64,000 bases of DNA from a virus: positions 124,001 through 188,000 of IMG/VR virus record IMGVR_UViG_3300024239_000016; one strand, 5' to 3'. Shown here piece after piece: positions 1 through 64,000 of this stretch (positions are counted from its first letter, which is position 1; the number at the start of each line of letters is the position of its first letter). The notes under the pieces are model-generated. The model searched no databases. It was not told where the DNA came from and saw nothing but the letters and a program-made list of their open reading frames with translations. A program made the translations under genes and the position numbers.

Positions 1-2
1 CG

Positions 3-1127
3 CTGAGAGAAATCGAACCTGGTCCAAACGCAGTCGAGAATACCGATGCAACCGATAAGGTTGATGTATGGCGACTTGAGTTCACTATCGAGTACGTCAA
101 CACTCCGAGCATTCGTAGCAAGTTCACCAATACTGCAGGTGGTAAAGGTGTGGCAGTTAAAGTGGTTGAAGATGAAGATATGCCCGTCGATGATTTTGGT
201 AATCGTGCGCAAGTGATTGCATCTGTCGAGTCGACCATCAACCGCAATAATACTCAGCAGTGGTATGAGCAGGCAATTAACGCATATGGTCGAGGATTGA
301 TCCACCACATGCGGAGATTACTCGATCTGCCAATTCACGAAACACCCGCTGGAATTGAGATTATTCTCGGTCGTCAGTCTGAGGAAAAAATCCAACAACT
401 CCTCGATTTGCTTGAGCGGCATTACAAGATCATTTCCAGACGCATGCATGAGCAGTTTGTCAGTATGTCAAGACAGATAAAACTCGCTCGACTCAGCTCT
501 ATTCTTACCAGCAAACTCATTCCTTTGCTAAAGCCATCTAACGACGAAGAAGAACTCACCACGATTGTTCTGACTCTGCGTGAGGTATATAGGGCTGAAG
601 GTATCGAAGAACGCTCGTGTGTCACCTATAAGACATACGCTGGTGTGCATGAGCGTACAGTTACCCCTGCGCTAATTGGATCCGAGTACTGGATGCAACT
701 GGAAAAGACAGGCGATTCGTGGGCGGCGGTAGCTAGTCCTGATTTCCAACATCACGGAGTGCCTGCGACAATCAGTAAGCTGAATCGTTACAGTCACCCA
801 CATCGTAATCAACCAACTCGCGCTATTGGCGAAGCTGAAGGTCAGCTAATTTCAGCACATGCTCATCCGCTAGCTCTTGCTGAGTGGATTGACCGCAACA
901 ACTCACCGGAGTCTCATCGGGCGCTCGTAAGATCGATCTACGCTACCAAAACACCTTCCAACATTCCTATGGCTGTTGATCGTAAAAAGATCCCATTAGG
1001 TGGTCCCAAGCCTATGCGGTTGGTTAAACACCTTATGGAGTGTGCTGGTATGCGGTTCGTCTACAAAGTAAGTGAACGCACCAAAGCCTACTATCGATTG
1101 ATTGCAAAGCAGAAAGAATCGGAATGA
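3..1127 (+). CDS. RNA polymerase beta subunit, C-terminal fragment (5' truncated by window)
   Basis: The reading frame is open from the left window edge, so only the C-terminal part of the protein is seen. It carries the beta-subunit signature GGKGVAVKVVEDEDMP (nt about 138-185), matching the cellular GNKG...EDMP segment near the active site. Its end (TRAIGEAEGQLISAHAHPLA and following residues) matches the GGxxFGEMEVWALEAYGA region of bacterial beta. In phiKZ-like phages beta is split into two genes. By comparison with phiKZ this is probably the non-virion RNAP beta C-terminal subunit (gp71-73 type). It overlaps the next gene by 4 nt (ATGA), which suggests translational coupling. Assignment to the beta C-terminus is strong; virion versus non-virion rests on remembered gene order. 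Confidence 0.8.
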   Translation: MREIEPGPNAVENTDATDKVDVWRLEFTIEYVNTPSIRSKFTNTAGGKGVAVKVVEDEDMPVDDFGNRAQVIASVESTINRNNTQQWYEQAINAYGRGLIHHMRRLLDLPIHETPAGIEIILGRQSEEKIQQLLDLLERHYKIISRRMHEQFVSMSRQIKLARLSSILTSKLIPLLKPSNDEEELTTIVLTLREVYRAEGIEERSCVTYKTYAGVHERTVTPALIGSEYWMQLEKTGDSWAAVASPDFQHHGVPATISKLNRYSHPHRNQPTRAIGEAEGQLISAHAHPLALAEWIDRNNSPESHRALVRSIYATKTPSNIPMAVDRKKIPLGGPKPMRLVKHLMECAGMRFVYKVSERTKAYYRLIAKQKESE

Positions 1128-3124
1128 AAACATATCCAATTCGTGATTTGATCGCTATGACTCCTGAGCAAATCTGGGAGGGAATGCGCGGTAGTAAATT
1201 CATCATCGCTTTCGATGATAGTGAAATGGTCACAGATCGCAAAGATACGTGGCTCTCAGCAATCGCATGGACTGTTTTCAAACAGTTCCCGTTGACTCAG
1301 TATTTGAAAAAACACCACTTCACATCTCACTTCAAAGGTAGGTTATTTAAATCTACCACTCATTTCAGTGTCTTTGAAGAATGTGCATTTGACGTACTTG
1401 ATGCTTACCGTGGCGTGATAACGCAAGAGCGCCTAGCTGAGATCATGTTCGATTCGCATATTGAGTTGTGCAATCAGACCACTGTGAAGTTTGGAAAATA
1501 CGTAAAATCCATGGACATCTTCTCTGCTCTGGACTTGCAGTATTCCGACGAAGTTCAGAAACTGAAACGAGAAGTTCAGCCGGATGAGAAATCCATCAAT
1601 AAGGCCATTAGTGCCTTTGAGAAGATGGTTATGGATACCAACTCTTCGGTTGGACAATTCCCCATTAGCCGTATGGCACAAATTAAGCAGATCAAAGTGG
1701 AGCAATTGACATCTTGTGTGTTGCTGCGCGGGTATGCTCGTGATGTGGATTCGTCGGTGTTCCCTAAACCGATCATGCGCTCCTTCTCTGAAGGTATTCG
1801 TTCAATGGCTGACTTTCTAGCAGAATCTCGTGGCGCTCCAGTTGCTATTGAGATGGCTAGTAATCCGCTGCAAATGGCAGCTTACAACTCCCGTAAATTG
1901 CAGTTTATCGATTCCATTATCTCTACACTGCATCGTGGGGATTGTGGATCAAAGAAAACAATGGCTGTCACTTTGCGTGATGCTGAGCGTAACGAGCTTG
2001 GGGGTATTACCCGAGTGAGTGACCTGCACGTGTGGGAAGGGATTTACTATCATTTAGGCGATGGTAATCTCAAGGTACTGAAAGCTAGCGATAAGCATTT
2101 GCTTGGTGTGACGATCTTTGCCAGAAATGTCTTGGATTGTCAGCATCCAGATCCAGCCGGCGTTTGCGAAACTTGCCTCGGTAAGATCGCTGATACGTAC
2201 TTCGATTCAACCAACGTCGGTACCAATGCATCGACAAACTTCATGAAGGATATTCTTCAGCTACTTTTATCCGCTAAGCACCATCTAAGCAGCGCGGATG
2301 CTGAGAAGATCGAGTTGGATCGAGAGTCATCAAAGTTCTTTAAGACTGACAAAGCTCAGCTCAATTATATCCTACGGGAACCATTCCCAATTGGAACGCA
2401 TCTCTTGCTCTCACCAGCAGAAGCTACCAACTTGACCGACATCGATCTTGGCGATGTTGATATTCACGCAATCGATCGCAGCCGACTAGGCGGCATTCGC
2501 ACTGTTGGCTTCGAAGCCCCAGATGGTAACGTAACATCTGTTCAGATTGGACTAAAACGCCGACCTGCTATGATGTCAGCTGAGCTGTTGGAGTTCGTCA
2601 AAGAAAACAGATGGACGTTCGATCAGCGTGGTAATTTCAAGATCAACCTTGATGAGTGGAGTCCAGCGCGTAGTTTGTTCTCCTTACCACTTCGTAACTA
2701 CAACACAGCAGACCATACCAAAGATCTCGCTGAGTTCATCGAAGCCCGAGCAGATCAGTTGTATGAACGAGATGCAAATATCTCGCCCTATGACTTTCTG
2801 CTTGAGTTAAGTGATCTGGTAAATACCAAGAGCGTTGTATCGATCGGCATTTTGCAGATCGTAATGAAGGGCTTGACCATTGTGTCAGCTGAAGATCGAA
2901 ACTACAACATTCCGAAACCCGGTGAGCGTATGGGCATTGGTGTCCTTAATCCTTTGATGAACTTGCGCTCTGTATCAATCACGCTTGGCTACATGGGCCA
3001 TCGTGAGGCATTGAAAAACCCAGCAAACTTCATCCTGAAGGATAGACCCGATCATCCGATGGATGTAACCATCATGCCGATGGAGTACGCTATGGCGTTA
3101 GCTAAAAAGCCGCAAGGAGCATAA
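1124..3124 (+). CDS. RNA polymerase beta-prime subunit, C-terminal fragment
   Basis: This 666-aa protein contains the bridge-helix-like stretch SFSEGIRSMADFLAESRG (residues about 221-238), then HRGDCGS, matching the conserved DCG of beta-prime. The zinc-type cluster CQHPDPAGVCETCLG follows (about 338-352), then NVGTNASTNFMKDILQLLLS in the place of the [20 protein letters not shown] trigger-loop region. The NADFDGD catalytic loop is absent, as expected for a C-terminal half encoded apart from its N-terminal half. Coupling to the preceding beta fragment suggests both belong to one polymerase, probably the non-virion enzyme (phiKZ gp74 type). A strong terminator follows. Confidence 0.75.
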   Translation: MKTYPIRDLIAMTPEQIWEGMRGSKFIIAFDDSEMVTDRKDTWLSAIAWTVFKQFPLTQYLKKHHFTSHFKGRLFKSTTHFSVFEECAFDVLDAYRGVITQERLAEIMFDSHIELCNQTTVKFGKYVKSMDIFSALDLQYSDEVQKLKREVQPDEKSINKAISAFEKMVMDTNSSVGQFPISRMAQIKQIKVEQLTSCVLLRGYARDVDSSVFPKPIMRSFSEGIRSMADFLAESRGAPVAIEMASNPLQMAAYNSRKLQFIDSIISTLHRGDCGSKKTMAVTLRDAERNELGGITRVSDLHVWEGIYYHLGDGNLKVLKASDKHLLGVTIFARNVLDCQHPDPAGVCETCLGKIADTYFDSTNVGTNASTNFMKDILQLLLSAKHHLSSADAEKIELDRESSKFFKTDKAQLNYILREPFPIGTHLLLSPAEATNLTDIDLGDVDIHAIDRSRLGGIRTVGFEAPDGNVTSVQIGLKRRPAMMSAELLEFVKENRWTFDQRGNFKINLDEWSPARSLFSLPLRNYNTADHTKDLAEFIEARADQLYERDANISPYDFLLELSDLVNTKSVVSIGILQIVMKGLTIVSAEDRNYNIPKPGERMGIGVLNPLMNLRSVSITLGYMGHREALKNPANFILKDRPDHPMDVTIMPMEYAMALAKKPQGA

Positions 3125-3132
3125 CTGTAATG

Positions 3133-3162
3133 CACCCCCTGGACTAACCAGGGGGTGTTTAT
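3133..3162 (+). terminator. Rho-independent-type terminator after RNAP genes
   Basis: Perfect 10-bp stem CACCCCCTGG / CCAGGGGGTG with a 5-nt loop ACTAA, followed by TTTATT. It lies 8 nt after the beta-prime stop. Confidence 0.8.
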
Positions 3163-3191
3163 TAAATGTAAAATAACCGCTAGGAGGATTT

Positions 3192-4700
3192 ATGCCGGCG
3201 TTTCGTATAACAAAATGCTCGCATCACTTCGTTGTGAGTGAGCTGTCTTACCAAGCAAGATACGCCGTTATTCGCTTTGCATTGCGCTTTGACCAATTCG
3301 AATGGATCAGAAATGCTGGTTCCTGGGTAAGAAATAAGATCAGATCTTTTTGTGTCGATAATTTAAATCTTGGCGAATTCCGGTTTCATATCAACTCGTT
3401 TAATGATTTCATGCAGTACATGCATGATAATAATTTCACATCGGAATCTTACACGATTGTTGAGCGCGATCATAAACCTGCAGCTCCTTTCTTTTTTAAG
3501 ATTCGTCCAGAATACCAGCCGCTACCAAAGCAGCTGGAAAGTATCAAATTTGTCTGCGAAGACAATGGTAAGCCGAGCATTCTTCTTCAAGACCAGACCG
3601 GTAACGGGAAAGGCTTTGTTGCGCTCACTGGGATTCTACATCGGGCATTGAGATTAGGTATTGTTGTAAGGCCTGGTTTCATTAAGAAGTGGAAAGATGA
3701 CATTGCCAAACATACGCTCATTACTGAAGATGATATTTTCGTAATTCAAGGTAGTGAGTCAATAGAAGAAGCCATTGAGTTGGCAAATGTTGGCGAATAC
3801 AACTACGGAATTACCATCATCTCAAATCGAACATTTCAATCTTGGATGAGAGATTATGAGATCGTCCAAGGTTATCGCGGATATGGCGTCCATCCTCAAG
3901 ATTTCTTTGGGCATCTAGGAATCGGTATCCGGATGATGGACGAGGTCCATATGGACTTCCATCTGATGTTTAAGATGGATCTATACACCCATGTCAAACA
4001 CGCAATTTCGATCTCCGCAGAAATTGATGGGGATGATTCGTTCGAAAACAGTATGGCTCTTCTGGCATACCCATTAGAGGGACGTACCAAACGTCAGCCA
4101 TATCACAAATACGTCAATACCACACTGTTGACTTTCTGCTTTAAGATGCCAAAGAAATTACGGTATCAGCAAGGTAGAAATTACAATCACATCAAGTTAG
4201 AAGAGTCGATCTGTAAACACATTCCTACCTACAACGCGTATGTCAAGATGATTCTTGATAATGCAAATGCTGAATGGAGGGATGACTATAAGCCGGGCGA
4301 TAAATTGGTAATCTTTGTAGCATCAATTATGTTTGCTACAAAGTTAGTCAAAGAAGCTCAACGATATTGGCCAGGTAAGGATGTTCGACGCTACGTAGAA
4401 CAAGATCCTTTTGAAAACCTGATGGGTGGCGATGTAACTATCACTACTCTGTTATCAGGCGGCACAGGACACGACATCCCTAATCTGTCAACTGTGGCGC
4501 TAACCAATTCTGTTAAAGCAACCAGATCAAATATCCAGGGTTTTGGTAGGCTGCGTTATAAAGAGGGCCGGAAGCGTAAGTTCTTATATATGGCGTGCAA
4601 AGATATTCCTAAGCAGATGGAGTACGATCGCGCTAAAAGGGATCTTCTCAGGGACAAAACGCTTACGTTCAACGCAATTCATCATCCTTACATGTTGTAA
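3192..4700 (+). CDS. SF2 DNA/RNA helicase (DEVH-box)
   Basis: 502-aa superfamily 2 helicase. Motifs in order: Q-like YQPLPKQLESIKF, motif I QTGNGKGF (about residue 135), motif II MDEVH (about 250), motif III ISISAE, motif IV LVIFVAS, motif V LLSGGTGHDIP, motif VI QGFGRLR. Motif I ends GK-G rather than GK-T/S, which is unusual. Length and domain layout (short N-terminal alpha/beta domain, then two RecA domains) recall T4 UvsW, a branch-migration/R-loop helicase of similar size. That is only a family-level analogy. It starts at ATG behind a strong TAGGAGGA ribosome binding site and is the only gene between two terminators. Confidence 0.8.
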   Translation: MPAFRITKCSHHFVVSELSYQARYAVIRFALRFDQFEWIRNAGSWVRNKIRSFCVDNLNLGEFRFHINSFNDFMQYMHDNNFTSESYTIVERDHKPAAPFFFKIRPEYQPLPKQLESIKFVCEDNGKPSILLQDQTGNGKGFVALTGILHRALRLGIVVRPGFIKKWKDDIAKHTLITEDDIFVIQGSESIEEAIELANVGEYNYGITIISNRTFQSWMRDYEIVQGYRGYGVHPQDFFGHLGIGIRMMDEVHMDFHLMFKMDLYTHVKHAISISAEIDGDDSFENSMALLAYPLEGRTKRQPYHKYVNTTLLTFCFKMPKKLRYQQGRNYNHIKLEESICKHIPTYNAYVKMILDNANAEWRDDYKPGDKLVIFVASIMFATKLVKEAQRYWPGKDVRRYVEQDPFENLMGGDVTITTLLSGGTGHDIPNLSTVALTNSVKATRSNIQGFGRLRYKEGRKRKFLYMACKDIPKQMEYDRAKRDLLRDKTLTFNAIHHPYML

Positions 4701-4718
4701 GCATTCAGTGATAAATAA

Positions 4719-4748
4719 AAAAGAGCGGCATGTGCCGCTCTTTTTTAT
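4719..4748 (+). terminator. Rho-independent terminator after helicase gene
   Basis: Stem AAGAGCGGCA / TGCCGCTCTT with a 2-nt loop, followed by six T residues. Confidence 0.85.
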
Positions 4749-4769
4749 TTTACTTTAGGTTGTATTAAA

Positions 4770-5321
4770 ATGATCAATCAAGATAAAATTGCATGGATCG
4801 ATGTCGAGACAACCGGGTTAGATGCTAAAAAGCATTTGATTCTTGAACTGGCTATCGTCATCACGGATTACGACTGTAACATATTAGTGGAGCCAAAGAG
4901 CTGGGTGGTCTTTTATCCACCCAATGCGATCAGCGCGATCATTGATGATTGGTGCTTGCGCACCCATACTAAAAATGGATTATTGGCCGAATCCCAGGTA
5001 TCGGCGCTATGGCGCATGGATGTAGAGCAAGCCGCTTACACATATCTCGCCGATCATCTGGAACCAAATAAATCGCCAATAGGCGGATTCAGTGTTGGAT
5101 TTGATAGAAATTTCCTAGAGCAACATATGCCTAAAACCATCGATCATCTCCATTACAGGAATATCGATGTTAGCTCTATTCGTGAGCTTGTAAAACGATG
5201 GGTACCTGAATTTGCAGGATCGCCATCAGCGCAATCCAAACACCGAGCACTGGATGATTGCTTAGCTGCCATTGAGCAGCTGCGTAAATATAAAGCGACT
5301 TTCTTTAATAAAGGCGTGTAG
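4770..5321 (+). CDS. orn: Oligoribonuclease (DEDDh 3'-5' exonuclease)
   Basis: 183 aa, essentially the length of bacterial Orn (about 181). Catalytic residues are in place: D11/E13 in WIDVETTGLD, D112 in GGFSVGFDRNFLEQ, H158 and D162/D163 in HRALDD. Beyond the catalytic motifs it has Orn-specific text, DDWCLRTHTKNGLLAES (cellular DEWNxxTHGxSGL) and HYRNIDVSSIRELVKRW (cellular HYRNLDVSTLKEL). This marks it as an Orn homologue rather than a generic DnaQ/RNase T nuclease. Cellular Orn degrades 2-5 nt RNAs, including pGpG, to mononucleotides. In a phage it may recycle host nanoRNA or change priming by short RNAs (inference). Confidence 0.9.
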   Translation: MINQDKIAWIDVETTGLDAKKHLILELAIVITDYDCNILVEPKSWVVFYPPNAISAIIDDWCLRTHTKNGLLAESQVSALWRMDVEQAAYTYLADHLEPNKSPIGGFSVGFDRNFLEQHMPKTIDHLHYRNIDVSSIRELVKRWVPEFAGSPSAQSKHRALDDCLAAIEQLRKYKATFFNKGV

Positions 5322-5355
5322 TGTATTGTTTTTCAAACACATATTGCATACATGA

Positions 5356-5363
5356 TCTATAAC
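5356..5363 (+). promoter_or_regulatory. Candidate promoter element TCTATAAC
   Basis: TCTATAAC in an AT-rich stretch between orn and the next gene, directly before its AGGAG ribosome binding site. It resembles elements upstream of genes starting at 10978, 14134, 32937 and 46573. Function is inferred only. Confidence 0.3.
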
Positions 5364-5374
5364 AGGAGATAAAC

Positions 5375-5677
5375 ATGTTCAACGCAGGACCCGTCAAAAC
5401 TCTCTATCGCGTTTTCGTCTATGATTCGGACGGACGTTACCGCGAAATCACGCCGCCTCCTCACACCAAAGGTTTCCCGTTCTCCGAAGTCTTCTCAGTT
5501 GTCGATACGCAATTGGCTAGCGCTGAGTTCTCCGATGGTGCTCACTGTCGATTGGTTGTTACGGATACAAATGACAATTGCCACCTTGACTACATCGTAG
5601 GTCGTGGTGTTGTCTATCCCACACAAGAGAGCGCGCTGGTTCAGCAGAACCTTTCTCACATTTGTTCTACTGAATAA
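5375..5677 (+). CDS. Hypothetical protein, 100 aa
   Basis: ATG start with AGGAGAT ribosome binding site 5-6 nt upstream. The sequence starts MFNAGPVKTLYRVFVYDSDG and is mixed alpha/beta in composition, without recognisable motifs, signal peptide or membrane segment. It is followed 22 nt later by another small gene with its own perfect ribosome binding site, so the two are probably co-transcribed. Function unknown. Confidence 0.8.
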   Translation: MFNAGPVKTLYRVFVYDSDGRYREITPPPHTKGFPFSEVFSVVDTQLASAEFSDGAHCRLVVTDTNDNCHLDYIVGRGVVYPTQESALVQQNLSHICSTE

Positions 5678-5699
5678 GTTTCCGATCAAGGAGATAAAA

Positions 5700-6101
5700 A
5701 TGGCATATGTGAGTAAATTTATACGTGCGCTCTATGACAATTCGAAAACCATTCCAGACAAAGTAGGCAAGACTAGCTGGAATATTCATTTCCCGGATGG
5801 CGATCCTGTTTATCCTGGTAAACACATCAAGCAGGAAGAGCTACTCAATCTGCTGAATGAACTTGATTCGAAACTTGGTCGTTGTTTGCAGCGTGTCATG
5901 ATACAAACTGCCGTGCTGGATTTCTTTGTTGTTCTTGACGGTATTTTGCCATCAAGGGTCCGCTACTTCAGGTACCCCAAAGGACTGATCGGCGAAAAAC
6001 ATGTACCCGACATTACGAATGATGTGTTTGAACTAATTGTGCGTATCTCCGATGCTCTTCCGGATGGTACTTACACCAAAAATGTAGGTGCCAATTTGTA
6101 A
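5700..6101 (+). CDS. Hypothetical protein, 133 aa
   Basis: The start is the ATG in AAGGAGATAAAAATG, a near-consensus ribosome binding site. The frame extends upstream to 5604, but that part overlaps the previous gene and has no site. The product (MAYVSKFIRALYDNSKTIPD...) has no recognisable domain. It is the last gene of the rightward unit and is followed by a U-tract terminator and a second long hairpin. Confidence 0.8.
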   Translation: MAYVSKFIRALYDNSKTIPDKVGKTSWNIHFPDGDPVYPGKHIKQEELLNLLNELDSKLGRCLQRVMIQTAVLDFFVVLDGILPSRVRYFRYPKGLIGEKHVPDITNDVFELIVRISDALPDGTYTKNVGANL

Positions 6102-6110
6102 ATCAGCTTT

Positions 6111-6142
6111 AAGAGCCTGCTTGCGCCGGCTCTTTTTTTTTT
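6111..6142 (+). terminator. Rho-independent terminator
   Basis: Stem AAGAGCC / GGCTCTT around a 10-nt loop, followed by a run of about 10 T. Confidence 0.8.
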
Positions 6143-6156
6143 CTATAAACGGCATA

Positions 6157-6187
6157 CATTACACGACCCCGATGGGGTCGTGTAATG
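6157..6187. terminator. Long perfect hairpin at a convergent junction
   Basis: 14-bp perfect stem CATTACACGACCCC / GGGGTCGTGTAATG with a 3-nt loop GAT. It lies between convergent genes ending at 6101 (+) and 6197 (-). There is no T-run on either side, so it is not a classical intrinsic terminator, but it belongs to the hairpin family seen at other operon ends in this window. Confidence 0.6.
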
Positions 6188-6196
6188 TGATTCGTA

Positions 6197-6613
6197 CTAT
6201 CTCTTATTACTGTTAGCTGCAGCTAGAGCTGCCTGTAAGCGAGAGTGCTCTTCGGCCATTCTGTTCGCCTCTGATGATTCGGCGTTAGATAGCTTCAGAC
6301 AGCGTTCAATCATTTCTTCGGTTTCCCAATACTCGTGCTCTTTGTAAAAACTATCCCAAGAAATACCTGTGAAATGATGTACCCGAGCTTGAATATACCT
6401 GTCAAATAAAGCACCGTACAGGTTCTCCATTACATGTTCATTTTCGTTGTACTTAATCAACGAGTACTGACCTGCGTTAGGACCTGTGTGATCTAGCACT
6501 CCAAGAAATGTCTCCGTTTGTTCGCGTAAGCACATCTGTACTTCACGACGATTAGCTCTGGGTAGTTTGCTTAACAGGTTATATAGGAACTCTTTCAGAG
6601 CTCCTATATTCAT
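6197..6613 (-). CDS. Hypothetical protein, 138 aa
   Basis: Last gene of a three-gene leftward operon. The product is charged and predicted mostly helical, with a C-terminal stretch rich in Ala/Glu/Asn (EEHSRLQAALAAANSNKR) that could form a coiled coil. There is no signal peptide or known motif. It starts 32 nt after the stop of the upstream gene. Function unknown. Confidence 0.75.
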   Translation of the reverse strand: MNIGALKEFLYNLLSKLPRANRREVQMCLREQTETFLGVLDHTGPNAGQYSLIKYNENEHVMENLYGALFDRYIQARVHHFTGISWDSFYKEHEYWETEEMIERCLKLSNAESSEANRMAEEHSRLQAALAAANSNKR

Positions 6614-6645
6614 GGCAAAGCGCCTGTGGATTGGATACGGTGGGT

Positions 6646-8259
6646 TTACCCCCTCGTACGAATCCTGTGCTCCTGGATGATTTCCTGGGAAAGGAGGGTA
6701 AAAAAAGTGCTAAGGGTATCCATAGCAACAGTACCCTTGAAGAGATCGCCATTCTCGATATCTTCTTTCTGGCAGAGTGGGCACTTGGTGACTGGCGCAG
6801 CGATGAGAGCAATCGTGCAATCATCGATCAGCTTACGGACCTCAACGCCGAAGGACTCCACGAGCTTTTTATCGCCCGATTGATCCATTAGCACAGTGTC
6901 AATCGTTTCACGATCATCGACAATCTGACCATCACCAAGATCGATGTAACTCACCCAATGCGAGTACTCCATCATACCGGTAACATCAGCTGCACGGTTG
7001 AGGTGAGCATTGCGGATGTTCAGATCTTCCGTCTGACTGATCGTCTTACTGACCGATGCTTCCAGTCGCTCAACCCAACGGACACCAGCAGCGATGTAAT
7101 CACTAACTGACATGTCTTTCAGATAGAACTTGATGAAGCTGACGCCATCTTCGCACGGAACATCGACAGAACGACCGACGTGCCACGGAAAATCTGACTT
7201 GTAGCGCTTGACCTCATCCACAGTCATAGAGGAGCCTTCGCGCTTGGTCATGTGGGCGCGCTGGTATTCAGTGAAGTGATCATCCGCCACTAGCGCGCAC
7301 TTGCCGATTTCAATCAACTCGGTAATGACATTGGCGCACGACTGAACATCATTGATACAAGCGTGAGCGTATTGATAACCACGACGCCAGACCATATGGG
7401 CGAGATGTGCGATGATCCACGGAATATCCAGAGAACTGGTGTTATCCATGATCCAGTCGAAATTCACACCCTTGACAGAGATGTCGTGCAGCTGACGACC
7501 GATCAGATCCATGATGGGACGGAGCAGGTACGTAGCGCTATTACCAAGTGCAAGAGCGTAGCTATTGTTCGCTACATTGACCTTGGTGGCCTCGATAGTT
7601 CTGAACAGCTCATCCAGCTCAAAGCGCATCGGTGCTTTGAGAGTGATCCAGAAACCCGAATGGAAAAGAGGAATCGTCAGATATGTGCCCTGGCCAGTTT
7701 GCGCACGAATGCGCATGACAGCTCGTTGACCAGATACACGATCACCACGCTCTTCAGCATAGCGTGGCACGCCTGCTAAGAGGTTTCCTTTGGGAGAGGT
7801 CAGTCCTTGCTTCCACGTCTTGGAGATATCCCCCAGAGCGCCAGCAAATTGGTTCTGTGCTGGAGTGAAGTAAGTACCAACGGTCATCGACTGAGTGTGA
7901 TGGCGATCGGTCTTACTCGCATCTGGGTCGATGACTGGTGACATAGCGATGGTCTCAGCCAAACCACCGCTAGTGTGAGCTGGGCCGACCACATAGATGC
8001 GATCGTTTGTGAGCTTACCGCCAGGGATGGAACTGATTGGTGGCGTAGTCCAGTTGATATTTCCCTTCGGTAACGGCGGCTCTACCGAGGTAAAGTTCTC
8101 ACTGGGCGTTTCTTTGACTGGCTGCGGATCAGCGACAAAATCCGCATCTAGAGGATTGAACGAACCGCCGACTTCAGTGACACCTCCAGCCGGAATCGAC
8201 GCATTTTGATCGACCTCAACGGCTGCAGTGGGTACGTGCGGCATGTCTTCAGTTGTCAT
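6646..8259 (-). CDS. Hypothetical protein, about 537 aa, possible virion or replication protein
   Basis: The start is placed at the ATG at 8259, preceded by GAGGAAAAGAAAG and overlapping the previous stop by 11 nt. A longer frame to 8343 lies inside the neighbour and lacks a ribosome site. The N-terminus is Pro/Asp/Glu-rich and low complexity (about 100 residues), followed by a compact body with SPKGNLLAGVPRYAEERGDR and a CPLCQ motif near the C-terminus that could be half of a zinc knuckle. I do not recognise the family. It was compared in mind with the nucleus-shell protein chimallin, and nothing supports that. Confidence 0.7.
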   Translation of the reverse strand: MTTEDMPHVPTAAVEVDQNASIPAGGVTEVGGSFNPLDADFVADPQPVKETPSENFTSVEPPLPKGNINWTTPPISSIPGGKLTNDRIYVVGPAHTSGGLAETIAMSPVIDPDASKTDRHHTQSMTVGTYFTPAQNQFAGALGDISKTWKQGLTSPKGNLLAGVPRYAEERGDRVSGQRAVMRIRAQTGQGTYLTIPLFHSGFWITLKAPMRFELDELFRTIEATKVNVANNSYALALGNSATYLLRPIMDLIGRQLHDISVKGVNFDWIMDNTSSLDIPWIIAHLAHMVWRRGYQYAHACINDVQSCANVITELIEIGKCALVADDHFTEYQRAHMTKREGSSMTVDEVKRYKSDFPWHVGRSVDVPCEDGVSFIKFYLKDMSVSDYIAAGVRWVERLEASVSKTISQTEDLNIRNAHLNRAADVTGMMEYSHWVSYIDLGDGQIVDDRETIDTVLMDQSGDKKLVESFGVEVRKLIDDCTIALIAAPVTKCPLCQKEDIENGDLFKGTVAMDTLSTFFTLLSQEIIQEHRIRTRG

Positions 8260-8929
8260 CTTTCTTTTCCTCGATCGGCGATGTTTCCTCAGCAATCGAT
8301 TCAGCTGGGGCAGCATCGGTAACAGGTACCTCTTTTTCGACAAGAGTCACTGAGTCAGGTTCGGCGTTCTCAGCATTGGCATAAGGTACGACAACTAACT
8401 TGCCGGAATCCTGGTCCAGAGTGAGAGTTTGATTGGACGACATTGCCTCAGCAATGGCGCGTGGCTTCTCGCCGGTGGCGATGTCATGGCGATCCTTGGC
8501 GACCTGGAAGTCGTCAGTGACTGCGGTAGTCATCGGTTCAACAACGCCGACCAGAGATTCCATCAGGTCGGTATATTGCTTGGTGAAATCGATAACCAAA
8601 ACCAGGTCGTCATTGCTGGTCGGCCGCCCGGTACGTTGTTTGTGCTGATCATTGATGTTATCGAACATGGTTTTGAATTTCTTCAGATCCTTAGTGATGG
8701 TCCGGATCGTGTCGTTCGTCTCTTCCGGATTGATGAGGAACGGGATCAAGTGCTTGTGCTCGAGGAGCGCATGGCCAATCGATCCGAACTTCTTGATCTG
8801 CTGCATTGCGAACTCATGGTGTTCCCGCAGATTATCCCAGGCTTTGCTGGACATCTTGTCGTTGCGGAGCTTGGTGAGTTCTTTCTGCAACTTATCACGT
8901 TGCATACGGCCTTGACTTTTACGTGTCAT
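8249..8929 (-). CDS. Hypothetical helical protein, 226 aa
   Basis: First gene of the leftward operon, divergent from the gene at 9051. The N-terminal two thirds are strongly basic and helical (MTRKSQGRMQRDKLQKELTK and on), compatible with coiled coil. The C-terminal 60 residues are acidic and disordered (EEKVP..., ending EEKKDDN). Translation appears coupled to the downstream gene through an 11-nt overlap. No known domain. Confidence 0.75.
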   Translation of the reverse strand: MTRKSQGRMQRDKLQKELTKLRNDKMSSKAWDNLREHHEFAMQQIKKFGSIGHALLEHKHLIPFLINPEETNDTIRTITKDLKKFKTMFDNINDQHKQRTGRPTSNDDLVLVIDFTKQYTDLMESLVGVVEPMTTAVTDDFQVAKDRHDIATGEKPRAIAEAMSSNQTLTLDQDSGKLVVVPYANAENAEPDSVTLVEKEVPVTDAAPAESIAEETSPIEEKKDDN

Positions 8930-9050
8930 TGTCCACTTCCTATCTTGTTTGAGTTAACTGGTCGATCCAGACTATAAACTTGTGGTGTATATTTTTACAC
9001 TAATATATTACTTTATTGATTCCTACCTATAATCAATGAAAGGTTAAGCC
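8930..9050. promoter_or_regulatory. Divergent AT-rich intergenic region (candidate promoters)
   Basis: 121-bp gap between divergent genes. It holds GACTATAAACTT (about 8969-8980), a TATATTTTTACACTAATATATTA stretch (about 8987-9010) and CCTATAATC (about 9027-9035). No hairpin is seen. The TATA-like words are candidates for phage polymerase promoters on either strand. Confidence 0.35.
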
Positions 9051-9626
9051 ATGATTAAAATCAGCACCTATCGAAGCGAGGGAAATCGTCAGCTTCATGA
9101 CGATATCGTTTCGGAGAAAACCCCGGGTAAGGCACTGGATTACCTCATCAGTTGCGAAATTGCATTTGGTGGAAATGTCACGGATATCAGTGATACGAAA
9201 ATCACCATCGTTACTCCTATCACGGGGATGGTTGACCATACGGTCTTTGAAGGCTCGTCTGAGGAGATGCGGTCCTTGACCATAGCTATTGGTGTCTCCA
9301 GCGCTCTGCGTGCAAATAAAAAGATAGCTGATGCTGGGATTGACTCTGCGATGAGGTTTACCGAAGGTAATCCAAGGTTAATTGCCATAGGCGGAGCCAT
9401 GTTTATGTTGGGCCCGGTTGTATCTGGCACAATTAAATACATGCTCGCCAACTATTTACTACTTGAGCAATTTGGTGATTGTGTCCCTGAAAATTCCGCT
9501 ATCGAAAAAGCTCTGGCGACTTCTGTTTTAAAAGCTCCTCTTAGAAACAAAGATGGCTTGGCTGCCTTGACTCTGCATCTCGATGATGGCGTTCCCATGA
9601 GTGAGTGTCTTGCTCTTTTGGAGTAA
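9051..9626 (+). CDS. Hypothetical protein, 191 aa
   Basis: ATG start behind GAAAGGTTAAGCC. The protein has a hydrophobic stretch in the middle (RLIAIGGAMFMLGPVVSGTI, about residues 104-123) that may be a membrane segment or a buried helix. No recognised motif. It is the first gene of a rightward cluster of small genes leading to the second RNAP beta-prime-like gene. Confidence 0.75.
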   Translation: MIKISTYRSEGNRQLHDDIVSEKTPGKALDYLISCEIAFGGNVTDISDTKITIVTPITGMVDHTVFEGSSEEMRSLTIAIGVSSALRANKKIADAGIDSAMRFTEGNPRLIAIGGAMFMLGPVVSGTIKYMLANYLLLEQFGDCVPENSAIEKALATSVLKAPLRNKDGLAALTLHLDDGVPMSECLALLE

Positions 9627-9632
9627 TTAGCA

Positions 9633-10124
9633 ATGAAACTAAGTTATTTAGGCATCCCGTTCAAACTGGTCGCAAATATTCTTTACTTTGTTTGCGGTAT
9701 GCTTTACACAATTGCCGAAACGTGTGAGACTATTGCTTCCGGGCCCAGAATCATTCCGGTACCGCGAGCAGAAACCAAACCACCCGAACACCAACCGGAG
9801 GACATTGATCCAAAAGTAGCTGAATTTGCAAAAGTCTTCACTGATGAACCAGATCTCTTCAGGGAGGTCGTCATCGAGATGGCTATGATTGCCGGCCAAA
9901 AACGCCATGATGCAATGGCTAAAAGGAATTCTATGGGAGGGGAACACATCCCTACAGTTCCTGAGGTTGTCGGTGATAAAAAGCAAAAAGAATTTCCTAT
10001 TCCGGACTTTCTGAAATCTTCTACGATGCTTAACGACGTCATTCAGGGACAATCCAAACAAGGTGTCCAAGATGCACAACTCGCTGACCCTGGGGGACAT
10101 AGTCATCCCGGAAAAGCTGATTGA
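9633..10124 (+). CDS. Small membrane-anchored protein, 163 aa
   Basis: An N-terminal hydrophobic segment, residues about 8-30 (IPFKLVANILYFVCGMLYTI), is followed by a Pro/Glu-rich linker and a soluble C-terminal part. This is a signal-anchor topology with most of the protein on one side of the membrane. It follows the previous stop by 6 nt. The C-terminus overlaps the next gene by about 50 nt in another frame. Function unknown. Confidence 0.7.
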   Translation: MKLSYLGIPFKLVANILYFVCGMLYTIAETCETIASGPRIIPVPRAETKPPEHQPEDIDPKVAEFAKVFTDEPDLFREVVIEMAMIAGQKRHDAMAKRNSMGGEHIPTVPEVVGDKKQKEFPIPDFLKSSTMLNDVIQGQSKQGVQDAQLADPGGHSHPGKAD

Positions 10125-10494
10125 ATTGTTTAATCAGCATCCTTCGTTCAACCGCCATCTCTTTGAGAAGTGTATCAGAAAAGATAAACGGAACATTGAT
10201 ATGGTGATCTGCTTGTTAACATTCGCGTCTGATGAACAAGTAGATGTAATTTCTGAGCATTTTTGCAAAGCCGTTCATGCACCAATAATGGATGGTAGAA
10301 AGTTCAGAATAGTGGTATGCAGTCTGTTAAATGCTGCGGCCGAAATGGCAGTTAAGTACTTCCCTGAGGACGATCCGAATAGCGATGTTTTGCCGGGATC
10401 ATGCACACACAACCTGATAGTCGGTAGTCTGATAGGGAAGCTTAGTATCCAAGGTATTAAATTAGATCCAAACGCTTTAAAGAATAGGAAGTGA
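10072..10494 (+). CDS. Hypothetical protein, 140 aa
   Basis: The start is set at ATG 10072, with AAGG about 8 nt upstream; a GTG at 10063 is the alternative. Either way the gene overlaps the end of the preceding one, so coupling is likely. The product is helical with several Cys residues (CIRKDKRN, VICLL, HFCKAVH, VCSLL) that are not spaced as a metal site. Function unknown. Confidence 0.7.
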   Translation: MHNSLTLGDIVIPEKLIELFNQHPSFNRHLFEKCIRKDKRNIDMVICLLTFASDEQVDVISEHFCKAVHAPIMDGRKFRIVVCSLLNAAAEMAVKYFPEDDPNSDVLPGSCTHNLIVGSLIGKLSIQGIKLDPNALKNRK

Positions 10495-10518
10495 TCAACT
10501 AACCTTAGAGGAAAGTGT

Positions 10519-10884
10519 ATGTCTTTCAAATCAATCTGTAGTCAAGATCGCATTATGCCAATGGCACTTGCTCGAATACCATACATCGATATGGAAGAGT
10601 ACGAGCAACTGAACAGTGGCAATGTCTTTCGTGTCGCTGCCGAAACACTAGCAAGATTGCCGATCGCCGCGGTGATGGAGATTCAAAAAGAATGTCTGAA
10701 TCAAGACATCTGCCATGTAATCGCTGCAGTTACCTTTAAAGATACTGCTTACAAGGTACTCTTGTGCGCGAGCTCTATGGGCTTCAGTTCCGATGATGAA
10801 GATGCAGTTTGCGCTATGTTGGAAGGCGCTTTTCTCGCAAAGAAATTACAATCAGAAACAATTCGCAACCTAGGTCAGAGGTAA
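10519..10884 (+). CDS. Hypothetical protein, 121 aa
   Basis: ATG preceded by TTAGAGGAAAGTGT, a good ribosome binding site. A soluble, mostly helical product (MSFKSICSQDRIMPMALARI...) without known motifs. It is the last gene before a strong terminator. Confidence 0.75.
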   Translation: MSFKSICSQDRIMPMALARIPYIDMEEYEQLNSGNVFRVAAETLARLPIAAVMEIQKECLNQDICHVIAAVTFKDTAYKVLLCASSMGFSSDDEDAVCAMLEGAFLAKKLQSETIRNLGQR

Positions 10885-10889
10885 CTATC

Positions 10890-10931
10890 ACAGACCGCCC
10901 ATGTGGGCGGTCTGTATATTTTTTTTTTATT
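10890..10931 (+). terminator. Strong Rho-independent terminator
   Basis: 12-bp perfect stem ACAGACCGCCCA / TGGGCGGTCTGT with a 2-4 nt loop, followed by ATATTTTTTTTTT. Confidence 0.9.
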
Positions 10932-10948
10932 TGATAACTCGCGCAAAT

Positions 10949-10977
10949 TCTATAGACTTTACATAAAGGAAATTGCT
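10949..10977 (+). promoter_or_regulatory. Candidate promoter and leader, TTCTATAGACTTT type
   Basis: TTCTATAGACTTTAC lies 15 nt before a GTG-start gene whose start context is AAGGAAATTGCTGTG. The same arrangement (TTCTATGACTTT, then AGGGAGATTGCTGTG) occurs at 32905-32939 before an unrelated gene. Shared sequence and spacing support a promoter plus leader, although no transcript data exist here. Confidence 0.5.
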
Positions 10978-11811
10978 GTGGATGAATACCTTCGGTTTTT
11001 ATCTGCTTACTTTGGAGCAGACGAGGTCGCTACCTATGCTCGGCTATTTGAGATAATCGATCAAGTAGGCCTGGAGCAATATGAGCAGAATTTTGGCGCT
11101 GTTATTGCGCATGCCGATATCTCCGATACAGCTACAGTCTGCGACGAGTGGCATATGCTCAGCGTTACTTATGCCAAAACTATTGCTGCTGGTATTGGGA
11201 TTTTCCTTACGGACGAGGTTCCTCTTTCAACGATGCTAGATATTTTAAGCACCGTTCTCAGCATTGAGTTTCGCGATGATCGGTTTGGAATCGATTACAT
11301 TCTAGAAGATGATGATCTTGACAACAAGCAGAAGCTGGTCGCCATTATCACTTACTTCAGTGTTATCGATGAGCACGACTTGCTAGTTGGCATTGACCGC
11401 GTTAATAATTCCTGTATTCGTGGATTACAAAACGTCTCAATGGAAAATGGTAATTTGTTTGATGACATCATTCAGGTTACCGCGACCCCTCCATTGGCAA
11501 AGAACATTCGTTTCCTCATTAACGATGATCCAAAATTCATCGTCTTGGAAGAAGTGAAATCCGGACTAGCGCTAGGTCTTACTGTTGAGAATTATCTCTC
11601 TCTTTACTGGGAAAAGATTGTCGCTCTTAGCGATACCAAGGCAATTTTGCGTGAGCTCTGTGCAATAGTGCTAATCTCGAATACACCGCCGCACGAAATG
11701 TTAGCAAAGATGCGTGACATTTTCGCTGGTAAGTTCAATGATATTCAGGCGATCAAAGCGGCTAATCTGCTGATTAATTCTGAATTTGCACCAGTGCTGG
11801 CGCAGAAATAA
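10978..11811 (+). CDS. Hypothetical protein, 277 aa
   Basis: GTG start with AAAGGA ribosome binding site, chosen because the upstream extension runs back through the terminator. An acidic, all-helical protein (MDEYLRFLSAYFGADEVATY...) with no known motif. It immediately precedes the second RNAP beta-prime-like gene (13 nt gap) and is probably co-transcribed with it. A role tied to that polymerase is possible but not shown. Confidence 0.7.
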   Translation: MDEYLRFLSAYFGADEVATYARLFEIIDQVGLEQYEQNFGAVIAHADISDTATVCDEWHMLSVTYAKTIAAGIGIFLTDEVPLSTMLDILSTVLSIEFRDDRFGIDYILEDDDLDNKQKLVAIITYFSVIDEHDLLVGIDRVNNSCIRGLQNVSMENGNLFDDIIQVTATPPLAKNIRFLINDDPKFIVLEEVKSGLALGLTVENYLSLYWEKIVALSDTKAILRELCAIVLISNTPPHEMLAKMRDIFAGKFNDIQAIKAANLLINSEFAPVLAQK

Positions 11812-11824
11812 ACGGGAGCATTAT

Positions 11825-13123
11825 ATGCTAAAACGAGAGTTCTTTCTAAGAGCAATGAACTCTGGAATGGCCAAGTATTCCGAGTGGGTAATTAAGGCTT
11901 TTGCTATAACCCGACAGGATGAAAATCTTGATATCCAGAAAGCTCGCCATTTAGATATCGTTGTGGTCGGTAAGAAGTATGCGTTCGTTGATATTGACCC
12001 AGCTAATGCGGGTAAGAAATTTACCGTCATTATCGACGATAGCGATGCCAGCGTTCCTCTGTTTGGGCCCAATCAAGTGATCACGATAAACAAAGGTGAT
12101 GTCCCCAACATTGATGAAACATTGCAAGTCACCTATTACCAGATGCTGTATAACTATCTTGCATTGGTTATTCCTTTTGGTAGGAAGATCAAATACAAAG
12201 ACATCGATAGCGTCGAAGATATAATCGCAGACAAGATGGTCGATAATGATGCTAGCGATGAAGTCAGGCGCAATGGCATCACAATCGATGAGTATCTGTT
12301 ATTCACGGAATGCATACTCAGCCTGGATAATTACACTCAGTTATTCACACCAGCGGCTACTCGCAAGAGCATGGTTCCTCCGCCTTGGGTGAAGGAGTAC
12401 CGAGCTTCTTTGATCGAGCAGTACAAAGACTCTCTACACGACCCAGCGACAATCGCTTTGATCGATAAAGCTATGGTCGATAAATATCGTGAATACCTAG
12501 CGGGCGATCCATCTCTTAATTTCCTGATTAAGGGAAAGCAGATCGATCTATCTGCAAAGAAACGATTCCTGATGTATGGCGCTGAACCTGGGATCGATGG
12601 GTCTATTGAACTAGATCCTATTTTTAGTTCGCTTGCTGAAGGGTGGGAGTTTGATAAACTACCGCTCTATATCAATAACCAGCGCGCCGGTTCCCATAAT
12701 CGTGGCTTTAATACTCGCCTAGGTGGCGAGGAATTCAAATGGGCTACTCGTAACTCTATCAACTTAATGGTTGGTGGTGAGGACTGCGGATCTGTTGTTG
12801 GTATTCCGTATGATTTTACGGAACGATCAGCTGAACAAATGATCGGATGCTATGCCATTTCTGGCAAAGAGATCATTAAAGTTACTCGTGAAAACTTGAA
12901 TCAGTTCATGGGTAAAACTGTATCTATGCGTTCGCCACAGACGTGTAAGATGAAAGGAAATAATAGATGCGCAGTATGTTGTGGTGATAAATTGGCTATG
13001 AATAAAACTGGCCTATCAGCTGCAATTACAGCTGCCACCAGTGGCGTTATGTATATCTTTATGTCGGCCGCTCACGCTAAAGGTGTAAAGGTATCTCCTC
13101 TTACCGATGATTGCTTTATTTAA
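11825..13123 (+). CDS. RNA polymerase beta-prime-like C-terminal fragment (second copy)
   Basis: 432 aa from ATG 11825 (GGGAG ribosome binding site). The C-terminal part matches beta-prime: bridge-helix-like RAGSHNRGFNTRLGGEEFKW and EDCGS (about residues 300-335), then the zinc-type cluster CKMKGNNRCAVCCG (about 372-386), followed by a trigger-loop-like helix SAAITAATSGVMYIFMSAAH. It differs in sequence from the 1124-3124 protein, so the phage has two distinct beta-prime C-termini. That is as expected for phiKZ-like phages with separate virion and non-virion polymerases. By order it corresponds to the virion enzyme (phiKZ gp80 type); that label is inference. Confidence 0.65.
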   Translation: MLKREFFLRAMNSGMAKYSEWVIKAFAITRQDENLDIQKARHLDIVVVGKKYAFVDIDPANAGKKFTVIIDDSDASVPLFGPNQVITINKGDVPNIDETLQVTYYQMLYNYLALVIPFGRKIKYKDIDSVEDIIADKMVDNDASDEVRRNGITIDEYLLFTECILSLDNYTQLFTPAATRKSMVPPPWVKEYRASLIEQYKDSLHDPATIALIDKAMVDKYREYLAGDPSLNFLIKGKQIDLSAKKRFLMYGAEPGIDGSIELDPIFSSLAEGWEFDKLPLYINNQRAGSHNRGFNTRLGGEEFKWATRNSINLMVGGEDCGSVVGIPYDFTERSAEQMIGCYAISGKEIIKVTRENLNQFMGKTVSMRSPQTCKMKGNNRCAVCCGDKLAMNKTGLSAAITAATSGVMYIFMSAAHAKGVKVSPLTDDCFI

Positions 13124-13140
13124 CTTACAAGGATTGTCAA

Positions 13141-14001
13141 ATGTCGACAAACAAACCGACTCCCAAGCCAGCTCCGGCTCCCTCTGCCGTTCAAGCTCCT
13201 GTACCGACAGCGGCTCCTGTTCCGGAAAAAGAAACGACAGCTGCTGCAGCGCCTGTGACCAAAGCGCCTGACGCCGATCAGGCAGCTCCATCCACCACCG
13301 AGCAAGCTGCTCCGGCTCTTCAGCAATCTGCGGAAGCATCTGGCGATTCTCCGAAGGCTGAAAATGAACTGGAAGCCTCTCTGAAAGAAGTCATCGACGG
13401 CGCTGGCGAAATTGGCGCTGTTTCCGGCAATACCCAGATCGATCTACAGCAATTGGCTTCCACTGGCCCAGTTGGCGAGATGGTGGCTGAAGCTGCTGTC
13501 CTTCTCAATGAAGAGGACGAAAACACCAAGGAAATGGACGATCCGGTTCATGTGGAAAGCGATCCGCAGCCACTTCTGTTCTGGAAGAATGACATCCAGA
13601 CATATCTCGATCAGATGCGCCCTGGTGTTCCGCAATACGACAACGTCGCTGCCGCCACCAAGCAACGTCGTTTCGGTCTCCGTCTCCTGAATGCCGCTGC
13701 AATCCTGGGCGATCACTACAAGGCCGGTATGGACTACCTGCTGCAGGTGATCCTCGATAACTCTGGCGAACACCAGACGTTCCACGACAACTACATTTTC
13801 CGTTTCTTCGATGAGCCGACCATGCGTCGTAGCAAGGATGATCGTGAAAAGATCATCAACTTCATTAGCTTCTTGAAGCTCATGGCTGAGCCGAGCTCAC
13901 GCCAGATCATGAAGAAGCAAGTCGATATGAAACTCATTCTGTCGGCTCTTCCAGATGACGCAGCTCGTCGCCAGCTGCAGAACTACTTCGGTAGTAAGTA
14001 A
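13141..14001 (+). CDS. Pro/Ala-rich N-terminus protein, 286 aa, highly expressed codon use
   Basis: The start is ATG 13141 after ACAAGGATTG. Residues 1-85 are Pro/Ala/Thr/Glu low complexity (PKPAPAPSAVQAPVPTAAPV), followed by an acidic linker and a folded C-terminal domain of about 150 residues (LFWKNDIQTYLDQMRPGVPQ...). Codon use is more GC-rich than in neighbours and like the capsid gene, suggesting an abundant protein. No known domain. It could be a structural or scaffolding-type protein, but nothing decides this. Confidence 0.7.
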   Translation: MSTNKPTPKPAPAPSAVQAPVPTAAPVPEKETTAAAAPVTKAPDADQAAPSTTEQAAPALQQSAEASGDSPKAENELEASLKEVIDGAGEIGAVSGNTQIDLQQLASTGPVGEMVAEAAVLLNEEDENTKEMDDPVHVESDPQPLLFWKNDIQTYLDQMRPGVPQYDNVAAATKQRRFGLRLLNAAAILGDHYKAGMDYLLQVILDNSGEHQTFHDNYIFRFFDEPTMRRSKDDREKIINFISFLKLMAEPSSRQIMKKQVDMKLILSALPDDAARRQLQNYFGSK

Positions 14002-14021
14002 ATCACTGTAGCGCTACAATC

Positions 14022-14059
14022 ATACATCCACCAGCCCCAGATGGGGCTGGTGGATGTAT
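14022..14059 (+). terminator. Very long perfect hairpin after 14001
   Basis: 17-bp perfect stem ATACATCCACCAGCCCC / GGGGCTGGTGGATGTAT around AGAT, with no T-run after it. A separate 12-nt palindrome TGTAGCGCTACA (14007-14018) sits just before it. Confidence 0.65.
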
Positions 14060-14083
14060 TACGCAATGTAACTACTTTTAAAT

Positions 14084-14101
14084 CTATATTACAGTAGTGT
14101 T
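14084..14101 (+). promoter_or_regulatory. Candidate promoter, 18-nt repeat copy 1
   Basis: CTATATTACAGTAGTGTT occurs here and identically at 46399-46416. Both copies follow an operon-end hairpin and an A/T-rich stretch and precede a rightward gene. An exact 18-nt match in non-coding DNA at two equivalent places is unlikely by chance, and a phage polymerase promoter is the simplest reading. Confidence 0.55.
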
Positions 14102-14133
14102 TAGTGTAGTTAAACTTATCCAGGAGAAAGAAA

Positions 14134-14523
14134 ATGACAGATAGCAACATGATTGCATTCATTATCCGTAATGACAAAAAACAACTACTCACCTTGTCTA
14201 CCAAGGAGACGAGATATGGCAAGCGAGTACTTCTCCTGCCTTGTTTCTTCTACGATCATACGGAAGAGGTTATGCTGGCCTGCCGTAAGTGCTGCGAAGA
14301 GCTACTCGGAATAAAGCTGCTGACCACAAATGAATTTGGGGGATGTGGTTTCCCTGGAATGGGCGAAGAAACACAACTCATCGAGGTAACAGCTTATAGC
14401 GGTGACCTGGAGTTAAAAGAGTCAGCTATCTTCAACAGCATGGTGTGGCTAGATGTGGGTAAGGTTCCTGATAAATTCATCACAGGACCGGAGGTTATGG
14501 CTGTATCGATGCTGCTAGATTAA
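14134..14523 (+). CDS. Nudix-like fold protein, probably degenerate
   Basis: 129 aa, starting after CAGGAGAAAGAAA. The layout LLLPCFFYDHTEEVMLACRK followed by CCEELLGI resembles the Nudix box region (GG...GE...A..REL.EE.GI), with the following strand and TAYSGDLELKES...MVWLD like the Nudix C-terminal half. The glycines and most catalytic glutamates of the box are missing, so hydrolase activity is doubtful. It is the first gene after the 18-nt repeat promoter candidate. An alternative is an unrelated alpha/beta protein. Confidence 0.45.
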   Translation: MTDSNMIAFIIRNDKKQLLTLSTKETRYGKRVLLLPCFFYDHTEEVMLACRKCCEELLGIKLLTTNEFGGCGFPGMGEETQLIEVTAYSGDLELKESAIFNSMVWLDVGKVPDKFITGPEVMAVSMLLD

Positions 14524-14551
14524 TAGCAGTCCTTAACGTATGGAGAAAACC

Positions 14552-15742
14552 ATGTCATCGAAAGTTAAATCCGAATTTGAGTTGGTTAGTGTCGTCAGGA
14601 GAGCAGACGGCACTGGCCGCTACACCATCGGTTGGGTAGAACCCGATCCATCGAAAGATACTGATGTCGCCAAAAAAATAATCCCTATGATTGACATCAA
14701 TTTTAAGATGGATTCAATCGAATCATCTGGAGATGGTGTTTTAGTAAGATGGCAAGCTGACCTCTTAAAAGTCACGCTAATTGATTTCTTGAACGCTCGT
14801 TTTCCAAGCGGCCTCTTTAACAATCAGCCGGTATCAGTAAGACCTATGGTGGTTGATCCGAAGATGTCTCGGGCCGATTATTCTTTCGCCAGCGTTATGC
14901 CGATAATTAATTCTGAGAAAATTGTCCTCGGCCCTATGGGGTCGAGTCAGGATGCCGCTGAGCCAAAGACTGTAATGCAGCTATGTGCCGGGTATGTGAA
15001 GGAACAAAAGCGTATTCCTTCTACTTATGTCGAAGCCGAAGCACTGTTGGAGAAAATGATTGGTTCTTTCTCCAACAATAAACCCCAGGCTGAACTAAAG
15101 GAAGCATCCGACGTGTCGGTACCTAACAAATCGGATGGAATGGCTGATTATGATTTCGCTGGCTATAATGGGTTAGTTAGGCTCAATCAAATACTTGAAA
15201 GTGAGCCGCCCTATAGTCAGCTCTTCAGCATACCAACGAACTCCATTAATGGACTTGTGTCGCCGGATAAAGTCCCGCAGATCGAAGACAGATCTGATTT
15301 TTTAATCAATGAATCAAGGACGTCAAAAGACTCAGCTGCCATGGACCTAACGGATGCATCATTGCCTGAGCGACTTGAGCTTTTCGATCATCGCATCCCT
15401 CTGACTAAGAGGATGCAGAAAATCAAATCTCGATTTGGCTCATGGGAACGAGTATCCTTAAACGACAATGCGCCATCCGGTGCTCAGGATAAGACACCAT
15501 CTTTTGCATATATTTGCGGCGATGATGCTCTTCAGTTTCTGATTACAGATCACCCTGCGCAATTTGCCAAAGTTCGGCAGCACATGATCTTGATGTTTTC
15601 ATTTAGTACATACGAGGAGTTCAAACTCGAATGTTTCAATAGCAAACGCGGCTGCGATAATGGCATGGCGTTTGAAGGCCGTCCCAACGATAACGGTCTT
15701 CTCATAATGCAGCTGATGAAAGAATCCGGCATTGATTTTTAA
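14552..15742 (+). CDS. Hypothetical protein, 396 aa
   Basis: The start is ATG 14552 behind TGGAGAAAACC; an upstream ATG at 14540 overlaps the ribosome site. The soluble product has an N-terminal beta-rich domain (FELVSVVRRADGTGRYTIGW...), a central low-complexity acidic linker, and a C-terminal domain with GSWERVSLND and YICGDDALQFLI. No recognised family. It is the last gene of the rightward unit before a convergent junction. Confidence 0.7.
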   Translation: MSSKVKSEFELVSVVRRADGTGRYTIGWVEPDPSKDTDVAKKIIPMIDINFKMDSIESSGDGVLVRWQADLLKVTLIDFLNARFPSGLFNNQPVSVRPMVVDPKMSRADYSFASVMPIINSEKIVLGPMGSSQDAAEPKTVMQLCAGYVKEQKRIPSTYVEAEALLEKMIGSFSNNKPQAELKEASDVSVPNKSDGMADYDFAGYNGLVRLNQILESEPPYSQLFSIPTNSINGLVSPDKVPQIEDRSDFLINESRTSKDSAAMDLTDASLPERLELFDHRIPLTKRMQKIKSRFGSWERVSLNDNAPSGAQDKTPSFAYICGDDALQFLITDHPAQFAKVRQHMILMFSFSTYEEFKLECFNSKRGCDNGMAFEGRPNDNGLLIMQLMKESGIDF

Positions 15743-15841
15743 TCTCTGAATCCAGACACAGACGCTATCATGCTTAGTAAAAAAGAATGCACGTGAAGAA
15801 GCTTTCACTGGGTGCGGGTTCCCACTGCCGGCGAATGGGAA
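15743..15841 (+). ncRNA. Possible structured RNA or 3' UTR
   Basis: About 100 nt without a convincing gene. It contains GTGAAGAAGCTTTCAC (short hairpin, about 15793-15808) and TGGGTGCGGGTTCCCA (hairpin, about 15809-15824), and it runs into a U-tract terminator. It could be the 3' UTR of the 396-aa gene or a small RNA. A tRNA was considered and rejected. Confidence 0.25.
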
Positions 15842-15880
15842 AAGAAGTACCACCTTTCGGGGTGGTTCTTTTTTTTTTAG
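15842..15880 (+). terminator. Rho-independent terminator
   Basis: The stem around CCACC / GGTGG is extended by AAGAA / TTCTT, followed by about 10 T. Confidence 0.8.
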
Positions 15881-15886
15881 GTCATA

Positions 15887-15917
15887 GTACATCACCGCCC
15901 TAAGGGCGGTGATGTAC
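15887..15917. terminator. Long perfect hairpin at a convergent junction
   Basis: 14-bp perfect stem GTACATCACCGCCC / GGGCGGTGATGTAC, loop TAA. It is the second element of a tandem pair, between convergent genes ending at 15742 (+) and 15937 (-). Confidence 0.7.
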
Positions 15918-15936
15918 GTTTTCTTTCTTTTCAGTT

Positions 15937-16434
15937 TTAATTTTTTACCAACTTAAACGGCGATTGGGCATCTAACAAAACGCTCACACTACATCTATGA
16001 AAGATAGAGAGTCTGACTGGAGCGTTACCGCGCATCAGTTGAATTAGCTCATTGTTCGGCGTTAGTGTGATGTTGTTTGGTGAGGCAGCTCTGTTTCTAT
16101 CCAGTCCACCGATACCAACCAGAATGCTCGCTTGGTTGATAAAAACTTCATCGCCAAAATAAGACACGCTCTTGACGGTTTTTAACCACTCGGTTTTAAC
16201 GCAAGAGACTACGTCGTTAATCTCAGACAGAAGATTAACGAAAGACGAGCCATACGACCAATCCAATGTTTTTAGATGGTCGTTTACTTGCTGACAAGTC
16301 ATATCGATGAGCTCAACTGCTACTGCTTTTTGTGCTTTTGGTTCGTCTTCGGCGATGAGCGCTCGCCGAATATTATCGATCTCGAACTGACTGGGTTCCT
16401 TCTTACCAAACGAATAGATATCGGCTGAATGCAT
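15937..16434 (-). CDS. Hypothetical protein, 165 aa
   Basis: It lies 9 nt downstream of the DNA polymerase fragment on the same strand and is surely co-transcribed. I looked for the missing polymerase motifs B and C here and found none. The protein is mixed alpha/beta (MHSADIYSFGKKEPSQFEID...) with no known signature. It could be a polymerase accessory protein by position only. Confidence 0.7.
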   Translation of the reverse strand: MHSADIYSFGKKEPSQFEIDNIRRALIAEDEPKAQKAVAVELIDMTCQQVNDHLKTLDWSYGSSFVNLLSEINDVVSCVKTEWLKTVKSVSYFGDEVFINQASILVGIGGLDRNRAASPNNITLTPNNELIQLMRGNAPVRLSIFHRCSVSVLLDAQSPFKLVKN

Positions 16435-16443
16435 AGCAACTCC

Positions 16444-18165
16444 TTAATAAACAACACCTTCATTATTTGGATGTAATTGATGGAAGAGATTTAACATCTC
16501 TGAGTGCGATGCCCCTTTCATCATCATACGCACATACTGACTGGCGTTAGTGCTACCACCAGTCAGGTTCATGTTTTGTGCCCGGAACACATATTCATCA
16601 ACACCAATAATAGTAATTAACTCTTTCTTGGTGGTCTCTTTACTCTGGTTTAGCGCAATGCCGTTATTCGGATACGCTCCAGTTACGTCTAGGTCGCCAG
16701 TAGAGCGCCGCATTCTGGTGCGGATGTGTGGCGCATCCGCGAATATACATAAGCCGTTGTCGACAATCTGTACAGCATTAAGAGCGACAATCCAATCTGT
16801 ATTTGAAAGAGTTTTGGTATCTAACTCGTCTGACATCTGATCAGAGGTAGTTCCCATCACTTTGCCGTATGGTTTAATAAAGTCATCCAAGAACTCAACG
16901 ATCTTTCTTGGCATTTTGTTAAACACATCAAAGCCCGAATCAACTGATTGCGCCGCAACTGACAGCTGCATATCTAACGTCGCTTCGTCGAACAACTCAA
17001 CAGAAATACAGTCCCATAAGTTGTAGACAGCATATTCGATCATGTGGTACCGCTGCATGAAAGCATGCCACTCTTCTTTTTCCAAGCCATCCGCTTCAGT
17101 GAATTTCATCTTGGAGAGCTTTAGAACCTTACCCAACATATGGTCTAGCGAGTAAGACTCTTCCTCCTGAGCACCAATGCGTATCTGCTTGTACAAACAC
17201 ATTGGATCCATAACCCAAAATGAAGCAGGCGCATATACCGAGTGCCATTGCCTGTGGTAGTCGAGAGATGATTTCTTACCGCTATCGCTAACCTTTTGGG
17301 CTTGACCTTGAGCAAACTTGAAGAATTTATATTCCTGAGGAACCGAAGGATCACTGAAAATATCTTTGCACTCTACCCCATATTTCGCGCAACACTCCAT
17401 TACTTTAGGAATGTCGTATGACATATTCCAGATGGCAAAGAAATCAGGCTTCCATTCATGCGCGCGGGCAAAGATAATTTTAATTACTTCAAAATCATTC
17501 TTTACTACCTTGAACTCAACATTCAGATTACGACTAGCAACAATCGGACCTAGCTTTTCATCTTTCAAAATGTATTTGTCTAAGGCTTTGCGAAAATTAA
17601 CCTCAGGATTTGGAAAGCCTACTAAAGCTTCTTCTGTGATGGCGATAATCGCTTTATTCTTCATTGTTAGCGATGCCATCAAGATTTTACGATGTCCGTG
17701 AACCACATCAGCTTCGATATCGAATACAGCTACCGAATATGGTGTGATGTGATTAGGGTATCTCTTGCGGTACATCCGCTTAATTAGCGTAGTGGATGGA
17801 ATGTCAGCGGCATAGACATAAGGTGTTCTGACTGCTTGCTTCAGACTGTTTCTTGGATTTGGGTACTCACCGAGCGCTTTAGCAATAGCTGGCACTAATT
17901 CAAACTGACGACATTTAAACCTGTCGCACTTTGTGATGTCTTCCCATTCTTTACGCTGCTTGTATTCTTTCCGATATCCTGGTTTTGTGACGAAAAAAGG
18001 ACGTTTAATATCGTCCTTTGACACCAATCGAGGAATTACACGGCCATCTTTGGTATGTATGATTTCCTTGATGTAGTGTCGATCAGGCATTCCTCGTTCA
18101 GGCGGTGGAACGTAGTATACAAACCTACACTCCCTTCCGGCTATTTCTTCTAATGGAATTTCCAC
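16444..18165 (-). CDS. Family-B DNA polymerase, exonuclease domain plus start of palm (motif A only)
   Basis: 573 aa, GTG start with GAGG 4 nt upstream. 3'-5' exonuclease motifs are complete: Exo I FDIEAD (D149/E151), Exo II IWNMSYDIP (D251), Exo III YNLWDC (Y381/D385). Polymerase motif A is visible as DLDVTGAYPN (D493), equivalent to DxxSLYP. The protein then ends about 80 residues later, before room for motif B (KxxxNSxYG) or motif C (YxDTD). It therefore looks like the N-terminal part of a split or truncated polymerase. The rest is not in the adjacent gene and may lie elsewhere in the genome. Confidence 0.8.
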   Translation of the reverse strand: MEIPLEEIAGRECRFVYYVPPPERGMPDRHYIKEIIHTKDGRVIPRLVSKDDIKRPFFVTKPGYRKEYKQRKEWEDITKCDRFKCRQFELVPAIAKALGEYPNPRNSLKQAVRTPYVYAADIPSTTLIKRMYRKRYPNHITPYSVAVFDIEADVVHGHRKILMASLTMKNKAIIAITEEALVGFPNPEVNFRKALDKYILKDEKLGPIVASRNLNVEFKVVKNDFEVIKIIFARAHEWKPDFFAIWNMSYDIPKVMECCAKYGVECKDIFSDPSVPQEYKFFKFAQGQAQKVSDSGKKSSLDYHRQWHSVYAPASFWVMDPMCLYKQIRIGAQEEESYSLDHMLGKVLKLSKMKFTEADGLEKEEWHAFMQRYHMIEYAVYNLWDCISVELFDEATLDMQLSVAAQSVDSGFDVFNKMPRKIVEFLDDFIKPYGKVMGTTSDQMSDELDTKTLSNTDWIVALNAVQIVDNGLCIFADAPHIRTRMRRSTGDLDVTGAYPNNGIALNQSKETTKKELITIIGVDEYVFRAQNMNLTGGSTNASQYVRMMMKGASHSEMLNLFHQLHPNNEGVVY

Positions 18166-18186
18166 ACTTACCTCGCGGACAAGACA

Positions 18187-19434
18187 ATGAATAAATTATG
18201 GTTTAGTCCTGAGAGCATTAGCTTTCAGAAGAATGAAAAATTCAAAATTGAGCTGACAGAATGTATCGAGCAGCTACAGACCGCTGATGTTCGTAACGGT
18301 CGTAATCATGAAATTCTGCAAAGGTTACAAAAAGTTATTGAGGATCACTCTGGAATTTCAGTAAACATAATTCAGAAAGAAGATGATAATGGCATCCGTA
18401 TCGGAATGCCGATGATGACCAAGAATCATGTACTTTTTGACGAAATGCGACAGACTGTGGCGAGTACTACCGATTTAGTCAGGACTCTCGGGAACGATAA
18501 GTTTATCAAGGGTTTTGCTGATCCGTCAACAGGACGCATTGGCGGTGCATTCAGCAAGATAATGGTGGATCTCCATCTACCTAACAAAGATGTATTTACA
18601 AGCGGCCTAACAGCTGGAATGATCGCGGCCGTGATTCTGCACGAACTGGGTCACATCTGGTGCTACTACTTCTACTTCGGTGCTGTTGTTAGAACTAGCA
18701 GCGTGTTCGAGTACCTGCAACGTAATCTGACCGATGAACTCGATGAGCGTGAGCGTATTTTTGTAATCACCACTGCTGGCCGCGCAGCTGGTATGCCCGA
18801 TAGTGATATCAAGGCGGCTACCAATATCAAATCCAAAGATGTGGTTCAGATGGTGCTTGTCTCAAATACGGCCGATACCATCCGTTCTCAGCTAGGAGCT
18901 AATATTTACGATCACACTACGTGGGAATCGTTAGCTGACGAATACGCTGTTCGGATGGGGGCCGGAGTCGAACTAGCCACAGCTTTAGATATGATCTATC
19001 GCCGCGGTCTCTCTAGATCGCACCGTGGGTGGACTCTTTATCTCTTCTTTGAAGTGATCAAGTTGATTCTGATTGCTATTCCTGGTCTAAATTTCATGGG
19101 AGTTATGTTGATCCTCATGGATGCCAGTTCCGCACATCACGATGATCCCGAAGCGCGCTTTAAACGCTTCCGTGACCAGTTTGTACAAGGACTGAAACAA
19201 CCGGATATCACGCCCGATGAGAGGAAGAGATTTCTCGAGAACATCGATAGGATGAATGCGCTTCTTGCCGAGGTAGAGGATAAGCGTCAGTTCCTCTCAG
19301 TCATTGTGGAAGCAATTGTTCCTAGCTTACGCCGGCGTAAGTCTACGTTAGACAAAATTCGTATCCTCGAAGGGCTAGCCACCAACGAGCTCTTTATTCT
19401 TTCTCAACAAATCAAATCGGATCTACAGTCCTAA
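18187..19434 (+). CDS. M48-like zinc metallopeptidase, membrane-associated
   Basis: 415 aa. The zincin motif HELGH (H152, E153, H156) is followed by a third-ligand motif WESLADEYAVRMG (E248, D252), the arrangement of M48 (HtpX/Ste24) peptidases. Residues about 275-305 (LYLFFEVIKLILIAIPGLNFMGVMLILMD) are hydrophobic, probably one hairpin or membrane segment. A following HHDDPEARFKRFRD recalls the SxHPxxxxRI tail of M48 enzymes. The gene is divergent from the polymerase gene with only 21 nt between the start codons. It could process virion proteins or attack host membrane proteins; no evidence separates these. Confidence 0.7.
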   Translation: MNKLWFSPESISFQKNEKFKIELTECIEQLQTADVRNGRNHEILQRLQKVIEDHSGISVNIIQKEDDNGIRIGMPMMTKNHVLFDEMRQTVASTTDLVRTLGNDKFIKGFADPSTGRIGGAFSKIMVDLHLPNKDVFTSGLTAGMIAAVILHELGHIWCYYFYFGAVVRTSSVFEYLQRNLTDELDERERIFVITTAGRAAGMPDSDIKAATNIKSKDVVQMVLVSNTADTIRSQLGANIYDHTTWESLADEYAVRMGAGVELATALDMIYRRGLSRSHRGWTLYLFFEVIKLILIAIPGLNFMGVMLILMDASSAHHDDPEARFKRFRDQFVQGLKQPDITPDERKRFLENIDRMNALLAEVEDKRQFLSVIVEAIVPSLRRRKSTLDKIRILEGLATNELFILSQQIKSDLQS

Positions 19435-19443
19435 GGAAACAAC

Positions 19444-19944
19444 ATGAAATTTCTTCCCTTTTATCTGAGCCTTGCCGAGCAAAACCAACTGGTCAGTTCT
19501 GTTGGTATTACCAACACTGGTATTGGCGAGCGTCGCAAGATCATTGGTTTCGCTCTCGGTGAAGCCATTGGTACCTACTTGCCAATTGAGTTCACCTCGG
19601 AACAAGAGGCCGATTTGAAGTTCTCGAAAGAGTACCGTACTTCCCTCGAAGATGCCATCGCCATGTTCAACGAGTTCATGATTCTGGAGCGCAACTGCGC
19701 TCTCGATATCGCCAAAGGCGTCTACATGTATCGCACCGTGATGGCGAATACGGATGCTTTGCAGGCCAACTGGGCTGGTCTCCACGCGACCATTCGGAAC
19801 TTCATTCCGGAAGATGACATGGCATTCTACGAAAAGAATGCCTGCGCAATCAGTAACTTCAGCCGAAGTTTCCGCGCTCTTTTCAATGAGCGGCTTAAGG
19901 AAATAGCAGAGCGGGCTGCTAAGGATCTGAACTCCGGGTACTAA
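19444..19944 (+). CDS. Hypothetical protein, 166 aa
   Basis: It starts 9 nt after the peptidase gene with CTAAGGAAACAAC as ribosome site and is probably in the same operon. The product is helical (MKFLPFYLSLAEQNQLVSSV...), with GC-richer codon use than the peptidase gene, which suggests moderate to high expression. No recognised motif. Confidence 0.75.
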   Translation: MKFLPFYLSLAEQNQLVSSVGITNTGIGERRKIIGFALGEAIGTYLPIEFTSEQEADLKFSKEYRTSLEDAIAMFNEFMILERNCALDIAKGVYMYRTVMANTDALQANWAGLHATIRNFIPEDDMAFYEKNACAISNFSRSFRALFNERLKEIAERAAKDLNSGY

Positions 19945-19955
19945 TCAACTAACGA

Positions 19956-19987
19956 ATAAATGGCACCTAGTGGTGCCATTTATTTAC
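19956..19987 (+). terminator. Hairpin terminator
   Basis: 12-bp perfect stem ATAAATGGCACC / GGTGCCATTTAT with loop TAGT, followed by TTACTTTTTG. Confidence 0.7.
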
Positions 19988-20007
19988 TTTTTGTTTCAGA
20001 GGTGGAT

Positions 20008-22116
20008 ATGTCATTAAACGATGATTTTTTAACAGACGAAGAGCGCGCTGCTCGTACTGACAAAGCGCAAGAAGAGCTTTTTGCAAACGAGTTTGGCACA
20101 CCGCCAATTTCGATCGGGAATATGGTAGGCGATGACTCCAGTCCCAGTAAGTTCTTTGTCAATCCGAATCCAAACGAGATTCCAGTTCTGCTGGAAGATC
20201 TAAAGCTGATCGAAAGCCTGGAATCAGCGCTGGATGATCTCAACGATCTGCGGATTACAATTGTTCAGAATGGTGGCATTGATCGCGCTATGGCAGCTAG
20301 CATGGAGTCGTTCGTGCCCGAACTGCTGGCAAGACGACCGCTGAACTCTTTCAGCTTACATCAGTCGATTACAAACTACCAGATTAGTCTGGAAGAGATC
20401 GATAAGAAACGGCTTGGCATTTATGCAGGTCTCACTGCTGCGCTTATGGCCATTGTCTGGAAGATCTACAAATGGCTATTCGGTAAGAAAGAAGGTAGCA
20501 GCAGCGACGCTACATCTTCGGTAGCTAGCGGCGAAGCCGTAGAAGCTCGTACCGAGATGGTGGTTGATGCAGCTGAGACATCGCCTATTGTTGAACAAGC
20601 AACGGCTGTCATCGCTGAGCGTCATCGCGAAAATAGCGAGGTCACCAAAGCTCGTCGAAACCTGGACGCTGAGATCAAGCAACTCCTTGACAATTCGACT
20701 GAAGGAAAGACAATTGGTTTCCTTGGGAAGAGTTCTGAAATTCAGGAGATCTATCGCTTGATTATTACAAGCTCCTCATGGAACTATCAGCAGATCGTTC
20801 ATCGCCTGGAATTGCTGCTTGATCATATCAAAGCGGCTAGCGATGCGATTGGTAATCCTAGCTCTCCAGCATTCACTGCTGTCTTGGACGCAATGCGTGC
20901 AACCGGTGATTACCGCAGTCAGGTTCGTAGTCCTGAAGACCGTCATCTGGTAACTGGCGGCGGCGGGGTTGGTCTGAATGCGCTGGTTCCGGCGATCGCC
21001 TATCGCAATCCGTCTATGCAAGTTGGGAAAAATGTCCCGGGATATGTGTTGCGCACTGGTATCATGTTCCGTCAGAAGTTTATTGACATTGGTTCTATCT
21101 CCTATTTCTTCAAAGACCAATCTGGTCTGCGCGGAATGATAGAGGCCCATGACGTTTACAGTCGCGACATGGGACAGATCTATGAAGATATCAAGCGTCT
21201 TGCTGAATCTTCTATCGTGACCGATTACATCAAGGCCAGTCGTGAAATTGAGCGGGAGCTCAAAGATACTCTTCCCGCTATCGAAAAAGCTACCGAAGCT
21301 GCCGATGCGTACATGAAGAAGTTGCCGAAGAAAACAAATGGCAAGATGGCGGATACCACTCCAGGTATCTACAATCGAGACTCTGCTTTCCGCGATGACA
21401 TGGCTGGGACGACGCATGTGGATTTCGATGGGGATAAAGTAGTTCCAGATGTAAACCCCGAGACCCAAGAACCCCCCGTTCACGGTGAAGGTACAGCTGG
21501 TGTTCAGCCGGATGGTTCGGTTAAAGAGCCTCGCGTTCCCTTGGACAGGAGCGGTAGTGGCGATAGTACGCGCTACAACGCTCAATACGCAAATCACGAA
21601 CTGATCTTTCGCTTCCTGGAACATGAGCTGCGCGGTAAAGTTCGTGAAGTTACTGATTGGGGCGCTGTGCTTGGTTTTATCGCTCGCGATATCTCCATCA
21701 TCAACTTACGCCTTACGTCCAAATTGATGACTTCCCAACAGGCTAGCCTTGCTGAAATTCGTCGGTCGCTCACTGGCAAAGACGATAAGGGCGAACAGAA
21801 AGACTTCGTTGCTGAGATGGATGCGAAGCTTCTCGGTATTCTGGAAATGATTATCCAGAAAACAAAGAATGCTAACGTCACCATGGCAGACAAGCCTCGC
21901 AAGCTGTGGTCCATTCAAGGTATGCTTGATAAGATCGTACGGCCGGTTAGTCAGTTCCTTGGACTTAGCAAGGATAATCATGAGAAGTTCAATGACGCTT
22001 TTGCGACATATACCAAAGCGCTGCATGAGATGGCTGATGTCTTCGAAAAGGAATTCGATTCGGAAACAGCTAACCGCTTGCGTGCAATGGCTAAATCAAC
22101 AACGTTTGTTGAATAA
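20008..22116 (+). CDS. Large membrane-anchored or internal virion protein, 702 aa
   Basis: The start is ATG 20008 (CAGAGGTGGAT); the upstream frame runs through the terminator. It has an acidic N-terminus, then MAASMESF around residue 100, a candidate S-x-E prohead-protease site like those in the inner-head proteins. A hydrophobic segment at about 137-157 (IYAGLTAALMAIVWKIYKWL) is followed by a long charged, helical C-terminal region with coiled-coil character. A virion-internal role is likely from the SxE pattern and neighbourhood, but the family is not recognised. Confidence 0.6.
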   Translation: MSLNDDFLTDEERAARTDKAQEELFANEFGTPPISIGNMVGDDSSPSKFFVNPNPNEIPVLLEDLKLIESLESALDDLNDLRITIVQNGGIDRAMAASMESFVPELLARRPLNSFSLHQSITNYQISLEEIDKKRLGIYAGLTAALMAIVWKIYKWLFGKKEGSSSDATSSVASGEAVEARTEMVVDAAETSPIVEQATAVIAERHRENSEVTKARRNLDAEIKQLLDNSTEGKTIGFLGKSSEIQEIYRLIITSSSWNYQQIVHRLELLLDHIKAASDAIGNPSSPAFTAVLDAMRATGDYRSQVRSPEDRHLVTGGGGVGLNALVPAIAYRNPSMQVGKNVPGYVLRTGIMFRQKFIDIGSISYFFKDQSGLRGMIEAHDVYSRDMGQIYEDIKRLAESSIVTDYIKASREIERELKDTLPAIEKATEAADAYMKKLPKKTNGKMADTTPGIYNRDSAFRDDMAGTTHVDFDGDKVVPDVNPETQEPPVHGEGTAGVQPDGSVKEPRVPLDRSGSGDSTRYNAQYANHELIFRFLEHELRGKVREVTDWGAVLGFIARDISIINLRLTSKLMTSQQASLAEIRRSLTGKDDKGEQKDFVAEMDAKLLGILEMIIQKTKNANVTMADKPRKLWSIQGMLDKIVRPVSQFLGLSKDNHEKFNDAFATYTKALHEMADVFEKEFDSETANRLRAMAKSTTFVE

Positions 22117-22130
22117 GCTTTAAAATACCA

Positions 22131-22156
22131 CCTCCTACCCCTCTCGGGGTAGGAGG
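22131..22156. terminator. Bidirectional hairpin at a convergent junction
   Basis: 11-bp perfect stem CCTCCTACCCC / GGGGTAGGAGG, loop TCTC, between genes ending at 22116 (+) and 22163 (-). Confidence 0.75.
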
Positions 22157-22162
22157 AATGGT

Positions 22163-25105
22163 TTATGATTTATGACTAATCCAGTTAAACGTAATGTCGT
22201 CAACCACAGTCGTAGTGCTATCGGCTAACGCAATCAGTTTTTGCCGAACGCTACACCGATTGTGCTGGTTGATGATTGTGACCGCACTGTAATTTGCAGT
22301 ACCTCCCAATCCCTTCACGCCGACATCGATAACATCATTGCCAAATACACGGCGTAATTCTTCGATGATAGCTGAGATTGAGATTTGAGTCTTCGTTAAC
22401 TCAGACTTCAACACAGAGGACGCTTTATTGACCAGTGTATTCTTGAGGGCATCGTTGTTATTGACCGCTTCAGTTACATAAAGATCAATAACCAAAGCTT
22501 GCTCGGCATGGATGTTTGCACGACGGCTATCATCCACAATTACTTCGATCAGGCCAATGAGTACCTTTGGATGGAAGAAGACACTAGTGTTATCCAGCGT
22601 TTTCATTCCGATCTCGGACAGCTCACTAACAATCCAGGAAGCGAGCGCATCGTGCGCTTTCTTGCGATATGTCTGGATAGCAGGATCGGTAGCGAAATAA
22701 TAGAGCCCATCCAACATGAGGATATCGATGTATCTCGAAATAGCTCGCTCCGATTCAATAACTGGTTGGCCATTCTCGATAACAAGATCGCCTGCCATGT
22801 GCGCGTACACTACATCGCCATCTTCCGTCATCTGAGGATCGCCAGCGCGATGCAGGATCTCATTATAGACGACCTCACCATCAATGATTCTGAAGATCTG
22901 GTTGGTCTCAGGATCTCTGGCGTACTGATTCTCGGTATAACGTTTTGGGATACTGACTGTATGGCGTTTGTATGCCATCTCGTCAACATATGAGCGAGCT
23001 CTCTTCCACAATGCATCGAGTGGCTTGCCGATCGTGTAATCCAACTGCTCATGATTGACAGTGTAAACCACCTCTGGCAGAATAGCACGACCAATAACAC
23101 TATCGATATTTGAGTACGAGTACTGAGGGCCAACCTGAGCAGTAGTGACAAAGAAAATATCGAAAACCGCATCGAGATCCAGTGCCACATTTAGAGGGTC
23201 CTCGGTATACATGTAGAAATCATTAAAAATCATACTGTGATTTCTGTCGATGTCGAAATTTGTCTTGAGCTTGAACTCGAAGATTCGCTCGCCGTCGCTC
23301 TCTACCCTGATCAACTCTGCGTTGATATACGCGCGATCTCGCTGATTGTGTGGCCGAATACCAAGCTGACAAATGAGCTCACTGTCGTTGAGACCTGTGC
23401 GGACAGTCTCTGATGAAACTGTACGGATTAGCAACGAATACCCGTAATCTGTTTTAACGCAATCCGCTACTTGAACGCCAACTTGCAAAAGCGAAGAAGC
23501 ATTTTCTGCAATGAATAGCTTTGCGTTGAAGACCGGATCAACGAGATAATACGCTCGTAGATCAAAATCCGAAGTAGTGGCATCGAGAACATAATGGAAC
23601 GGAGTGTATTTGTACTCTTTAGAACTGAGCTCAACTACCTTTTGCTCAACGCTCAGTTCTTTCAGATGCCTCAGTTCATCCGCCGTCAAATGACGGTAGT
23701 CTCCATTGTCGTAGACGAAAAACGCCTCAGGAGTGATAGTGACTCGATACCCATTATCAATAATACCTGATTTATCCACCAATGTACTCAGTCTGGTAGA
23801 TACAACACTCATGTTAGCCGCAATCCCACTACTGGCACGCGGAGTAATCGTCGATGACAGCAGCGTTGAATAATCGCTAACCGATGGAGCGATTAGCTCA
23901 CGCGTCGCTAAGAAAACGCGATCTGTAACCACGTCAATGCCCTTGATGATCGTATAACCGGCATCAACTAACTCTTGGTTTATCTGCGCTGGAGTGATCG
24001 GAATTTGTGGCTTACCAATTGAGTTGGTAAAGATACGTTCACGAATTTCGTCAACAGTCAGTGGTTTCCGACCGCCAGTAGTAATCGAAGATGATGCACA
24101 AGCCACAGATCTGAACGTATTCAGCGGAGCCGAGTAGACCGTATTATCGGAAGGACTCACAGCAAACCACTTGGCTACGAATTCAGTAATCGGGTACTCG
24201 GATAGGTTGATCGAGATATCGCCTTTTGTGTAATAGACATCAGCACGCACAGTTCCGCTAATCGAACCATTCTGTGTAAAGATTTGCGGCAGGCTAACTC
24301 TCACAAAGCCATCATAAGGCTCGACCACCGCACACGGCGTAGCCAAGTCCACAACGCGGTTGGATAGAACCACAGGGAGTTCTTTCTCACCTGATGAGTC
24401 GCTAACGAACACTCGCGCTGTGTAGTAATTATCAGGGAACTGGATATCCAGCTTAAACTGCTGAGATGGACTGATGGATCCTGTTTTGCTGATGAACGCA
24501 AACTGATCAACTTCCAACTGCATAGTCAGCCAGCGGCCATTCACATTGTCGTATACGAACTCGCCCCAAGGAATTGCGTTTGCCGAGAGCTCTTTGAGAG
24601 GCGACTGCTTGGATGTATCGTACACAACTGTGAGTCCGCCATGCTCCATCCGACGGATCTCGACTGGATACTGCAGACTAAACTGAATATCCGCTACAGT
24701 GAAAGTGGTATTGCGCGGAATCACTAGTTTATGGATATTCAAAACAGGATCTCTGACCATGGCAGCTTGCAGCTCTGTCATGGCTAAACTTAACTGGATG
24801 GTGATCCTGGATGGTTGAGAGAAGATCTTTGAAATATCTCGATCGGAAATATGGGAGTAGAGCTCCATCATCGTGGTGCTAGCGCGCTCGTACTGATTAC
24901 GATGAGCTACTTCCATCCGAGCAGCCGCCGCAGAGACCATTGCTGCATTTGCGCCCAACAGAGCAGCAAAAGGATTACTGGTATCCGGTAAGGTAAGATC
25001 GCCATTAGAGATCTCTTCTAGAGCTGTAATAGCTTGTCTCTGGATACTTGCTGGACTGTGGATGTAAATACCAACATTATCAATTAGTTTATCAAAAACT
25101 GACAT
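22163..25105 (-). CDS. Large virion protein, possible baseplate wedge
   Basis: 980 aa, one of the largest products here. Residues about 128-150 (VIPRNTTFTVADIQFSLQYP) resemble the start of the conserved domain of T4 gp6 / phage J baseplate wedge proteins, where a fixed IPxGTxF phrase precedes beta-strands. The C-terminus (residues about 870-980) has an assembly-like module with VIDLYVTEAVNNNDALKNTL and DVIDVGVKGLGG. Beta-rich throughout with no signal peptide. The baseplate assignment is a family-level guess. Confidence 0.5.
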   Translation of the reverse strand: MSVFDKLIDNVGIYIHSPASIQRQAITALEEISNGDLTLPDTSNPFAALLGANAAMVSAAAARMEVAHRNQYERASTTMMELYSHISDRDISKIFSQPSRITIQLSLAMTELQAAMVRDPVLNIHKLVIPRNTTFTVADIQFSLQYPVEIRRMEHGGLTVVYDTSKQSPLKELSANAIPWGEFVYDNVNGRWLTMQLEVDQFAFISKTGSISPSQQFKLDIQFPDNYYTARVFVSDSSGEKELPVVLSNRVVDLATPCAVVEPYDGFVRVSLPQIFTQNGSISGTVRADVYYTKGDISINLSEYPITEFVAKWFAVSPSDNTVYSAPLNTFRSVACASSSITTGGRKPLTVDEIRERIFTNSIGKPQIPITPAQINQELVDAGYTIIKGIDVVTDRVFLATRELIAPSVSDYSTLLSSTITPRASSGIAANMSVVSTRLSTLVDKSGIIDNGYRVTITPEAFFVYDNGDYRHLTADELRHLKELSVEQKVVELSSKEYKYTPFHYVLDATTSDFDLRAYYLVDPVFNAKLFIAENASSLLQVGVQVADCVKTDYGYSLLIRTVSSETVRTGLNDSELICQLGIRPHNQRDRAYINAELIRVESDGERIFEFKLKTNFDIDRNHSMIFNDFYMYTEDPLNVALDLDAVFDIFFVTTAQVGPQYSYSNIDSVIGRAILPEVVYTVNHEQLDYTIGKPLDALWKRARSYVDEMAYKRHTVSIPKRYTENQYARDPETNQIFRIIDGEVVYNEILHRAGDPQMTEDGDVVYAHMAGDLVIENGQPVIESERAISRYIDILMLDGLYYFATDPAIQTYRKKAHDALASWIVSELSEIGMKTLDNTSVFFHPKVLIGLIEVIVDDSRRANIHAEQALVIDLYVTEAVNNNDALKNTLVNKASSVLKSELTKTQISISAIIEELRRVFGNDVIDVGVKGLGGTANYSAVTIINQHNRCSVRQKLIALADSTTTVVDDITFNWISHKS

Positions 25106-25116
25106 GCTCTTTTCCT

Positions 25117-26220
25117 TTAGTTGGTGTTAGCTGAGGATACTTCATTGTGGACGTTGATTCTCGCTCCAGATATGTACTGTGCGACTTCCAAGTATTTATC
25201 TCTCGGAATCCACCATTCCAACTCAGCGGTGTCAATATTGATGTAAGGATAGCCGTTGTGGTTATAGATGAACAACTCATCTCGCGGAATCTTCACCATC
25301 GCGTTTTCGCGATAACCATCCATCATGTCGCCGTTAGTCATCCGAACGGCTCTGTTGAATTGATCTATTACGATATCGTCGTAATGCAATTGGCCGTAGC
25401 ACTTGAAACGACAAGTAACTAAGTCATTGGCTGTATTGATTGTTTTGCCAAATTCAAAGTTATGTGCGGCAGCTGATGACACAGCCACTGGGTGGGAGGC
25501 CCCAGTGCACATAATCTGGGAAAGACTATATCCATCTGACTTAAGTACGATTGAATAAATCCGAGAATCAAAATCGCGTCGTCTTGCCAGAACGTACGGA
25601 GGGTACGGGACCATTATTCCGGCAAAAACATAAGCTTGATAAATGATCCACATTGCGAGCATGTAAATAGAAACATTACCATCCATATTCCGCATCGTCA
25701 TGTCGATGTCAAATGAACGGTAAATATCAATAGGTCCGTCAATCCACCCGTAGGATTCTTGCATCTTCCCATCCGGGGAATTGTACGTCTGGGCCGCTAT
25801 ATCTTGCCATCCAGAGACAGCTTGTGCTGTTTCCATGAATATTGGTATGAATGCTTGTCTATTGTCGACAAATGGAGAGGTGATTTCTCCCTTCGGTGCG
25901 AGACGTGGATCAAGCAAGCAACGAATGGCTCTGGCTAGGGAATATCTGTTACCGATTGCTAGCGAGTTGAACTTACGATCAGCTCTTAGATTATCGGAAC
26001 TCAGATTCAAGCGAGGCCTTGTAATAAAGATCAGGGGAGTCTGTTCTCTATTGCGCGGTAATGCAGTTGGTGCTTTCCGATGGTTGAGGCCAAAGAAAGC
26101 ATTTGTGTAAACCTGATCCATGTGACCGTAAGGACCTTGGACCATAATTTTCTTCAATAGATCCACTCCAGCATCTGCTGCTTCGCGTGTGATCTGAAAC
26201 TGTTCAGTTTCGTTTGCCAT
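25117..26220 (-). CDS. Virion-type protein, 367 aa
   Basis: It is upstream partner of the 980-aa gene (11 nt gap) in a two-gene leftward operon. The body is beta-rich (GPIDIYRSFDIDMTMRNMDG) with aromatic-rich stretches (IYMLAMWIIYQAYVFAGIMV, about 185-204) that look like a buried core rather than a membrane helix. Position beside the putative baseplate wedge suggests a tail or baseplate component. No motif proves it. Confidence 0.55.
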   Translation of the reverse strand: MANETEQFQITREAADAGVDLLKKIMVQGPYGHMDQVYTNAFFGLNHRKAPTALPRNREQTPLIFITRPRLNLSSDNLRADRKFNSLAIGNRYSLARAIRCLLDPRLAPKGEITSPFVDNRQAFIPIFMETAQAVSGWQDIAAQTYNSPDGKMQESYGWIDGPIDIYRSFDIDMTMRNMDGNVSIYMLAMWIIYQAYVFAGIMVPYPPYVLARRRDFDSRIYSIVLKSDGYSLSQIMCTGASHPVAVSSAAAHNFEFGKTINTANDLVTCRFKCYGQLHYDDIVIDQFNRAVRMTNGDMMDGYRENAMVKIPRDELFIYNHNGYPYINIDTAELEWWIPRDKYLEVAQYISGARINVHNEVSSANTN

Positions 26221-26329
26221 TTTTTCTTACCTTTTTCAATAGGTCTAGTCATGATGATTTGCGGCAGAAGTTAATCCTTGCTGACAAATTAGCCATAGAC
26301 TAACATTTTTTTTTATCAGGGAAAACATC
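26221..26329. promoter_or_regulatory. Divergent promoter region
   Basis: 109-bp gap between divergent genes. GCCATAGACTAACA (about 26291-26304) followed by nine T resembles the TCTATAGAC-type elements elsewhere. No hairpin is seen. Confidence 0.35.
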
Positions 26330-27448
26330 ATGTTCAGGATTGATGAAGTCGGTTTGAATGTAATCCGTCGTATCACGGATCTCTGGAATGCCAGTCAGAG
26401 TAAGTCGTATGCTGATTATGTTGCTATCACCCGTATCGAACCGATCACACTCGTCGATTCGGATCTGATCAACTACAAACATACCGAAATGGTGCTCAAG
26501 ACGTTGGTGAATATCTTCGCCTCGTACTACTTGCGTGCCTGGACTATCGCGACTGGCTTGGGATTCAACTCAATTGAGATTCGTCGTAATCTCGATCGTC
26601 TGAATCCAAACCGCAGTGCGCTGAAGAGCGGGGTAGATGCAGCTGGTTGGGTAATGTCAGCTGAAAACGCCAATCTGCTTCGTCTTTCTGGTCCTTCACT
26701 GACTGCGAGTCTGGAAGCCATTCGTGCTGAAATTCCGAACTTCCAACTGAATGACGAACCGACCAGCGGTAACATGACTGTCGGTCGCGATACTGTCACC
26801 AATTTGAAGGAGCTAGTCAGTCTGGCTGTCGGTAAAGAGCTAGCGCTCAATATCCGTGATGGTGACAACGAAGCTACCATCATGGCCAACGTTCGGCTCA
26901 TGACAACCAATATTCCCACTCCCGATCTGGTTCGTTTGCTGGGTCATGCTGGTCAGTTGACCGGATGGAAAGAGCGCATGATTGGTTGGCAGACTGGTCG
27001 TCTCGAATTTATTCGCGACATCTGTCTTTGTCAGGATCTGATCAGCGAACATCGCAAGAATCTGAACGCGGATCGTAGCGGAATCATGAAGAAGATCCTG
27101 AGCCGTCGGCGTTCGAACAAACTGGCAAGTATCTTCTCCGCCAATCCTTCGATTGCCACTGCATCCAACATCGCTGTTATCTCCACCGATACTGCTCGGA
27201 TGCTGGAAGATCAACTCAGTGGCAAACTGGATGATTTCAGCACTCGTGAGAAAGTCTTCGATGACACTTACCTGATGCTGATGGTTGTAGTGGATAAGCA
27301 ATGGGAGCGCTGCACCATCTACACCCAGGGTACCGATATGGCGCAGGATATCTCCTTCATCGAAATGAAGGGCTCCAATAAGGATGGTCCGGATATCATG
27401 GAAGCGCTGAAGGCGTATCGTGCTGGGCAAGGTCAAGTCTCGTTCTAA
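26330..27448 (+). CDS. Virion-type protein, 372 aa
   Basis: ATG start behind TCAGGGAAAACATC. A helical, well-folded product (MFRIDEVGLNVIRRITDLWN...) with codon use intermediate between the capsid gene and the regulatory genes. It is the first of a three-gene set (372, 300, 208 aa) separated by 14-22 nt and ahead of the inner-head proteins, so structural or assembly roles are plausible. No recognised family. Confidence 0.6.
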   Translation: MFRIDEVGLNVIRRITDLWNASQSKSYADYVAITRIEPITLVDSDLINYKHTEMVLKTLVNIFASYYLRAWTIATGLGFNSIEIRRNLDRLNPNRSALKSGVDAAGWVMSAENANLLRLSGPSLTASLEAIRAEIPNFQLNDEPTSGNMTVGRDTVTNLKELVSLAVGKELALNIRDGDNEATIMANVRLMTTNIPTPDLVRLLGHAGQLTGWKERMIGWQTGRLEFIRDICLCQDLISEHRKNLNADRSGIMKKILSRRRSNKLASIFSANPSIATASNIAVISTDTARMLEDQLSGKLDDFSTREKVFDDTYLMLMVVVDKQWERCTIYTQGTDMAQDISFIEMKGSNKDGPDIMEALKAYRAGQGQVSF

Positions 27449-27470
27449 AACAAGTTTAGGAGCTCTATAA

Positions 27471-28373
27471 ATGAAACTGAATATTTTCCGTAAGAAGCTT
27501 CCTGACACGATTGAACGGGATCGTGTTCTCGAAGAACTCCGCACTGCTGAGGGTCATCTGCTGGAGACAACTCTGCCAGCATATGAAGCAGTCGCTGACG
27601 TTGGAGTAGAGCCGATGAGCAAGGTGGTCCTGGCTGTTGACTCTGAAATCAACCGCATGATGGAATCATCTGTGCGTAGTCGCAATACTGTCGTTCGAAT
27701 TCACGATGGTCTGGACAAAGCCGTTCGCGCGAATATCCACTATCTGGAATCGTACGTTTCCAAGAACTTCAACGACAAGTTACTGGCCGATGGCATCACG
27801 TTCGTGAATGCGAATGTGCTGCAGTTGGTTGAAATGACGTCGTTCGTCATCCATTACGCTCGTCGTTATCTGGACTTTGTCCTGACGATGGAAAGCATCG
27901 CTCTTGATCCGGATAGCATCAGCACTGCTGATTCAATTACCCCTGGTGAAATTGAATGGATTCAGTCCAACGCTACGAATTTTGCGATTGCTTTCAATTG
28001 CGTTACTCGTGAACGTCATTCGGTCGAGAAGGCTCTGGACTCCATTCCTGAGATCTCGATTGTCGAAGGTAATGAAGACACTCTCGCTCGCACCATGGGT
28101 ATCTCCAAGATCGATCCGTTCAATCTGCGCCTGGTTCCTTTGGCTGTTCATCCGTTCTACATCCTGGGTATGTGGTGGGTGGAAGTCGAAGCTGAGCGCC
28201 GTAAGGTGGCTATCGAAGAACTCAAGCGCATCCAGGCTCGCAAGCTGCATCTGGAGAATCTCAAGATGGGAGCCAGCGATCCTCGTATCGAGAAAGAGAT
28301 CATCGGTATCACGGCACGTATTCAAACGCTGAATGCTCGCATTCGTCGGATTGAAGACAAGGCTAACAAGTAA
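27471..28373 (+). CDS. Virion-type helical protein, 300 aa
   Basis: Start after TTTAGGAGCTCTATAA. Long amphipathic helices, ending in a basic coiled-coil-like tail (EKEIIGITARIQTLNARIRR). A moderately hydrophobic stretch (LRLVPLAVHPFYILGMWWVE, about 220-239) could contact membrane. No known domain. In operon with the flanking genes. Confidence 0.6.
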   Translation: MKLNIFRKKLPDTIERDRVLEELRTAEGHLLETTLPAYEAVADVGVEPMSKVVLAVDSEINRMMESSVRSRNTVVRIHDGLDKAVRANIHYLESYVSKNFNDKLLADGITFVNANVLQLVEMTSFVIHYARRYLDFVLTMESIALDPDSISTADSITPGEIEWIQSNATNFAIAFNCVTRERHSVEKALDSIPEISIVEGNEDTLARTMGISKIDPFNLRLVPLAVHPFYILGMWWVEVEAERRKVAIEELKRIQARKLHLENLKMGASDPRIEKEIIGITARIQTLNARIRRIEDKANK

Positions 28374-28387
28374 CTCGAGGGGGTGAT

Positions 28388-29014
28388 ATGAGTCGCACTT
28401 TTCAGATTCACCCTCACGGCTTTCTTGGTGCCGTGAGTCCGGATGCACATTCTCAGGCTCTGTCTCGTATCGATACCACGCGTCTTTCGTTCGGTAGTTT
28501 CCACTATCGCTCTGATGTGAAGTATCCACACAATCGAGACGTTGCTGATCTCTTTCATGAATATCAGACCAACCTTCGTACAAGGGATACGTTTCAATTC
28601 TATGAGCGTGTTCTTGGCGCAGCTCTAAAGTGCTTCGGCACCGATGACTTTTTTGAGTGGTTAGCTGCTCAGGCGCAAGCCGAAACAACTGACTACCTAC
28701 ATGCTCGTTTCCTGAAAGATACTGTGAGGTTTATCTTTGGCGGTAATCGGGAAATGATGATTGATCAGTGGCAACAACTGCTGAGCAATAATCGCGAGAT
28801 GGCAGGAGTTATCGCTGAGCTACCTCGCTCTCAAGATGCATTTCGCGAAATGCTAGCCTATGCTGAAGAAATGGCAAAGGGTAACAGCATCAACGATGAT
28901 GAGCGAGTACCACCAAAGTATCGGCGCGTTATCTATGTCATCTTTGAATGGGTAAAGCGACCAAATGGAATTGCTGATTTGCTGAAGACGACGAACATCC
29001 TCTTCGGTAAATAA
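28388..29014 (+). CDS. Hypothetical protein, 208 aa
   Basis: Starts behind TCGAGGGGGTGAT, a very strong ribosome site. A soluble helical protein (MSRTFQIHPHGFLGAVSPDA...). It is the last gene before a hairpin and the inner-head protein genes. No motif recognised. Confidence 0.65.
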   Translation: MSRTFQIHPHGFLGAVSPDAHSQALSRIDTTRLSFGSFHYRSDVKYPHNRDVADLFHEYQTNLRTRDTFQFYERVLGAALKCFGTDDFFEWLAAQAQAETTDYLHARFLKDTVRFIFGGNREMMIDQWQQLLSNNREMAGVIAELPRSQDAFREMLAYAEEMAKGNSINDDERVPPKYRRVIYVIFEWVKRPNGIADLLKTTNILFGK

Positions 29015-29023
29015 GTAAAGCAG

Positions 29024-29060
29024 ATGACTGGCTCCCTGTAGCAATACAGGGAAGTGTCAT
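29024..29060 (+). terminator. Hairpin with GNRA tetraloop
   Basis: Stem TCCCTGTA / TACAGGGA closed by GCAA (a GNRA tetraloop) and extended by ATGAC / GTCAT. It has no clear T-run. It may be a terminator or an RNA-stabilising or processing hairpin ahead of a highly expressed gene. Confidence 0.5.
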
Positions 29061-29100
29061 AACGGTCCGTTATGTAGTTTCAACCTAGGAGAATCAAACC

Positions 29101-30492
29101 ATGCGTCGCGTATTTCGTGAAGCCGGGATCCTCAGTATCGAGAATGATCCCAATACCCCGCAAACTGCGGAAGCAAATCCGGCAGATGTCCAAGCCGCTG
29201 AAGCTGGTGAAGAGCTAGCTGTCGGTGTGCTCGAGATGACTGAATCGGAAGTCGAAGGCCAAGATCGCGTCGATCAGATCGAAGAAGGCGGCGAGATCGT
29301 CGAAGCTCTGGAATCACTGGCTGTTATGGCCCATGATGCCGTTCGCGGTCAGGGCTTCAGTCGTGAAACCGCCCAAGTGTTCGGTAACTACTTCGAACAC
29401 CTGCGCACTCGTGCTCGCGATACGTCGCCCAGCAAGATGCCGTCCCTGGAATCGTTTGGTGCAACTACCTCTCGTATTCGTGGTACCAACCTGTCGCTCG
29501 AAGAAGTCGGCGATATGCTCAAGCGTACCTGGAAGGCCATCGTCGAGAAAGTCAAGGCTGCGTTCAAGTGGGTCCGCGATCACTTCCTGAAGGTCTTCGG
29601 TAATGCCGAGCGCCTGCTGAAGCGCGCCGAAGCGCTCGAAACCAAGATCGAGAACCTCAAGGGCAAGCCCGAACAAGGTGCCAAGGTCGAGAACGAAGCC
29701 CTGGTCAAGAAGCTGTATGTCGGTCAAGAAGTCAAGGTCGACGCTTCCGCTAACCTGAATACCGTGGTCAGTGAGTTCCTGACCCACGCATTCGGTCTGA
29801 CCGGCAAGCTGGAGACGGCGATCGAAGAAGGTCTCAAGTCGGCAACTGGCGGCTCTACTTTCGTTCCGAAGGACATCGGCCTTCCGACGACTGGTTTCTC
29901 CGACGCAACCGTTGCTGATTCCTACAAGGAAATCGCTCAGAACAACAACACACAAGTTGCTGGTTCTGCTGAGCTGCCTGGTGGTCAGGTTATCGTCGCT
30001 ATCGCTCCGAAGGCTGGTACCCAAGGTGCCGAAGCTCTCAAGGCGCTGGCTTCGACTCGCGCTCTGATCGATACCGCCAAGGGTTCCAAGGCTCCGTCCA
30101 AGTCGGAACTTGCGACTCTGGATCGTGCGCAGATGACCAAGATCTGCAACGATATCAAGGCACTGGCTCAATCGCTGGTTCAATCCCGCAAGTCGGTTGA
30201 CGATGTCAACAAGAAGCGCGAATCCCTGGAAAAGCAGCTGGACTCGTTCGCTCGCGAATTCGAGAAGGCGACCGATGCACTCAAGCCTGGTGGCACTGCT
30301 CAGAATCCGGTTGGTAACGCAGTTACCGCTGACGATCAGAAGAAGAACGCATCTGCTGCCAAGTCGCTTGCGATGAAGCTGCCGACGATCATCGACTACG
30401 GTGTCGGTTCTGTCACTGCCTACGCGATCAACACGGGCTCTGCCTACCTGGACTGGGTCGGTCACTCGATCCGCAATTTCAAGGAAGACTAA
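29101..30492 (+). CDS. Inner-head (inner body-type) protein, paralogue 1
   Basis: 463 aa, paralogous to the next gene. Both start MR(R/K)F, carry an acidic Glu-rich pro-region, then an S/A-x-E site (here S115-L116-E117 in MPSLESFG) and a conserved helical block (LKRTWKAIVEKVKAAFKWVR ... FLKVFGNAERLLKRAEAL). This is the layout of phiKZ inner-body/internal head proteins, cleaved by the prohead protease. Strong host-optimal codon use (CTG, AAG, GTC) agrees with an abundant packaged protein. The C-terminal half is Ala/Lys-rich and helical. Confidence 0.65.
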   Translation: MRRVFREAGILSIENDPNTPQTAEANPADVQAAEAGEELAVGVLEMTESEVEGQDRVDQIEEGGEIVEALESLAVMAHDAVRGQGFSRETAQVFGNYFEHLRTRARDTSPSKMPSLESFGATTSRIRGTNLSLEEVGDMLKRTWKAIVEKVKAAFKWVRDHFLKVFGNAERLLKRAEALETKIENLKGKPEQGAKVENEALVKKLYVGQEVKVDASANLNTVVSEFLTHAFGLTGKLETAIEEGLKSATGGSTFVPKDIGLPTTGFSDATVADSYKEIAQNNNTQVAGSAELPGGQVIVAIAPKAGTQGAEALKALASTRALIDTAKGSKAPSKSELATLDRAQMTKICNDIKALAQSLVQSRKSVDDVNKKRESLEKQLDSFAREFEKATDALKPGGTAQNPVGNAVTADDQKKNASAAKSLAMKLPTIIDYGVGSVTAYAINTGSAYLDWVGHSIRNFKED

Positions 30493-30551
30493 TTTAGTCT
30501 ATCCACGAAAAAGAAACCAATCATCACTTTTTTCAAGAGAAAGAAATCATC

Positions 30552-31880
30552 ATGCGTAAATTTCTGAATCCCAGCTTCGAATCTGCCGCTTTTGCTGGCA
30601 TCGGCAATCTCTCCCTCGAGGAAGAGGAACTGATCGCCGCCGAACTGCCTGCTGAAGAAGTCACCATCCAGGGCGAAATCAAGGAAGCCGAGCGCATGCT
30701 CGAAGTTTCCGATGCTCTGGAAGATCTGGCCGTCATCGCCGACAACATTCCCGAAGCCAGCACCACCGATGTGCAGCTGGTCGAAACCGCTGTTGCTGTG
30801 GCTGCTGGTCCGGAAGTCGAAGTCGAAGAAATCGTGCCGGCTCTCGAATCCTACATCGGTCGCAAGATTTCGACCGAAGGCCTGGTCGAAGCTGCCCGCA
30901 ATATCTGGGAAAGCATCAAGGCCTGGCTGAACAAGATGTGGAAGCAAGTCAAGGACTTCTTCTACAAGATCTTCGGTCAGATCCCGAGCCTGCGCCGCAA
31001 ACTCGACGCAATGAAGAAGCGCGTCGAAGACTACGCCGGCTACAAGAAGGAAGAGAACAACGTCACGATCTCTTCTGGCGTCAAGTACCTCTCGATCAAC
31101 GGCTCTGCTGTCAAGAACATTTCGGCATTCAATACCGCTCTGGGCGAGTGGACCACCGTTGCCGAAAACATCGCCGATGTCAGCTCTGCTGTGGATTCGT
31201 TCTCGACTGCCGCTACTGACGCAATCAACGACTTCGATGTTGCCAATCCGCAAGCCACGAAAACTGCTGATCTGCTGAACGCCACCAAGGCGGTCACGAA
31301 GCCGTTCTCTGGTTCGAAGCCGTCGACTGTCGAAGAAACCTACGACAGCAAGGACTTCGAGATCAAGTACTCGGCGTCGCTGCTCGGTAACATCGTTTAC
31401 CAGGCCGTCAATCCGAAGCAGGCTCAGACCAGTCTTCTGGGCAATCTGGAATCGATCCGCCGTTCGCGCATCAACCCGGTCTCGACCATCGGCAAGAACA
31501 AGGACGCCGATAGCGAAGTCGAATTCACCACTGCCGGCCTGGGCGAGCTGACCAAGGCTCTGGAACAGTGCGAGAAGATCCTCGACGCTGTCGAGAAGGC
31601 CAAGCGTGGCACCGGTGTCGAGAAGGCCGAGAAGGCTCGCGACAAGCTGAAGCAAGCTTGTGACAAGGCTGACGGCCGTTACCAGAAGGCTCTGAAGGAC
31701 GAAAAGGCCAGCGGTAACAAGGATGGCCTGGCTGTGTTCAAGTCGCTGCTGACCCTGAACATGACGGTCTCCAACCTGTTCTTCTCGCCGACCACCAGCA
31801 TCTCGACCAACTCTCTGTCGGCCGTTCGTGCTACCCTGGCGCTGGTCGCCAAGAACCTGACCGCCTACAAGAAGGCCTAA
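30552..31880 (+). CDS. Inner-head (inner body-type) protein, paralogue 2
   Basis: 442 aa with the same plan as the preceding gene: MRKFLNPSFESAAFAGIG, a Glu-rich pro-region (30-100), PALESY with A97-L98-E99 as candidate cleavage site, then ARNIWESIKAWLNKMWKQVK and FFYKIFGQIPSLRRKLDAMK matching the block of paralogue 1. It has the strongest codon bias in the window together with the capsid gene. The two copies probably arose by tandem duplication and diverged. Confidence 0.65.
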   Translation: MRKFLNPSFESAAFAGIGNLSLEEEELIAAELPAEEVTIQGEIKEAERMLEVSDALEDLAVIADNIPEASTTDVQLVETAVAVAAGPEVEVEEIVPALESYIGRKISTEGLVEAARNIWESIKAWLNKMWKQVKDFFYKIFGQIPSLRRKLDAMKKRVEDYAGYKKEENNVTISSGVKYLSINGSAVKNISAFNTALGEWTTVAENIADVSSAVDSFSTAATDAINDFDVANPQATKTADLLNATKAVTKPFSGSKPSTVEETYDSKDFEIKYSASLLGNIVYQAVNPKQAQTSLLGNLESIRRSRINPVSTIGKNKDADSEVEFTTAGLGELTKALEQCEKILDAVEKAKRGTGVEKAEKARDKLKQACDKADGRYQKALKDEKASGNKDGLAVFKSLLTLNMTVSNLFFSPTTSISTNSLSAVRATLALVAKNLTAYKKA

Positions 31881-31966
31881 GGTTCGGTCTAGGTAACGGC
31901 CACAAGCTGTTACTCAAACCGTAGTGGAATCGATGACAGGGGCAATTGCCCCTGTCATCTTTTCTC
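31881..31966 (+). terminator. Tandem hairpins after inner-head genes
   Basis: The first hairpin is GTAAC / GTTAC inside GGTT...AACC (31881-31920). The second is a perfect 28-nt palindrome GATGACAGGGGCAATTGCCC... (31932-31959), followed by TTTTCTCTTTTT. Confidence 0.75.
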
Positions 31967-31998
31967 TTTTTAATTTGTTTCTATCTCAGAGTGAAACT

Positions 31999-32856
31999 AT
32001 GTCTAACGCAGAAGAAAGCGCACTAGCATTACAACTCGAGATAGGGAGTGATCTGGAAACGGAAAATATTTCATTTCCTACTTGTCTTGTTTTGAATTGT
32101 AAAATAAGGCAATTGATAGAAAGTGAGAACTGCTCCGTAAGAGAGCTAGCCAGTTTGATCACCACTGATCCTCTCATCACTGCTAAGTTGTTGAGTGTGG
32201 CCAATTCCAGAAGGGCATCTCGATTAGATCCAAGAATCAGTAGTATTAAAGCCGCTATTGAAATGATTGGATTCCATGACACGCATGCGATTGTTTTTGT
32301 CATCGCCATGCAACAGTTTACTAAAGACCAAAGAACTTTTAGAGCGCGACGCTTAGCCAATGAGTTATGGTTAGCTTCTACTAACTCCAGTTGTTGGGCG
32401 TTCGCTATTGCAGAACATCAGCGCATTTGCGATCCAGCTAATGCGATGTCATGCAGCATCATGTCAACTATAGGACAGTATATCCTGATTGGTTATCTGG
32501 ATAAATACCCTGAAATTTTGGCAGACGGTCAGATAATGCGTAAAATAGCTTTAACGCTAACGCCAATTATCGCCAGGAAAACACTGAATATATTGAAAGT
32601 GGATAGTAGGGACATTCCTACGCTGGATGATTACACAGTCGAAAAGTTAAAGCCAATTGATACGCTAAAGAAAGCGGTTATATTCGGTGATCTGATGAAT
32701 TTCTATCCGCATCCGTTTATTGAAGATTTCTTAGCGATTAAGCGCTTTGAGTTAGAGTTGGGGGGTAGAGCTGATATTAAGCAATACTTCCAAAATTTAG
32801 AGAATGACGTCATGCGTAGAAAGCAAGAACTGTTTCATTCTGTTGTGGAGTTATAG
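31999..32856 (+). CDS. HDOD-domain protein
   Basis: 285 aa from ATG 31999; the longer frame runs into the terminator. Residues about 25-210 match the HDOD domain: SVRELASLITTDPLITAKLL, SVANS, then SRRASRLDPRISSIKAAIEM and IGFHDTHAIVFVIAMQ. These correspond to the family phrases (L..LI..DP.LtaklLrlaNSa, ..i.Si..Ai..lG...v). HDOD is a non-catalytic HD-GYP relative used by bacteria in signalling, chemotaxis and cell-cycle regulation. The HD metal residues are absent, as in the family. It has its own transcription unit flanked by hairpins and AT-rich, low-bias codons. Confidence 0.75.
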   Translation: MSNAEESALALQLEIGSDLETENISFPTCLVLNCKIRQLIESENCSVRELASLITTDPLITAKLLSVANSRRASRLDPRISSIKAAIEMIGFHDTHAIVFVIAMQQFTKDQRTFRARRLANELWLASTNSSCWAFAIAEHQRICDPANAMSCSIMSTIGQYILIGYLDKYPEILADGQIMRKIALTLTPIIARKTLNILKVDSRDIPTLDDYTVEKLKPIDTLKKAVIFGDLMNFYPHPFIEDFLAIKRFELELGGRADIKQYFQNLENDVMRRKQELFHSVVEL

Positions 32857-32858
32857 AT

Positions 32859-32889
32859 ATCAATTCCCCGGCATTGCCGGGGAATTGAT
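32859..32889 (+). terminator. Hairpin terminator after HDOD gene
   Basis: 14-bp perfect stem ATCAATTCCCCGGC / GCCGGGGAATTGAT, loop ATT, followed by TATATTG. Confidence 0.7.
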
Positions 32890-32904
32890 TATATTGTGCG
32901 CTCA

Positions 32905-32936
32905 TTCTATGACTTTGTATTCTAAGGGAGATTGCT
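32905..32936 (+). promoter_or_regulatory. Candidate promoter and leader, TTCTATGACTTT type
   Basis: TTCTATGACTTTGTATTC then AAGGGAGATTGCTGTG. It is closely similar in sequence and order to 10949-10980 before an unrelated gene, including the same ATTGCTGTG start context. Confidence 0.5.
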
Positions 32937-34469
32937 GTGCCAATCATCTATACACCGATCCCTTCGATCTATAACAGCTTTCATCGCCCTAGTGTTATCT
33001 CGATCGTAGATCAGCTGAAAAATGAATTAGGTCTGGATCCAAAAACTAGACTGAATTACCCGGATAGCGACAATGTCAGCATTCAGACAGGTTCGGCTAT
33101 CGACTCGTCAAATGAACCAAACTTTGGAGTCAATGAGAAAGTCTCCATTAGTGTTGATGAGTTTACGAATCGCCAAAACTTAGCGGCGAATCCTCACCTA
33201 AGACCCGGTAATCGTTTCATTATGCGTGATGAGGCACTACAGGTATTTCTACGTACTGCTTACGTCATGAAGGACGTGGTGATCACGGTGCGCTATAGAG
33301 CGCCAGATCGTGTCCGGGCTCGCCGCATTCGTGACGACTTGGAAGCTAGGATGTCTATGATCAAAGATGTCCTCATCCACAAGATCCAATATTCTTACCA
33401 GATTCCAGCTATTTTCATGGATCGGTTAAAGAGCATATTTGAGCTACGTGAAAAACAAGCCGGGTACGGAGAAACATTCGACGAATGGTTGCAGAATCAC
33501 TCGCTTCCGTCGCTTACTCAGCTGACGAACACTGGCGATAAGGTGGGCTATTATTCGTTCTCTGAAACTAGTGTTCGTATTCAGGGTAGTTTCGATTACG
33601 ATACAGTGCCAGAGAATCCAGAAAAAGAAGGCGATATGACTCCTCACATTGTGGAGTTCAATTATCGCTTGACCTGGAATGCTCCGCAAGGTATGGAGAT
33701 AGCTTACCCGATCATGATCCATAATCAGATCATGCCGACCAAGTTTATCAACATGGATCAAATCAAACCACCGGAAGATATCCACGATATCACTGGTTCG
33801 GTCACCGATGTCAGCTTGAGCTATTTTGAGAACACTGAAGGCTCGATGCGACTCTACCCACCGCCTGGTATCCATCTACCGACTCAAGACGAATGGCGGC
33901 CCTTTAGCGTGCCTGTGAGCACGTTACGATTGGTTAGCATGTTAGTTAAACTGTCATCGGATGATCTGAGAAAGATAAGTCGCTTAGATCAGCTAGGCAG
34001 TAAGTACTACTTGCACGATGCGATACTTGAGTTCCTCATTCAAGAGGCTCCTTATCTTCATATTCCTGGCATGTCTGTTTTCAATGTCAGTATCTACGAC
34101 GATACCACCCCTGTCAGTTTTGAAAAATTCAGTGTAAATGATGAGCTCGAAGTTATTCTGAATGAAGATGCTGATCTAAGGCGAATCTACCGAGTTCGTC
34201 TGAGTGTCTATTCTGACTTTACTCTCATTCAGCCAACTGCACGTGCTCGTTTGGCGGCTAATCCAGAAGTGTTGGATCTGGTACTAAGGGCCATAGGCTG
34301 GAATGGGTTTGAGTATCAGCGTAATAATGGCGGTGTGCCAAAGAGTGAAATGGACCGACTCGCTAAAGAACAACACACTGTGAGAATCGGCCGTGAACTA
34401 CGCGGAATCCAGACACCTAAAACTGTCATGACACTAATGGTCCAAGCTCGAAGGAAAGAACATGTCTAA
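32937..34469 (+). CDS. Tail or baseplate-type virion protein, 510 aa
   Basis: GTG start behind AAGGGAG. It has a beta-rich body with a central receptor-like stretch (VRIQGSFDYDTVPENPEKEG, VEFNYRLTWNAPQGMEIAYP). The C-terminus overlaps the next gene by 8 nt. It heads a set of four consecutive genes (510, 523, 224, 452 aa) with similar composition that look like tail/baseplate components. No specific family recognised. Confidence 0.55.
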   Translation: MPIIYTPIPSIYNSFHRPSVISIVDQLKNELGLDPKTRLNYPDSDNVSIQTGSAIDSSNEPNFGVNEKVSISVDEFTNRQNLAANPHLRPGNRFIMRDEALQVFLRTAYVMKDVVITVRYRAPDRVRARRIRDDLEARMSMIKDVLIHKIQYSYQIPAIFMDRLKSIFELREKQAGYGETFDEWLQNHSLPSLTQLTNTGDKVGYYSFSETSVRIQGSFDYDTVPENPEKEGDMTPHIVEFNYRLTWNAPQGMEIAYPIMIHNQIMPTKFINMDQIKPPEDIHDITGSVTDVSLSYFENTEGSMRLYPPPGIHLPTQDEWRPFSVPVSTLRLVSMLVKLSSDDLRKISRLDQLGSKYYLHDAILEFLIQEAPYLHIPGMSVFNVSIYDDTTPVSFEKFSVNDELEVILNEDADLRRIYRVRLSVYSDFTLIQPTARARLAANPEVLDLVLRAIGWNGFEYQRNNGGVPKSEMDRLAKEQHTVRIGRELRGIQTPKTVMTLMVQARRKEHV

Positions 34470-36033
34470 CATTGTTGAAATCGACCCGGATGAACCAATC
34501 AAGGAACCAACGCCTCCATTGGTTCATCAGCCTCCGGTTTACAAAGGCAGTACTCACGATATCAAGTTTACCTCACATGCGAGCATCATAACTCACATCG
34601 CAGGTCGCCAGCTCTTTGTTGATTACTATCAACAGATCAAGGGCCAGAATGACGCTAACCAAGGTTTAGCACTTGATGAGTTGGCTCTATATCAGCAGTA
34701 TCGTCTAATCAAGAACTTTGAGATCAAGGTTCAGTCTCCGTTCTCGTCGAGTCAAGACCCTGACTCTAAAGAATTCGAAACAGTTGCATCTGCTGTGCTC
34801 TTTCCGACTGGTGTAATTCCGGACAAGGGCGATATGATGGTTTTCTCTAATGGTGATGGTGTTTATTGCGTCTGCGAGATAACTAGTTCTATTCGCAATG
34901 AGTTCTTTAAGGAATCGACATATCAGATCCACTATCGTCTAACTCGCGTCCTTACTAAAACGGAATTCGATAACCTCAAACTGAAGGTCGTAGAGACATA
35001 TGTTTACGATCGGAACTTCCTGACCTCTGGACGCAATCCAGTAATCCAGACAAGTGATTTTGATATCCTGAGATCGCTACAGCAGTTTGTTACAGAAGCT
35101 GGGCGCTTGTACTATGCTCAGTTTTTCAGTCAAGAGTATCTGACTCTAGTTGCACCGAGTCAGGGAACTCCCATCTACGATCCATTTTTGATGAAGTTCC
35201 TTCCGTATATCTTTGATACGGACTCAGCTCCTGAAGTTAGGTTTGTTCGCCAGCTAAATCACGATGGCGATAATAATTTACAGACAAAAACGATCTGGGA
35301 TGTGCTACTCCAGCAGGACATAAACCTCCTGCCATTCATCTCTACTCAGTATTGCTTGGTAAATGCCAAAACCTTTACCAAACACCCTCAATTTACATCG
35401 CTGTATCACAGTGGCATGAAGCGGATTGTTTATCCGATCGATCCGCGCTCTAACTACACTCACATGCGTCCTCCTCCTGTGAAGACGCCATCGAGTGATC
35501 AGCTGATCCATGCTCCAGCAAATATGAATTGTGCTGGTAAATCAACGATGCCGCCAAGCGACTATGACCAATTGATCGGTCTGGATATGCCTGCTAACTA
35601 TGAGGCCGCTAAGAACAATGCATGGGATTGGGACGGCGATGGATCTGTAGATGATCCAACAATGTTTGATTTTGATCAGAACCTGAACACAGCCAACATG
35701 CCCGAGTTTTATTACAATGGCACTGGCGGTGAGTTACCGGATGAGTTTGGTACTCCTTTAGAGAATCTGGCATTACCCGTCATGATTCATCCATACACTC
35801 GCGACTCCCATTATCTCTTTTCAGAGTTTTTCTATTGTAAAGAGAAATTGATTGACCTAGATCAAGTTTCGATTTTGGAACAGATGACCACTCGCATGCT
35901 GATGAAGCAGAGTGTGGGAATCAATGATCTAATGGAAGCGATCAAACAGTTTCGTGGGTGGGATGCTCTGGAAAAGTTCTACTACATCCCTGTTTTGGTG
36001 CTGCTGGCCAAATACACAATTGAAACATACTGA
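34462..36033 (+). CDS. Tail or baseplate-type virion protein, 523 aa
   Basis: Overlaps the previous gene by 8 nt, ribosome site AAGGAAAGAAC inside it. A Pro-rich N-terminus (PDEPIKEPTPPLVHQPPVYK) is followed by a beta-rich domain. A WDWDGDGSVDDPTMFDFD segment (about residues 389-406) has the Asp spacing of an EF-hand-like calcium site (DxDxDGxxxD). This is one of the few recognisable sites here and suggests a Ca-binding structural loop. Followed by a hairpin. Confidence 0.55.
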   Translation: MSNIVEIDPDEPIKEPTPPLVHQPPVYKGSTHDIKFTSHASIITHIAGRQLFVDYYQQIKGQNDANQGLALDELALYQQYRLIKNFEIKVQSPFSSSQDPDSKEFETVASAVLFPTGVIPDKGDMMVFSNGDGVYCVCEITSSIRNEFFKESTYQIHYRLTRVLTKTEFDNLKLKVVETYVYDRNFLTSGRNPVIQTSDFDILRSLQQFVTEAGRLYYAQFFSQEYLTLVAPSQGTPIYDPFLMKFLPYIFDTDSAPEVRFVRQLNHDGDNNLQTKTIWDVLLQQDINLLPFISTQYCLVNAKTFTKHPQFTSLYHSGMKRIVYPIDPRSNYTHMRPPPVKTPSSDQLIHAPANMNCAGKSTMPPSDYDQLIGLDMPANYEAAKNNAWDWDGDGSVDDPTMFDFDQNLNTANMPEFYYNGTGGELPDEFGTPLENLALPVMIHPYTRDSHYLFSEFFYCKEKLIDLDQVSILEQMTTRMLMKQSVGINDLMEAIKQFRGWDALEKFYYIPVLVLLAKYTIETY

Positions 36034-36041
36034 TGAAATCG

Positions 36042-36063
36042 CTCTCGCCCAATTGGGCGAGAG
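36042..36063 (+). terminator. Perfect palindromic hairpin
   Basis: 22-nt perfect palindrome CTCTCGCCCAA / TTGGGCGAGAG, followed by TTGTTTCTTTG. Confidence 0.65.
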
Positions 36064-36083
36064 TTGTTTCTTTGAGGTGATTT

Positions 36084-36758
36084 ATGGCTATGAAATACCC
36101 GCCGGTAGATCCTAACATCAATAGCGCGGTTTATATCTGGGAATACCAGTTTTACGCTAACGTTCCGGGAATCTCTTTGGATTCTGAAGAATACATCCGC
36201 AGGGTTGGGGTCCCCATGTCTGGCATTAAGAAGCTAGATGACCAGTTGCAATTCGCCTATAGGCAAACATATTTGAATCTGGCCAAGCTAGCCGAAATCG
36301 TGGCAGATGGCTATGTGATCAGTGTTCGCAATAACGATACAAAAATCATTTACGATTACATCAAGCACCACCTGATCCGCTGCACTGGTCGATTAAGTGT
36401 CGAGTTAGTTCCAGATGAAAAGTTGGTTGAGGATTTGTTTAAACTAGATGCTCTTTCTGCGATAGTCTATCCTCACGCGTCTCCGTTCTTCGATGGTTAT
36501 GGTAGCGCTAGTCAGTTTATGCGCAGCATCAAGCAGATCTCCAACAACGCCATTGGAACTATTCTTAAGCCATTCGATCCTAAGCTTAGCTCGACTAAGA
36601 AGCCGACCAAACATGATTTGTTACTTAAGGCCGATAACGCTGATGTTGAGGATACGACGACTCCTCTGCCCGATTTGATGAAGGGTCATAACTCCGTGTC
36701 GGATGAGCTCAGAGCCATCCTTGATCGTGGATTTGACTTCATGCATCGCGGAGATTAA
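36084..36758 (+). CDS. Hypothetical virion-type protein, 224 aa
   Basis: Start after TTGAGGTGATTT. A soluble alpha/beta product (MAMKYPPVDPNINSAVYIWE...). It lies between a hairpin and the 452-aa gene, which it precedes by 3 nt. Position suggests tail assembly; no motif. Confidence 0.6.
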   Translation: MAMKYPPVDPNINSAVYIWEYQFYANVPGISLDSEEYIRRVGVPMSGIKKLDDQLQFAYRQTYLNLAKLAEIVADGYVISVRNNDTKIIYDYIKHHLIRCTGRLSVELVPDEKLVEDLFKLDALSAIVYPHASPFFDGYGSASQFMRSIKQISNNAIGTILKPFDPKLSSTKKPTKHDLLLKADNADVEDTTTPLPDLMKGHNSVSDELRAILDRGFDFMHRGD

Positions 36759-36761
36759 ATT

Positions 36762-38120
36762 ATGGATTTTGTAAAATCAGCTCTGTATCTTGAGGTACAG
36801 AATGTCGTAAGATCAGGCCGTGAGCCAACGGGTGTGCAGGTGGATGTTGAATTCCATCTTAGCAACACAGAGATCTTTAAGCCTCTGGTCTTTTTGAGCA
36901 GAGACATTGACCAGAATTTTGTTCTTAATTATGGGGATATTGTTTTTATAACAGTCCTCATGACCAAGGCGGATTACGCGTACAAGATCTATCCTAATCG
37001 GACTAATCTATACGTGACTCTCACTGATAGAGCGGTTGGTATCATAGACAGATCGCCGATTGCTAGCGCGTATGGTTTTTCAGAGAAGTACAAAGCAATT
37101 CTCCTAGATGAGAATGGAAACCCAATTGTAGAGCACGACGGAAGAAACTCTCCAGACGAAGTACAGCTGGAGGCGAGCGGGTTCGTTGAAGTGACTTTTC
37201 AGTTATTAAGCGAAGCTTTAAATCTTTTACGAATGTTTTCAGCTAGCAAAACTTATCACAACGTAAGCGGGGACAAGATCCTAAAGACGGTATTTTCGAG
37301 TATCTTTGATAAACTGCCAATAGATGATGCTGTCAGGCCTTATGGCGTCGATGTAGTTCCTATCGATAACAGAGAGGTCTATAGACAGATAGTCGTTCCG
37401 CAGCAGATAATGCTACCCAATTTGGCCGATTACTTGCAGAATAAAGCCGGCGGTCTCTACTCATCGGGTTTGGGTAATTATTATTTGCGGCGACATTGGC
37501 GCATCTTCCCTATCTTCAATACCGATCGACAGGAAGAAACCGATGAGAGTATCACTCTTGTCTTAGTTCCGGAAAAATTAATTCCAGGTATTGAGAAAAC
37601 ATATATACGCTCAGGTAAGCACACCACCATTCTCGCTACTGGTGATGTAAAATTCAGCGATGAATCCGACAAGATTCAGTTAAATTCAGGTAATGCTGTT
37701 CGTTTTGCAGATGCTAATAATTTTATCGACGGCCGTATGTCGGTAGATAATAATAAGGCCCTATATAAACGCAATCTGATAGCCAGCGAAGTGGTTACAG
37801 CTACACGTGGTGATCGTTTAAACCTAGCCCCGTTTGTAGGAATTACGGCAAATCCTTTTGCCGAGTACTCTAAAATGGCACAGCGAGATGGCGCCATTGT
37901 TGCTCTCAAATGGGAGTACTCAAATATAGCCATCCTGAAACCAGGGATGGTCGTCAAGCTCATGTATCTGGATGGAGATAACATTCGTACCCTGAATGGA
38001 TGTCTGATAGGTGCTCAGCATAACACCTATACCAAAGATAAAGGCGCAACCAACACATCGCGCTTTCACACAAACTCGGCATTAGCGGTTTTTGTTAACC
38101 GGCGTAAAGCGTATCTATAA
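36762..38120 (+). CDS. Tail or baseplate hub-type protein, 452 aa
   Basis: Starts 3 nt after the previous stop. The layout has an N-terminal beta domain (VEFHLSNTEIFKPLVFLSRD) and later an OB-like or hub-like region near the C-terminus (GMVVKLMYLDGDNIRTLNGC). This resembles phage hub proteins of the gp27/gpD type in general character only. The end is beta-rich with no membrane segment. Confidence 0.45.
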   Translation: MDFVKSALYLEVQNVVRSGREPTGVQVDVEFHLSNTEIFKPLVFLSRDIDQNFVLNYGDIVFITVLMTKADYAYKIYPNRTNLYVTLTDRAVGIIDRSPIASAYGFSEKYKAILLDENGNPIVEHDGRNSPDEVQLEASGFVEVTFQLLSEALNLLRMFSASKTYHNVSGDKILKTVFSSIFDKLPIDDAVRPYGVDVVPIDNREVYRQIVVPQQIMLPNLADYLQNKAGGLYSSGLGNYYLRRHWRIFPIFNTDRQEETDESITLVLVPEKLIPGIEKTYIRSGKHTTILATGDVKFSDESDKIQLNSGNAVRFADANNFIDGRMSVDNNKALYKRNLIASEVVTATRGDRLNLAPFVGITANPFAEYSKMAQRDGAIVALKWEYSNIAILKPGMVVKLMYLDGDNIRTLNGCLIGAQHNTYTKDKGATNTSRFHTNSALAVFVNRRKAYL

Positions 38121-38182
38121 TCGTGTGTTAAAGAAGATTATAGATATATATTTCTTTTGTGGTGTCAATTGAAGGAGAAATC

Positions 38183-38284
38183 ATGATCACACTAAAGAAT
38201 TTAAAAGAGTCCCTCAATCTCTGGATTCAAGTAGCCGTCGTTTACTTACTCCATGGGGCTGTAACGCAGTATCTCGGTAACTGA
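38183..38284 (+). CDS. Small hydrophobic peptide, 33 aa
   Basis: ATG preceded by GAAGGAGAAATC, a strong ribosome site. The product starts MITLKNLKESLNLWIQVAVV and ends YLLHGAVTQYLGN. The middle (LWIQVAVVYLLHGAV) is hydrophobic and could insert in a membrane. Its own AT-rich leader (TTATAGATATATATTTC) and a following perfect palindrome make a complete small transcription unit, so I believe it is a real gene. Confidence 0.55.
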   Translation: MITLKNLKESLNLWIQVAVVYLLHGAVTQYLGN

Positions 38285-38290
38285 GGATAT

Positions 38291-38312
38291 CTCCTGGCCG
38301 ATCGGCCAGGAG
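38291..38312 (+). terminator. Perfect palindromic hairpin
   Basis: 22-nt perfect palindrome CTCCTGGCCGA / TCGGCCAGGAG, followed by ATTAAATTATG. The next start codon is only 8 nt away, so it could also influence translation of that gene. Confidence 0.65.
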
Positions 38313-38320
38313 ATTAAATT

Positions 38321-38728
38321 ATGATCAAACCGCGACTACCAGATCACATAGCGTTAGATATACATTACGCTAAAGCTCAAGTCGATCACATGGCCGATCG
38401 ATACGATTATGCAATTCTTGAAGACGATATGTTGTTTATCTTCAAGCGCTTTATTTATCTCCCTAAAGAGAATGCGGTAACTGACGTCCTTACTTTTTTA
38501 GGGAGTCTGACATACCTCGAAGAAATCGATGTAAGTAAAACAATAAATGAAGCTTGTCAGTTAGTTAAAGACGAGCTGACCAAAGTGCCTTCGCCTATTT
38601 ACCAATATCGCCTAGATGCGATTTCTGATGACTGGGCTTTATTCACAAGAGATGATTTGGAGGAATTACAAGATGACAGCTTCGGATATCCCTCCGAGTT
38701 CTTTCATGGATGGAAGCCAAGAATTTAG
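38321..38728 (+). CDS. Hypothetical protein, 135 aa
   Basis: The ATG directly follows the palindrome, with no good Shine-Dalgarno except CAGGAG inside the hairpin stem. Translation may therefore be controlled by the stem. An acidic soluble product (MIKPRLPDHIALDIHYAKAQ...). Overlaps the next gene by 56 nt. Function unknown. Confidence 0.65.
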   Translation: MIKPRLPDHIALDIHYAKAQVDHMADRYDYAILEDDMLFIFKRFIYLPKENAVTDVLTFLGSLTYLEEIDVSKTINEACQLVKDELTKVPSPIYQYRLDAISDDWALFTRDDLEELQDDSFGYPSEFFHGWKPRI

Positions 38729-39323
38729 CGTAATTGGCGGCGGTATGAAAAGATTTGTTGATCCAAGTAAAGGATTCAGCAGCAATGAAGATATTGCCGA
38801 GATCATCGTCGGTAATCCACTGTTTCACAAAACTGAGACTATTACTTTGGTCTTGAATCTCAGTAATGCAAAGTGGGTAAGTGTTTTTTCGATCGCTGGC
38901 GCAATTATGCGAACTCAGAAAGGCTTTAATCCCCTTAACATCGATGACAAACATCTGATTCAAGCTGGGCCCAGAGAGCGCGTAATCGTGCCAACCAAGC
39001 TGAGACTTAGGCAAGATTTATTCCAGACATCTCTCGGTGATCTGCGCGCGACCGATATAGTTTCCGCCCTTGATTGGACGCTGAGGAGCGTGCTATGCAA
39101 TCATAACCTCTTAACGGAAAACATAATTGTTTCGGCAATCATCCTCCTGCCGAAACAGTATCCCATGCTAAGGCCATACGACAAATCTGAGTTCCGTTTT
39201 CATAAGGCGATGAATGAAAAATTGGTGGTTCGTTTTATGGAAGGACTAAGGGGTACGGGTCTCCCTAAAAACACTTTGCAGGTAGTGTCCGAATTTGCCG
39301 TAGGAGAAACCTATGACAGTTGA
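38673..39323 (+). CDS. Hypothetical protein, 216 aa
   Basis: The start is ATG 38673 with GGAGG 9 nt upstream, inside the previous gene; a longer frame to 38616 lacks a site. An alpha/beta product (MTASDIPPSSFMDGSQEFSV...). It overlaps the next gene by 11 nt. It has weak similarity in layout to the next protein (strand-rich core, then NPL/IPIDG-like turn); a common origin is possible but not shown. Confidence 0.6.
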   Translation: MTASDIPPSSFMDGSQEFSVIGGGMKRFVDPSKGFSSNEDIAEIIVGNPLFHKTETITLVLNLSNAKWVSVFSIAGAIMRTQKGFNPLNIDDKHLIQAGPRERVIVPTKLRLRQDLFQTSLGDLRATDIVSALDWTLRSVLCNHNLLTENIIVSAIILLPKQYPMLRPYDKSEFRFHKAMNEKLVVRFMEGLRGTGLPKNTLQVVSEFAVGETYDS

Positions 39324-39864
39324 GATGAAAAAAGTCCTCACATCTGAGATCTATGAAGCGGCTAATAAAAACGATTCTGGATTTCTTATCGTTATCAGGC
39401 TGTGCGTGGAAGAAATGCCGCTTACAAGAATAGATGCAGAGGAGATACTGAGAAACCTGAACAGTGGTGTTGGTCTAATACCAATCGATGGTCTCGACTA
39501 TCGGAGTAATTTGACAAATCAGGAAGATATCCTCTTTGAAGATATCATCAGTGCTTCTGGTTGGTCGATAAGTGATCACGATCAGGAAAGCGATCTCGTA
39601 AATAAGGAAATTGATTTTACGGTCGGGATAACTTTCAGGGCCCTTACCGATAATCTCTCTAATTTCATCTTCTTCAATAACGGTTTACATGAAGATGATG
39701 AATGTCCTAATTTGTGTGTAGTGATTCTGGTCGATGATCGCAGAAATACCGATCTAATTATGACTCGTGCAATTGAGCACGCTAAGCGATGGCACGCTAC
39801 CAAGTTCGGTAAGGTACCTGCTATTTTTATCTGCAAGAGAGATTCGTTCTCTCATTTTCATTAA
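39313..39864 (+). CDS. Hypothetical protein, 183 aa
   Basis: ATG behind TAGGAGAAACCT, translationally coupled to the preceding gene. An alpha/beta product (MTVEMKKVLTSEIYEAANKN...). No recognised motif. Position in a chain of overlapping small genes suggests an accessory function. Confidence 0.65.
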   Translation: MTVEMKKVLTSEIYEAANKNDSGFLIVIRLCVEEMPLTRIDAEEILRNLNSGVGLIPIDGLDYRSNLTNQEDILFEDIISASGWSISDHDQESDLVNKEIDFTVGITFRALTDNLSNFIFFNNGLHEDDECPNLCVVILVDDRRNTDLIMTRAIEHAKRWHATKFGKVPAIFICKRDSFSHFH

Positions 39865-39882
39865 AGTACTGAAGGAGAAAAC

Positions 39883-40410
39883 ATGTACCAGAAAGATAAT
39901 GAAGGTTTCATCAAAGGGCCAGATGGAATTAAACGATATGTGCCGGCTGGACTATCGTTACATGCCAGTGGTTGCGGTTGGTATGCGACCACCTATACAG
40001 AGTTTGGTGATCGGATTTGTGTGTATTTTGGTGTGCGTCGCGATGGTAGTTTGCAGAAGGCTTATGAGAACGCGATGCAATATCTGAAAGATAACAGCGA
40101 AGCAATCGATTCGTTCTCCTATAGTGGCCTCAATCGTCTTGGTCGTCGTATCGCTGAATTGGAGCAAATGTCGATTAAATACGCAGACCGTGATCATATG
40201 CCAATGGGAATCAGCTATCGCAAAGCATCTTCGAGTAGTCTCTCCATCACTGTATCGCTAGTCGATAGTCACAAAACTGTGACTGTGCCAATTGGCGATA
40301 GCTGTGTATGGGAAGCTACGGTAGCCGAGCTGCGAGTTATGCGACTTGATAAGTTGCAGCGATTAGCTGAACAGCGTCATCAATACGCCACAGAGCTCCT
40401 CAGTATCTGA
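39883..40410 (+). CDS. Hypothetical protein, 175 aa
   Basis: Start after GAAGGAGAAAAC. A soluble product (MYQKDNEGFIKGPDGIKRYV...), with C-terminal helical region (LDKLQRLAEQRHQYATELLS). An isolated cistron ended by a U-tract terminator. No known domain. Confidence 0.7.
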   Translation: MYQKDNEGFIKGPDGIKRYVPAGLSLHASGCGWYATTYTEFGDRICVYFGVRRDGSLQKAYENAMQYLKDNSEAIDSFSYSGLNRLGRRIAELEQMSIKYADRDHMPMGISYRKASSSSLSITVSLVDSHKTVTVPIGDSCVWEATVAELRVMRLDKLQRLAEQRHQYATELLSI

Positions 40411-40422
40411 GCTCTACAGTAC

Positions 40423-40460
40423 AAAAGAACCCGCCTCTAATCGGGTTCTTTTTTTTTTCA
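40423..40460 (+). terminator. Rho-independent terminator
   Basis: 11-bp stem AAAAGAACCCG / CGGGTTCTTTT with 8-nt loop and a T-run. Confidence 0.85.
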
Positions 40461-40475
40461 CTTAAGGGAGGTTTC

Positions 40476-40874
40476 ATGAATACAGTTCTTTACCGCAAGC
40501 GCGCTCCTATGGACGGCTTCAATACTCGCTTCAATGCTGGACTGAGGCTGGCATCGTTGCTTCGGGCATCTATCGATTTGGATCCAAAGAAAGTCAAACC
40601 AAGTTATAAGCGCAAGCTTTTCTTAGACGCTTATATCGGGATGTGTTTCCACCATCACCGCTGGGATAGTGGAAAGTCCTACAAAATCGACATTACTCTT
40701 TTTGCCGAGAAGGTATGGACTGTGACGTGCAATGGCAACATGTGCGAAATTGTACTGACTACAGCCGATGGCCAGGTCATTCAACAATTCGATCATCCAT
40801 CGCTTGTTACTGAAGTGTTTGATGGTATTTTCAAGGAATATGTCGCTAATGCCTTTGATTTGGTTGAGGTATAA
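40476..40874 (+). CDS. Hypothetical protein, 132 aa
   Basis: Start after TTAAGGGAGGTTTC. A basic N-terminus and compact alpha/beta body (MNTVLYRKRAPMDGFNTRFN...). The last gene of the long rightward block 26.3-40.9 kb. No known motif. Confidence 0.7.
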   Translation: MNTVLYRKRAPMDGFNTRFNAGLRLASLLRASIDLDPKKVKPSYKRKLFLDAYIGMCFHHHRWDSGKSYKIDITLFAEKVWTVTCNGNMCEIVLTTADGQVIQQFDHPSLVTEVFDGIFKEYVANAFDLVEV

Positions 40875-40892
40875 AAAAAACATCAGCATAAA

Positions 40893-40920
40893 TCCACTCT
40901 CCCCTCACGGGGAGAGTGGA
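40893..40920. terminator. Bidirectional hairpin at a convergent junction
   Basis: 12-bp perfect stem TCCACTCTCCCC / GGGGAGAGTGGA, loop TCAC, between genes ending at 40874 (+) and 40965 (-). Confidence 0.75.
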
Positions 40921-40964
40921 GATAGCTAGACGTTATTCCTAACTACTAGCCGAAGCAGGCCAGA

Positions 40965-41471
40965 TCAGGTCTGTTCTTCTTCGATGCCGTCACGGGCATT
41001 GGTGTAGATGGTGACCAGGTCCATCTCGGTAGCGTCGCCGATACCGATGGTCGTCCACACGTTTTGCTTCTGCTCGTCGGTCAGGACCTGAACTGCGTCG
41101 AAACGAACGCGATTGTCCAGGGCCAGGAGCATGGCCGAGCCGGCGGTCTGGTCAGCGGCGATGTAGTCAGCGATTTCCTTCAGCGTGTCGAAGGCAGTCG
41201 GTGCATTGTCGACCAGGCCGCTGATGGCGGCGGCGACCAGTTGTTCGATCTTGGTGGAGCTGTAGGTCGAGGTACCGGCAGCGGCAGCGTCGTTGATGAT
41301 GTTGGCAGCGAACTGTTGAGCCGAGGCACGGACTTCGTTCAGGGCCAGAACCAGGTTCGACTTTTCGGTCGTGGTCAGCTGAGCCGGATCGCCGAGCTTG
41401 GTCTTCAGGTCACCGACGTCGGCGCCGACGAGAGCGGCAAAGGCGTTCAGGATTTGGGCAAGTGTTTGCAT
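40965..41471 (-). CDS. Short fibre-type protein sharing a module with 59890-60951
   Basis: 168 aa from ATG 41471 (AAGGAATGCCCAA). It shares TYSSTKIEQLVAAAISGL, then APTAFDTLKEIADYIAADQT and NRVRFD, with the N-terminal 160 residues of the 353-aa protein near 60 kb (YSSNKI, APEAFDTLKEMSDYIAADQT, NRLRFD). This phrase is common at the N-terminus of phage tail fibre and collar proteins. Here it ends with a short acidic tail instead of a receptor domain. Codon use is GC-rich and host-optimised, so it is abundant. A virion surface or fibre role is likely. Confidence 0.6.
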   Translation of the reverse strand: MQTLAQILNAFAALVGADVGDLKTKLGDPAQLTTTEKSNLVLALNEVRASAQQFAANIINDAAAAGTSTYSSTKIEQLVAAAISGLVDNAPTAFDTLKEIADYIAADQTAGSAMLLALDNRVRFDAVQVLTDEQKQNVWTTIGIGDATEMDLVTIYTNARDGIEEEQT

Positions 41472-41593
41472 TTGGGCATTCCTTGAGAGGTGGTTTGAAA
41501 ATCGCCACATGGCGACTAACTAGAAAACGAACAAGCGAAGAAGCTATATTCGCCATACTATTCAAACGCACCTCTCTGTACATAGATTAAATT

Positions 41594-43147
41594 TTAACCT
41601 AAAACAAAATCAAGCATATCTTCAGTAGCTCCTTCTTTCTCAGAGCTCTTTAGATTTGGCTTACCGGGCGCAGAGTGTGATTTATCTTCAGCGTTGATAT
41701 CGTCGAGGATAACCCCCTTTTTCAGGAATGGAAGAGCTGTGTAAAGATCCCTAGGATCGGTCTGGCCATTCAAACGATGCTTACCACGCTGCACTGTTAA
41801 ATACGAAACACCGTTGATTGTTTCGATATGAACAAATAGCTCGATATCTACTTCTTGGTCTACTGTTTTACATCCATCGTAATAACCTTTGCCAGGCAGT
41901 CCTTTAACGAAGTTATCTCGGCCGTCACGGATTAGCTGTTTGGCTTCGGTGGAAAGTTGGTGTGGGGTGATCATTACAATCCCTCGGGGATTGGTGAAAT
42001 TACGAACTACTCTATACAGGGCTCTGATTTCCGAACCAGTAGGTCCGTTCTGTTTGAGCGAATCAGCCGGTAGCTGCTGTAGATAATCAAGCATAAGGAG
42101 CTTGATCTCATAACCTTGAGCCTCAAGCTTAAGGAGAAGGCCAATTAGATCTCGATGAGTCCATCTGGAGGGATCCACGCGATACATCTTGACCTGGAAG
42201 CCACCACGTTGCATCTTCTCCTGTACATATCTTGCCTTTTCTTGAGCAGAGACACCGGAGTAATCCTCAACGATGCCAGACTCATTCTGACGATATGACT
42301 TGTACAGAAAATCAAAGTTCATTGCTAGGCTATCTTCGAATGAGATGCGCACTAGCAATGGTTTCTTTGTTTTATCCCTTAGGAACGGAACGTTGTAATC
42401 AGCTATCTGACGAAAGAGCGTCAGGCTAAATCCTGTTTTATATTGGTGAGGTAGAGCTCCGACGACTACGTTATCGCCTGGTCTGAAGTAGCCGCGTACC
42501 ATTCGGTTAATGGCCTGGTATCCTACTTTTAAACCGGCCTCGCCAAGTTCTGTTGTTGCTACTTCTTCGAACACAGTGGTGATGGAATCTTGATCGCCGA
42601 TGTCGATCGATCCGACGATAGCTGGATCTTGCTCATCCTCACCAACGGTGATAAACGGCTCAAGCTCATCCGCGATTTCGCGGGCCCATGCTCGGAAGTC
42701 AGTAATTTCAGATCGCGAAAAGCTCAACTGAGCTGCGGCTTTGCGTAAACGTTCTTGTAATTTACGCTCAGCTTGATAGTCTTTCAGATACTTGGCTGTG
42801 CGAATACATGCAACAAGAACTTCGTTATCGAGTAGCTCAAATCCGATTGAACTCAGGAAGACATCAAAAAGAGATTTGTCCTGATTACAATCCAGTTTTA
42901 ACCGCTGCAATAATTCGTCTTTTGTGTAAATAGTTGGCGCTGATTTATCGGCCATCATTGTAGCTGTTCGCTTCAGCGATACAATGGCTGATGTTTTATC
43001 GTTTGTTCCGACTGCTAACTCTGGTAGCTTAATCGACTTTATTAAATCGCGAGCTAGATCCCGATAGTTGGTAGTTACCGTTGCATCCAGTTTAGATGAA
43101 TGAAACAATAGGGTAATGATGTTTACTAATAGATAGCGTTCATCCAT
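41594..43147 (-). CDS. DnaB-like replicative helicase
   Basis: 517 aa. Residues about 205-450 form a RecA-like ATPase of the DnaB family. Motif H1 is GALPHQYKTGFS (230-241), a P-loop in which the usual Gly before Lys is Tyr. H2/Walker B is IKLLMLDYLQQLP, and H3/H4 is GIVMITPHQLSTEAKQLIRD. The N-terminal 200 residues are helical, as in the primase-interacting domain. The C-terminus is acidic and disordered. It would unwind DNA at the phage fork. It sits alone with the fibre-type gene on the minus strand. Confidence 0.75.
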   Translation of the reverse strand: MDERYLLVNIITLLFHSSKLDATVTTNYRDLARDLIKSIKLPELAVGTNDKTSAIVSLKRTATMMADKSAPTIYTKDELLQRLKLDCNQDKSLFDVFLSSIGFELLDNEVLVACIRTAKYLKDYQAERKLQERLRKAAAQLSFSRSEITDFRAWAREIADELEPFITVGEDEQDPAIVGSIDIGDQDSITTVFEEVATTELGEAGLKVGYQAINRMVRGYFRPGDNVVVGALPHQYKTGFSLTLFRQIADYNVPFLRDKTKKPLLVRISFEDSLAMNFDFLYKSYRQNESGIVEDYSGVSAQEKARYVQEKMQRGGFQVKMYRVDPSRWTHRDLIGLLLKLEAQGYEIKLLMLDYLQQLPADSLKQNGPTGSEIRALYRVVRNFTNPRGIVMITPHQLSTEAKQLIRDGRDNFVKGLPGKGYYDGCKTVDQEVDIELFVHIETINGVSYLTVQRGKHRLNGQTDPRDLYTALPFLKKGVILDDINAEDKSHSAPGKPNLKSSEKEGATEDMLDFVLG

Positions 43148-43287
43148 TTGGTTTAGTTCCTCTGGATAACTTAATTAACTCTGGTCAAGTGATTGTCCGC
43201 ATGTAATTAAAAATAGCAGATGAGTGAATTTATGTTAAATTATAATGACCATTACTAATTAGTAAACAATTTTCTATGGGGGACTCC
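43148..43287. promoter_or_regulatory. Divergent AT-rich promoter region
   Basis: About 140 bp between divergent start codons, very AT-rich (ATGTTAAATTATAATG, CTAATTAGTAAAC). No hairpin. Presumed promoters for the helicase (-) and for the capsid operon (+). Confidence 0.35.
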
Positions 43288-44037
43288 ATGAGTTCAAATC
43301 CTGAACAACTGAAAGTGATTTTGCTGCCGCTTTCTATTCGCAAAACTCTTTTTCGTCATCGCCTGATTCTCGAAGATATTCTCTCTTTGGAAAAAATCAA
43401 GGACGTTCTCCCTCTGAGCGCTGTTGTTGACTTGGGGCTGGCACAAAATAGCATCTATCAGATGGTGCCGTTCAATTGCCCAACCGCTCGACTGCTAGGA
43501 ACGACGCCGGTGGATCCATTACCGGTCGGCTATCATGTGTCTCCCGAAGCGCCATCCTGCGCCAAAGATGACGTTAATTGCGGCGGTGATATGGCTATGC
43601 CAATCTACGGTAGTGTCTTTCAGCTCTATTCGTTGTTCAGCCATTATGCCGAAACGAGGCTAGCAGCTGCTCGTGAGTTCTTCCAACAGAAGGTAACTCC
43701 TGCTAGCAATCGGATTCAATCTGACCAGGAATCCATGAAGATGTTCTATCGTCGTATATTCCGAAAGGGCAGCGATGAATCTTATGGGTCAGTTACGTGT
43801 GCCTCTTTTGGGGACTCACTACCTGAATCGCAAGCTTTTGAAATAAACTTTGTTCGTGAGAACTTTGCAATCATTACCTATGACGAAATGAAATTCCCTG
43901 ATGAAGAGAATTTCCGTCGGCTGGTAGCTTCGTTGCTAGAGGCAAAACATCGTTATAGCAACTTTGAAATCATGGCTAAGGAGATGGGTGATCTACTCTC
44001 ATTCCACCTGCGCTGCCTCCATCAGAAACCTATCTGA
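43288..44037 (+). CDS. Hypothetical protein upstream of capsid gene, 249 aa
   Basis: The start is ATG 43288 behind GGGGGA; ATG 43276 has no ribosome site. A soluble product with several Cys (NCPTARLL, PSCAKDDVNCGG, VTCASFGD) and basic helical patches. It lies 32 nt before the capsid gene, so a role in head assembly is possible. No recognised family. Confidence 0.65.
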   Translation: MSSNPEQLKVILLPLSIRKTLFRHRLILEDILSLEKIKDVLPLSAVVDLGLAQNSIYQMVPFNCPTARLLGTTPVDPLPVGYHVSPEAPSCAKDDVNCGGDMAMPIYGSVFQLYSLFSHYAETRLAAAREFFQQKVTPASNRIQSDQESMKMFYRRIFRKGSDESYGSVTCASFGDSLPESQAFEINFVRENFAIITYDEMKFPDEENFRRLVASLLEAKHRYSNFEIMAKEMGDLLSFHLRCLHQKPI

Positions 44038-44069
44038 AACTCCACTCAACTCCTTTCAAGGAAACAAAC

Positions 44070-46304
44070 ATGACATCTCCGTTCCTCAAGAAGCGCCAGA
44101 AGGGTTCAACGGCTCTGGCCAGCAAAATGTCCGAGCAACTGTCCGCAGTTCATAGCAAACTGAATGGCGGCCTGGCGGCCACTCTGGGCGTCGTCGGCAA
44201 GTCCGTCTACTCTCCGGAAAGTATGGACCTCAGCGATGCCGCTGATGTTGGCCATGCTCTCGACGAAGTCAGCTCGATCATCGGTTCCGTTTTCTCGTTC
44301 GAAGAAGCCAAGCTCGGCAAATCCGGTGACATGGCGACCGCCGAATACCAGTTCGGCCGTGGCGAATTCGCTGACAATGCTGCTCGTCTGGCTGCCGCTC
44401 TGGGTATGTCCCCGCGCCAGGCTGCTCATCGTGACCTGTCCCTGGAATCAATGGTCGCCGCTCCGCGTCGCATCGTGATCGCCCAACCTCCTGGTGTTGG
44501 TGATTTCTTCACCAAGCTGCCGGAAGACATCAACGTTGGCCTCGAAGCCTACGACGAAAAGAACAACAAGGACGCCGTCGCTTTCTCGGTGGTCTGGAAT
44601 GCCAACTTCCGTCAATCGCCCTGGGCCGAAGCCTTCTACCCGCTGTACCTGCTGACGCCGGATCAACTCGGCCTGACCTTCACGGTTCCGGTCGTTCAGG
44701 TTCAGCCGGAACTGCGTCGTGATACGTCTGGCGATCCGACGAATTTCAATCGTCGCAACGTCATGCGCGCCCTGGTTGATCCGAGCATCATCGAAGATGA
44801 CGCCACCGACATCATCCCGGTCGTTCGTCCGAGCTCGGCCGACAAGTTCCCCGATGCTTCCCTGATCGCTCCGACGTCGGTTGTCGTTGCTGGTGAAACC
44901 GTTCAAACCGCTCCGCTGCTGTTCGGCAAGACCATTGGTCTGCTGAGCATTGGTCAGACCGAAGCACTGCTGGCCAGCGGCGCTGCCGATACCAGCGATG
45001 CTGTCGATCCGTCCGTCAAGCTCGAAACCGTCTACGCCCAAATCGGCAACAAGGCTGTTCGCTGGGACGTCTCCGGTATGTCTTACACCGACTTCAACTA
45101 CTCGGTGCAGGACGAATACCGTAAGATGGTCGTCAATACGTCCTTCAAGAACCTGCTGATCAGCAAGGACACGAAGTCTACCGATGGCGCCAATCTGCCG
45201 GGTCTGGACGTCATCTATACCGACGGTCTGGAAGTTCGTGTTCAGATGGATGTCAATGGCTGGATCGTTCTGGAATCTGGCGATGTCCGCCTGTCTTCCG
45301 TCGAACTCCTGGTCACTGGCATCACTGATCCCGATGGCAATCGTCTGGCTCCGACCGATCCGAAGTATGTCGCAATCGCTGATGTACTCGAGAACCCGGC
45401 TCAAGCCAAGCCGCTGAGCTATCGTCTGCGTGCTCGTCGTACCAACAGCAACATGCGTCAGCGTGGCCAGCTGCTGAACACCAACTTCTACACCCAGCTG
45501 CACGGTGTTCCGCGCCGCGCTCCGATTACGGTGGCCCGTCCGCAGAGCCAAAGTGATCAGAACGATGGTGCTGACATGGCAGCTCTGCTGCAGACCACCT
45601 ACGCTCGTGCCACGAACGCTGCCCATGCGGAATTCTTCCGCCACGCCGCTTTCCTGGAACAGTTCGTCGGTAGCCAAGGCAGCCACATCGGCGAAATGCC
45701 GGAAATCCTGGGTGTCTCGCGTCTGTGCGGCGTTCAGCCGTTCTTCGAGCGTCTGGAACTGGACATCGAGAAGGTCGTTCAGATCACCAGCACCGAAGAC
45801 AAGACTCGTGCCGTCATGGAAGCGATCTGCTACACGCTGCGCGATCAAGTCTACCGTGGTTGGACCAAGTCCGAGTTCATGGTTGCTCTGTCCGCCATGC
45901 GTGGCCCTGGCAGCCCGAACCCGACGGTCATCGTTGGTGTCCCGCCGTACCTGCGCAACTATCTCCAGATCTTCGGCGATATCCGCATCTTCGGTGAGAA
46001 CTTCGAATACCGCATCGTCGAATCGCTGAATCCGCTGCACAAGGATACGATCGTCTGGTCGTTCGGCTTCTTCGACGGCGGTGATGGTCAGCCGAATCCG
46101 CTGCACTTCGGTCTCTGCGCCATGCGTCCGGAAGTTACGGCCGTCCTGTCGCTGCCGCGTAACGGCAGCTACTCGAAGGAACTGACGGTTGTTCCGTCTT
46201 TCCTGCACATCTCCAACCTGCCGGTTGTTGGTATGGTCAAGGTCATCGGCCTGGAAGCTCTGGCTCTCACCTCCCTGGCCGTTCCGGTCAAGATGATTCC
46301 GTAA
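44070..46304 (+). CDS. Major capsid protein (phiKZ gp120-like)
   Basis: 744 aa, close to phiKZ gp120 as I recall it (about 747). It has a long N-terminal pro-region with helical, acidic character (residues 1-126) ending in RDLSLESM, where S124-L125-E126 is a candidate prohead-protease cleavage site. The HK97-type core follows, with VVWNANFRQSPWAEAFYPLY and the beta-rich C-terminus. It shows the strongest host-codon bias of the window (CTG, AAG, GTC), expected for the most abundant virion protein. Ribosome site TCAAGGAAACAAAC. Long antisense frames in this gene are by-products of that bias. Confidence 0.85.
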   Translation: MTSPFLKKRQKGSTALASKMSEQLSAVHSKLNGGLAATLGVVGKSVYSPESMDLSDAADVGHALDEVSSIIGSVFSFEEAKLGKSGDMATAEYQFGRGEFADNAARLAAALGMSPRQAAHRDLSLESMVAAPRRIVIAQPPGVGDFFTKLPEDINVGLEAYDEKNNKDAVAFSVVWNANFRQSPWAEAFYPLYLLTPDQLGLTFTVPVVQVQPELRRDTSGDPTNFNRRNVMRALVDPSIIEDDATDIIPVVRPSSADKFPDASLIAPTSVVVAGETVQTAPLLFGKTIGLLSIGQTEALLASGAADTSDAVDPSVKLETVYAQIGNKAVRWDVSGMSYTDFNYSVQDEYRKMVVNTSFKNLLISKDTKSTDGANLPGLDVIYTDGLEVRVQMDVNGWIVLESGDVRLSSVELLVTGITDPDGNRLAPTDPKYVAIADVLENPAQAKPLSYRLRARRTNSNMRQRGQLLNTNFYTQLHGVPRRAPITVARPQSQSDQNDGADMAALLQTTYARATNAAHAEFFRHAAFLEQFVGSQGSHIGEMPEILGVSRLCGVQPFFERLELDIEKVVQITSTEDKTRAVMEAICYTLRDQVYRGWTKSEFMVALSAMRGPGSPNPTVIVGVPPYLRNYLQIFGDIRIFGENFEYRIVESLNPLHKDTIVWSFGFFDGGDGQPNPLHFGLCAMRPEVTAVLSLPRNGSYSKELTVVPSFLHISNLPVVGMVKVIGLEALALTSLAVPVKMIP

Positions 46305-46326
46305 CGGGATTTGTCAGACTAAAGAT

Positions 46327-46359
46327 TACTCCTGCCCTACGGGGCAGGAGTAGTTTTAT
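46327..46359 (+). terminator. Terminator after capsid gene, UNCG tetraloop
   Basis: 11-bp perfect stem TACTCCTGCCC / GGGCAGGAGTA closed by TACG (UACG type in RNA), followed by GTTTTATT. Confidence 0.8.
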
Positions 46360-46398
46360 TATGCCGCTTATTTTTAAAAAGTTAAAAAATATATAAAA

Positions 46399-46416
46399 CT
46401 ATATTACAGTAGTGTT
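46399..46416 (+). promoter_or_regulatory. Candidate promoter, 18-nt repeat copy 2
   Basis: CTATATTACAGTAGTGTT, identical to 14084-14101, preceded by an A/T-rich AAAATATATAAAA. It lies 157 nt upstream of the 358-aa gene. Confidence 0.55.
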
Positions 46417-46419
46417 ATC

Positions 46420-46572
46420 GTACCATGGGATTCTAAAAACAAAGCTAATTGTAAAAAAAAAAGAACTTGCAGCCACTGACTGAGGAGCTCGCTCAGTTAA
46501 GCAATTTGAAAAGTACCGCTGGTACAAATAAGAAACTTTAAAGTTCATCGAGCATCATAGAGGTACCAAGCT
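46420..46572 (+). promoter_or_regulatory. Long structured 5' leader (with 46305-46398 the largest gap of the window)
   Basis: After the repeat there is no gene for about 155 nt. It holds an A10 tract (46453-46462), hairpin ACTGAG / CTCAGT (46479-46497) and hairpin GTACC / GGTAC (46513-46525). The next gene has a GAGG ribosome site. This leader is exceptional for a genome this compact. Confidence 0.35.
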
Positions 46573-47649
46573 ATGATTGAGACTCCTGATAGCGTTAAGG
46601 CAGAAGCACATCTGTCTGGGAAAGGAGCGCATCAGAAAAGAGAGTTGTATGAATTTGGCTATCATCTGTCATCTACAAACACTCGTCCGTTTTCAACTCT
46701 TCACATTCGGAATTATACCGGTCATCCTGTATTAGTTACTGATAGAACAAACATCCCGTCAATCATTCCTGCTGAAAAGAGCATGAATGGCGAGAGTGGT
46801 ATAATTTTAGATTTCAATCGAGAAGTGACCAATCTCGATTATGAAATGTTGGTGAAATTACCCGACCTAAAGCATCTCGATCCCGAGTTAGCTAAAGCTA
46901 TCCACCAATTCAAACACGTAATAGGTGATAGATTTCCTGGAATGAAGTTACTTACCAGGAGATATATTCTACCTTCGCTTTCAGCAAAAACACTAAAAGC
47001 TGGTTACTTTCATCATGAGAGCGATCTGCTATTCAGTGACTCATCTATAGATCCTAATAACTTTCCGCTACATCCGCGGTCTGAAGTAGGATTACTGTGC
47101 TACGCAAGAGATTGGACTGATGCCATTGGTGCAATCGAAAAAGGAAACCACACGCTATTGGTGGCATATGTCTCTAATCCAAAGCTGGAAAAGATGTACA
47201 GAGCTACACCAAATGGCATACAGGTTTTACAGACTTGGTATCGACCGGAAATTCCGAGCTGTATTATATTGCGTCAGCCAAAAATTTACGATGAGCGAAA
47301 TTTAGATGCTCCTCCTGATCACTTTGAGATGGCAGAACCAGAGAGTTTTTCGCTGAGTGAAGCCTCTACTTCTTTGAATATTTTTACTAATTTTGAAGAA
47401 GCTAAAGTGGCGGCGTTCAAATTGCGCAATCCTGAGATTGTTAGCGATACGTTCAAAACACAAGCTGATCTGGCAAAAGAGCAAATTCGTGCGGTAGCTA
47501 CCTCCCAAGAGTTGAGTAGCATGGAAGATAAATATCGTTACGAAAAGCGTCTAGCTACAAATAAAGGGGCTACTGAAGTCATCAAGACCGTTGGTTTGAT
47601 TGGTGCTGGTATTGGTGCTTTAGTTGGTTTGTACAAACTCATCCGGTAG
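46573..47649 (+). CDS. Hypothetical protein with C-terminal membrane segment, 358 aa
   Basis: ATG behind ATAGAGGTACCAAGCT. The bulk is soluble alpha/beta (MIETPDSVKAEAHLSGKGAH...). The last 25 residues contain VGLIGAGIGALVGLYKLIR, a tail-anchor-type helix. The gene lies between the capsid and the RNAP beta N-terminal gene and forms an operon with the latter (6 nt gap). A head or membrane-associated function is possible; not recognised. Confidence 0.65.
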   Translation: MIETPDSVKAEAHLSGKGAHQKRELYEFGYHLSSTNTRPFSTLHIRNYTGHPVLVTDRTNIPSIIPAEKSMNGESGIILDFNREVTNLDYEMLVKLPDLKHLDPELAKAIHQFKHVIGDRFPGMKLLTRRYILPSLSAKTLKAGYFHHESDLLFSDSSIDPNNFPLHPRSEVGLLCYARDWTDAIGAIEKGNHTLLVAYVSNPKLEKMYRATPNGIQVLQTWYRPEIPSCIILRQPKIYDERNLDAPPDHFEMAEPESFSLSEASTSLNIFTNFEEAKVAAFKLRNPEIVSDTFKTQADLAKEQIRAVATSQELSSMEDKYRYEKRLATNKGATEVIKTVGLIGAGIGALVGLYKLIR

Positions 47650-47655
47650 AGGCAG

Positions 47656-49263
47656 ATGGATAAATCTCTAGTAGAGCTAGCTAAGCAATGTACTCCTCCG
47701 TTCAACAAGAAAATTGTGGACGGGTGGGTACAAAGCGAAATTGACAATTGCCTGGCGGAAGTCGATATGTATTGGCGGATGGCTATCGATAGCCTTAATA
47801 TCCCGTTAGCGTATCACGGCTACAAAGTATGTAATTTCAAAGAAGAATACGAACGCAGGACACGGCGAATTAACAACCAGTTTCGGTTTGATATCAGCCG
47901 CAGCAATCTGTTCATGGTCAAGTACTTCCTGTCTTACAATGGGGAGAAACTACCAGATGTATATTTAAATCTGCCATTCACTGAACCAGGTGGTATCTAT
48001 CGCTCAAGCAGCAGTCAGTATCAGGTAACCCCTGTTATTGGCGATAAGGTTTTCTCGCCTGGGGAAAATGAAATCTTCATGGCTATTGGCAGGGCCAAAG
48101 TCAAGTTCCGTAAGGTTAATCACCCGATCATTGTTGATGGTCAAGGAGATTCCGCACAAGTAATCTGGAGTAAGCTTTACAATACAAAAACAGGCAGCAG
48201 GGCTACAATGAAAGTTTTACCGACATTGGCTCACTATTTGTTCTGTAAATTTGGCGTAAAAGAAACATTTAAACGCTACGCTGGCGCTGATGTTGTTGTA
48301 GGAACCGCCGGCACAATCACACGCCATCAGTACCCTGTGGAAGAATGGGTAATCTGTGAAAGTACTCGCATCCCAATTATGCGAGTAGGTCGTAGTAAGC
48401 AGTTTGCGCAAACTAAACCATGCAATATCATGTTTGCCATACCGCGGGCTCAGTTTACTCAGACGGTCAAATCAATTCTTGGTGGGTTCTATTACGTAGC
48501 CGACCACTTCCCTGAGCATCTCGATGCGCAGTGGGTTGATCAGACTACCAAATGGCTTATCCTCATTGGGTTAATTAACAAACCTGGTGATGTAAGCTAC
48601 GGAATCCTACAAGCCAATATGGCTAGTCACTTAGCCTCGTTGGAAGAATACGTGGACATCATGATCAAGAAAGACTTGGAAGTCCTTGGCATTCAGGCTG
48701 ATGATTTCTTTGACATCCTTGGTTTGATGATTCGCGAGTTTAGCACCTGGGTGCGTAAAGCTGAAAGCACAATCAATTCCATGTATGGAAAAGAGCTATC
48801 GGCGATGCGTAACATGTTGTATCCGATCAAAAGTAGCATCAACAAAATGGCGTTCCGCTTCCAAGCTGCTGCTGGTAAAGAGCTAAGGCAAAAAGAAGTA
48901 GAGAGCATCATCGCAATGCACATCAAGCCTGGTTGTATCTATCGCTGTACTCGTGAAGGACGTGGTATCACTTCGTTCCAATTCAGCGGCAGTAACATGG
49001 CTTTAAAACTGACTACGTCATTAATGACGCAAGATCAGGTGGGTCGTCAGAAGAAGCAAAGTTCGGTCGCTTCGGATGATCCTGGTAAAAAGATCCACGT
49101 CTCGGTAGCGGAAGTAGGCGGTGCATTTATCGTCTCTAAAAGCGATCCGAGCGGGAGAAATCGCATCAATCCATGGGTACGTGTTAGCGAGGGTGGTGTA
49201 GTAGAGCAACACCCTGACTTGATTCCGTTAACTGAGCAAGTCCAAGCTATCCTTAAAACATAA
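47656..49263 (+). CDS. Probable RNA polymerase beta subunit, N-terminal fragment
   Basis: 535 aa. The position (two genes after the capsid) and size match phiKZ gp123, the non-virion RNAP beta N-terminal part. Sequence support is limited: PDVYLNLPFTEPGGIYRSSS and IGDKVFSPGENEIFMAIGRA look like the beta-lobe phrases (LxxIPxMTxxGxFIINGxERVxVSQ) in layout only. The C-terminal region AGKELRQKEVESIIAMHIKP is helical. If correct, it pairs with the C-terminal fragment at the left edge of the window, 47 kb away. Confidence 0.45.
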   Translation: MDKSLVELAKQCTPPFNKKIVDGWVQSEIDNCLAEVDMYWRMAIDSLNIPLAYHGYKVCNFKEEYERRTRRINNQFRFDISRSNLFMVKYFLSYNGEKLPDVYLNLPFTEPGGIYRSSSSQYQVTPVIGDKVFSPGENEIFMAIGRAKVKFRKVNHPIIVDGQGDSAQVIWSKLYNTKTGSRATMKVLPTLAHYLFCKFGVKETFKRYAGADVVVGTAGTITRHQYPVEEWVICESTRIPIMRVGRSKQFAQTKPCNIMFAIPRAQFTQTVKSILGGFYYVADHFPEHLDAQWVDQTTKWLILIGLINKPGDVSYGILQANMASHLASLEEYVDIMIKKDLEVLGIQADDFFDILGLMIREFSTWVRKAESTINSMYGKELSAMRNMLYPIKSSINKMAFRFQAAAGKELRQKEVESIIAMHIKPGCIYRCTREGRGITSFQFSGSNMALKLTTSLMTQDQVGRQKKQSSVASDDPGKKIHVSVAEVGGAFIVSKSDPSGRNRINPWVRVSEGGVVEQHPDLIPLTEQVQAILKT

Positions 49264-49276
49264 AAAAGGAGTCCAG

Positions 49277-51364
49277 ATGTTCGGAATGACGATGCAGCAA
49301 CAATTCAGCCACACTCAGATGGAGCGACCTCCGGTCGTACCACCATATCTGAGCGTTGGTCGTGTGAGCGAGGGCATCCCTGGCCATCCGCTTAACGATC
49401 TCATCACCGGTCGTCTCTCTGACGACATCACCAGAATGGTCACTACTGTGTGCGCTCAAAATGCACATAAAAACCATCTACGTGTGTATATGTGGAATCA
49501 GATCAGCAGCGGTGATTTCATCAATCCCTACCTGAAACGATTGGTCGCCATGACGACCGATTGTGTTCTTTTGCGCACTGCTTCATTTGGTAACAATGGT
49601 GGTTCGTCTGATCAGCTGGTTCACGCAATTCAGGTTTGCGCTAGCCAGTGCTGCGAGATCATGGCGGCGATTAATGCCGTCGAGCAAAACCCTGTACTGC
49701 TGAGTGGGGTGAATCAAAACGACATCATGCGGTTGTATCAACTTGGTACTCAATTGCGCGAGCAAGTGGCCACGCTGAAACAGAGAATGACAGTTAGTCG
49801 CACAATCTCACCAGCCGGTCTTGATTTCAATTCATCGCTGACCGATGGCAATTGGGGGTCTCTCAACACTGGCAACAATTTGGCAGCTATCGCTCGCGAT
49901 ATCAGCGGTCATGCGATGACCGGTGGCGATGCTGTCGACGCACTGTCGTTTGGTAATGATTCTTCAACACCAGAAATGTTTTCTGGCGGCGTAAGTCACG
50001 TGACTGATTTCGATAACAACTTTGGCGTGCTCGAAAGCATGGACGCCATGATAACGGAAGGAAGCAACATGCAGCAAGATATCAAAAACGTCGTGAGTGA
50101 TCACTTGCCGTTACCGCCAGCTGATCAAAAGCCGGCAGCGGCTGAACCTGTTGTCGTTTTCAGGAATGAAAACGGCCATGATCTGTCACTGATCAGCACC
50201 GATCCGGAAATCGTGCGCAAACTCATTACCCACTACGTGCCCGGGCCCAATCGGCAATTCATCGCTGACGTCTATCATCCCTCTTTCCAGAAGATTGGGG
50301 TTTTCTTCAACCCAAATGACAAGACTCATACCTTGTCGGTATTCGGTGAAAAACAAGTGGAACGTGAAGCGCACTACAAGGCCGGCGCGCCTGGTCTGGA
50401 TATCGGCATCGTCGTGCCGGATGAACTCTTTGTCGCCGCATTTGCTCGCGTCGAAGAAAACGCACATGATGGCGATGAGTCTGTCGAAAAACTCGAGAGT
50501 GTCATTCCGGATGGTGTGAATATCGTTCAGAGCGACTCGTATCGCGCTGCCGATAATCTGGAAGCGGCTCTCAAGTACGCTGGACTGGACGCGCTCACCA
50601 GCAATGGTGTGTTCGCTACCAAGCAGCACTTCATGATCAACGAAACGCTGTACATGTTGCCCGAGTTCCGTGCGATCATCCACCAGGCGATCAGCGATGC
50701 TTCTAACGGCGGTATTGGCGATCTCATCAATGTCTTCAAGGCCGCGGTTGATATTCTGTTGCACGCGTCCAAGGCCGCGACTGGCATCGATAAGGCTCGG
50801 CAGATCGCTACTTTCGAATCGCTGAATGTCCTGGAAACGCAACTCACGCAGTCGGTCAATGATGCGCTGCATTTCAATCTCGGTATTCCGGCGGAGCAAC
50901 TCTCCATCACCAGCGTTCTCGATGATTGGTCCGAACTCGTTGGTCTGCTGACCAAAGAATTCCATCCTGTCTTTGTGGAAACGCTGATCAAATCCGAAGC
51001 GGAAATCATCAGTCGGTCGATTGCTATTTTGCGCGATGACGATATCGACGTCGTTGCAGATAGTCGCTTTGTTACGAGTGCAGCAATTCGCGCAAACAAC
51101 ATTGTGACTGCCGTTCCTGTCCGCGTCACGTCTGTCAGCGTCACTACTGAGCAACTGGATATCGCAGTACTGCCAGGTATCGGTATGACGATCCAGTCCG
51201 ATGATGAAAACCTGAAAACTTTCATCAGCAACGTCTACAATGATGAAGTCAATCAAGGTGGTCGTGCGTTCCTGACAACACAGAATGGCGATGTGTTCGA
51301 GGTACATCGGCCGTGGCTTGCGCCGGCAGAAATTGCCTCTTACGTCATTTCCAAAGTGAAGTAA
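49277..51364 (+). CDS. Virion-type protein, 695 aa
   Basis: ATG behind AAAAAAGGAGTCCAG. A mixed alpha/beta protein; the N-terminal 200 residues are helical and the C-terminal 400 alternate (VVFRNENGHDLSLISTDPEI...). Moderately biased codon use suggests an abundant protein. The last gene of the capsid block. No recognised family. Confidence 0.55.
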   Translation: MFGMTMQQQFSHTQMERPPVVPPYLSVGRVSEGIPGHPLNDLITGRLSDDITRMVTTVCAQNAHKNHLRVYMWNQISSGDFINPYLKRLVAMTTDCVLLRTASFGNNGGSSDQLVHAIQVCASQCCEIMAAINAVEQNPVLLSGVNQNDIMRLYQLGTQLREQVATLKQRMTVSRTISPAGLDFNSSLTDGNWGSLNTGNNLAAIARDISGHAMTGGDAVDALSFGNDSSTPEMFSGGVSHVTDFDNNFGVLESMDAMITEGSNMQQDIKNVVSDHLPLPPADQKPAAAEPVVVFRNENGHDLSLISTDPEIVRKLITHYVPGPNRQFIADVYHPSFQKIGVFFNPNDKTHTLSVFGEKQVEREAHYKAGAPGLDIGIVVPDELFVAAFARVEENAHDGDESVEKLESVIPDGVNIVQSDSYRAADNLEAALKYAGLDALTSNGVFATKQHFMINETLYMLPEFRAIIHQAISDASNGGIGDLINVFKAAVDILLHASKAATGIDKARQIATFESLNVLETQLTQSVNDALHFNLGIPAEQLSITSVLDDWSELVGLLTKEFHPVFVETLIKSEAEIISRSIAILRDDDIDVVADSRFVTSAAIRANNIVTAVPVRVTSVSVTTEQLDIAVLPGIGMTIQSDDENLKTFISNVYNDEVNQGGRAFLTTQNGDVFEVHRPWLAPAEIASYVISKVK

Positions 51365-51371
51365 GCGAGTA

Positions 51372-51449
51372 GTTTTCACCTTCTGCAGAGTGTGAAACAA
51401 ACTGACTACAGCTCCCCTTGCGGGGAGCTGTAGTAGTATTTTTTTTTAC
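51372..51449. terminator. Tandem hairpins at a convergent junction
   Basis: First, GTTTTCAC / GTGAAAC (51372-51398). Second, a 12-bp perfect stem CTACAGCTCCCC / GGGGAGCTGTAG with loop TTGC (51406-51433), then TAGTATTTTTTTTT. The junction is with the portal gene ending at 51451 (-). Confidence 0.8.
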
Positions 51450-51450
51450 T

Positions 51451-54339
51451 TTAAGCCGCTGGCGGCTCATCGGTCGGTTGCTCAGATGCTGGAGCTTCCT
51501 TGGTAGTATCTTCGGTGTCAGTTGGCTCTTCAGGTGGCTGAGGCTCACCAGTACCAGCTGCAGGTTCATCTTCCGGATTGGTGGTGCTTCCCAGATCGGG
51601 CATTTCACCAAAACTATCAGACATACCTTCAGGAGGCGCTGAGCTACCAGTTTCAGAACCGCTGCTGGATGAGCTACTTCCATCGGCAATGTCGGTATTC
51701 TTAACTAATCGACTTTCAGCAATTTCTTTCGGGTCCTGAATCTTTTCCATTAGCTTAACAAACTCGTTCATCAGCTGGCGTGCATGACTCATCTGTTCGT
51801 CGTAAACTGTGAATTTGTTCGAATCGTCAGTATCAATTCCCAATTCAGAGAGCTCAGGAGCGATACCGTGCTGTGCCATGAAACGACGCATCTCTACAGC
51901 AAGAATGGATGCGGCTAGCATTTCGGCGCGATCTGCTACATTGACACCAACGAATTCCTCTGTAAGGAAATCCGGATTAACGTGGTACTTGAGAGCCTTA
52001 GTGATTAGCTCTTCGTAATCGGCCATTGCCTCCAGCTGATTGCGATGGGTTACTGAATTTGGCGCAGGTAGGCTGACGGTTAGTCCATCGATGTACTGAG
52101 TAACCAACTTAGTAGCCAATTCGCGTTTCACTTGAGGACTGAGGTCTTCGATATTGGTGACCTTGTCCATCTTAATGTGCTTCATGTTACGCTCAACCAT
52201 AGCGATCATCGCTCCGCGAAGGCTAGGTGTTGCTTTGATGATTTGGCGAATATGTCCTGTGAGCTGCTCTGCAAATATCAACTGATCTTGGAGGATCTGT
52301 TTAGCAAACATCACATTGCTGTTAACTGACTGCACAGCAAATTCTGGACTAAGAGCGCTATCGATTAGCTCAGGCGGTACGCCGAACTTCCAGATAGTTT
52401 TCTTCTGATACTTGTCTTCAAGATCGGAAGACGGCAACGTATGGCTGGAGGAATCATACTCCACATCCAGCTGAATATCTGGTAGACGCGGATGCTCGGT
52501 CCAGGAAAATTCAATACCGGCACCTGCCAGATAGTTCATGATGTCCGATGGCCCTTGCACGCGACTAGGGAAATTCGCAAACATCTGTCTGGAGCGGATG
52601 AACTCCTCGATGATCTTTTCTCTGGTTTCCATCGGATCACCATCGTCTTCGTCAATGGTGCCCTTTACTCTTGTGCGACCAATGGAGTTCTTCAACTCGC
52701 CTAACAAATTGGCCATCATCAGGGATAGACGCATAGCCAGCATAGGTTTGATCTGCTCAATGAGCGACTCACCCACACCATCGCGACGATGCGCAAAAGC
52801 AAAATACGTCACGATTTCCTTGGGGAGGAAAAGAATTTCTGTACGCTGTTCTGCAAACCTACGGCCTAGCATAATGCGCCCAAGGTCGTTCAGGTTACCG
52901 ATAGATACCTTCTGACTGGACTTACCATTGAATACTCGCATAGCAAAGTCAGCTTCAATCAGCTCACCGTAAACGCGAGTACAGTAGGACATATGTTGTT
53001 GATAGAAGCTACGAGCATCGCCACCCTGAGATGCGTCCGAGTTAATGAGACTGTTAACTCGTGAGATCATCGACGAAGAGAACGAATCATTCGAGTTTAC
53101 GCCGCTATTTGACATCTCCCGCAGCTGCTGATCTGTGTAGCGATCGGAGATAAAACTGCCAGTCTCGGGATCAATCAGAACGATATAAGCCACATGTTTG
53201 TCTTCCTCACCTGGAGCAAAGATTGGGAACGTAGCTTCATATGGAAGATCGATCGTCAGTGGCTCGGATACAGAGACGCGAGCGGCCTCATCCTGAGTTG
53301 GCGCAATAACTAGATTGCGCATTCGCATATCGTGCTTCTTATAGATAATGCTTTCAGCTTGATCGATGTTGACCTTGCGGAATTCTAAAGATAGCGCTTC
53401 TGCCTCTGCCGATAATGTTTCAGTCTCCGGAACTGGATCAATATCTGCTTCTGGGAAAAGAGAATGCTCGGTACTAACCTGAGCTAGCCGTTGCCGTAGA
53501 ATTGGCAACTTAAGCATGTCGGGATTATCATGGAAGAAAACCATGTCATCCTTTATCACATCACCGGTTTTACGTTCATAAATGTGAAGTGCGCGATGAG
53601 CGCCATCCGCTACGGAATAGCTCTCCAGAGACACATTTGTAGTACCATGGGTAAGGATTCGCAAACTACCGGGGCGCTTTGCGCCATCGTGCTTTTTGTC
53701 GAAATCAGATTTCGTAGGGCCAATTAAACCAATGGTCTTCAGAGACCCATCTCGGCTAAAGACTGTGCGCTGATGAGCCGTCGAGAGAAGACTTTCGGTC
53801 GATACATTAGCCGGAGCATTGATGAGCGCATCCAGGGTATTTTCTGGAATAACAGCGATCGGATGTCCGCCTTTAAGAAACATGGCGTTACGCAGTATTT
53901 TTGGTAGCTGCGGCGTAATCCTATGGACATCGGTGAAGTATGTCCTGATCATATCGGTCAAGCCATTGGTCAGAATAGAGGCCATTTTGGTCTCAGGGGG
54001 AGAGTAGGTCAGTTCGACCGTTGTCAGATCCCTTGGATTTAAAATAGCCGCTGTTTTTACATTCATCGACATTTCGATATCTGGCATCATCGAAATCAGC
54101 GTTTTGGCATCACGCTGATCTTGAATTAGCCGATCGGAACTACTGCGCAAGCCGTAAGCTTCTGGCGAATTAATTGTGCCATTTGGCGTGACTTCACGCT
54201 GACGCTTAGATCGCACAGGGGCGATCATCTTCGAAACACCGGATGCTAAGCGCGGGTTCTTCTTGACAACCTCGATAACGCTTTGCCCATCCTTACTTAG
54301 CTGATTGATACCGATGCGATTTATGCGTTTATCATTCAT
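51451..54339 (-). CDS. Portal protein (jumbo-phage type)
   Basis: 962 aa. An N-terminal arm (MNDKRINRIGINQLSKDGQS...) is followed by a helical/beta core with phrases typical of phage portals (KTLISMMPDIEMSMNVKTAA, FVGVNVADRAEMLAASILAV) and a wing-like stem region, then a crown of helices (VKRELATKLVTQYIDGLTVS). The C-terminal 100 residues are Pro/Ser/Glu/Thr-rich and disordered. The size fits the very large portals of phiKZ-like phages. It would be the 12-fold DNA gate at one head vertex. The assignment is from overall pattern, not a single motif. Confidence 0.65.
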   Translation of the reverse strand: MNDKRINRIGINQLSKDGQSVIEVVKKNPRLASGVSKMIAPVRSKRQREVTPNGTINSPEAYGLRSSSDRLIQDQRDAKTLISMMPDIEMSMNVKTAAILNPRDLTTVELTYSPPETKMASILTNGLTDMIRTYFTDVHRITPQLPKILRNAMFLKGGHPIAVIPENTLDALINAPANVSTESLLSTAHQRTVFSRDGSLKTIGLIGPTKSDFDKKHDGAKRPGSLRILTHGTTNVSLESYSVADGAHRALHIYERKTGDVIKDDMVFFHDNPDMLKLPILRQRLAQVSTEHSLFPEADIDPVPETETLSAEAEALSLEFRKVNIDQAESIIYKKHDMRMRNLVIAPTQDEAARVSVSEPLTIDLPYEATFPIFAPGEEDKHVAYIVLIDPETGSFISDRYTDQQLREMSNSGVNSNDSFSSSMISRVNSLINSDASQGGDARSFYQQHMSYCTRVYGELIEADFAMRVFNGKSSQKVSIGNLNDLGRIMLGRRFAEQRTEILFLPKEIVTYFAFAHRRDGVGESLIEQIKPMLAMRLSLMMANLLGELKNSIGRTRVKGTIDEDDGDPMETREKIIEEFIRSRQMFANFPSRVQGPSDIMNYLAGAGIEFSWTEHPRLPDIQLDVEYDSSSHTLPSSDLEDKYQKKTIWKFGVPPELIDSALSPEFAVQSVNSNVMFAKQILQDQLIFAEQLTGHIRQIIKATPSLRGAMIAMVERNMKHIKMDKVTNIEDLSPQVKRELATKLVTQYIDGLTVSLPAPNSVTHRNQLEAMADYEELITKALKYHVNPDFLTEEFVGVNVADRAEMLAASILAVEMRRFMAQHGIAPELSELGIDTDDSNKFTVYDEQMSHARQLMNEFVKLMEKIQDPKEIAESRLVKNTDIADGSSSSSSGSETGSSAPPEGMSDSFGEMPDLGSTTNPEDEPAAGTGEPQPPEEPTDTEDTTKEAPASEQPTDEPPAA

Positions 54340-54369
54340 AACTTTGAACCTCTTTTTGGATGTTTGAAC

Positions 54370-56469
54370 ATGTCCACTAATTCATACCAGCTCTATCAGG
54401 AGATGAATAGACGATTGGCACGAACGATTGTCATCAAATCCGAGCTAACTGCCCAGTTTATGAATGATCGGTTGGTACAGGATTATGGTATTACTTCCGT
54501 ACATCCTACCGATATGTCAACCTGGCGTTATTACAAACATGTCTCCGGAGAGTACCATCCGGTCGATAAAGAAATGTTTGTTAAATCGTGGGATACAACT
54601 GAGGATATTCTTTTCAGTAAGGAAAACTTGGCTATCCATCGCGCCACTGCTCGCGCTTATGCTTTTGGTAGCAAGCAATTTCAAACACTAATCGATAGTT
54701 ACCCAGATCAAGATTTGCTGATCATGGGCATTTTATATCCTGCGGATAAATTAAAAGCCATCGAAGCTGATGATCATACCGTCATCGCATATCCTCTTGA
54801 TTTGATTGAGGACAACGAATACAGCTTGGTTGGAAAGATCAATACCTTCGCTAAAAACATGATGAAGCGTTGGTTTAATAAACAGTACTGCATTAGTGAC
54901 AATCTGTATGCAAGTTCTGTTTATGCTGTTCTGTATCTGCAGCTTTACTTGGCCATCTGTAATTTCCGTCTAGAGGCGTGCAAGACGGCCGAGGCGCACA
55001 GTTTTCACATCGGACAGTACTTGATGTCTTATGGAGTACCGGAAGAAGTTATTCCGATGCTTACAAAGAAGCAAGCGCTATTCCTTTATCGGAATATCAA
55101 GTACATCCGAATTCATGCAGGTAAAAACGACACGTTCCATTGGCTGATTGAGAACTTCTTTACAGAGCGCAATCTACCACTGTGTAAATACACTATGCGG
55201 CATTTTGACGATGGTCAGGTAGAGAATCTGTATCCAACTGTCGCGTTCAAGAGTCTCAGCCTCAATGATGTAGTTGGCGAGACACAAGGTGACATTGTCG
55301 ATACTGAAACGCTGCTATATAAAGAAGTTAATACGGCTATTTCTAACCCGCAATTTATCCAAGATAATTCCGAAGCTGTGGATTTTCGATTTGCGACAGC
55401 CAATAGCAATGTCGTACAGACCAAAGTTTTAGAGTCGGCTCTAACCGACTACACCAATGCAGTTTACACAAGCATTGACCAGATCTTCATGAGCTACTGG
55501 CCATACCTAGCTAAGTTAGGTAAGTTGTTGTATTTTGTTAATTTCACTAATCTGAAAACTGGTGAAAGTAACATGATCAGTGCTAACGATGCATTCGTTC
55601 TCATGATGTACGCTGGAGCTAGAGCCCTTGGGTTTGAAATGGTGACAGTCCCAGCATTCTTCTGCGAGAGAGTTATTCGCTGGCCGTCGCCGGACGTCGA
55701 TGATTATAAATCGATTAGCAAGACCATCACGGATTCGGAGATCGAACATATCCGTGGCTTAATACCGGAGATAGACGGGTTTGTTTCGATTGATTCGTTT
55801 AATGCGTTCTGTTATAAAGTTCAGCAGATGGAGTACGAAGCGCAGAAGATGTACTCAAAGCAGGGACACCACTTTAGGCGCGCTGAAATGAAAGCCGTTG
55901 TACTGAGATCTTTTACTGATTCGTGGGTTGATCTCGAATCGGCTGGTACTCCGTATAGCGAGTGGCTGAGCTCTAGAAACATCAATTTAGAGAATTTTCA
56001 GCGAACTGATTTTGCGCTAATGTACTCTGAGCTGTTCAAGGCATCGGTAGGTAGCGATATAATCGTTGCTCCAAATTTAACAGAGATTCAGCAAGCAATG
56101 AGTCTGTTGCTTACTACATTCTCCAGTTACTCGATTCAGTTAGTCGGCTATGTGAATAGCACAAATGTGCTTGACCTTAAACGACCTGCGATTCGAATGC
56201 ATGTCGACGGCACCCAGATGAATTACGAGTACTCAGTACCGGTATCAATGATACGGACAATGAGTGTCGAATATGGGGCTGATGTTAAGTTGAGTCAACA
56301 GCTTGCTCAGCCTGTTAACCAAACCGATTTAACATACAGCTCTAATATTGAACTCCAATCATTGGTCCGGATGTATTCTAGGTTTGATCAACTTCAATCT
56401 TTTGTGTTTAATATGAATGTTGAAAAGACCTCTCCAAGATTACTATCTTTCGAGATAGTTGAAGATTAA
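54370..56469 (+). CDS. Virion-type protein, 699 aa
   Basis: The start is ATG 54370; TTG 54364 is an alternative. The first start codon lies 30 nt from the divergent portal gene, so its promoter must overlap the portal coding sequence. A helical-rich product (SYQLYQEMNRRLARTIVIKS), with aromatic-rich C-terminal region. Located next to the portal, so a connector or tail role is possible; no motif seen. Confidence 0.55.
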   Translation: MSTNSYQLYQEMNRRLARTIVIKSELTAQFMNDRLVQDYGITSVHPTDMSTWRYYKHVSGEYHPVDKEMFVKSWDTTEDILFSKENLAIHRATARAYAFGSKQFQTLIDSYPDQDLLIMGILYPADKLKAIEADDHTVIAYPLDLIEDNEYSLVGKINTFAKNMMKRWFNKQYCISDNLYASSVYAVLYLQLYLAICNFRLEACKTAEAHSFHIGQYLMSYGVPEEVIPMLTKKQALFLYRNIKYIRIHAGKNDTFHWLIENFFTERNLPLCKYTMRHFDDGQVENLYPTVAFKSLSLNDVVGETQGDIVDTETLLYKEVNTAISNPQFIQDNSEAVDFRFATANSNVVQTKVLESALTDYTNAVYTSIDQIFMSYWPYLAKLGKLLYFVNFTNLKTGESNMISANDAFVLMMYAGARALGFEMVTVPAFFCERVIRWPSPDVDDYKSISKTITDSEIEHIRGLIPEIDGFVSIDSFNAFCYKVQQMEYEAQKMYSKQGHHFRRAEMKAVVLRSFTDSWVDLESAGTPYSEWLSSRNINLENFQRTDFALMYSELFKASVGSDIIVAPNLTEIQQAMSLLLTTFSSYSIQLVGYVNSTNVLDLKRPAIRMHVDGTQMNYEYSVPVSMIRTMSVEYGADVKLSQQLAQPVNQTDLTYSSNIELQSLVRMYSRFDQLQSFVFNMNVEKTSPRLLSFEIVED

Positions 56470-56492
56470 CTTACTACGGAAAGATTGACAAA

Positions 56493-57329
56493 ATGGATAT
56501 CAATTCCACACATACCGTATACGGTAACTACATGAACTTACTTCAGCGGCTCGGTAAGACATACCAGCATGTACCTTTTGGATCGCTGAACGAGCGTCTC
56601 GATATCGCGAAAGATGAGCGACCAACGCCTGGCACTATGCCAAAGATCGGTTACCTCATGACCGGCGTTGGTGGTCATTACAACGACATCATCAACAACA
56701 ATATCGCAATTCATCGGCTCTACCAACATGATCCGACCGATGCTGCTCCTTTCATTCCGAGCCCGCAGATTCTCCGGCCAATTGCCAACGATCTGACACC
56801 AGCCCAACGCGCAATGTATGGACTACGTCGTATCGAGACACACGGCGGCGAGCAATACGCGGCTTACTACGTACGGCGGTTTGACACTACCAATGTGGTT
56901 CCTCGTATGGAATATCGGACGATCAATCCCGATAAGTCCATTGTGGTGAGTGAGTTCATTCCTGGCACCACCAATCTCAATCCGGTCCCTGCTGAAGTCG
57001 CAGTTAACGGCGTCAATACAACCAGTTCTCAATTCATCACTGTCTCCGCAAAGGTAGAAATTCCCTGGAGTCGCTGGCAGATCGATGAGTACCTGAATGC
57101 ATCAAAGATCATGTATGGCACCGAGGACGCTGCCATCATCTCCGAGACCGCTATCTGCTCTGCTGTCGACAAGGTTATTCAGATCGGCGCACTGAGTTAC
57201 ACCGAGGCAATTGCGGCTTATGTTGAGACATTTGCTCAAGCCAAGATTGATCTTACCAGCAACAGCCTGGACTTCAAGATGCTTCTTGATATTGGGGTCA
57301 GTGAGCCTTTGTATCGGCCTGGTTCCTAA
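56493..57329 (+). CDS. Hypothetical virion-type protein, 278 aa
   Basis: Start after GGAAAGATTGACAAA. GC-rich host-like codons mark a moderately abundant product. Starts MDINSTHTVYGNYMNLLQRL; a beta-rich middle and helical end. Precedes the RuvC-like gene by 19 nt. Family unknown. Confidence 0.6.
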   Translation: MDINSTHTVYGNYMNLLQRLGKTYQHVPFGSLNERLDIAKDERPTPGTMPKIGYLMTGVGGHYNDIINNNIAIHRLYQHDPTDAAPFIPSPQILRPIANDLTPAQRAMYGLRRIETHGGEQYAAYYVRRFDTTNVVPRMEYRTINPDKSIVVSEFIPGTTNLNPVPAEVAVNGVNTTSSQFITVSAKVEIPWSRWQIDEYLNASKIMYGTEDAAIISETAICSAVDKVIQIGALSYTEAIAAYVETFAQAKIDLTSNSLDFKMLLDIGVSEPLYRPGS

Positions 57330-57348
57330 GTAGTAAGATTGGTCATCG

Positions 57349-57930
57349 GTGCTATTGATACCAGAAGATAGCTCCCCGTTAGCCACTATAATCGGAATTG
57401 ACCCAGGTACTATGTACCTGGGTATTTCTGAGTTTGTTTTTGACATGCTTACAAGAGAGGTAATTAGCATTCGAGCTTACACTCTTTGTGCTGATAAATT
57501 GTACTACAATGTCAACGACCACATGGTTGAGCGATTAGGTGAGCGAGCATGGCGGATTTATTGTTTGCAAAAGAGATTGGTGACTATTTTCACGAACACT
57601 AAAGCAGACAGTATTGTTTTTGAGCATCCGTTCTATAACCCAAGAAGACCTCAAGCTTTCCAGGCTTTGTTAGAATGCAAGGCAGCGATTTTAAATGCTA
57701 CGATTATTTACGATCAGGAAATAACTCCGATTGCAATCGATCCATCTAGCATTAAGAATTCAGTCGGTGCCAAAGGTAACGTCGGTAAAGATCCAATACG
57801 AGACGCAATTATAAGCCTCTATGCGGATAAGCTAATCCTTCCGCAAGGAGATCTAGACGAGCACTCCTGTGATGCCACAGCAGCAGCTCATTGTCGCTTC
57901 ATTCGTTTATTTGGGGGAAAGAGTAAATGA
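57349..57930 (+). CDS. RuvC-like Holliday junction resolvase
   Basis: 193 aa from a GTG start (TTG three codons on is an alternative; the ribosome site is weak). RNase H-fold motifs of RuvC are present: IIGIDPGT (D18), IVFEHPFYNPRR (E92), and the C-terminal acidic motif LDEHSCDATAAAH (D170/D175). KNSVGAKGNVGKDP matches the K..v.G.G.A.K loop. It probably resolves branched phage DNA before packaging. A 10-bp perfect hairpin (57401-57423) lies inside the coding sequence of the D18 motif. Overlaps the next gene by 4 nt. Confidence 0.8.
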   Translation: MLLIPEDSSPLATIIGIDPGTMYLGISEFVFDMLTREVISIRAYTLCADKLYYNVNDHMVERLGERAWRIYCLQKRLVTIFTNTKADSIVFEHPFYNPRRPQAFQALLECKAAILNATIIYDQEITPIAIDPSSIKNSVGAKGNVGKDPIRDAIISLYADKLILPQGDLDEHSCDATAAAHCRFIRLFGGKSK

Positions 57931-58358
57931 TAAATCTTGCTACCATAAAAGCCTTATTTGGATCAGCCAAACTATGGGCTTTGCTTGCCGCTGCCGCTGT
58001 GGTGGGCATCGCGCTTTGGTCAGCGTATAGTTCTCTGAAAGAGAGCATCCGCTTAGAGATCCATGCTGCAATCGATGAAAAGGAGATTCAGTTCAATGGG
58101 GATGTAAGCGTCGTAAATAGTGACATTCTCACTATGAATGATGCGGATCTTGCCAAGTTGCGTGATGCGAATAGTCAAAACATGACATCACTCATGAGGA
58201 AACTCCTTGAGCTCGAGAAACAAGTTCGTGAAGGTTCTCTGACTGAGGAGGATCGACGTAATCTGGCGTCAGTAGCACGATATCAAAGTGTTCTGATTAC
58301 GTTTTGCAGTGCTGAGGCAGATCCTGCAAAATGCCTAAAGCAATTGGGGGTCCAATGA
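57927..58358 (+). CDS. Possible inner-membrane spanin subunit (Rz-like)
   Basis: 143 aa, ATGA overlap with the RuvC-like gene. An N-terminal membrane anchor (LWALLAAAAVVGIALWSAYS, about residues 16-35) is followed by a long helical periplasmic-type region (MTSLMRKLLELEKQVREGSL). The type II topology plus immediate overlap with a lipoprotein gene is the signature of a two-gene spanin. The coiled-coil is shorter than in lambda Rz, so confidence is moderate. Confidence 0.5.
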   Translation: MINLATIKALFGSAKLWALLAAAAVVGIALWSAYSSLKESIRLEIHAAIDEKEIQFNGDVSVVNSDILTMNDADLAKLRDANSQNMTSLMRKLLELEKQVREGSLTEEDRRNLASVARYQSVLITFCSAEADPAKCLKQLGVQ

Positions 58359-58663
58359 AAAAAGTTCTTACTCTTGCTGTTGGGATTGTTCTGATCCTAC
58401 TTATCCTGACCGCATGCGGTGGTACTCGCACAGCAGCTGGAATTGTAGTCGAGGTCCCACACGAACGTTACTTTGCTGAGAACTCACGACCTGCCGTTGT
58501 GAGTGAAATTGAGTGGCGTGCGCTAACACTCGAGCAGCGTGAAATCGAACTCACTCGAATTTCCAATGAGGCAATTGCTAGTTTGAATGCGTGCAATATT
58601 GACAAAAAGACTCTTCTTGCGTGGCGTAAGAAAATGGAAGAGTTGAAAAGGAAATACGAATAA
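58355..58663 (+). CDS. Outer-membrane lipoprotein, Rz1-like spanin subunit
   Basis: 102 aa from ATG 58355, overlapping the previous stop by 4 nt. The signal peptide MKKVLTLAVGIVLILLILTA is followed by C21-GG, a lipobox (L-T-A-C). The mature part contains VEVPHERYF and ends NACNIDKKTLLAWRKKMEEL, a pattern seen in Rz1-type spanins (...aLa.CN.dk..L..W). Together with the preceding gene it would fuse inner and outer membranes at lysis. No endolysin or holin is identified nearby. Confidence 0.6.
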   Translation: MKKVLTLAVGIVLILLILTACGGTRTAAGIVVEVPHERYFAENSRPAVVSEIEWRALTLEQREIELTRISNEAIASLNACNIDKKTLLAWRKKMEELKRKYE

Positions 58664-58665
58664 CT

Positions 58666-59130
58666 ATGCTTGATCAAATCTTCCAAGATATTCCTCGGGA
58701 AACAATTCTCGAGAACGTACCGCATCCATGGATTTTCTCAATGCTCTCGGCTGTTAATAGCGAGACAGCTAACATGGGCGATCCGGTTACACTGAATGCG
58801 CGATCGACTGTCGCTGAGCTGATCGAAAAGATCAGTCATCTGGCGCCAGCTGCGCAAGCTCACGTTGTTGAGCGAGCTTTCCACCAATACAGCAATTCGA
58901 CACGCGGGTCAGCCGGTCTTCACGAGAGCATTCGTGAGATCGAAGAGACTCGTACTAAGCACAAAGTGATCAGCATTGCGATTTACACAATGCTTGGCCT
59001 CTTGGCCTTCATTGTTGTTTCGACTGTAGTTATCGCCATGCTTGGTATTGCTGCAGATATCGATGAGAAACTGGGATCGACTATTTTCCAAACTCTCCTC
59101 GAGCTGATCAACATTCTGTATTCTTCCTGA
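58666..59130 (+). CDS. Membrane protein, 154 aa, C-terminal transmembrane helix
   Basis: Starts 3 nt after the lipoprotein gene. A soluble N-terminal 100 residues are followed by ISIAIYTMLGLLAFIVVSTV (about 101-120), then a 30-residue tail. It could be part of the lysis cluster; a holin is possible but holins usually have more membrane segments. Function unknown. Confidence 0.6.
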   Translation: MLDQIFQDIPRETILENVPHPWIFSMLSAVNSETANMGDPVTLNARSTVAELIEKISHLAPAAQAHVVERAFHQYSNSTRGSAGLHESIREIEETRTKHKVISIAIYTMLGLLAFIVVSTVVIAMLGIAADIDEKLGSTIFQTLLELINILYSS

Positions 59131-59137
59131 GGAAATC

Positions 59138-59809
59138 ATGCGTAAATTCATTTCTCCGGTAAATCCGGAACTGCGTAATCTTCGTCGACTTGCCCGGTCT
59201 CTTGGTATTGAGTCTGAAGCGCCAGCTGTTATTGAGCGTGAGCGGATGATGTTCGGTCTCATCAAGGACATCTCTCAGCTTGAGAAGGCCGCGCTCAAGG
59301 AACATCAGGAACAGTACGAAATCAAGATCCCGAAAACTGACAAAAACGCACTAGCCGGCAAGCTGCGCGTACGTCGGTCACAGGAAGTAGGTAAAGAGGA
59401 ATTCAATTTTACCTTTACTGTTAAGACTGAGCTCTCCGGCGATGAAAATTCAACCGAGGACGAAAAGCGCTCCCTAGAAATCAATGAACCAACCACCGAA
59501 CAAATGTTCATGGCCTTCCAATACATCGCCGAAGGTGGTATGAAGAAAACTCGGTATGAGTTCCCTATTGAAGGCACTGATCTGAAATGGGAATTCGATG
59601 TTTTCGCTGGATCAGATGGTCAGCCACAGGCTTGGTGCAAAATCGATCTGGAAGTACCTCAAGGCGGTCTTGTAGATCAGCCTCCTTTCCCGATCGAGAT
59701 GGAACGCATTATCTCCAGCAATCCAGCGGCGCAATCGGAAGAAGAAAAGACGATTCTCGACACTCTTTTCACGACTGTTTTCAAGTTTACCAATCCTCAT
59801 CTAAAGTAA
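59138..59809 (+). CDS. CYTH-like domain protein (triphosphate tunnel family)
   Basis: 223 aa. The order of strand motifs fits the CYTH fold: YEIKIPKTD (partial ExExK), GKLRVRR, FTFTVKT, EDEKRSLEI, MKKTRYEFPIEGTDLKWEFD, VFAGSDGQPQAWCKIDLEVP. These correspond to the family lR.Rr, t.K, r.E.ei, .KtRy......w.vD.f.g and the ExE-like end. CYTH proteins bind triphosphates (ThiTPase, adenylate cyclase class IV, RNA triphosphatase). The first Glu of ExExK is Gln, so activity is uncertain. The N-terminus MRKFISP resembles the inner-head paralogue MRKFLNP. Followed by a hairpin. Confidence 0.6.
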   Translation: MRKFISPVNPELRNLRRLARSLGIESEAPAVIERERMMFGLIKDISQLEKAALKEHQEQYEIKIPKTDKNALAGKLRVRRSQEVGKEEFNFTFTVKTELSGDENSTEDEKRSLEINEPTTEQMFMAFQYIAEGGMKKTRYEFPIEGTDLKWEFDVFAGSDGQPQAWCKIDLEVPQGGLVDQPPFPIEMERIISSNPAAQSEEEKTILDTLFTTVFKFTNPHLK

Positions 59810-59820
59810 GTTTACTAAGT

Positions 59821-59852
59821 CACATCTCTATGGCGTTAGCCATAGAGATGTG
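59821..59852 (+). terminator. Long hairpin terminator
   Basis: 14-bp perfect stem CACATCTCTATGGC / GCCATAGAGATGTG, loop GTTA; TTTTTC follows 9 nt later. Confidence 0.75.
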
Positions 59853-59889
59853 ATGAGGTGTTTTTCTCTAATTTAACAAAGGAAGTACT

Positions 59890-60951
59890 ATGGATCTCAA
59901 GCAGACACTATCTACTCTGGCAGAAGTGACCGGGGTAGATATCAAAGATGCTCTTTCGCGCATCGGCAATATACAACAAATCGATGCGAGTCTCAATAGC
60001 CAAGATATCGTATCTGCAATCAATGTCATTTTGGCCGCCATTCCTGGTAGCTTTGATGGCCTGATAGATGACGCTCAGATCGGTCTCAATACCGCGTACA
60101 GCTCTAACAAAATTGTTCAATTGCTGAACACTGCCGTTGATCAACTGAAAGCTGATGCTCCTGAAGCGTTCGACACGCTGAAAGAGATGTCGGACTACAT
60201 CGCCGCTGACCAGACTCAGACAGCCAGTCTATTGGCAGGTTTGAACAATCGTCTTCGGTTCGATATCACGCAGGAAGTCACGGCCGTACAACAGGGCCGT
60301 ATGTGGCAGTCCCTTAACCTACAGCTTGCTGATATCGATGTATCGGCGATCTATACGGAAGAACGTGACCCTCCCCCAGCCGAGTTTCTTGTCTCAGGAA
60401 CTGCACTGCCTTCTGGCGGTAGCGACAGTGACCGCAAAATATCGTTTACGCTGGAGGGCCAGGGTGCTGTAGTTTGTGATTGGGGATTCGGCGCACCGCA
60501 AACTCTCAATCTACCAATCGTAGTCTCAAAGCTGTACCCAGTCGGTGTAACGTCCACGTTCACTCTATCTGGTGGCGATGTGACAAAAATCGACATAGAT
60601 GGCGGCTATTGCTTGAGGACTATCACCGAGCTACAAGGCGCTGTTCTCGCGCAGGTTGCTTACCGCTACTCCAGAGTGCTCACTAGTGTTCCAGAGATAC
60701 CGCCTAGCGTTACATCCCTCGATCAGGCTTTCAGGGGCTGCTTAAGTTTTAACCAAAACATCAGCAACTGGGATACATCGGCAGTTAACAATATGCTCGC
60801 GATGTTTGAAGGCGCCTCCGCTTTTAATCAAAACCTGAGCAGCTGGGATGTCCATCGGATCCCAAGTAAACCTGCATCGTTTGACGCAAATACCCCGGCG
60901 TGGGTGAAGAGCGGCCGGCTGCCTGTTTGGGGAACGACCGGTAGTCATTAA
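59890..60951 (+). CDS. Tail-fibre-type protein with DUF285 repeats
   Basis: 353 aa. Residues 1-160 share the YSSxKI / APxAFDTLKExxDYIAADQT / NRxRFD module with the 168-aa protein at 40965-41471. A beta-rich linker follows (GGSDSDRKISFTLEGQG). Residues about 260-320 contain two BspA/DUF285-type repeats: SLDQAFRGCLSFNQNISNWD and AMFEGASAFNQNLSSWDV. DUF285 repeats occur in bacterial surface proteins and some phage fibres, suggesting receptor binding. Ribosome site AAAGGAAGTACT. Confidence 0.65.
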   Translation: MDLKQTLSTLAEVTGVDIKDALSRIGNIQQIDASLNSQDIVSAINVILAAIPGSFDGLIDDAQIGLNTAYSSNKIVQLLNTAVDQLKADAPEAFDTLKEMSDYIAADQTQTASLLAGLNNRLRFDITQEVTAVQQGRMWQSLNLQLADIDVSAIYTEERDPPPAEFLVSGTALPSGGSDSDRKISFTLEGQGAVVCDWGFGAPQTLNLPIVVSKLYPVGVTSTFTLSGGDVTKIDIDGGYCLRTITELQGAVLAQVAYRYSRVLTSVPEIPPSVTSLDQAFRGCLSFNQNISNWDTSAVNNMLAMFEGASAFNQNLSSWDVHRIPSKPASFDANTPAWVKSGRLPVWGTTGSH

Positions 60952-60963
60952 AGACACAAACAC

Positions 60964-61000
60964 ACACATACCCGCCCCAATGGGGCGGGTATGTGTTTTA
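60964..61000. terminator. Long hairpin at a convergent junction
   Basis: 15-bp perfect stem ACACATACCCGCCCC / GGGGCGGGTATGTGT, loop AAT, followed by TTTATTA; between genes ending at 60951 (+) and 61001 (-). Confidence 0.8.
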
Positions 61001-61471
61001 TTACACCTGACAGGTAACGACCCACAGCGCATCGTTGTTTGATACTGGAACTTCATGTGTTTCCGCAACATGAAAGCGAATCGCATCCCCTGCCATCAGA
61101 GTATGAAGAGTGTCTTCGATGATGATCTGTTGATTATCGAAGAGAGCAATGGCTGTAATCACTCCTGTGCTCTGCTGTCTCTCTTTAAAGCTAACGATCT
61201 TATCCAGGAAGCCAGTGTTTGCATCATACCTAGTAAAATTACAGACAAAACTTTTCCTGATAAGTTCCTCAGGTAGCAGGGACTTAAACAATTCACGCTG
61301 AGCGTGTTTCCAATGATACCACTTTGAAAAATGATACTCAGAGATGCGTTCGCTTTCGTGCTCACCTACTCGAAAATAGTGATCTTTACTGAAGATAAAG
61401 GATACTTTCGAGCTGAGCTCCACTAGGGCTTTTACGCCCTGTTCTGATATAAATCCTCGTAGGGATTCCAT
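61001..61471 (-). CDS. Inactive 2OG-oxygenase-like (DSBH fold) protein
   Basis: 156 aa, ribosome site GAGGGAAAAAGG. Its second half parallels the neighbouring oxygenase: FTRYDANTGFLDKIVSFKER aligns with INRYKVGGFLCDHTDRQ, and GDAIRFHVAETHEVPVSNND aligns with GRMTIISDPFLVHGVAPVKS. The HxD iron pair is replaced by D-K-I-V, only the second His (H139) remains, and the 2OG-binding Arg is missing. It is therefore probably catalytically dead. It overlaps the active gene by 40 nt, so both are co-translated. Function unknown; a partner or regulator of the active enzyme is possible. Confidence 0.5.
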   Translation of the reverse strand: MESLRGFISEQGVKALVELSSKVSFIFSKDHYFRVGEHESERISEYHFSKWYHWKHAQRELFKSLLPEELIRKSFVCNFTRYDANTGFLDKIVSFKERQQSTGVITAIALFDNQQIIIEDTLHTLMAGDAIRFHVAETHEVPVSNNDALWVVTCQV

Positions 61472-61998
61472 CCTTTTTCCCTCTCATCCGCATAGATCGT
61501 GATAAAAACAAACCGCTCACTTTTCACCGGAGCGACGCCGTGCACAAGAAACGGATCACTGATGATAGTCATCCGGCCAGCGACGTCTGGAATCAGTCCT
61601 TCGCTAACTGGTCGTTTGGTGCGATCGTAATACCGCAAGCCGTCAACCTCGCTACTTTGTAACGGAATGATGGTATTGTGGACTGCGTTTTGGCGATCGG
61701 TGTGATCGCAAAGAAAACCACCTACCTTATAGCGATTAATTACTTGGGTACGAATAATCGCACCGGGTAACTGCGGAACGAGCGATTGTAGAAACTGTCG
61801 TTCATCTTCAGTAAGGACACGATCAAACAATAGGTCGTAATCGCACGCAGTGACCCCTACGCCACGCTCTGGAGCGATATTGGTAGAATGGACCCACTTC
61901 GATGGATTCTGACGATCTATCAGCTCTCTAACGGCTTTGATCTGATCGGCTGTCAGTACCCCGTCCTTAAATGATACGCCTGGGACCATGGAGTTCAT
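61432..61998 (-). CDS. 2-oxoglutarate/Fe(II)-dependent dioxygenase
   Basis: 188 aa from ATG 61998, chosen for AGGTGG 5 nt upstream; ATG 62040 is an alternative. The P4H-like double-stranded beta-helix is clear: YKVGGFLCDHTD (H99/D101), PLQ strand, GRMTIISDPFLVHGV (H153) and PVKSERFVFI (R162 for the 2-oxoglutarate carboxylate). Such enzymes hydroxylate protein or nucleic-acid substrates. Location between fibre-type genes and the putative dead paralogue suggests virion-protein or fibre modification (inference). Overlaps both neighbours. Confidence 0.8.
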   Translation of the reverse strand: MNSMVPGVSFKDGVLTADQIKAVRELIDRQNPSKWVHSTNIAPERGVGVTACDYDLLFDRVLTEDERQFLQSLVPQLPGAIIRTQVINRYKVGGFLCDHTDRQNAVHNTIIPLQSSEVDGLRYYDRTKRPVSEGLIPDVAGRMTIISDPFLVHGVAPVKSERFVFITIYADEREKGWNPYEDLYQNRA

Positions 61999-62542
61999 GT
62001 GCGCCACCTGCCATACGACGTTGGAGAAGTGTTTGATCATCCTTACGGGTACGGTAGTTCACGTCCTGGCGATCAATGTACGATTGCTTCCGAGTTTGGT
62101 TGTCGGTCTGAACCTGATCGATGAAAGAAATCATCTCCATCAGATCTTCTGGCACCTTTTCGGTGGGTAGCGAGCTGATCAGGGCCTTGCCGAGAATCAG
62201 AATTTGATCCTGGATTGAAAAGCGCCGCTCAATCTTCGCTTGTGCGGCAGCATCCATATCAACTTCACTGACCACCATCGGCTGAATTGCGATTGGTTCG
62301 ATTGTGAAATCATGGAGGTTGCCAATCACGCATTCCTTTTCGATATCCATTTCAACCTCGCGATAGTCAAAATAGGTCTTGTTCAACCATTCGCGCTGTT
62401 TCGGATGCGCAAGAACGATGACTGTGACGAACTCACCGGATTCGCGATTGAACTGAAGGGTAACTTCCTTGCGGTTCAGCTCGCTGCCAAGTTTCCCTGG
62501 ATCAACAATGGGAGCTGGCGTAGCTTGATTATCTTGAGTCAT
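61967..62542 (-). CDS. Hypothetical protein, possible tail-fibre assembly factor, 191 aa
   Basis: Ribosome site GAGGAGAGTTATAA. The N-terminus is disordered, the body is alpha/beta (VTLQFNRESGEFVTVIVLAH), then a helical C-terminus ending in basic RRMAGGAHELHGPRR. Lies directly downstream of the fibre-type gene, the usual place of fibre chaperones, but no family is recognised. Overlaps the oxygenase gene by 32 nt. Confidence 0.55.
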   Translation of the reverse strand: MTQDNQATPAPIVDPGKLGSELNRKEVTLQFNRESGEFVTVIVLAHPKQREWLNKTYFDYREVEMDIEKECVIGNLHDFTIEPIAIQPMVVSEVDMDAAAQAKIERRFSIQDQILILGKALISSLPTEKVPEDLMEMISFIDQVQTDNQTRKQSYIDRQDVNYRTRKDDQTLLQRRMAGGAHELHGPRRII

Positions 62543-62556
62543 TTATAACTCTCCTC

Positions 62557-63678
62557 TTAAAAGTAAATAAGGGTCCAATCCGAAGGATTTGGTCCGGTTC
62601 TCTTGTACGTTTCGCGCTGATAGATCGCAGTAGAACTAGCCGCGTTCCCGTAATAAACACTACTGGCGTATGTCAGTCGAGTCATAGTGACTCGTGTCCC
62701 TTCAGGAAAGTCCTGAAAGGTGGAATACATAGATGCCAGATCGCTTCCATGGTAATAGATGGGCTCATTCGCAGCAGCGATTTCAATATCCTTTTTCCAC
62801 CCAGTGAGTGTCAGATACATAACGGCCTGGGCTGGATCGAATCCACCAATCAACTGTTGTGGAGGAATGAGTCCATGGGTGATGTTCTCAGCATCTATTC
62901 CTCGACGAAGCTCATCGTAGACTATCTGCTGGGACACTCCGTCAAACAACACAGTGTCGTATGCTGTATGACCGTGGATCAAGAAATCTAGCAGTATCCG
63001 ATCGAATTCGGCAATTGAATATGTATCCAGTTGCAGAGATGTCAATCGATGTGGGTTGTTGTAATCGGCAATATGCTGATTAACCATCTGGATGGCTTGT
63101 GGTAGTCGCTCTTCAATAAAACGAAGTAGGGCATTGATTTTATCACGAATCAGCTCGTGATCTTCTTCATTACCGATCAGTAGCGCATGGGTTATCTTAT
63201 CGATTGCCCACGCCGCGTATTCCCAACCAAAACTACTTTCGTCAAATCTCAGCAAGTTGGTGATCGGCAGAACTTCTTCGACCGGCAGACTTCCACCATC
63301 AGTTATATCGTTGAAATCAGGTTGCAGTTCAGGAATAAACGTGCCCAGAATATCCGGGTATCGCGAATAGATACCGCCTACGAACTGGTATTCTTCAATA
63401 ACAACTTGCTCAGGGAGCGCGGAGTTAATGAAGATGATAAACAGCGCAGCTTCTTTAGCAGATTTGGCAGTTACTGTCTTCTCAATTTCTGCTAGAAAAA
63501 AGTCCTCACCTCTGATCAGCTCGCGGTTAGCGACAGGGTCTTTCATCTTCAAAGACTCTGCGTAGAAGACACCCATCAGTGGCATCACTACCCGATTTTG
63601 TGGGATCGTCACCGTTTCCTGGAGGGCTAAATAGGCCGCTTTTTCACCTGTGAAATCAGGAAATACTTTTATGCTCAT
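62557..63678 (-). CDS. Tail-fibre-type protein with a shared C-terminal domain
   Basis: 373 aa; the start is ATG 63678 with GGAGGCTAAAGAA. The N-terminal two thirds are helical and beta mixed (MSIKVFPDFTGEKAAYLALQ...). The last 90 residues (MYLTLTGWKKDIEI ... GTRVTMTRLTYASSVYYGNA ... PNPSDWTLIYF) match the C-terminal domain of the next gene on the same strand (63683-64000). This shared end domain is probably a receptor-binding tip or trimerisation domain. The gene is 14 nt upstream of the chaperone candidate. Confidence 0.6.
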   Translation of the reverse strand: MSIKVFPDFTGEKAAYLALQETVTIPQNRVVMPLMGVFYAESLKMKDPVANRELIRGEDFFLAEIEKTVTAKSAKEAALFIIFINSALPEQVVIEEYQFVGGIYSRYPDILGTFIPELQPDFNDITDGGSLPVEEVLPITNLLRFDESSFGWEYAAWAIDKITHALLIGNEEDHELIRDKINALLRFIEERLPQAIQMVNQHIADYNNPHRLTSLQLDTYSIAEFDRILLDFLIHGHTAYDTVLFDGVSQQIVYDELRRGIDAENITHGLIPPQQLIGGFDPAQAVMYLTLTGWKKDIEIAAANEPIYYHGSDLASMYSTFQDFPEGTRVTMTRLTYASSVYYGNAASSTAIYQRETYKRTGPNPSDWTLIYF

Positions 63679-63682
63679 TTCT

Positions 63683-64000
63683 TTAGCCTCCAGCCATTGT
63701 CCATGAATTTGGTAAGCCAACTTTCTTGATGACTTCTCGGCGTTGTGTATATCCGTAATTCACGCCGCCGTTACCCCAATCCTGGTAATGGCTATATGTA
63801 ATCAAGTAACTTGCTCGTGTGCCAACTGGGGCATCCGCGAGAGCTGCAATTACGCTGCTCTGATCCGAGAAACCCATGTAAATCGTGTCGGTGGATAGAG
63901 CCAGATTTTCGGGCTTAATCCAACCTTGCGATGTAAGGACATACTTCTCGACATCGGCGTCTGCTGGCAAGGCAGCCAGTACGGCTGGATTTACTAACCC
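63683..64000 (-). CDS. Tail-fibre-type protein, C-terminal end (truncated by window)
   Basis: The frame is open to the right window edge, so only about 105 C-terminal residues are visible. KYVLTSQGWIKPENLALSTD, then APVGTRASYLITYSHYQDWG and LPNSWTMAGG align with the C-terminus of the preceding protein in the same order. Probably a fibre or receptor-binding subunit. Ends 4 nt before the start codon of the next gene. Confidence 0.6.
   Translation of the reverse strand, partial: GLVNPAVLAALPADADVEKYVLTSQGWIKPENLALSTDTIYMGFSDQSSVIAALADAPVGTRASYLITYSHYQDWGNGGVNYGYTQRREVIKKVGLPNSWTMAGG

Follow-up and report, generated by a model that had tools for sequence, protein, structure and literature searches.

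What role may be played by an exact 18-nt repeat that stands twice in non-coding DNA of an uncultivated giant phage? The repeat, CTATATTACAGTAGTGTT, was registered at two positions (Table 1) of the stretch analysed here (hereafter the window: 64 kb, bases 124001–188000 of a 194,227-bp record), exactly as it had been described in the sequence-only reading that drew attention to it. Search of the 64-kb window with up to 3 mismatches left these two copies as the sole matches, and a third copy of the 16-mer TATATTACAGTAGTGT was not found in the 194,227-bp record. The record beyond the window was covered by pattern searches and by the stretches surrounding the sites. The surroundings of the repeat were also described correctly: a hairpin and an A/T tract precede both copies and a rightward gene follows. 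The hairpins, though strong, have no T-run on the + strand, which the terminator scan requires and found at neither of them.

Judged by its gene content, the phage is of phiKZ type, with predicted virion and non-virion multisubunit RNA polymerases. The window encodes homologues of phiKZ gp71-73, gp74, gp80 and gp123, of the major capsid protein, DNA polymerase and a DnaB-like helicase, while homologues of gp54 (nuclear shell), gp55, gp68, gp178 and gp180 are located elsewhere in the record. The virion polymerase set is represented by homologues of gp80, gp178 and gp180, these three having been examined. Polymerase subunits are approximately 30–35% identical to those of the nearest named phages, and no DNA-level matches to named phages were found. 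The gp71-73 homologue appears here as one uninterrupted gene versus the split annotation in phiKZ, and a GTG-started ORF at window positions 150–1127 looks like the mere end of this longer gene, which starts outside the window. In such a genome both copies of the repeat very probably serve as early promoters for the virion RNA polymerase (vRNAP) of the phage. The earlier proposal of a promoter class for one of the multisubunit polymerases of the phage is upheld by sites in the record and in relatives, and it can be narrowed to the virion enzyme.

Table 1. Features of the window related to the two copies of the repeat (window coordinates unless the record is named)
Feature	Position	Strand	Remarks
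Copy 1 of the repeat	14084..14101	+	core TATATTAC 14085-14092, 6-nt spacer, predicted start G14099
Copy 2 of the repeat	46399..46416	+	core TATATTAC 46400-46407, predicted start G46414; record 170400
Hairpin ending the gp79-gp80-gp81 operon	14022..14059	+	17-bp stem, z -6.6, no canonical T-run
First gene of the copy 1 unit	14134..14523	+	129 aa, relatives not found
Second gene of the copy 1 unit	14540..15742	+	400 aa, relatives not found
Terminator-like hairpin (with T-run) at the end of the copy 1 unit	15849..15866	+	
Hairpin ending the major capsid gene	46322..46357	+	z -5.0; followed by ATTATGCCGC
Gene in gp122 position, first in the copy 2 unit	46573..47649	+	assigned by synteny
phiKZ gp123 homologue, N-terminal beta-like subunit of non-virion RNA polymerase	47656..49263	+	
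Gene in gp124 position, third in the copy 2 unit	49277..51364	+	
Two-way terminator-like hairpin at the end of the copy 2 unit	51405..51434	+	
phiKZ gp71-73 homologue, C-terminal part (non-virion RNA polymerase)	1..1127	+	gene start at record 122980
phiKZ gp74 homologue (non-virion RNA polymerase)	1124..3124	+	
phiKZ gp80 homologue (virion RNA polymerase)	11786..13123	+	
Strong terminator-like hairpin with T-run	10890..10915	+	separates the 9004 unit from the gp79-80-81 operon
Third predicted early promoter, TATATTACTTTATTG	9004..9018	+	exact site before ORF 9051-9626
Weak candidate early promoter, TATATTTCTTTTGTG	38147..38161	+	one mismatch, matrix 11.8 bits
Weak candidate early promoter, CATATTGCATACATG	5340..5354	+	matrix 10.5 bits

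The core of the repeat followed by six arbitrary nucleotides and G (TATATTAC-6N-G) occurs exactly at 12 sites in the 194-kb record, all of them on the + strand and none on the − strand. G belonged to the search pattern, T in front of it did not, and T precedes G (5N-T-G) in all 12 cases. Ten sites are located outside any ORF of at least 100 aa, the two others being overlapped by ORFs of 115–120 aa, and an ORF starts 36–73 nt past the first base of the core in 10 out of 12. The complete GTG ending is confined to three sites, i.e. the two copies and record position 78192; in the others it is another base plus TG. The scoring matrix was trained on the nine sites outside the window only, and the copies occupied ranks 1 and 2 among approximately 128,000 window positions on both strands (27.3 and 26.9 bits), followed by the sites at 9004 (18.4 bits), 38147 and 5340. 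The matrix composed of all 12 sites revealed conserved T and A positions 4–18 nt upstream of the core, in agreement with the upstream part of the motifs published for OBP and 201phi2-1.

Divergent relatives of the copies in the window can, according to their sequences, be seen in the site at 9004 and, weakly, in those at 38147 and 5340. The sequence-only reading had sought them among TCTATA-like elements, but these are at background (27 found versus 27.5 expected). When one mismatch was allowed in TATATTAC-6N-G, 31 matches were obtained in the record on the + strand and 12 on the − strand, the reversed control yielding 14 and 10, respectively. Since such loose matching is close to its control, the one-mismatch sites are taken as candidates only, including those that lie in gaps and keep the TG spacing, all on the + strand (record positions 22188, 47247, 59302, 68564, 75235, 109463 and 162147, the last being window 38147). 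The core taken without G showed no significant excess in the window alone (3 versus 1.1 expected). Copy 2 is overlapped by a weaker, out-of-register matrix match, TATAAAACTATATTA at 46392 (window 46392–46406, 8.6 bits). There is also a longer exact repeat of 29 nt, AATCAATTAAAATAAAAACCTATATTACA, which was found at record positions 117412–117440 and 122922–122950, in the predicted promoter regions of the gp68 and gp71-73 homologues.

Does the complete identity of the two copies require an explanation of its own? Shuffled versions of the window contained on average 0.03 matches to CTATATTACAGTAGTGTT and two matches in none of them, so the initial impression that the repeat is hard to obtain by chance was justified with respect to random sequence. 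It does not extend to full identity inside the class: in a simulation, all 8 extra letters of the 18-mer were common to two of the 12 class sites with a chance of approximately 2%. Given a promoter class of 12 sites, identity of all 18 letters is therefore only a mild peculiarity, and no special cause is needed.

Copy 2 is flanked by the major capsid gene on one side and by the gp122-gp123 operon on the other, and the order capsid, gap, gp122, gp123 is common to FLC9, SURPRISE13, LucasX, DT01, Eowyn, Ea54, PhiPA3 and phiKZ. At the position of copy 2 phiKZ has TATATTACAGTAATG (120657, 51 nt before gp121), and either TATATTAC or TATATTAT was found at the orthologous gap in PhiPA3, FLC9, Eowyn and Ea54. 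Single-protein search with gp123 in viral contigs gave no relatives, while the gp123 alignment search did, and 73 distinct uncultivated relatives were collected in this way. Within 2.6 kb upstream of gp123 in these 73 relatives the pattern TATATTA[CT]-6N-G was registered 16 times on the + strand, never on the − strand and never in the reversed control. Allowing one mismatch and requiring TG, we obtained 39 matches on the + strand and 6 on the − strand, with 4 and 1 in the reversed controls. Unsupervised expectation-maximisation applied to 70 gp122 upstream regions returned TTCAGacATA[TC]ATTA[CT] as the best motif, which reached at least 10 bits in about 60 of 70 relatives (in-sample scores). 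Over its first 147 nt the leader of copy 2 showed no more stable folding than shuffled sequences (z −0.18).

The same gap harbours one more conserved element, TTATGCCG(T/C)C, located at window positions 46358–46367 directly after the capsid-gene hairpin and found also in the capsid–gp122 gap of relatives. TATGCCG was detected in 76 relatives 53 times on the + strand and 3 times on the − strand, with approximately 7 expected, and came out as the second motif of the unsupervised search. TTATGCCGTC is present on both strands in seven of the eight genomes searched and absent from phiKZ; in some cases an early promoter follows it at a distance of about 33 nt (PhiPA3 13689/13722, 201phi2-1 115354/115387). 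In many phages the TTATGCCG(T/C)C element pairs with GCATA before the hairpin, and it may represent a terminator tail. It contains TATG, which is the phiKZ late-promoter motif.

For the two genes behind copy 1, single-protein searches in viral contigs revealed no relatives, and the 400-aa protein had no match in phages either. Folding of the copy 1 leader was no better than that of shuffled sequences. Among the early genes of AR9 unknown proteins are the usual case (76%, PMC5312081).

The placement of the sites relative to polymerase genes is asymmetric. Every non-virion polymerase gene found stands behind such an element, exact in the case of gp68, gp71-73/74 and gp123 and with one mismatch in the case of gp54-gp55. 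The gp68 homologue starts 36 nt past record site 117432; that of gp71-73 starts 38 nt past the first base of the core at record 122942 and is followed by gp74; gp55 is located behind the nuclear-shell gene (gp54), after the weaker one-mismatch site at record 109463. In the virion set examined, the 11 kb upstream of gp180 and of gp178 contain none of the listed sites, and the strong terminator-like hairpin at 10890–10915 separates gp80 from the site at 9004. In phiKZ the non-virion polymerase subunits are early products and the virion ones are middle products (PMC4666361). The motif, its strand bias, spacing, placement and conservation, as well as its association with non-virion polymerase genes, were all observed directly in the genomes analysed.

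By analogy with phiKZ one can assume that vRNAP would enter the cell together with the DNA and meet an element in which an A/T-rich stretch is followed by the core TATATTAC, six spacer nucleotides, the last of them T, and the start base G. From copy 1 it would transcribe rightward two genes of unknown function and from copy 2, also rightward, the gp122-gp123-gp124 unit. The latter would supply a subunit of the non-virion polymerase, which in turn would transcribe later genes, and such a scheme would match the phiKZ order of events, in which the incoming virion enzyme makes the non-virion one. Recognition by vRNAP, the start base G and the early timing are what we infer from the phiKZ literature. 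Since no phiKZ-type vRNAP had been purified as of the 2017 paper on AR9 (PMC5312081), the choice of this enzyme follows from timing and exclusion. Several features count against the assignment: the location of copy 1 is not conserved and the genes behind it lack relatives, the copy 2 leader between the predicted start and ATG is long (159 nt versus 35 nt for copy 1), and DT01 has no exact site.

The published data on early promoters are in line with this assignment. TATATTAC is the phiKZ early promoter consensus, and the early promoter predicted for 201phi2-1 is TTAWTAVAA_HYWTTTRARR_BTATATTACDWHDGTG (PMC7058600). For AR9 it was given as ...TATATTAT-(6N)-G+1, and in phiKZ and phiR1-37 the start lies 6 nt downstream of the element (PMC5312081). 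PhiKZ reportedly has 28 early promoters used by vRNAP (PMC13282480), and early operons of every such phage are described as preceded by a conserved A/T-rich motif of about 10 letters with its centre near −10 (PMC7598289). In whole named genomes the exact TATATTAC-6N-G pattern gave (+:−) 25:1 in phiKZ, 24:1 in 201phi2-1, 18:0 in PhiPA3 and in Eowyn, 7:0 in Ea54, 2:0 in LucasX, 0:9 in FLC9, 0:8 in SURPRISE13 and 0:0 in DT01, with 0–3 matches per strand in reversed controls. Judging by these strand counts, early promoters of each genome point one way. In the whole genome of DT01 no exact match was found, and TACATTAT stands in its capsid–gp122 gap instead. Thus, the search of other intergenic regions and relatives that the sequence-only reading had suggested brought the motif to light at the 12 sites of the record, in eight of the nine named phages searched and in most of the 70 uncultivated relatives. 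Taking this phage together with the eight named phages that have matches, 123 predicted early promoters are on the prevailing strand and 2 on the other, and many other genes in these genomes run opposite to them.

The feature is almost certainly a new instance of a promoter kind already known from phiKZ-like relatives, and both likeness and difference can be specified. With phiKZ it shares the core, G 7 nt after it, T usually preceding this G, one-strand placement and location before the nuclear-shell/gp55, gp68 and gp121-gp123 operons. Unlike phiKZ, in which the nearest exact site is 5.3 kb upstream, before gp68, this phage has its own site directly before gp71-73; and copy 1 has no counterpart there, as there is no exact phiKZ site between gp81 and gp82. 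Both copies fit the 201phi2-1 motif BTATATTACDWHDGTG at 15 of 16 positions and have a similarly A/T-rich upstream part, but at one spacer position they carry G where its consensus has A/T. OBP, EL and N1M2 share a TTTYARRYA-like upstream part and, together with AR9, an ATATTA-type core located some 10 nt upstream of the start, but differ in the core variants (ATATTAT, ACATTAT, TATATTAT), and AR9 is a member of the uracil-DNA branch.

Other interpretations of the repeat were also considered, and each of them fails at least one test. TATATT resembles TATAAT and might be taken for an ordinary −10 box of host sigma-70 promoters. This explanation is very improbable: neither copy has a −35-like hexamer, which would be expected 16–18 nt ahead of the −10 box, the consensus scan gives no sigma-70-type site there, and the invariant AC of TATATTAC and TG at a fixed distance in 12 of 12 sites would be left unexplained. 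Infection by phiKZ was, moreover, reported to be rifampicin-resistant (PMC4666361). It is hardly credible, too, that the copies are middle or late promoters of the non-virion polymerase, even though a full set of this enzyme is encoded by the phage and copy 2 follows a late capsid gene. Late promoters of phiKZ read TATG and start at G (PMC4666361), whereas the start region in both copies reads AGTG; in vitro, purified non-virion polymerase of phiKZ failed to transcribe from an early promoter (PMC4666361); and the sites precede the genes of the non-virion polymerase itself, which are needed before that enzyme exists.

Coincidence of 18 letters out of 18, rare even for two members of one class, could suggest a recent duplication with no role in transcription or a site to which some other phage protein binds. 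However, the flanks of the two copies differ beyond these letters, ten further sites share with them the core and TG but not the remaining letters, and phages that have diverged strongly still retain the core at one and the same orthologous position, which makes this explanation scarcely probable.

If the copies are early promoters of vRNAP, the class to which they belong outlines the predicted early regulon of a giant phage that is uncultivated and deeply diverged, and the two genes behind copy 1 become marked as likely first-expressed. Across the phiKZ-like family the predicted early promoter upstream of gp122-gp123 keeps its syntenic place, while the letters of its core drift (TATATTAC, TACATTAC, TACATTAT, TATATCAC, TATATTAT), and orthologous promoters collected over the whole family are a usable source of data for finding the promoter-reading subunit of vRNAP. 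It is possible, though rather doubtful at this stage, that this drift follows changes in the promoter-reading part of each virion polymerase. Were this the case, comparison of promoters with the polymerases of the same phages could point to the subunit by which early promoters are read.
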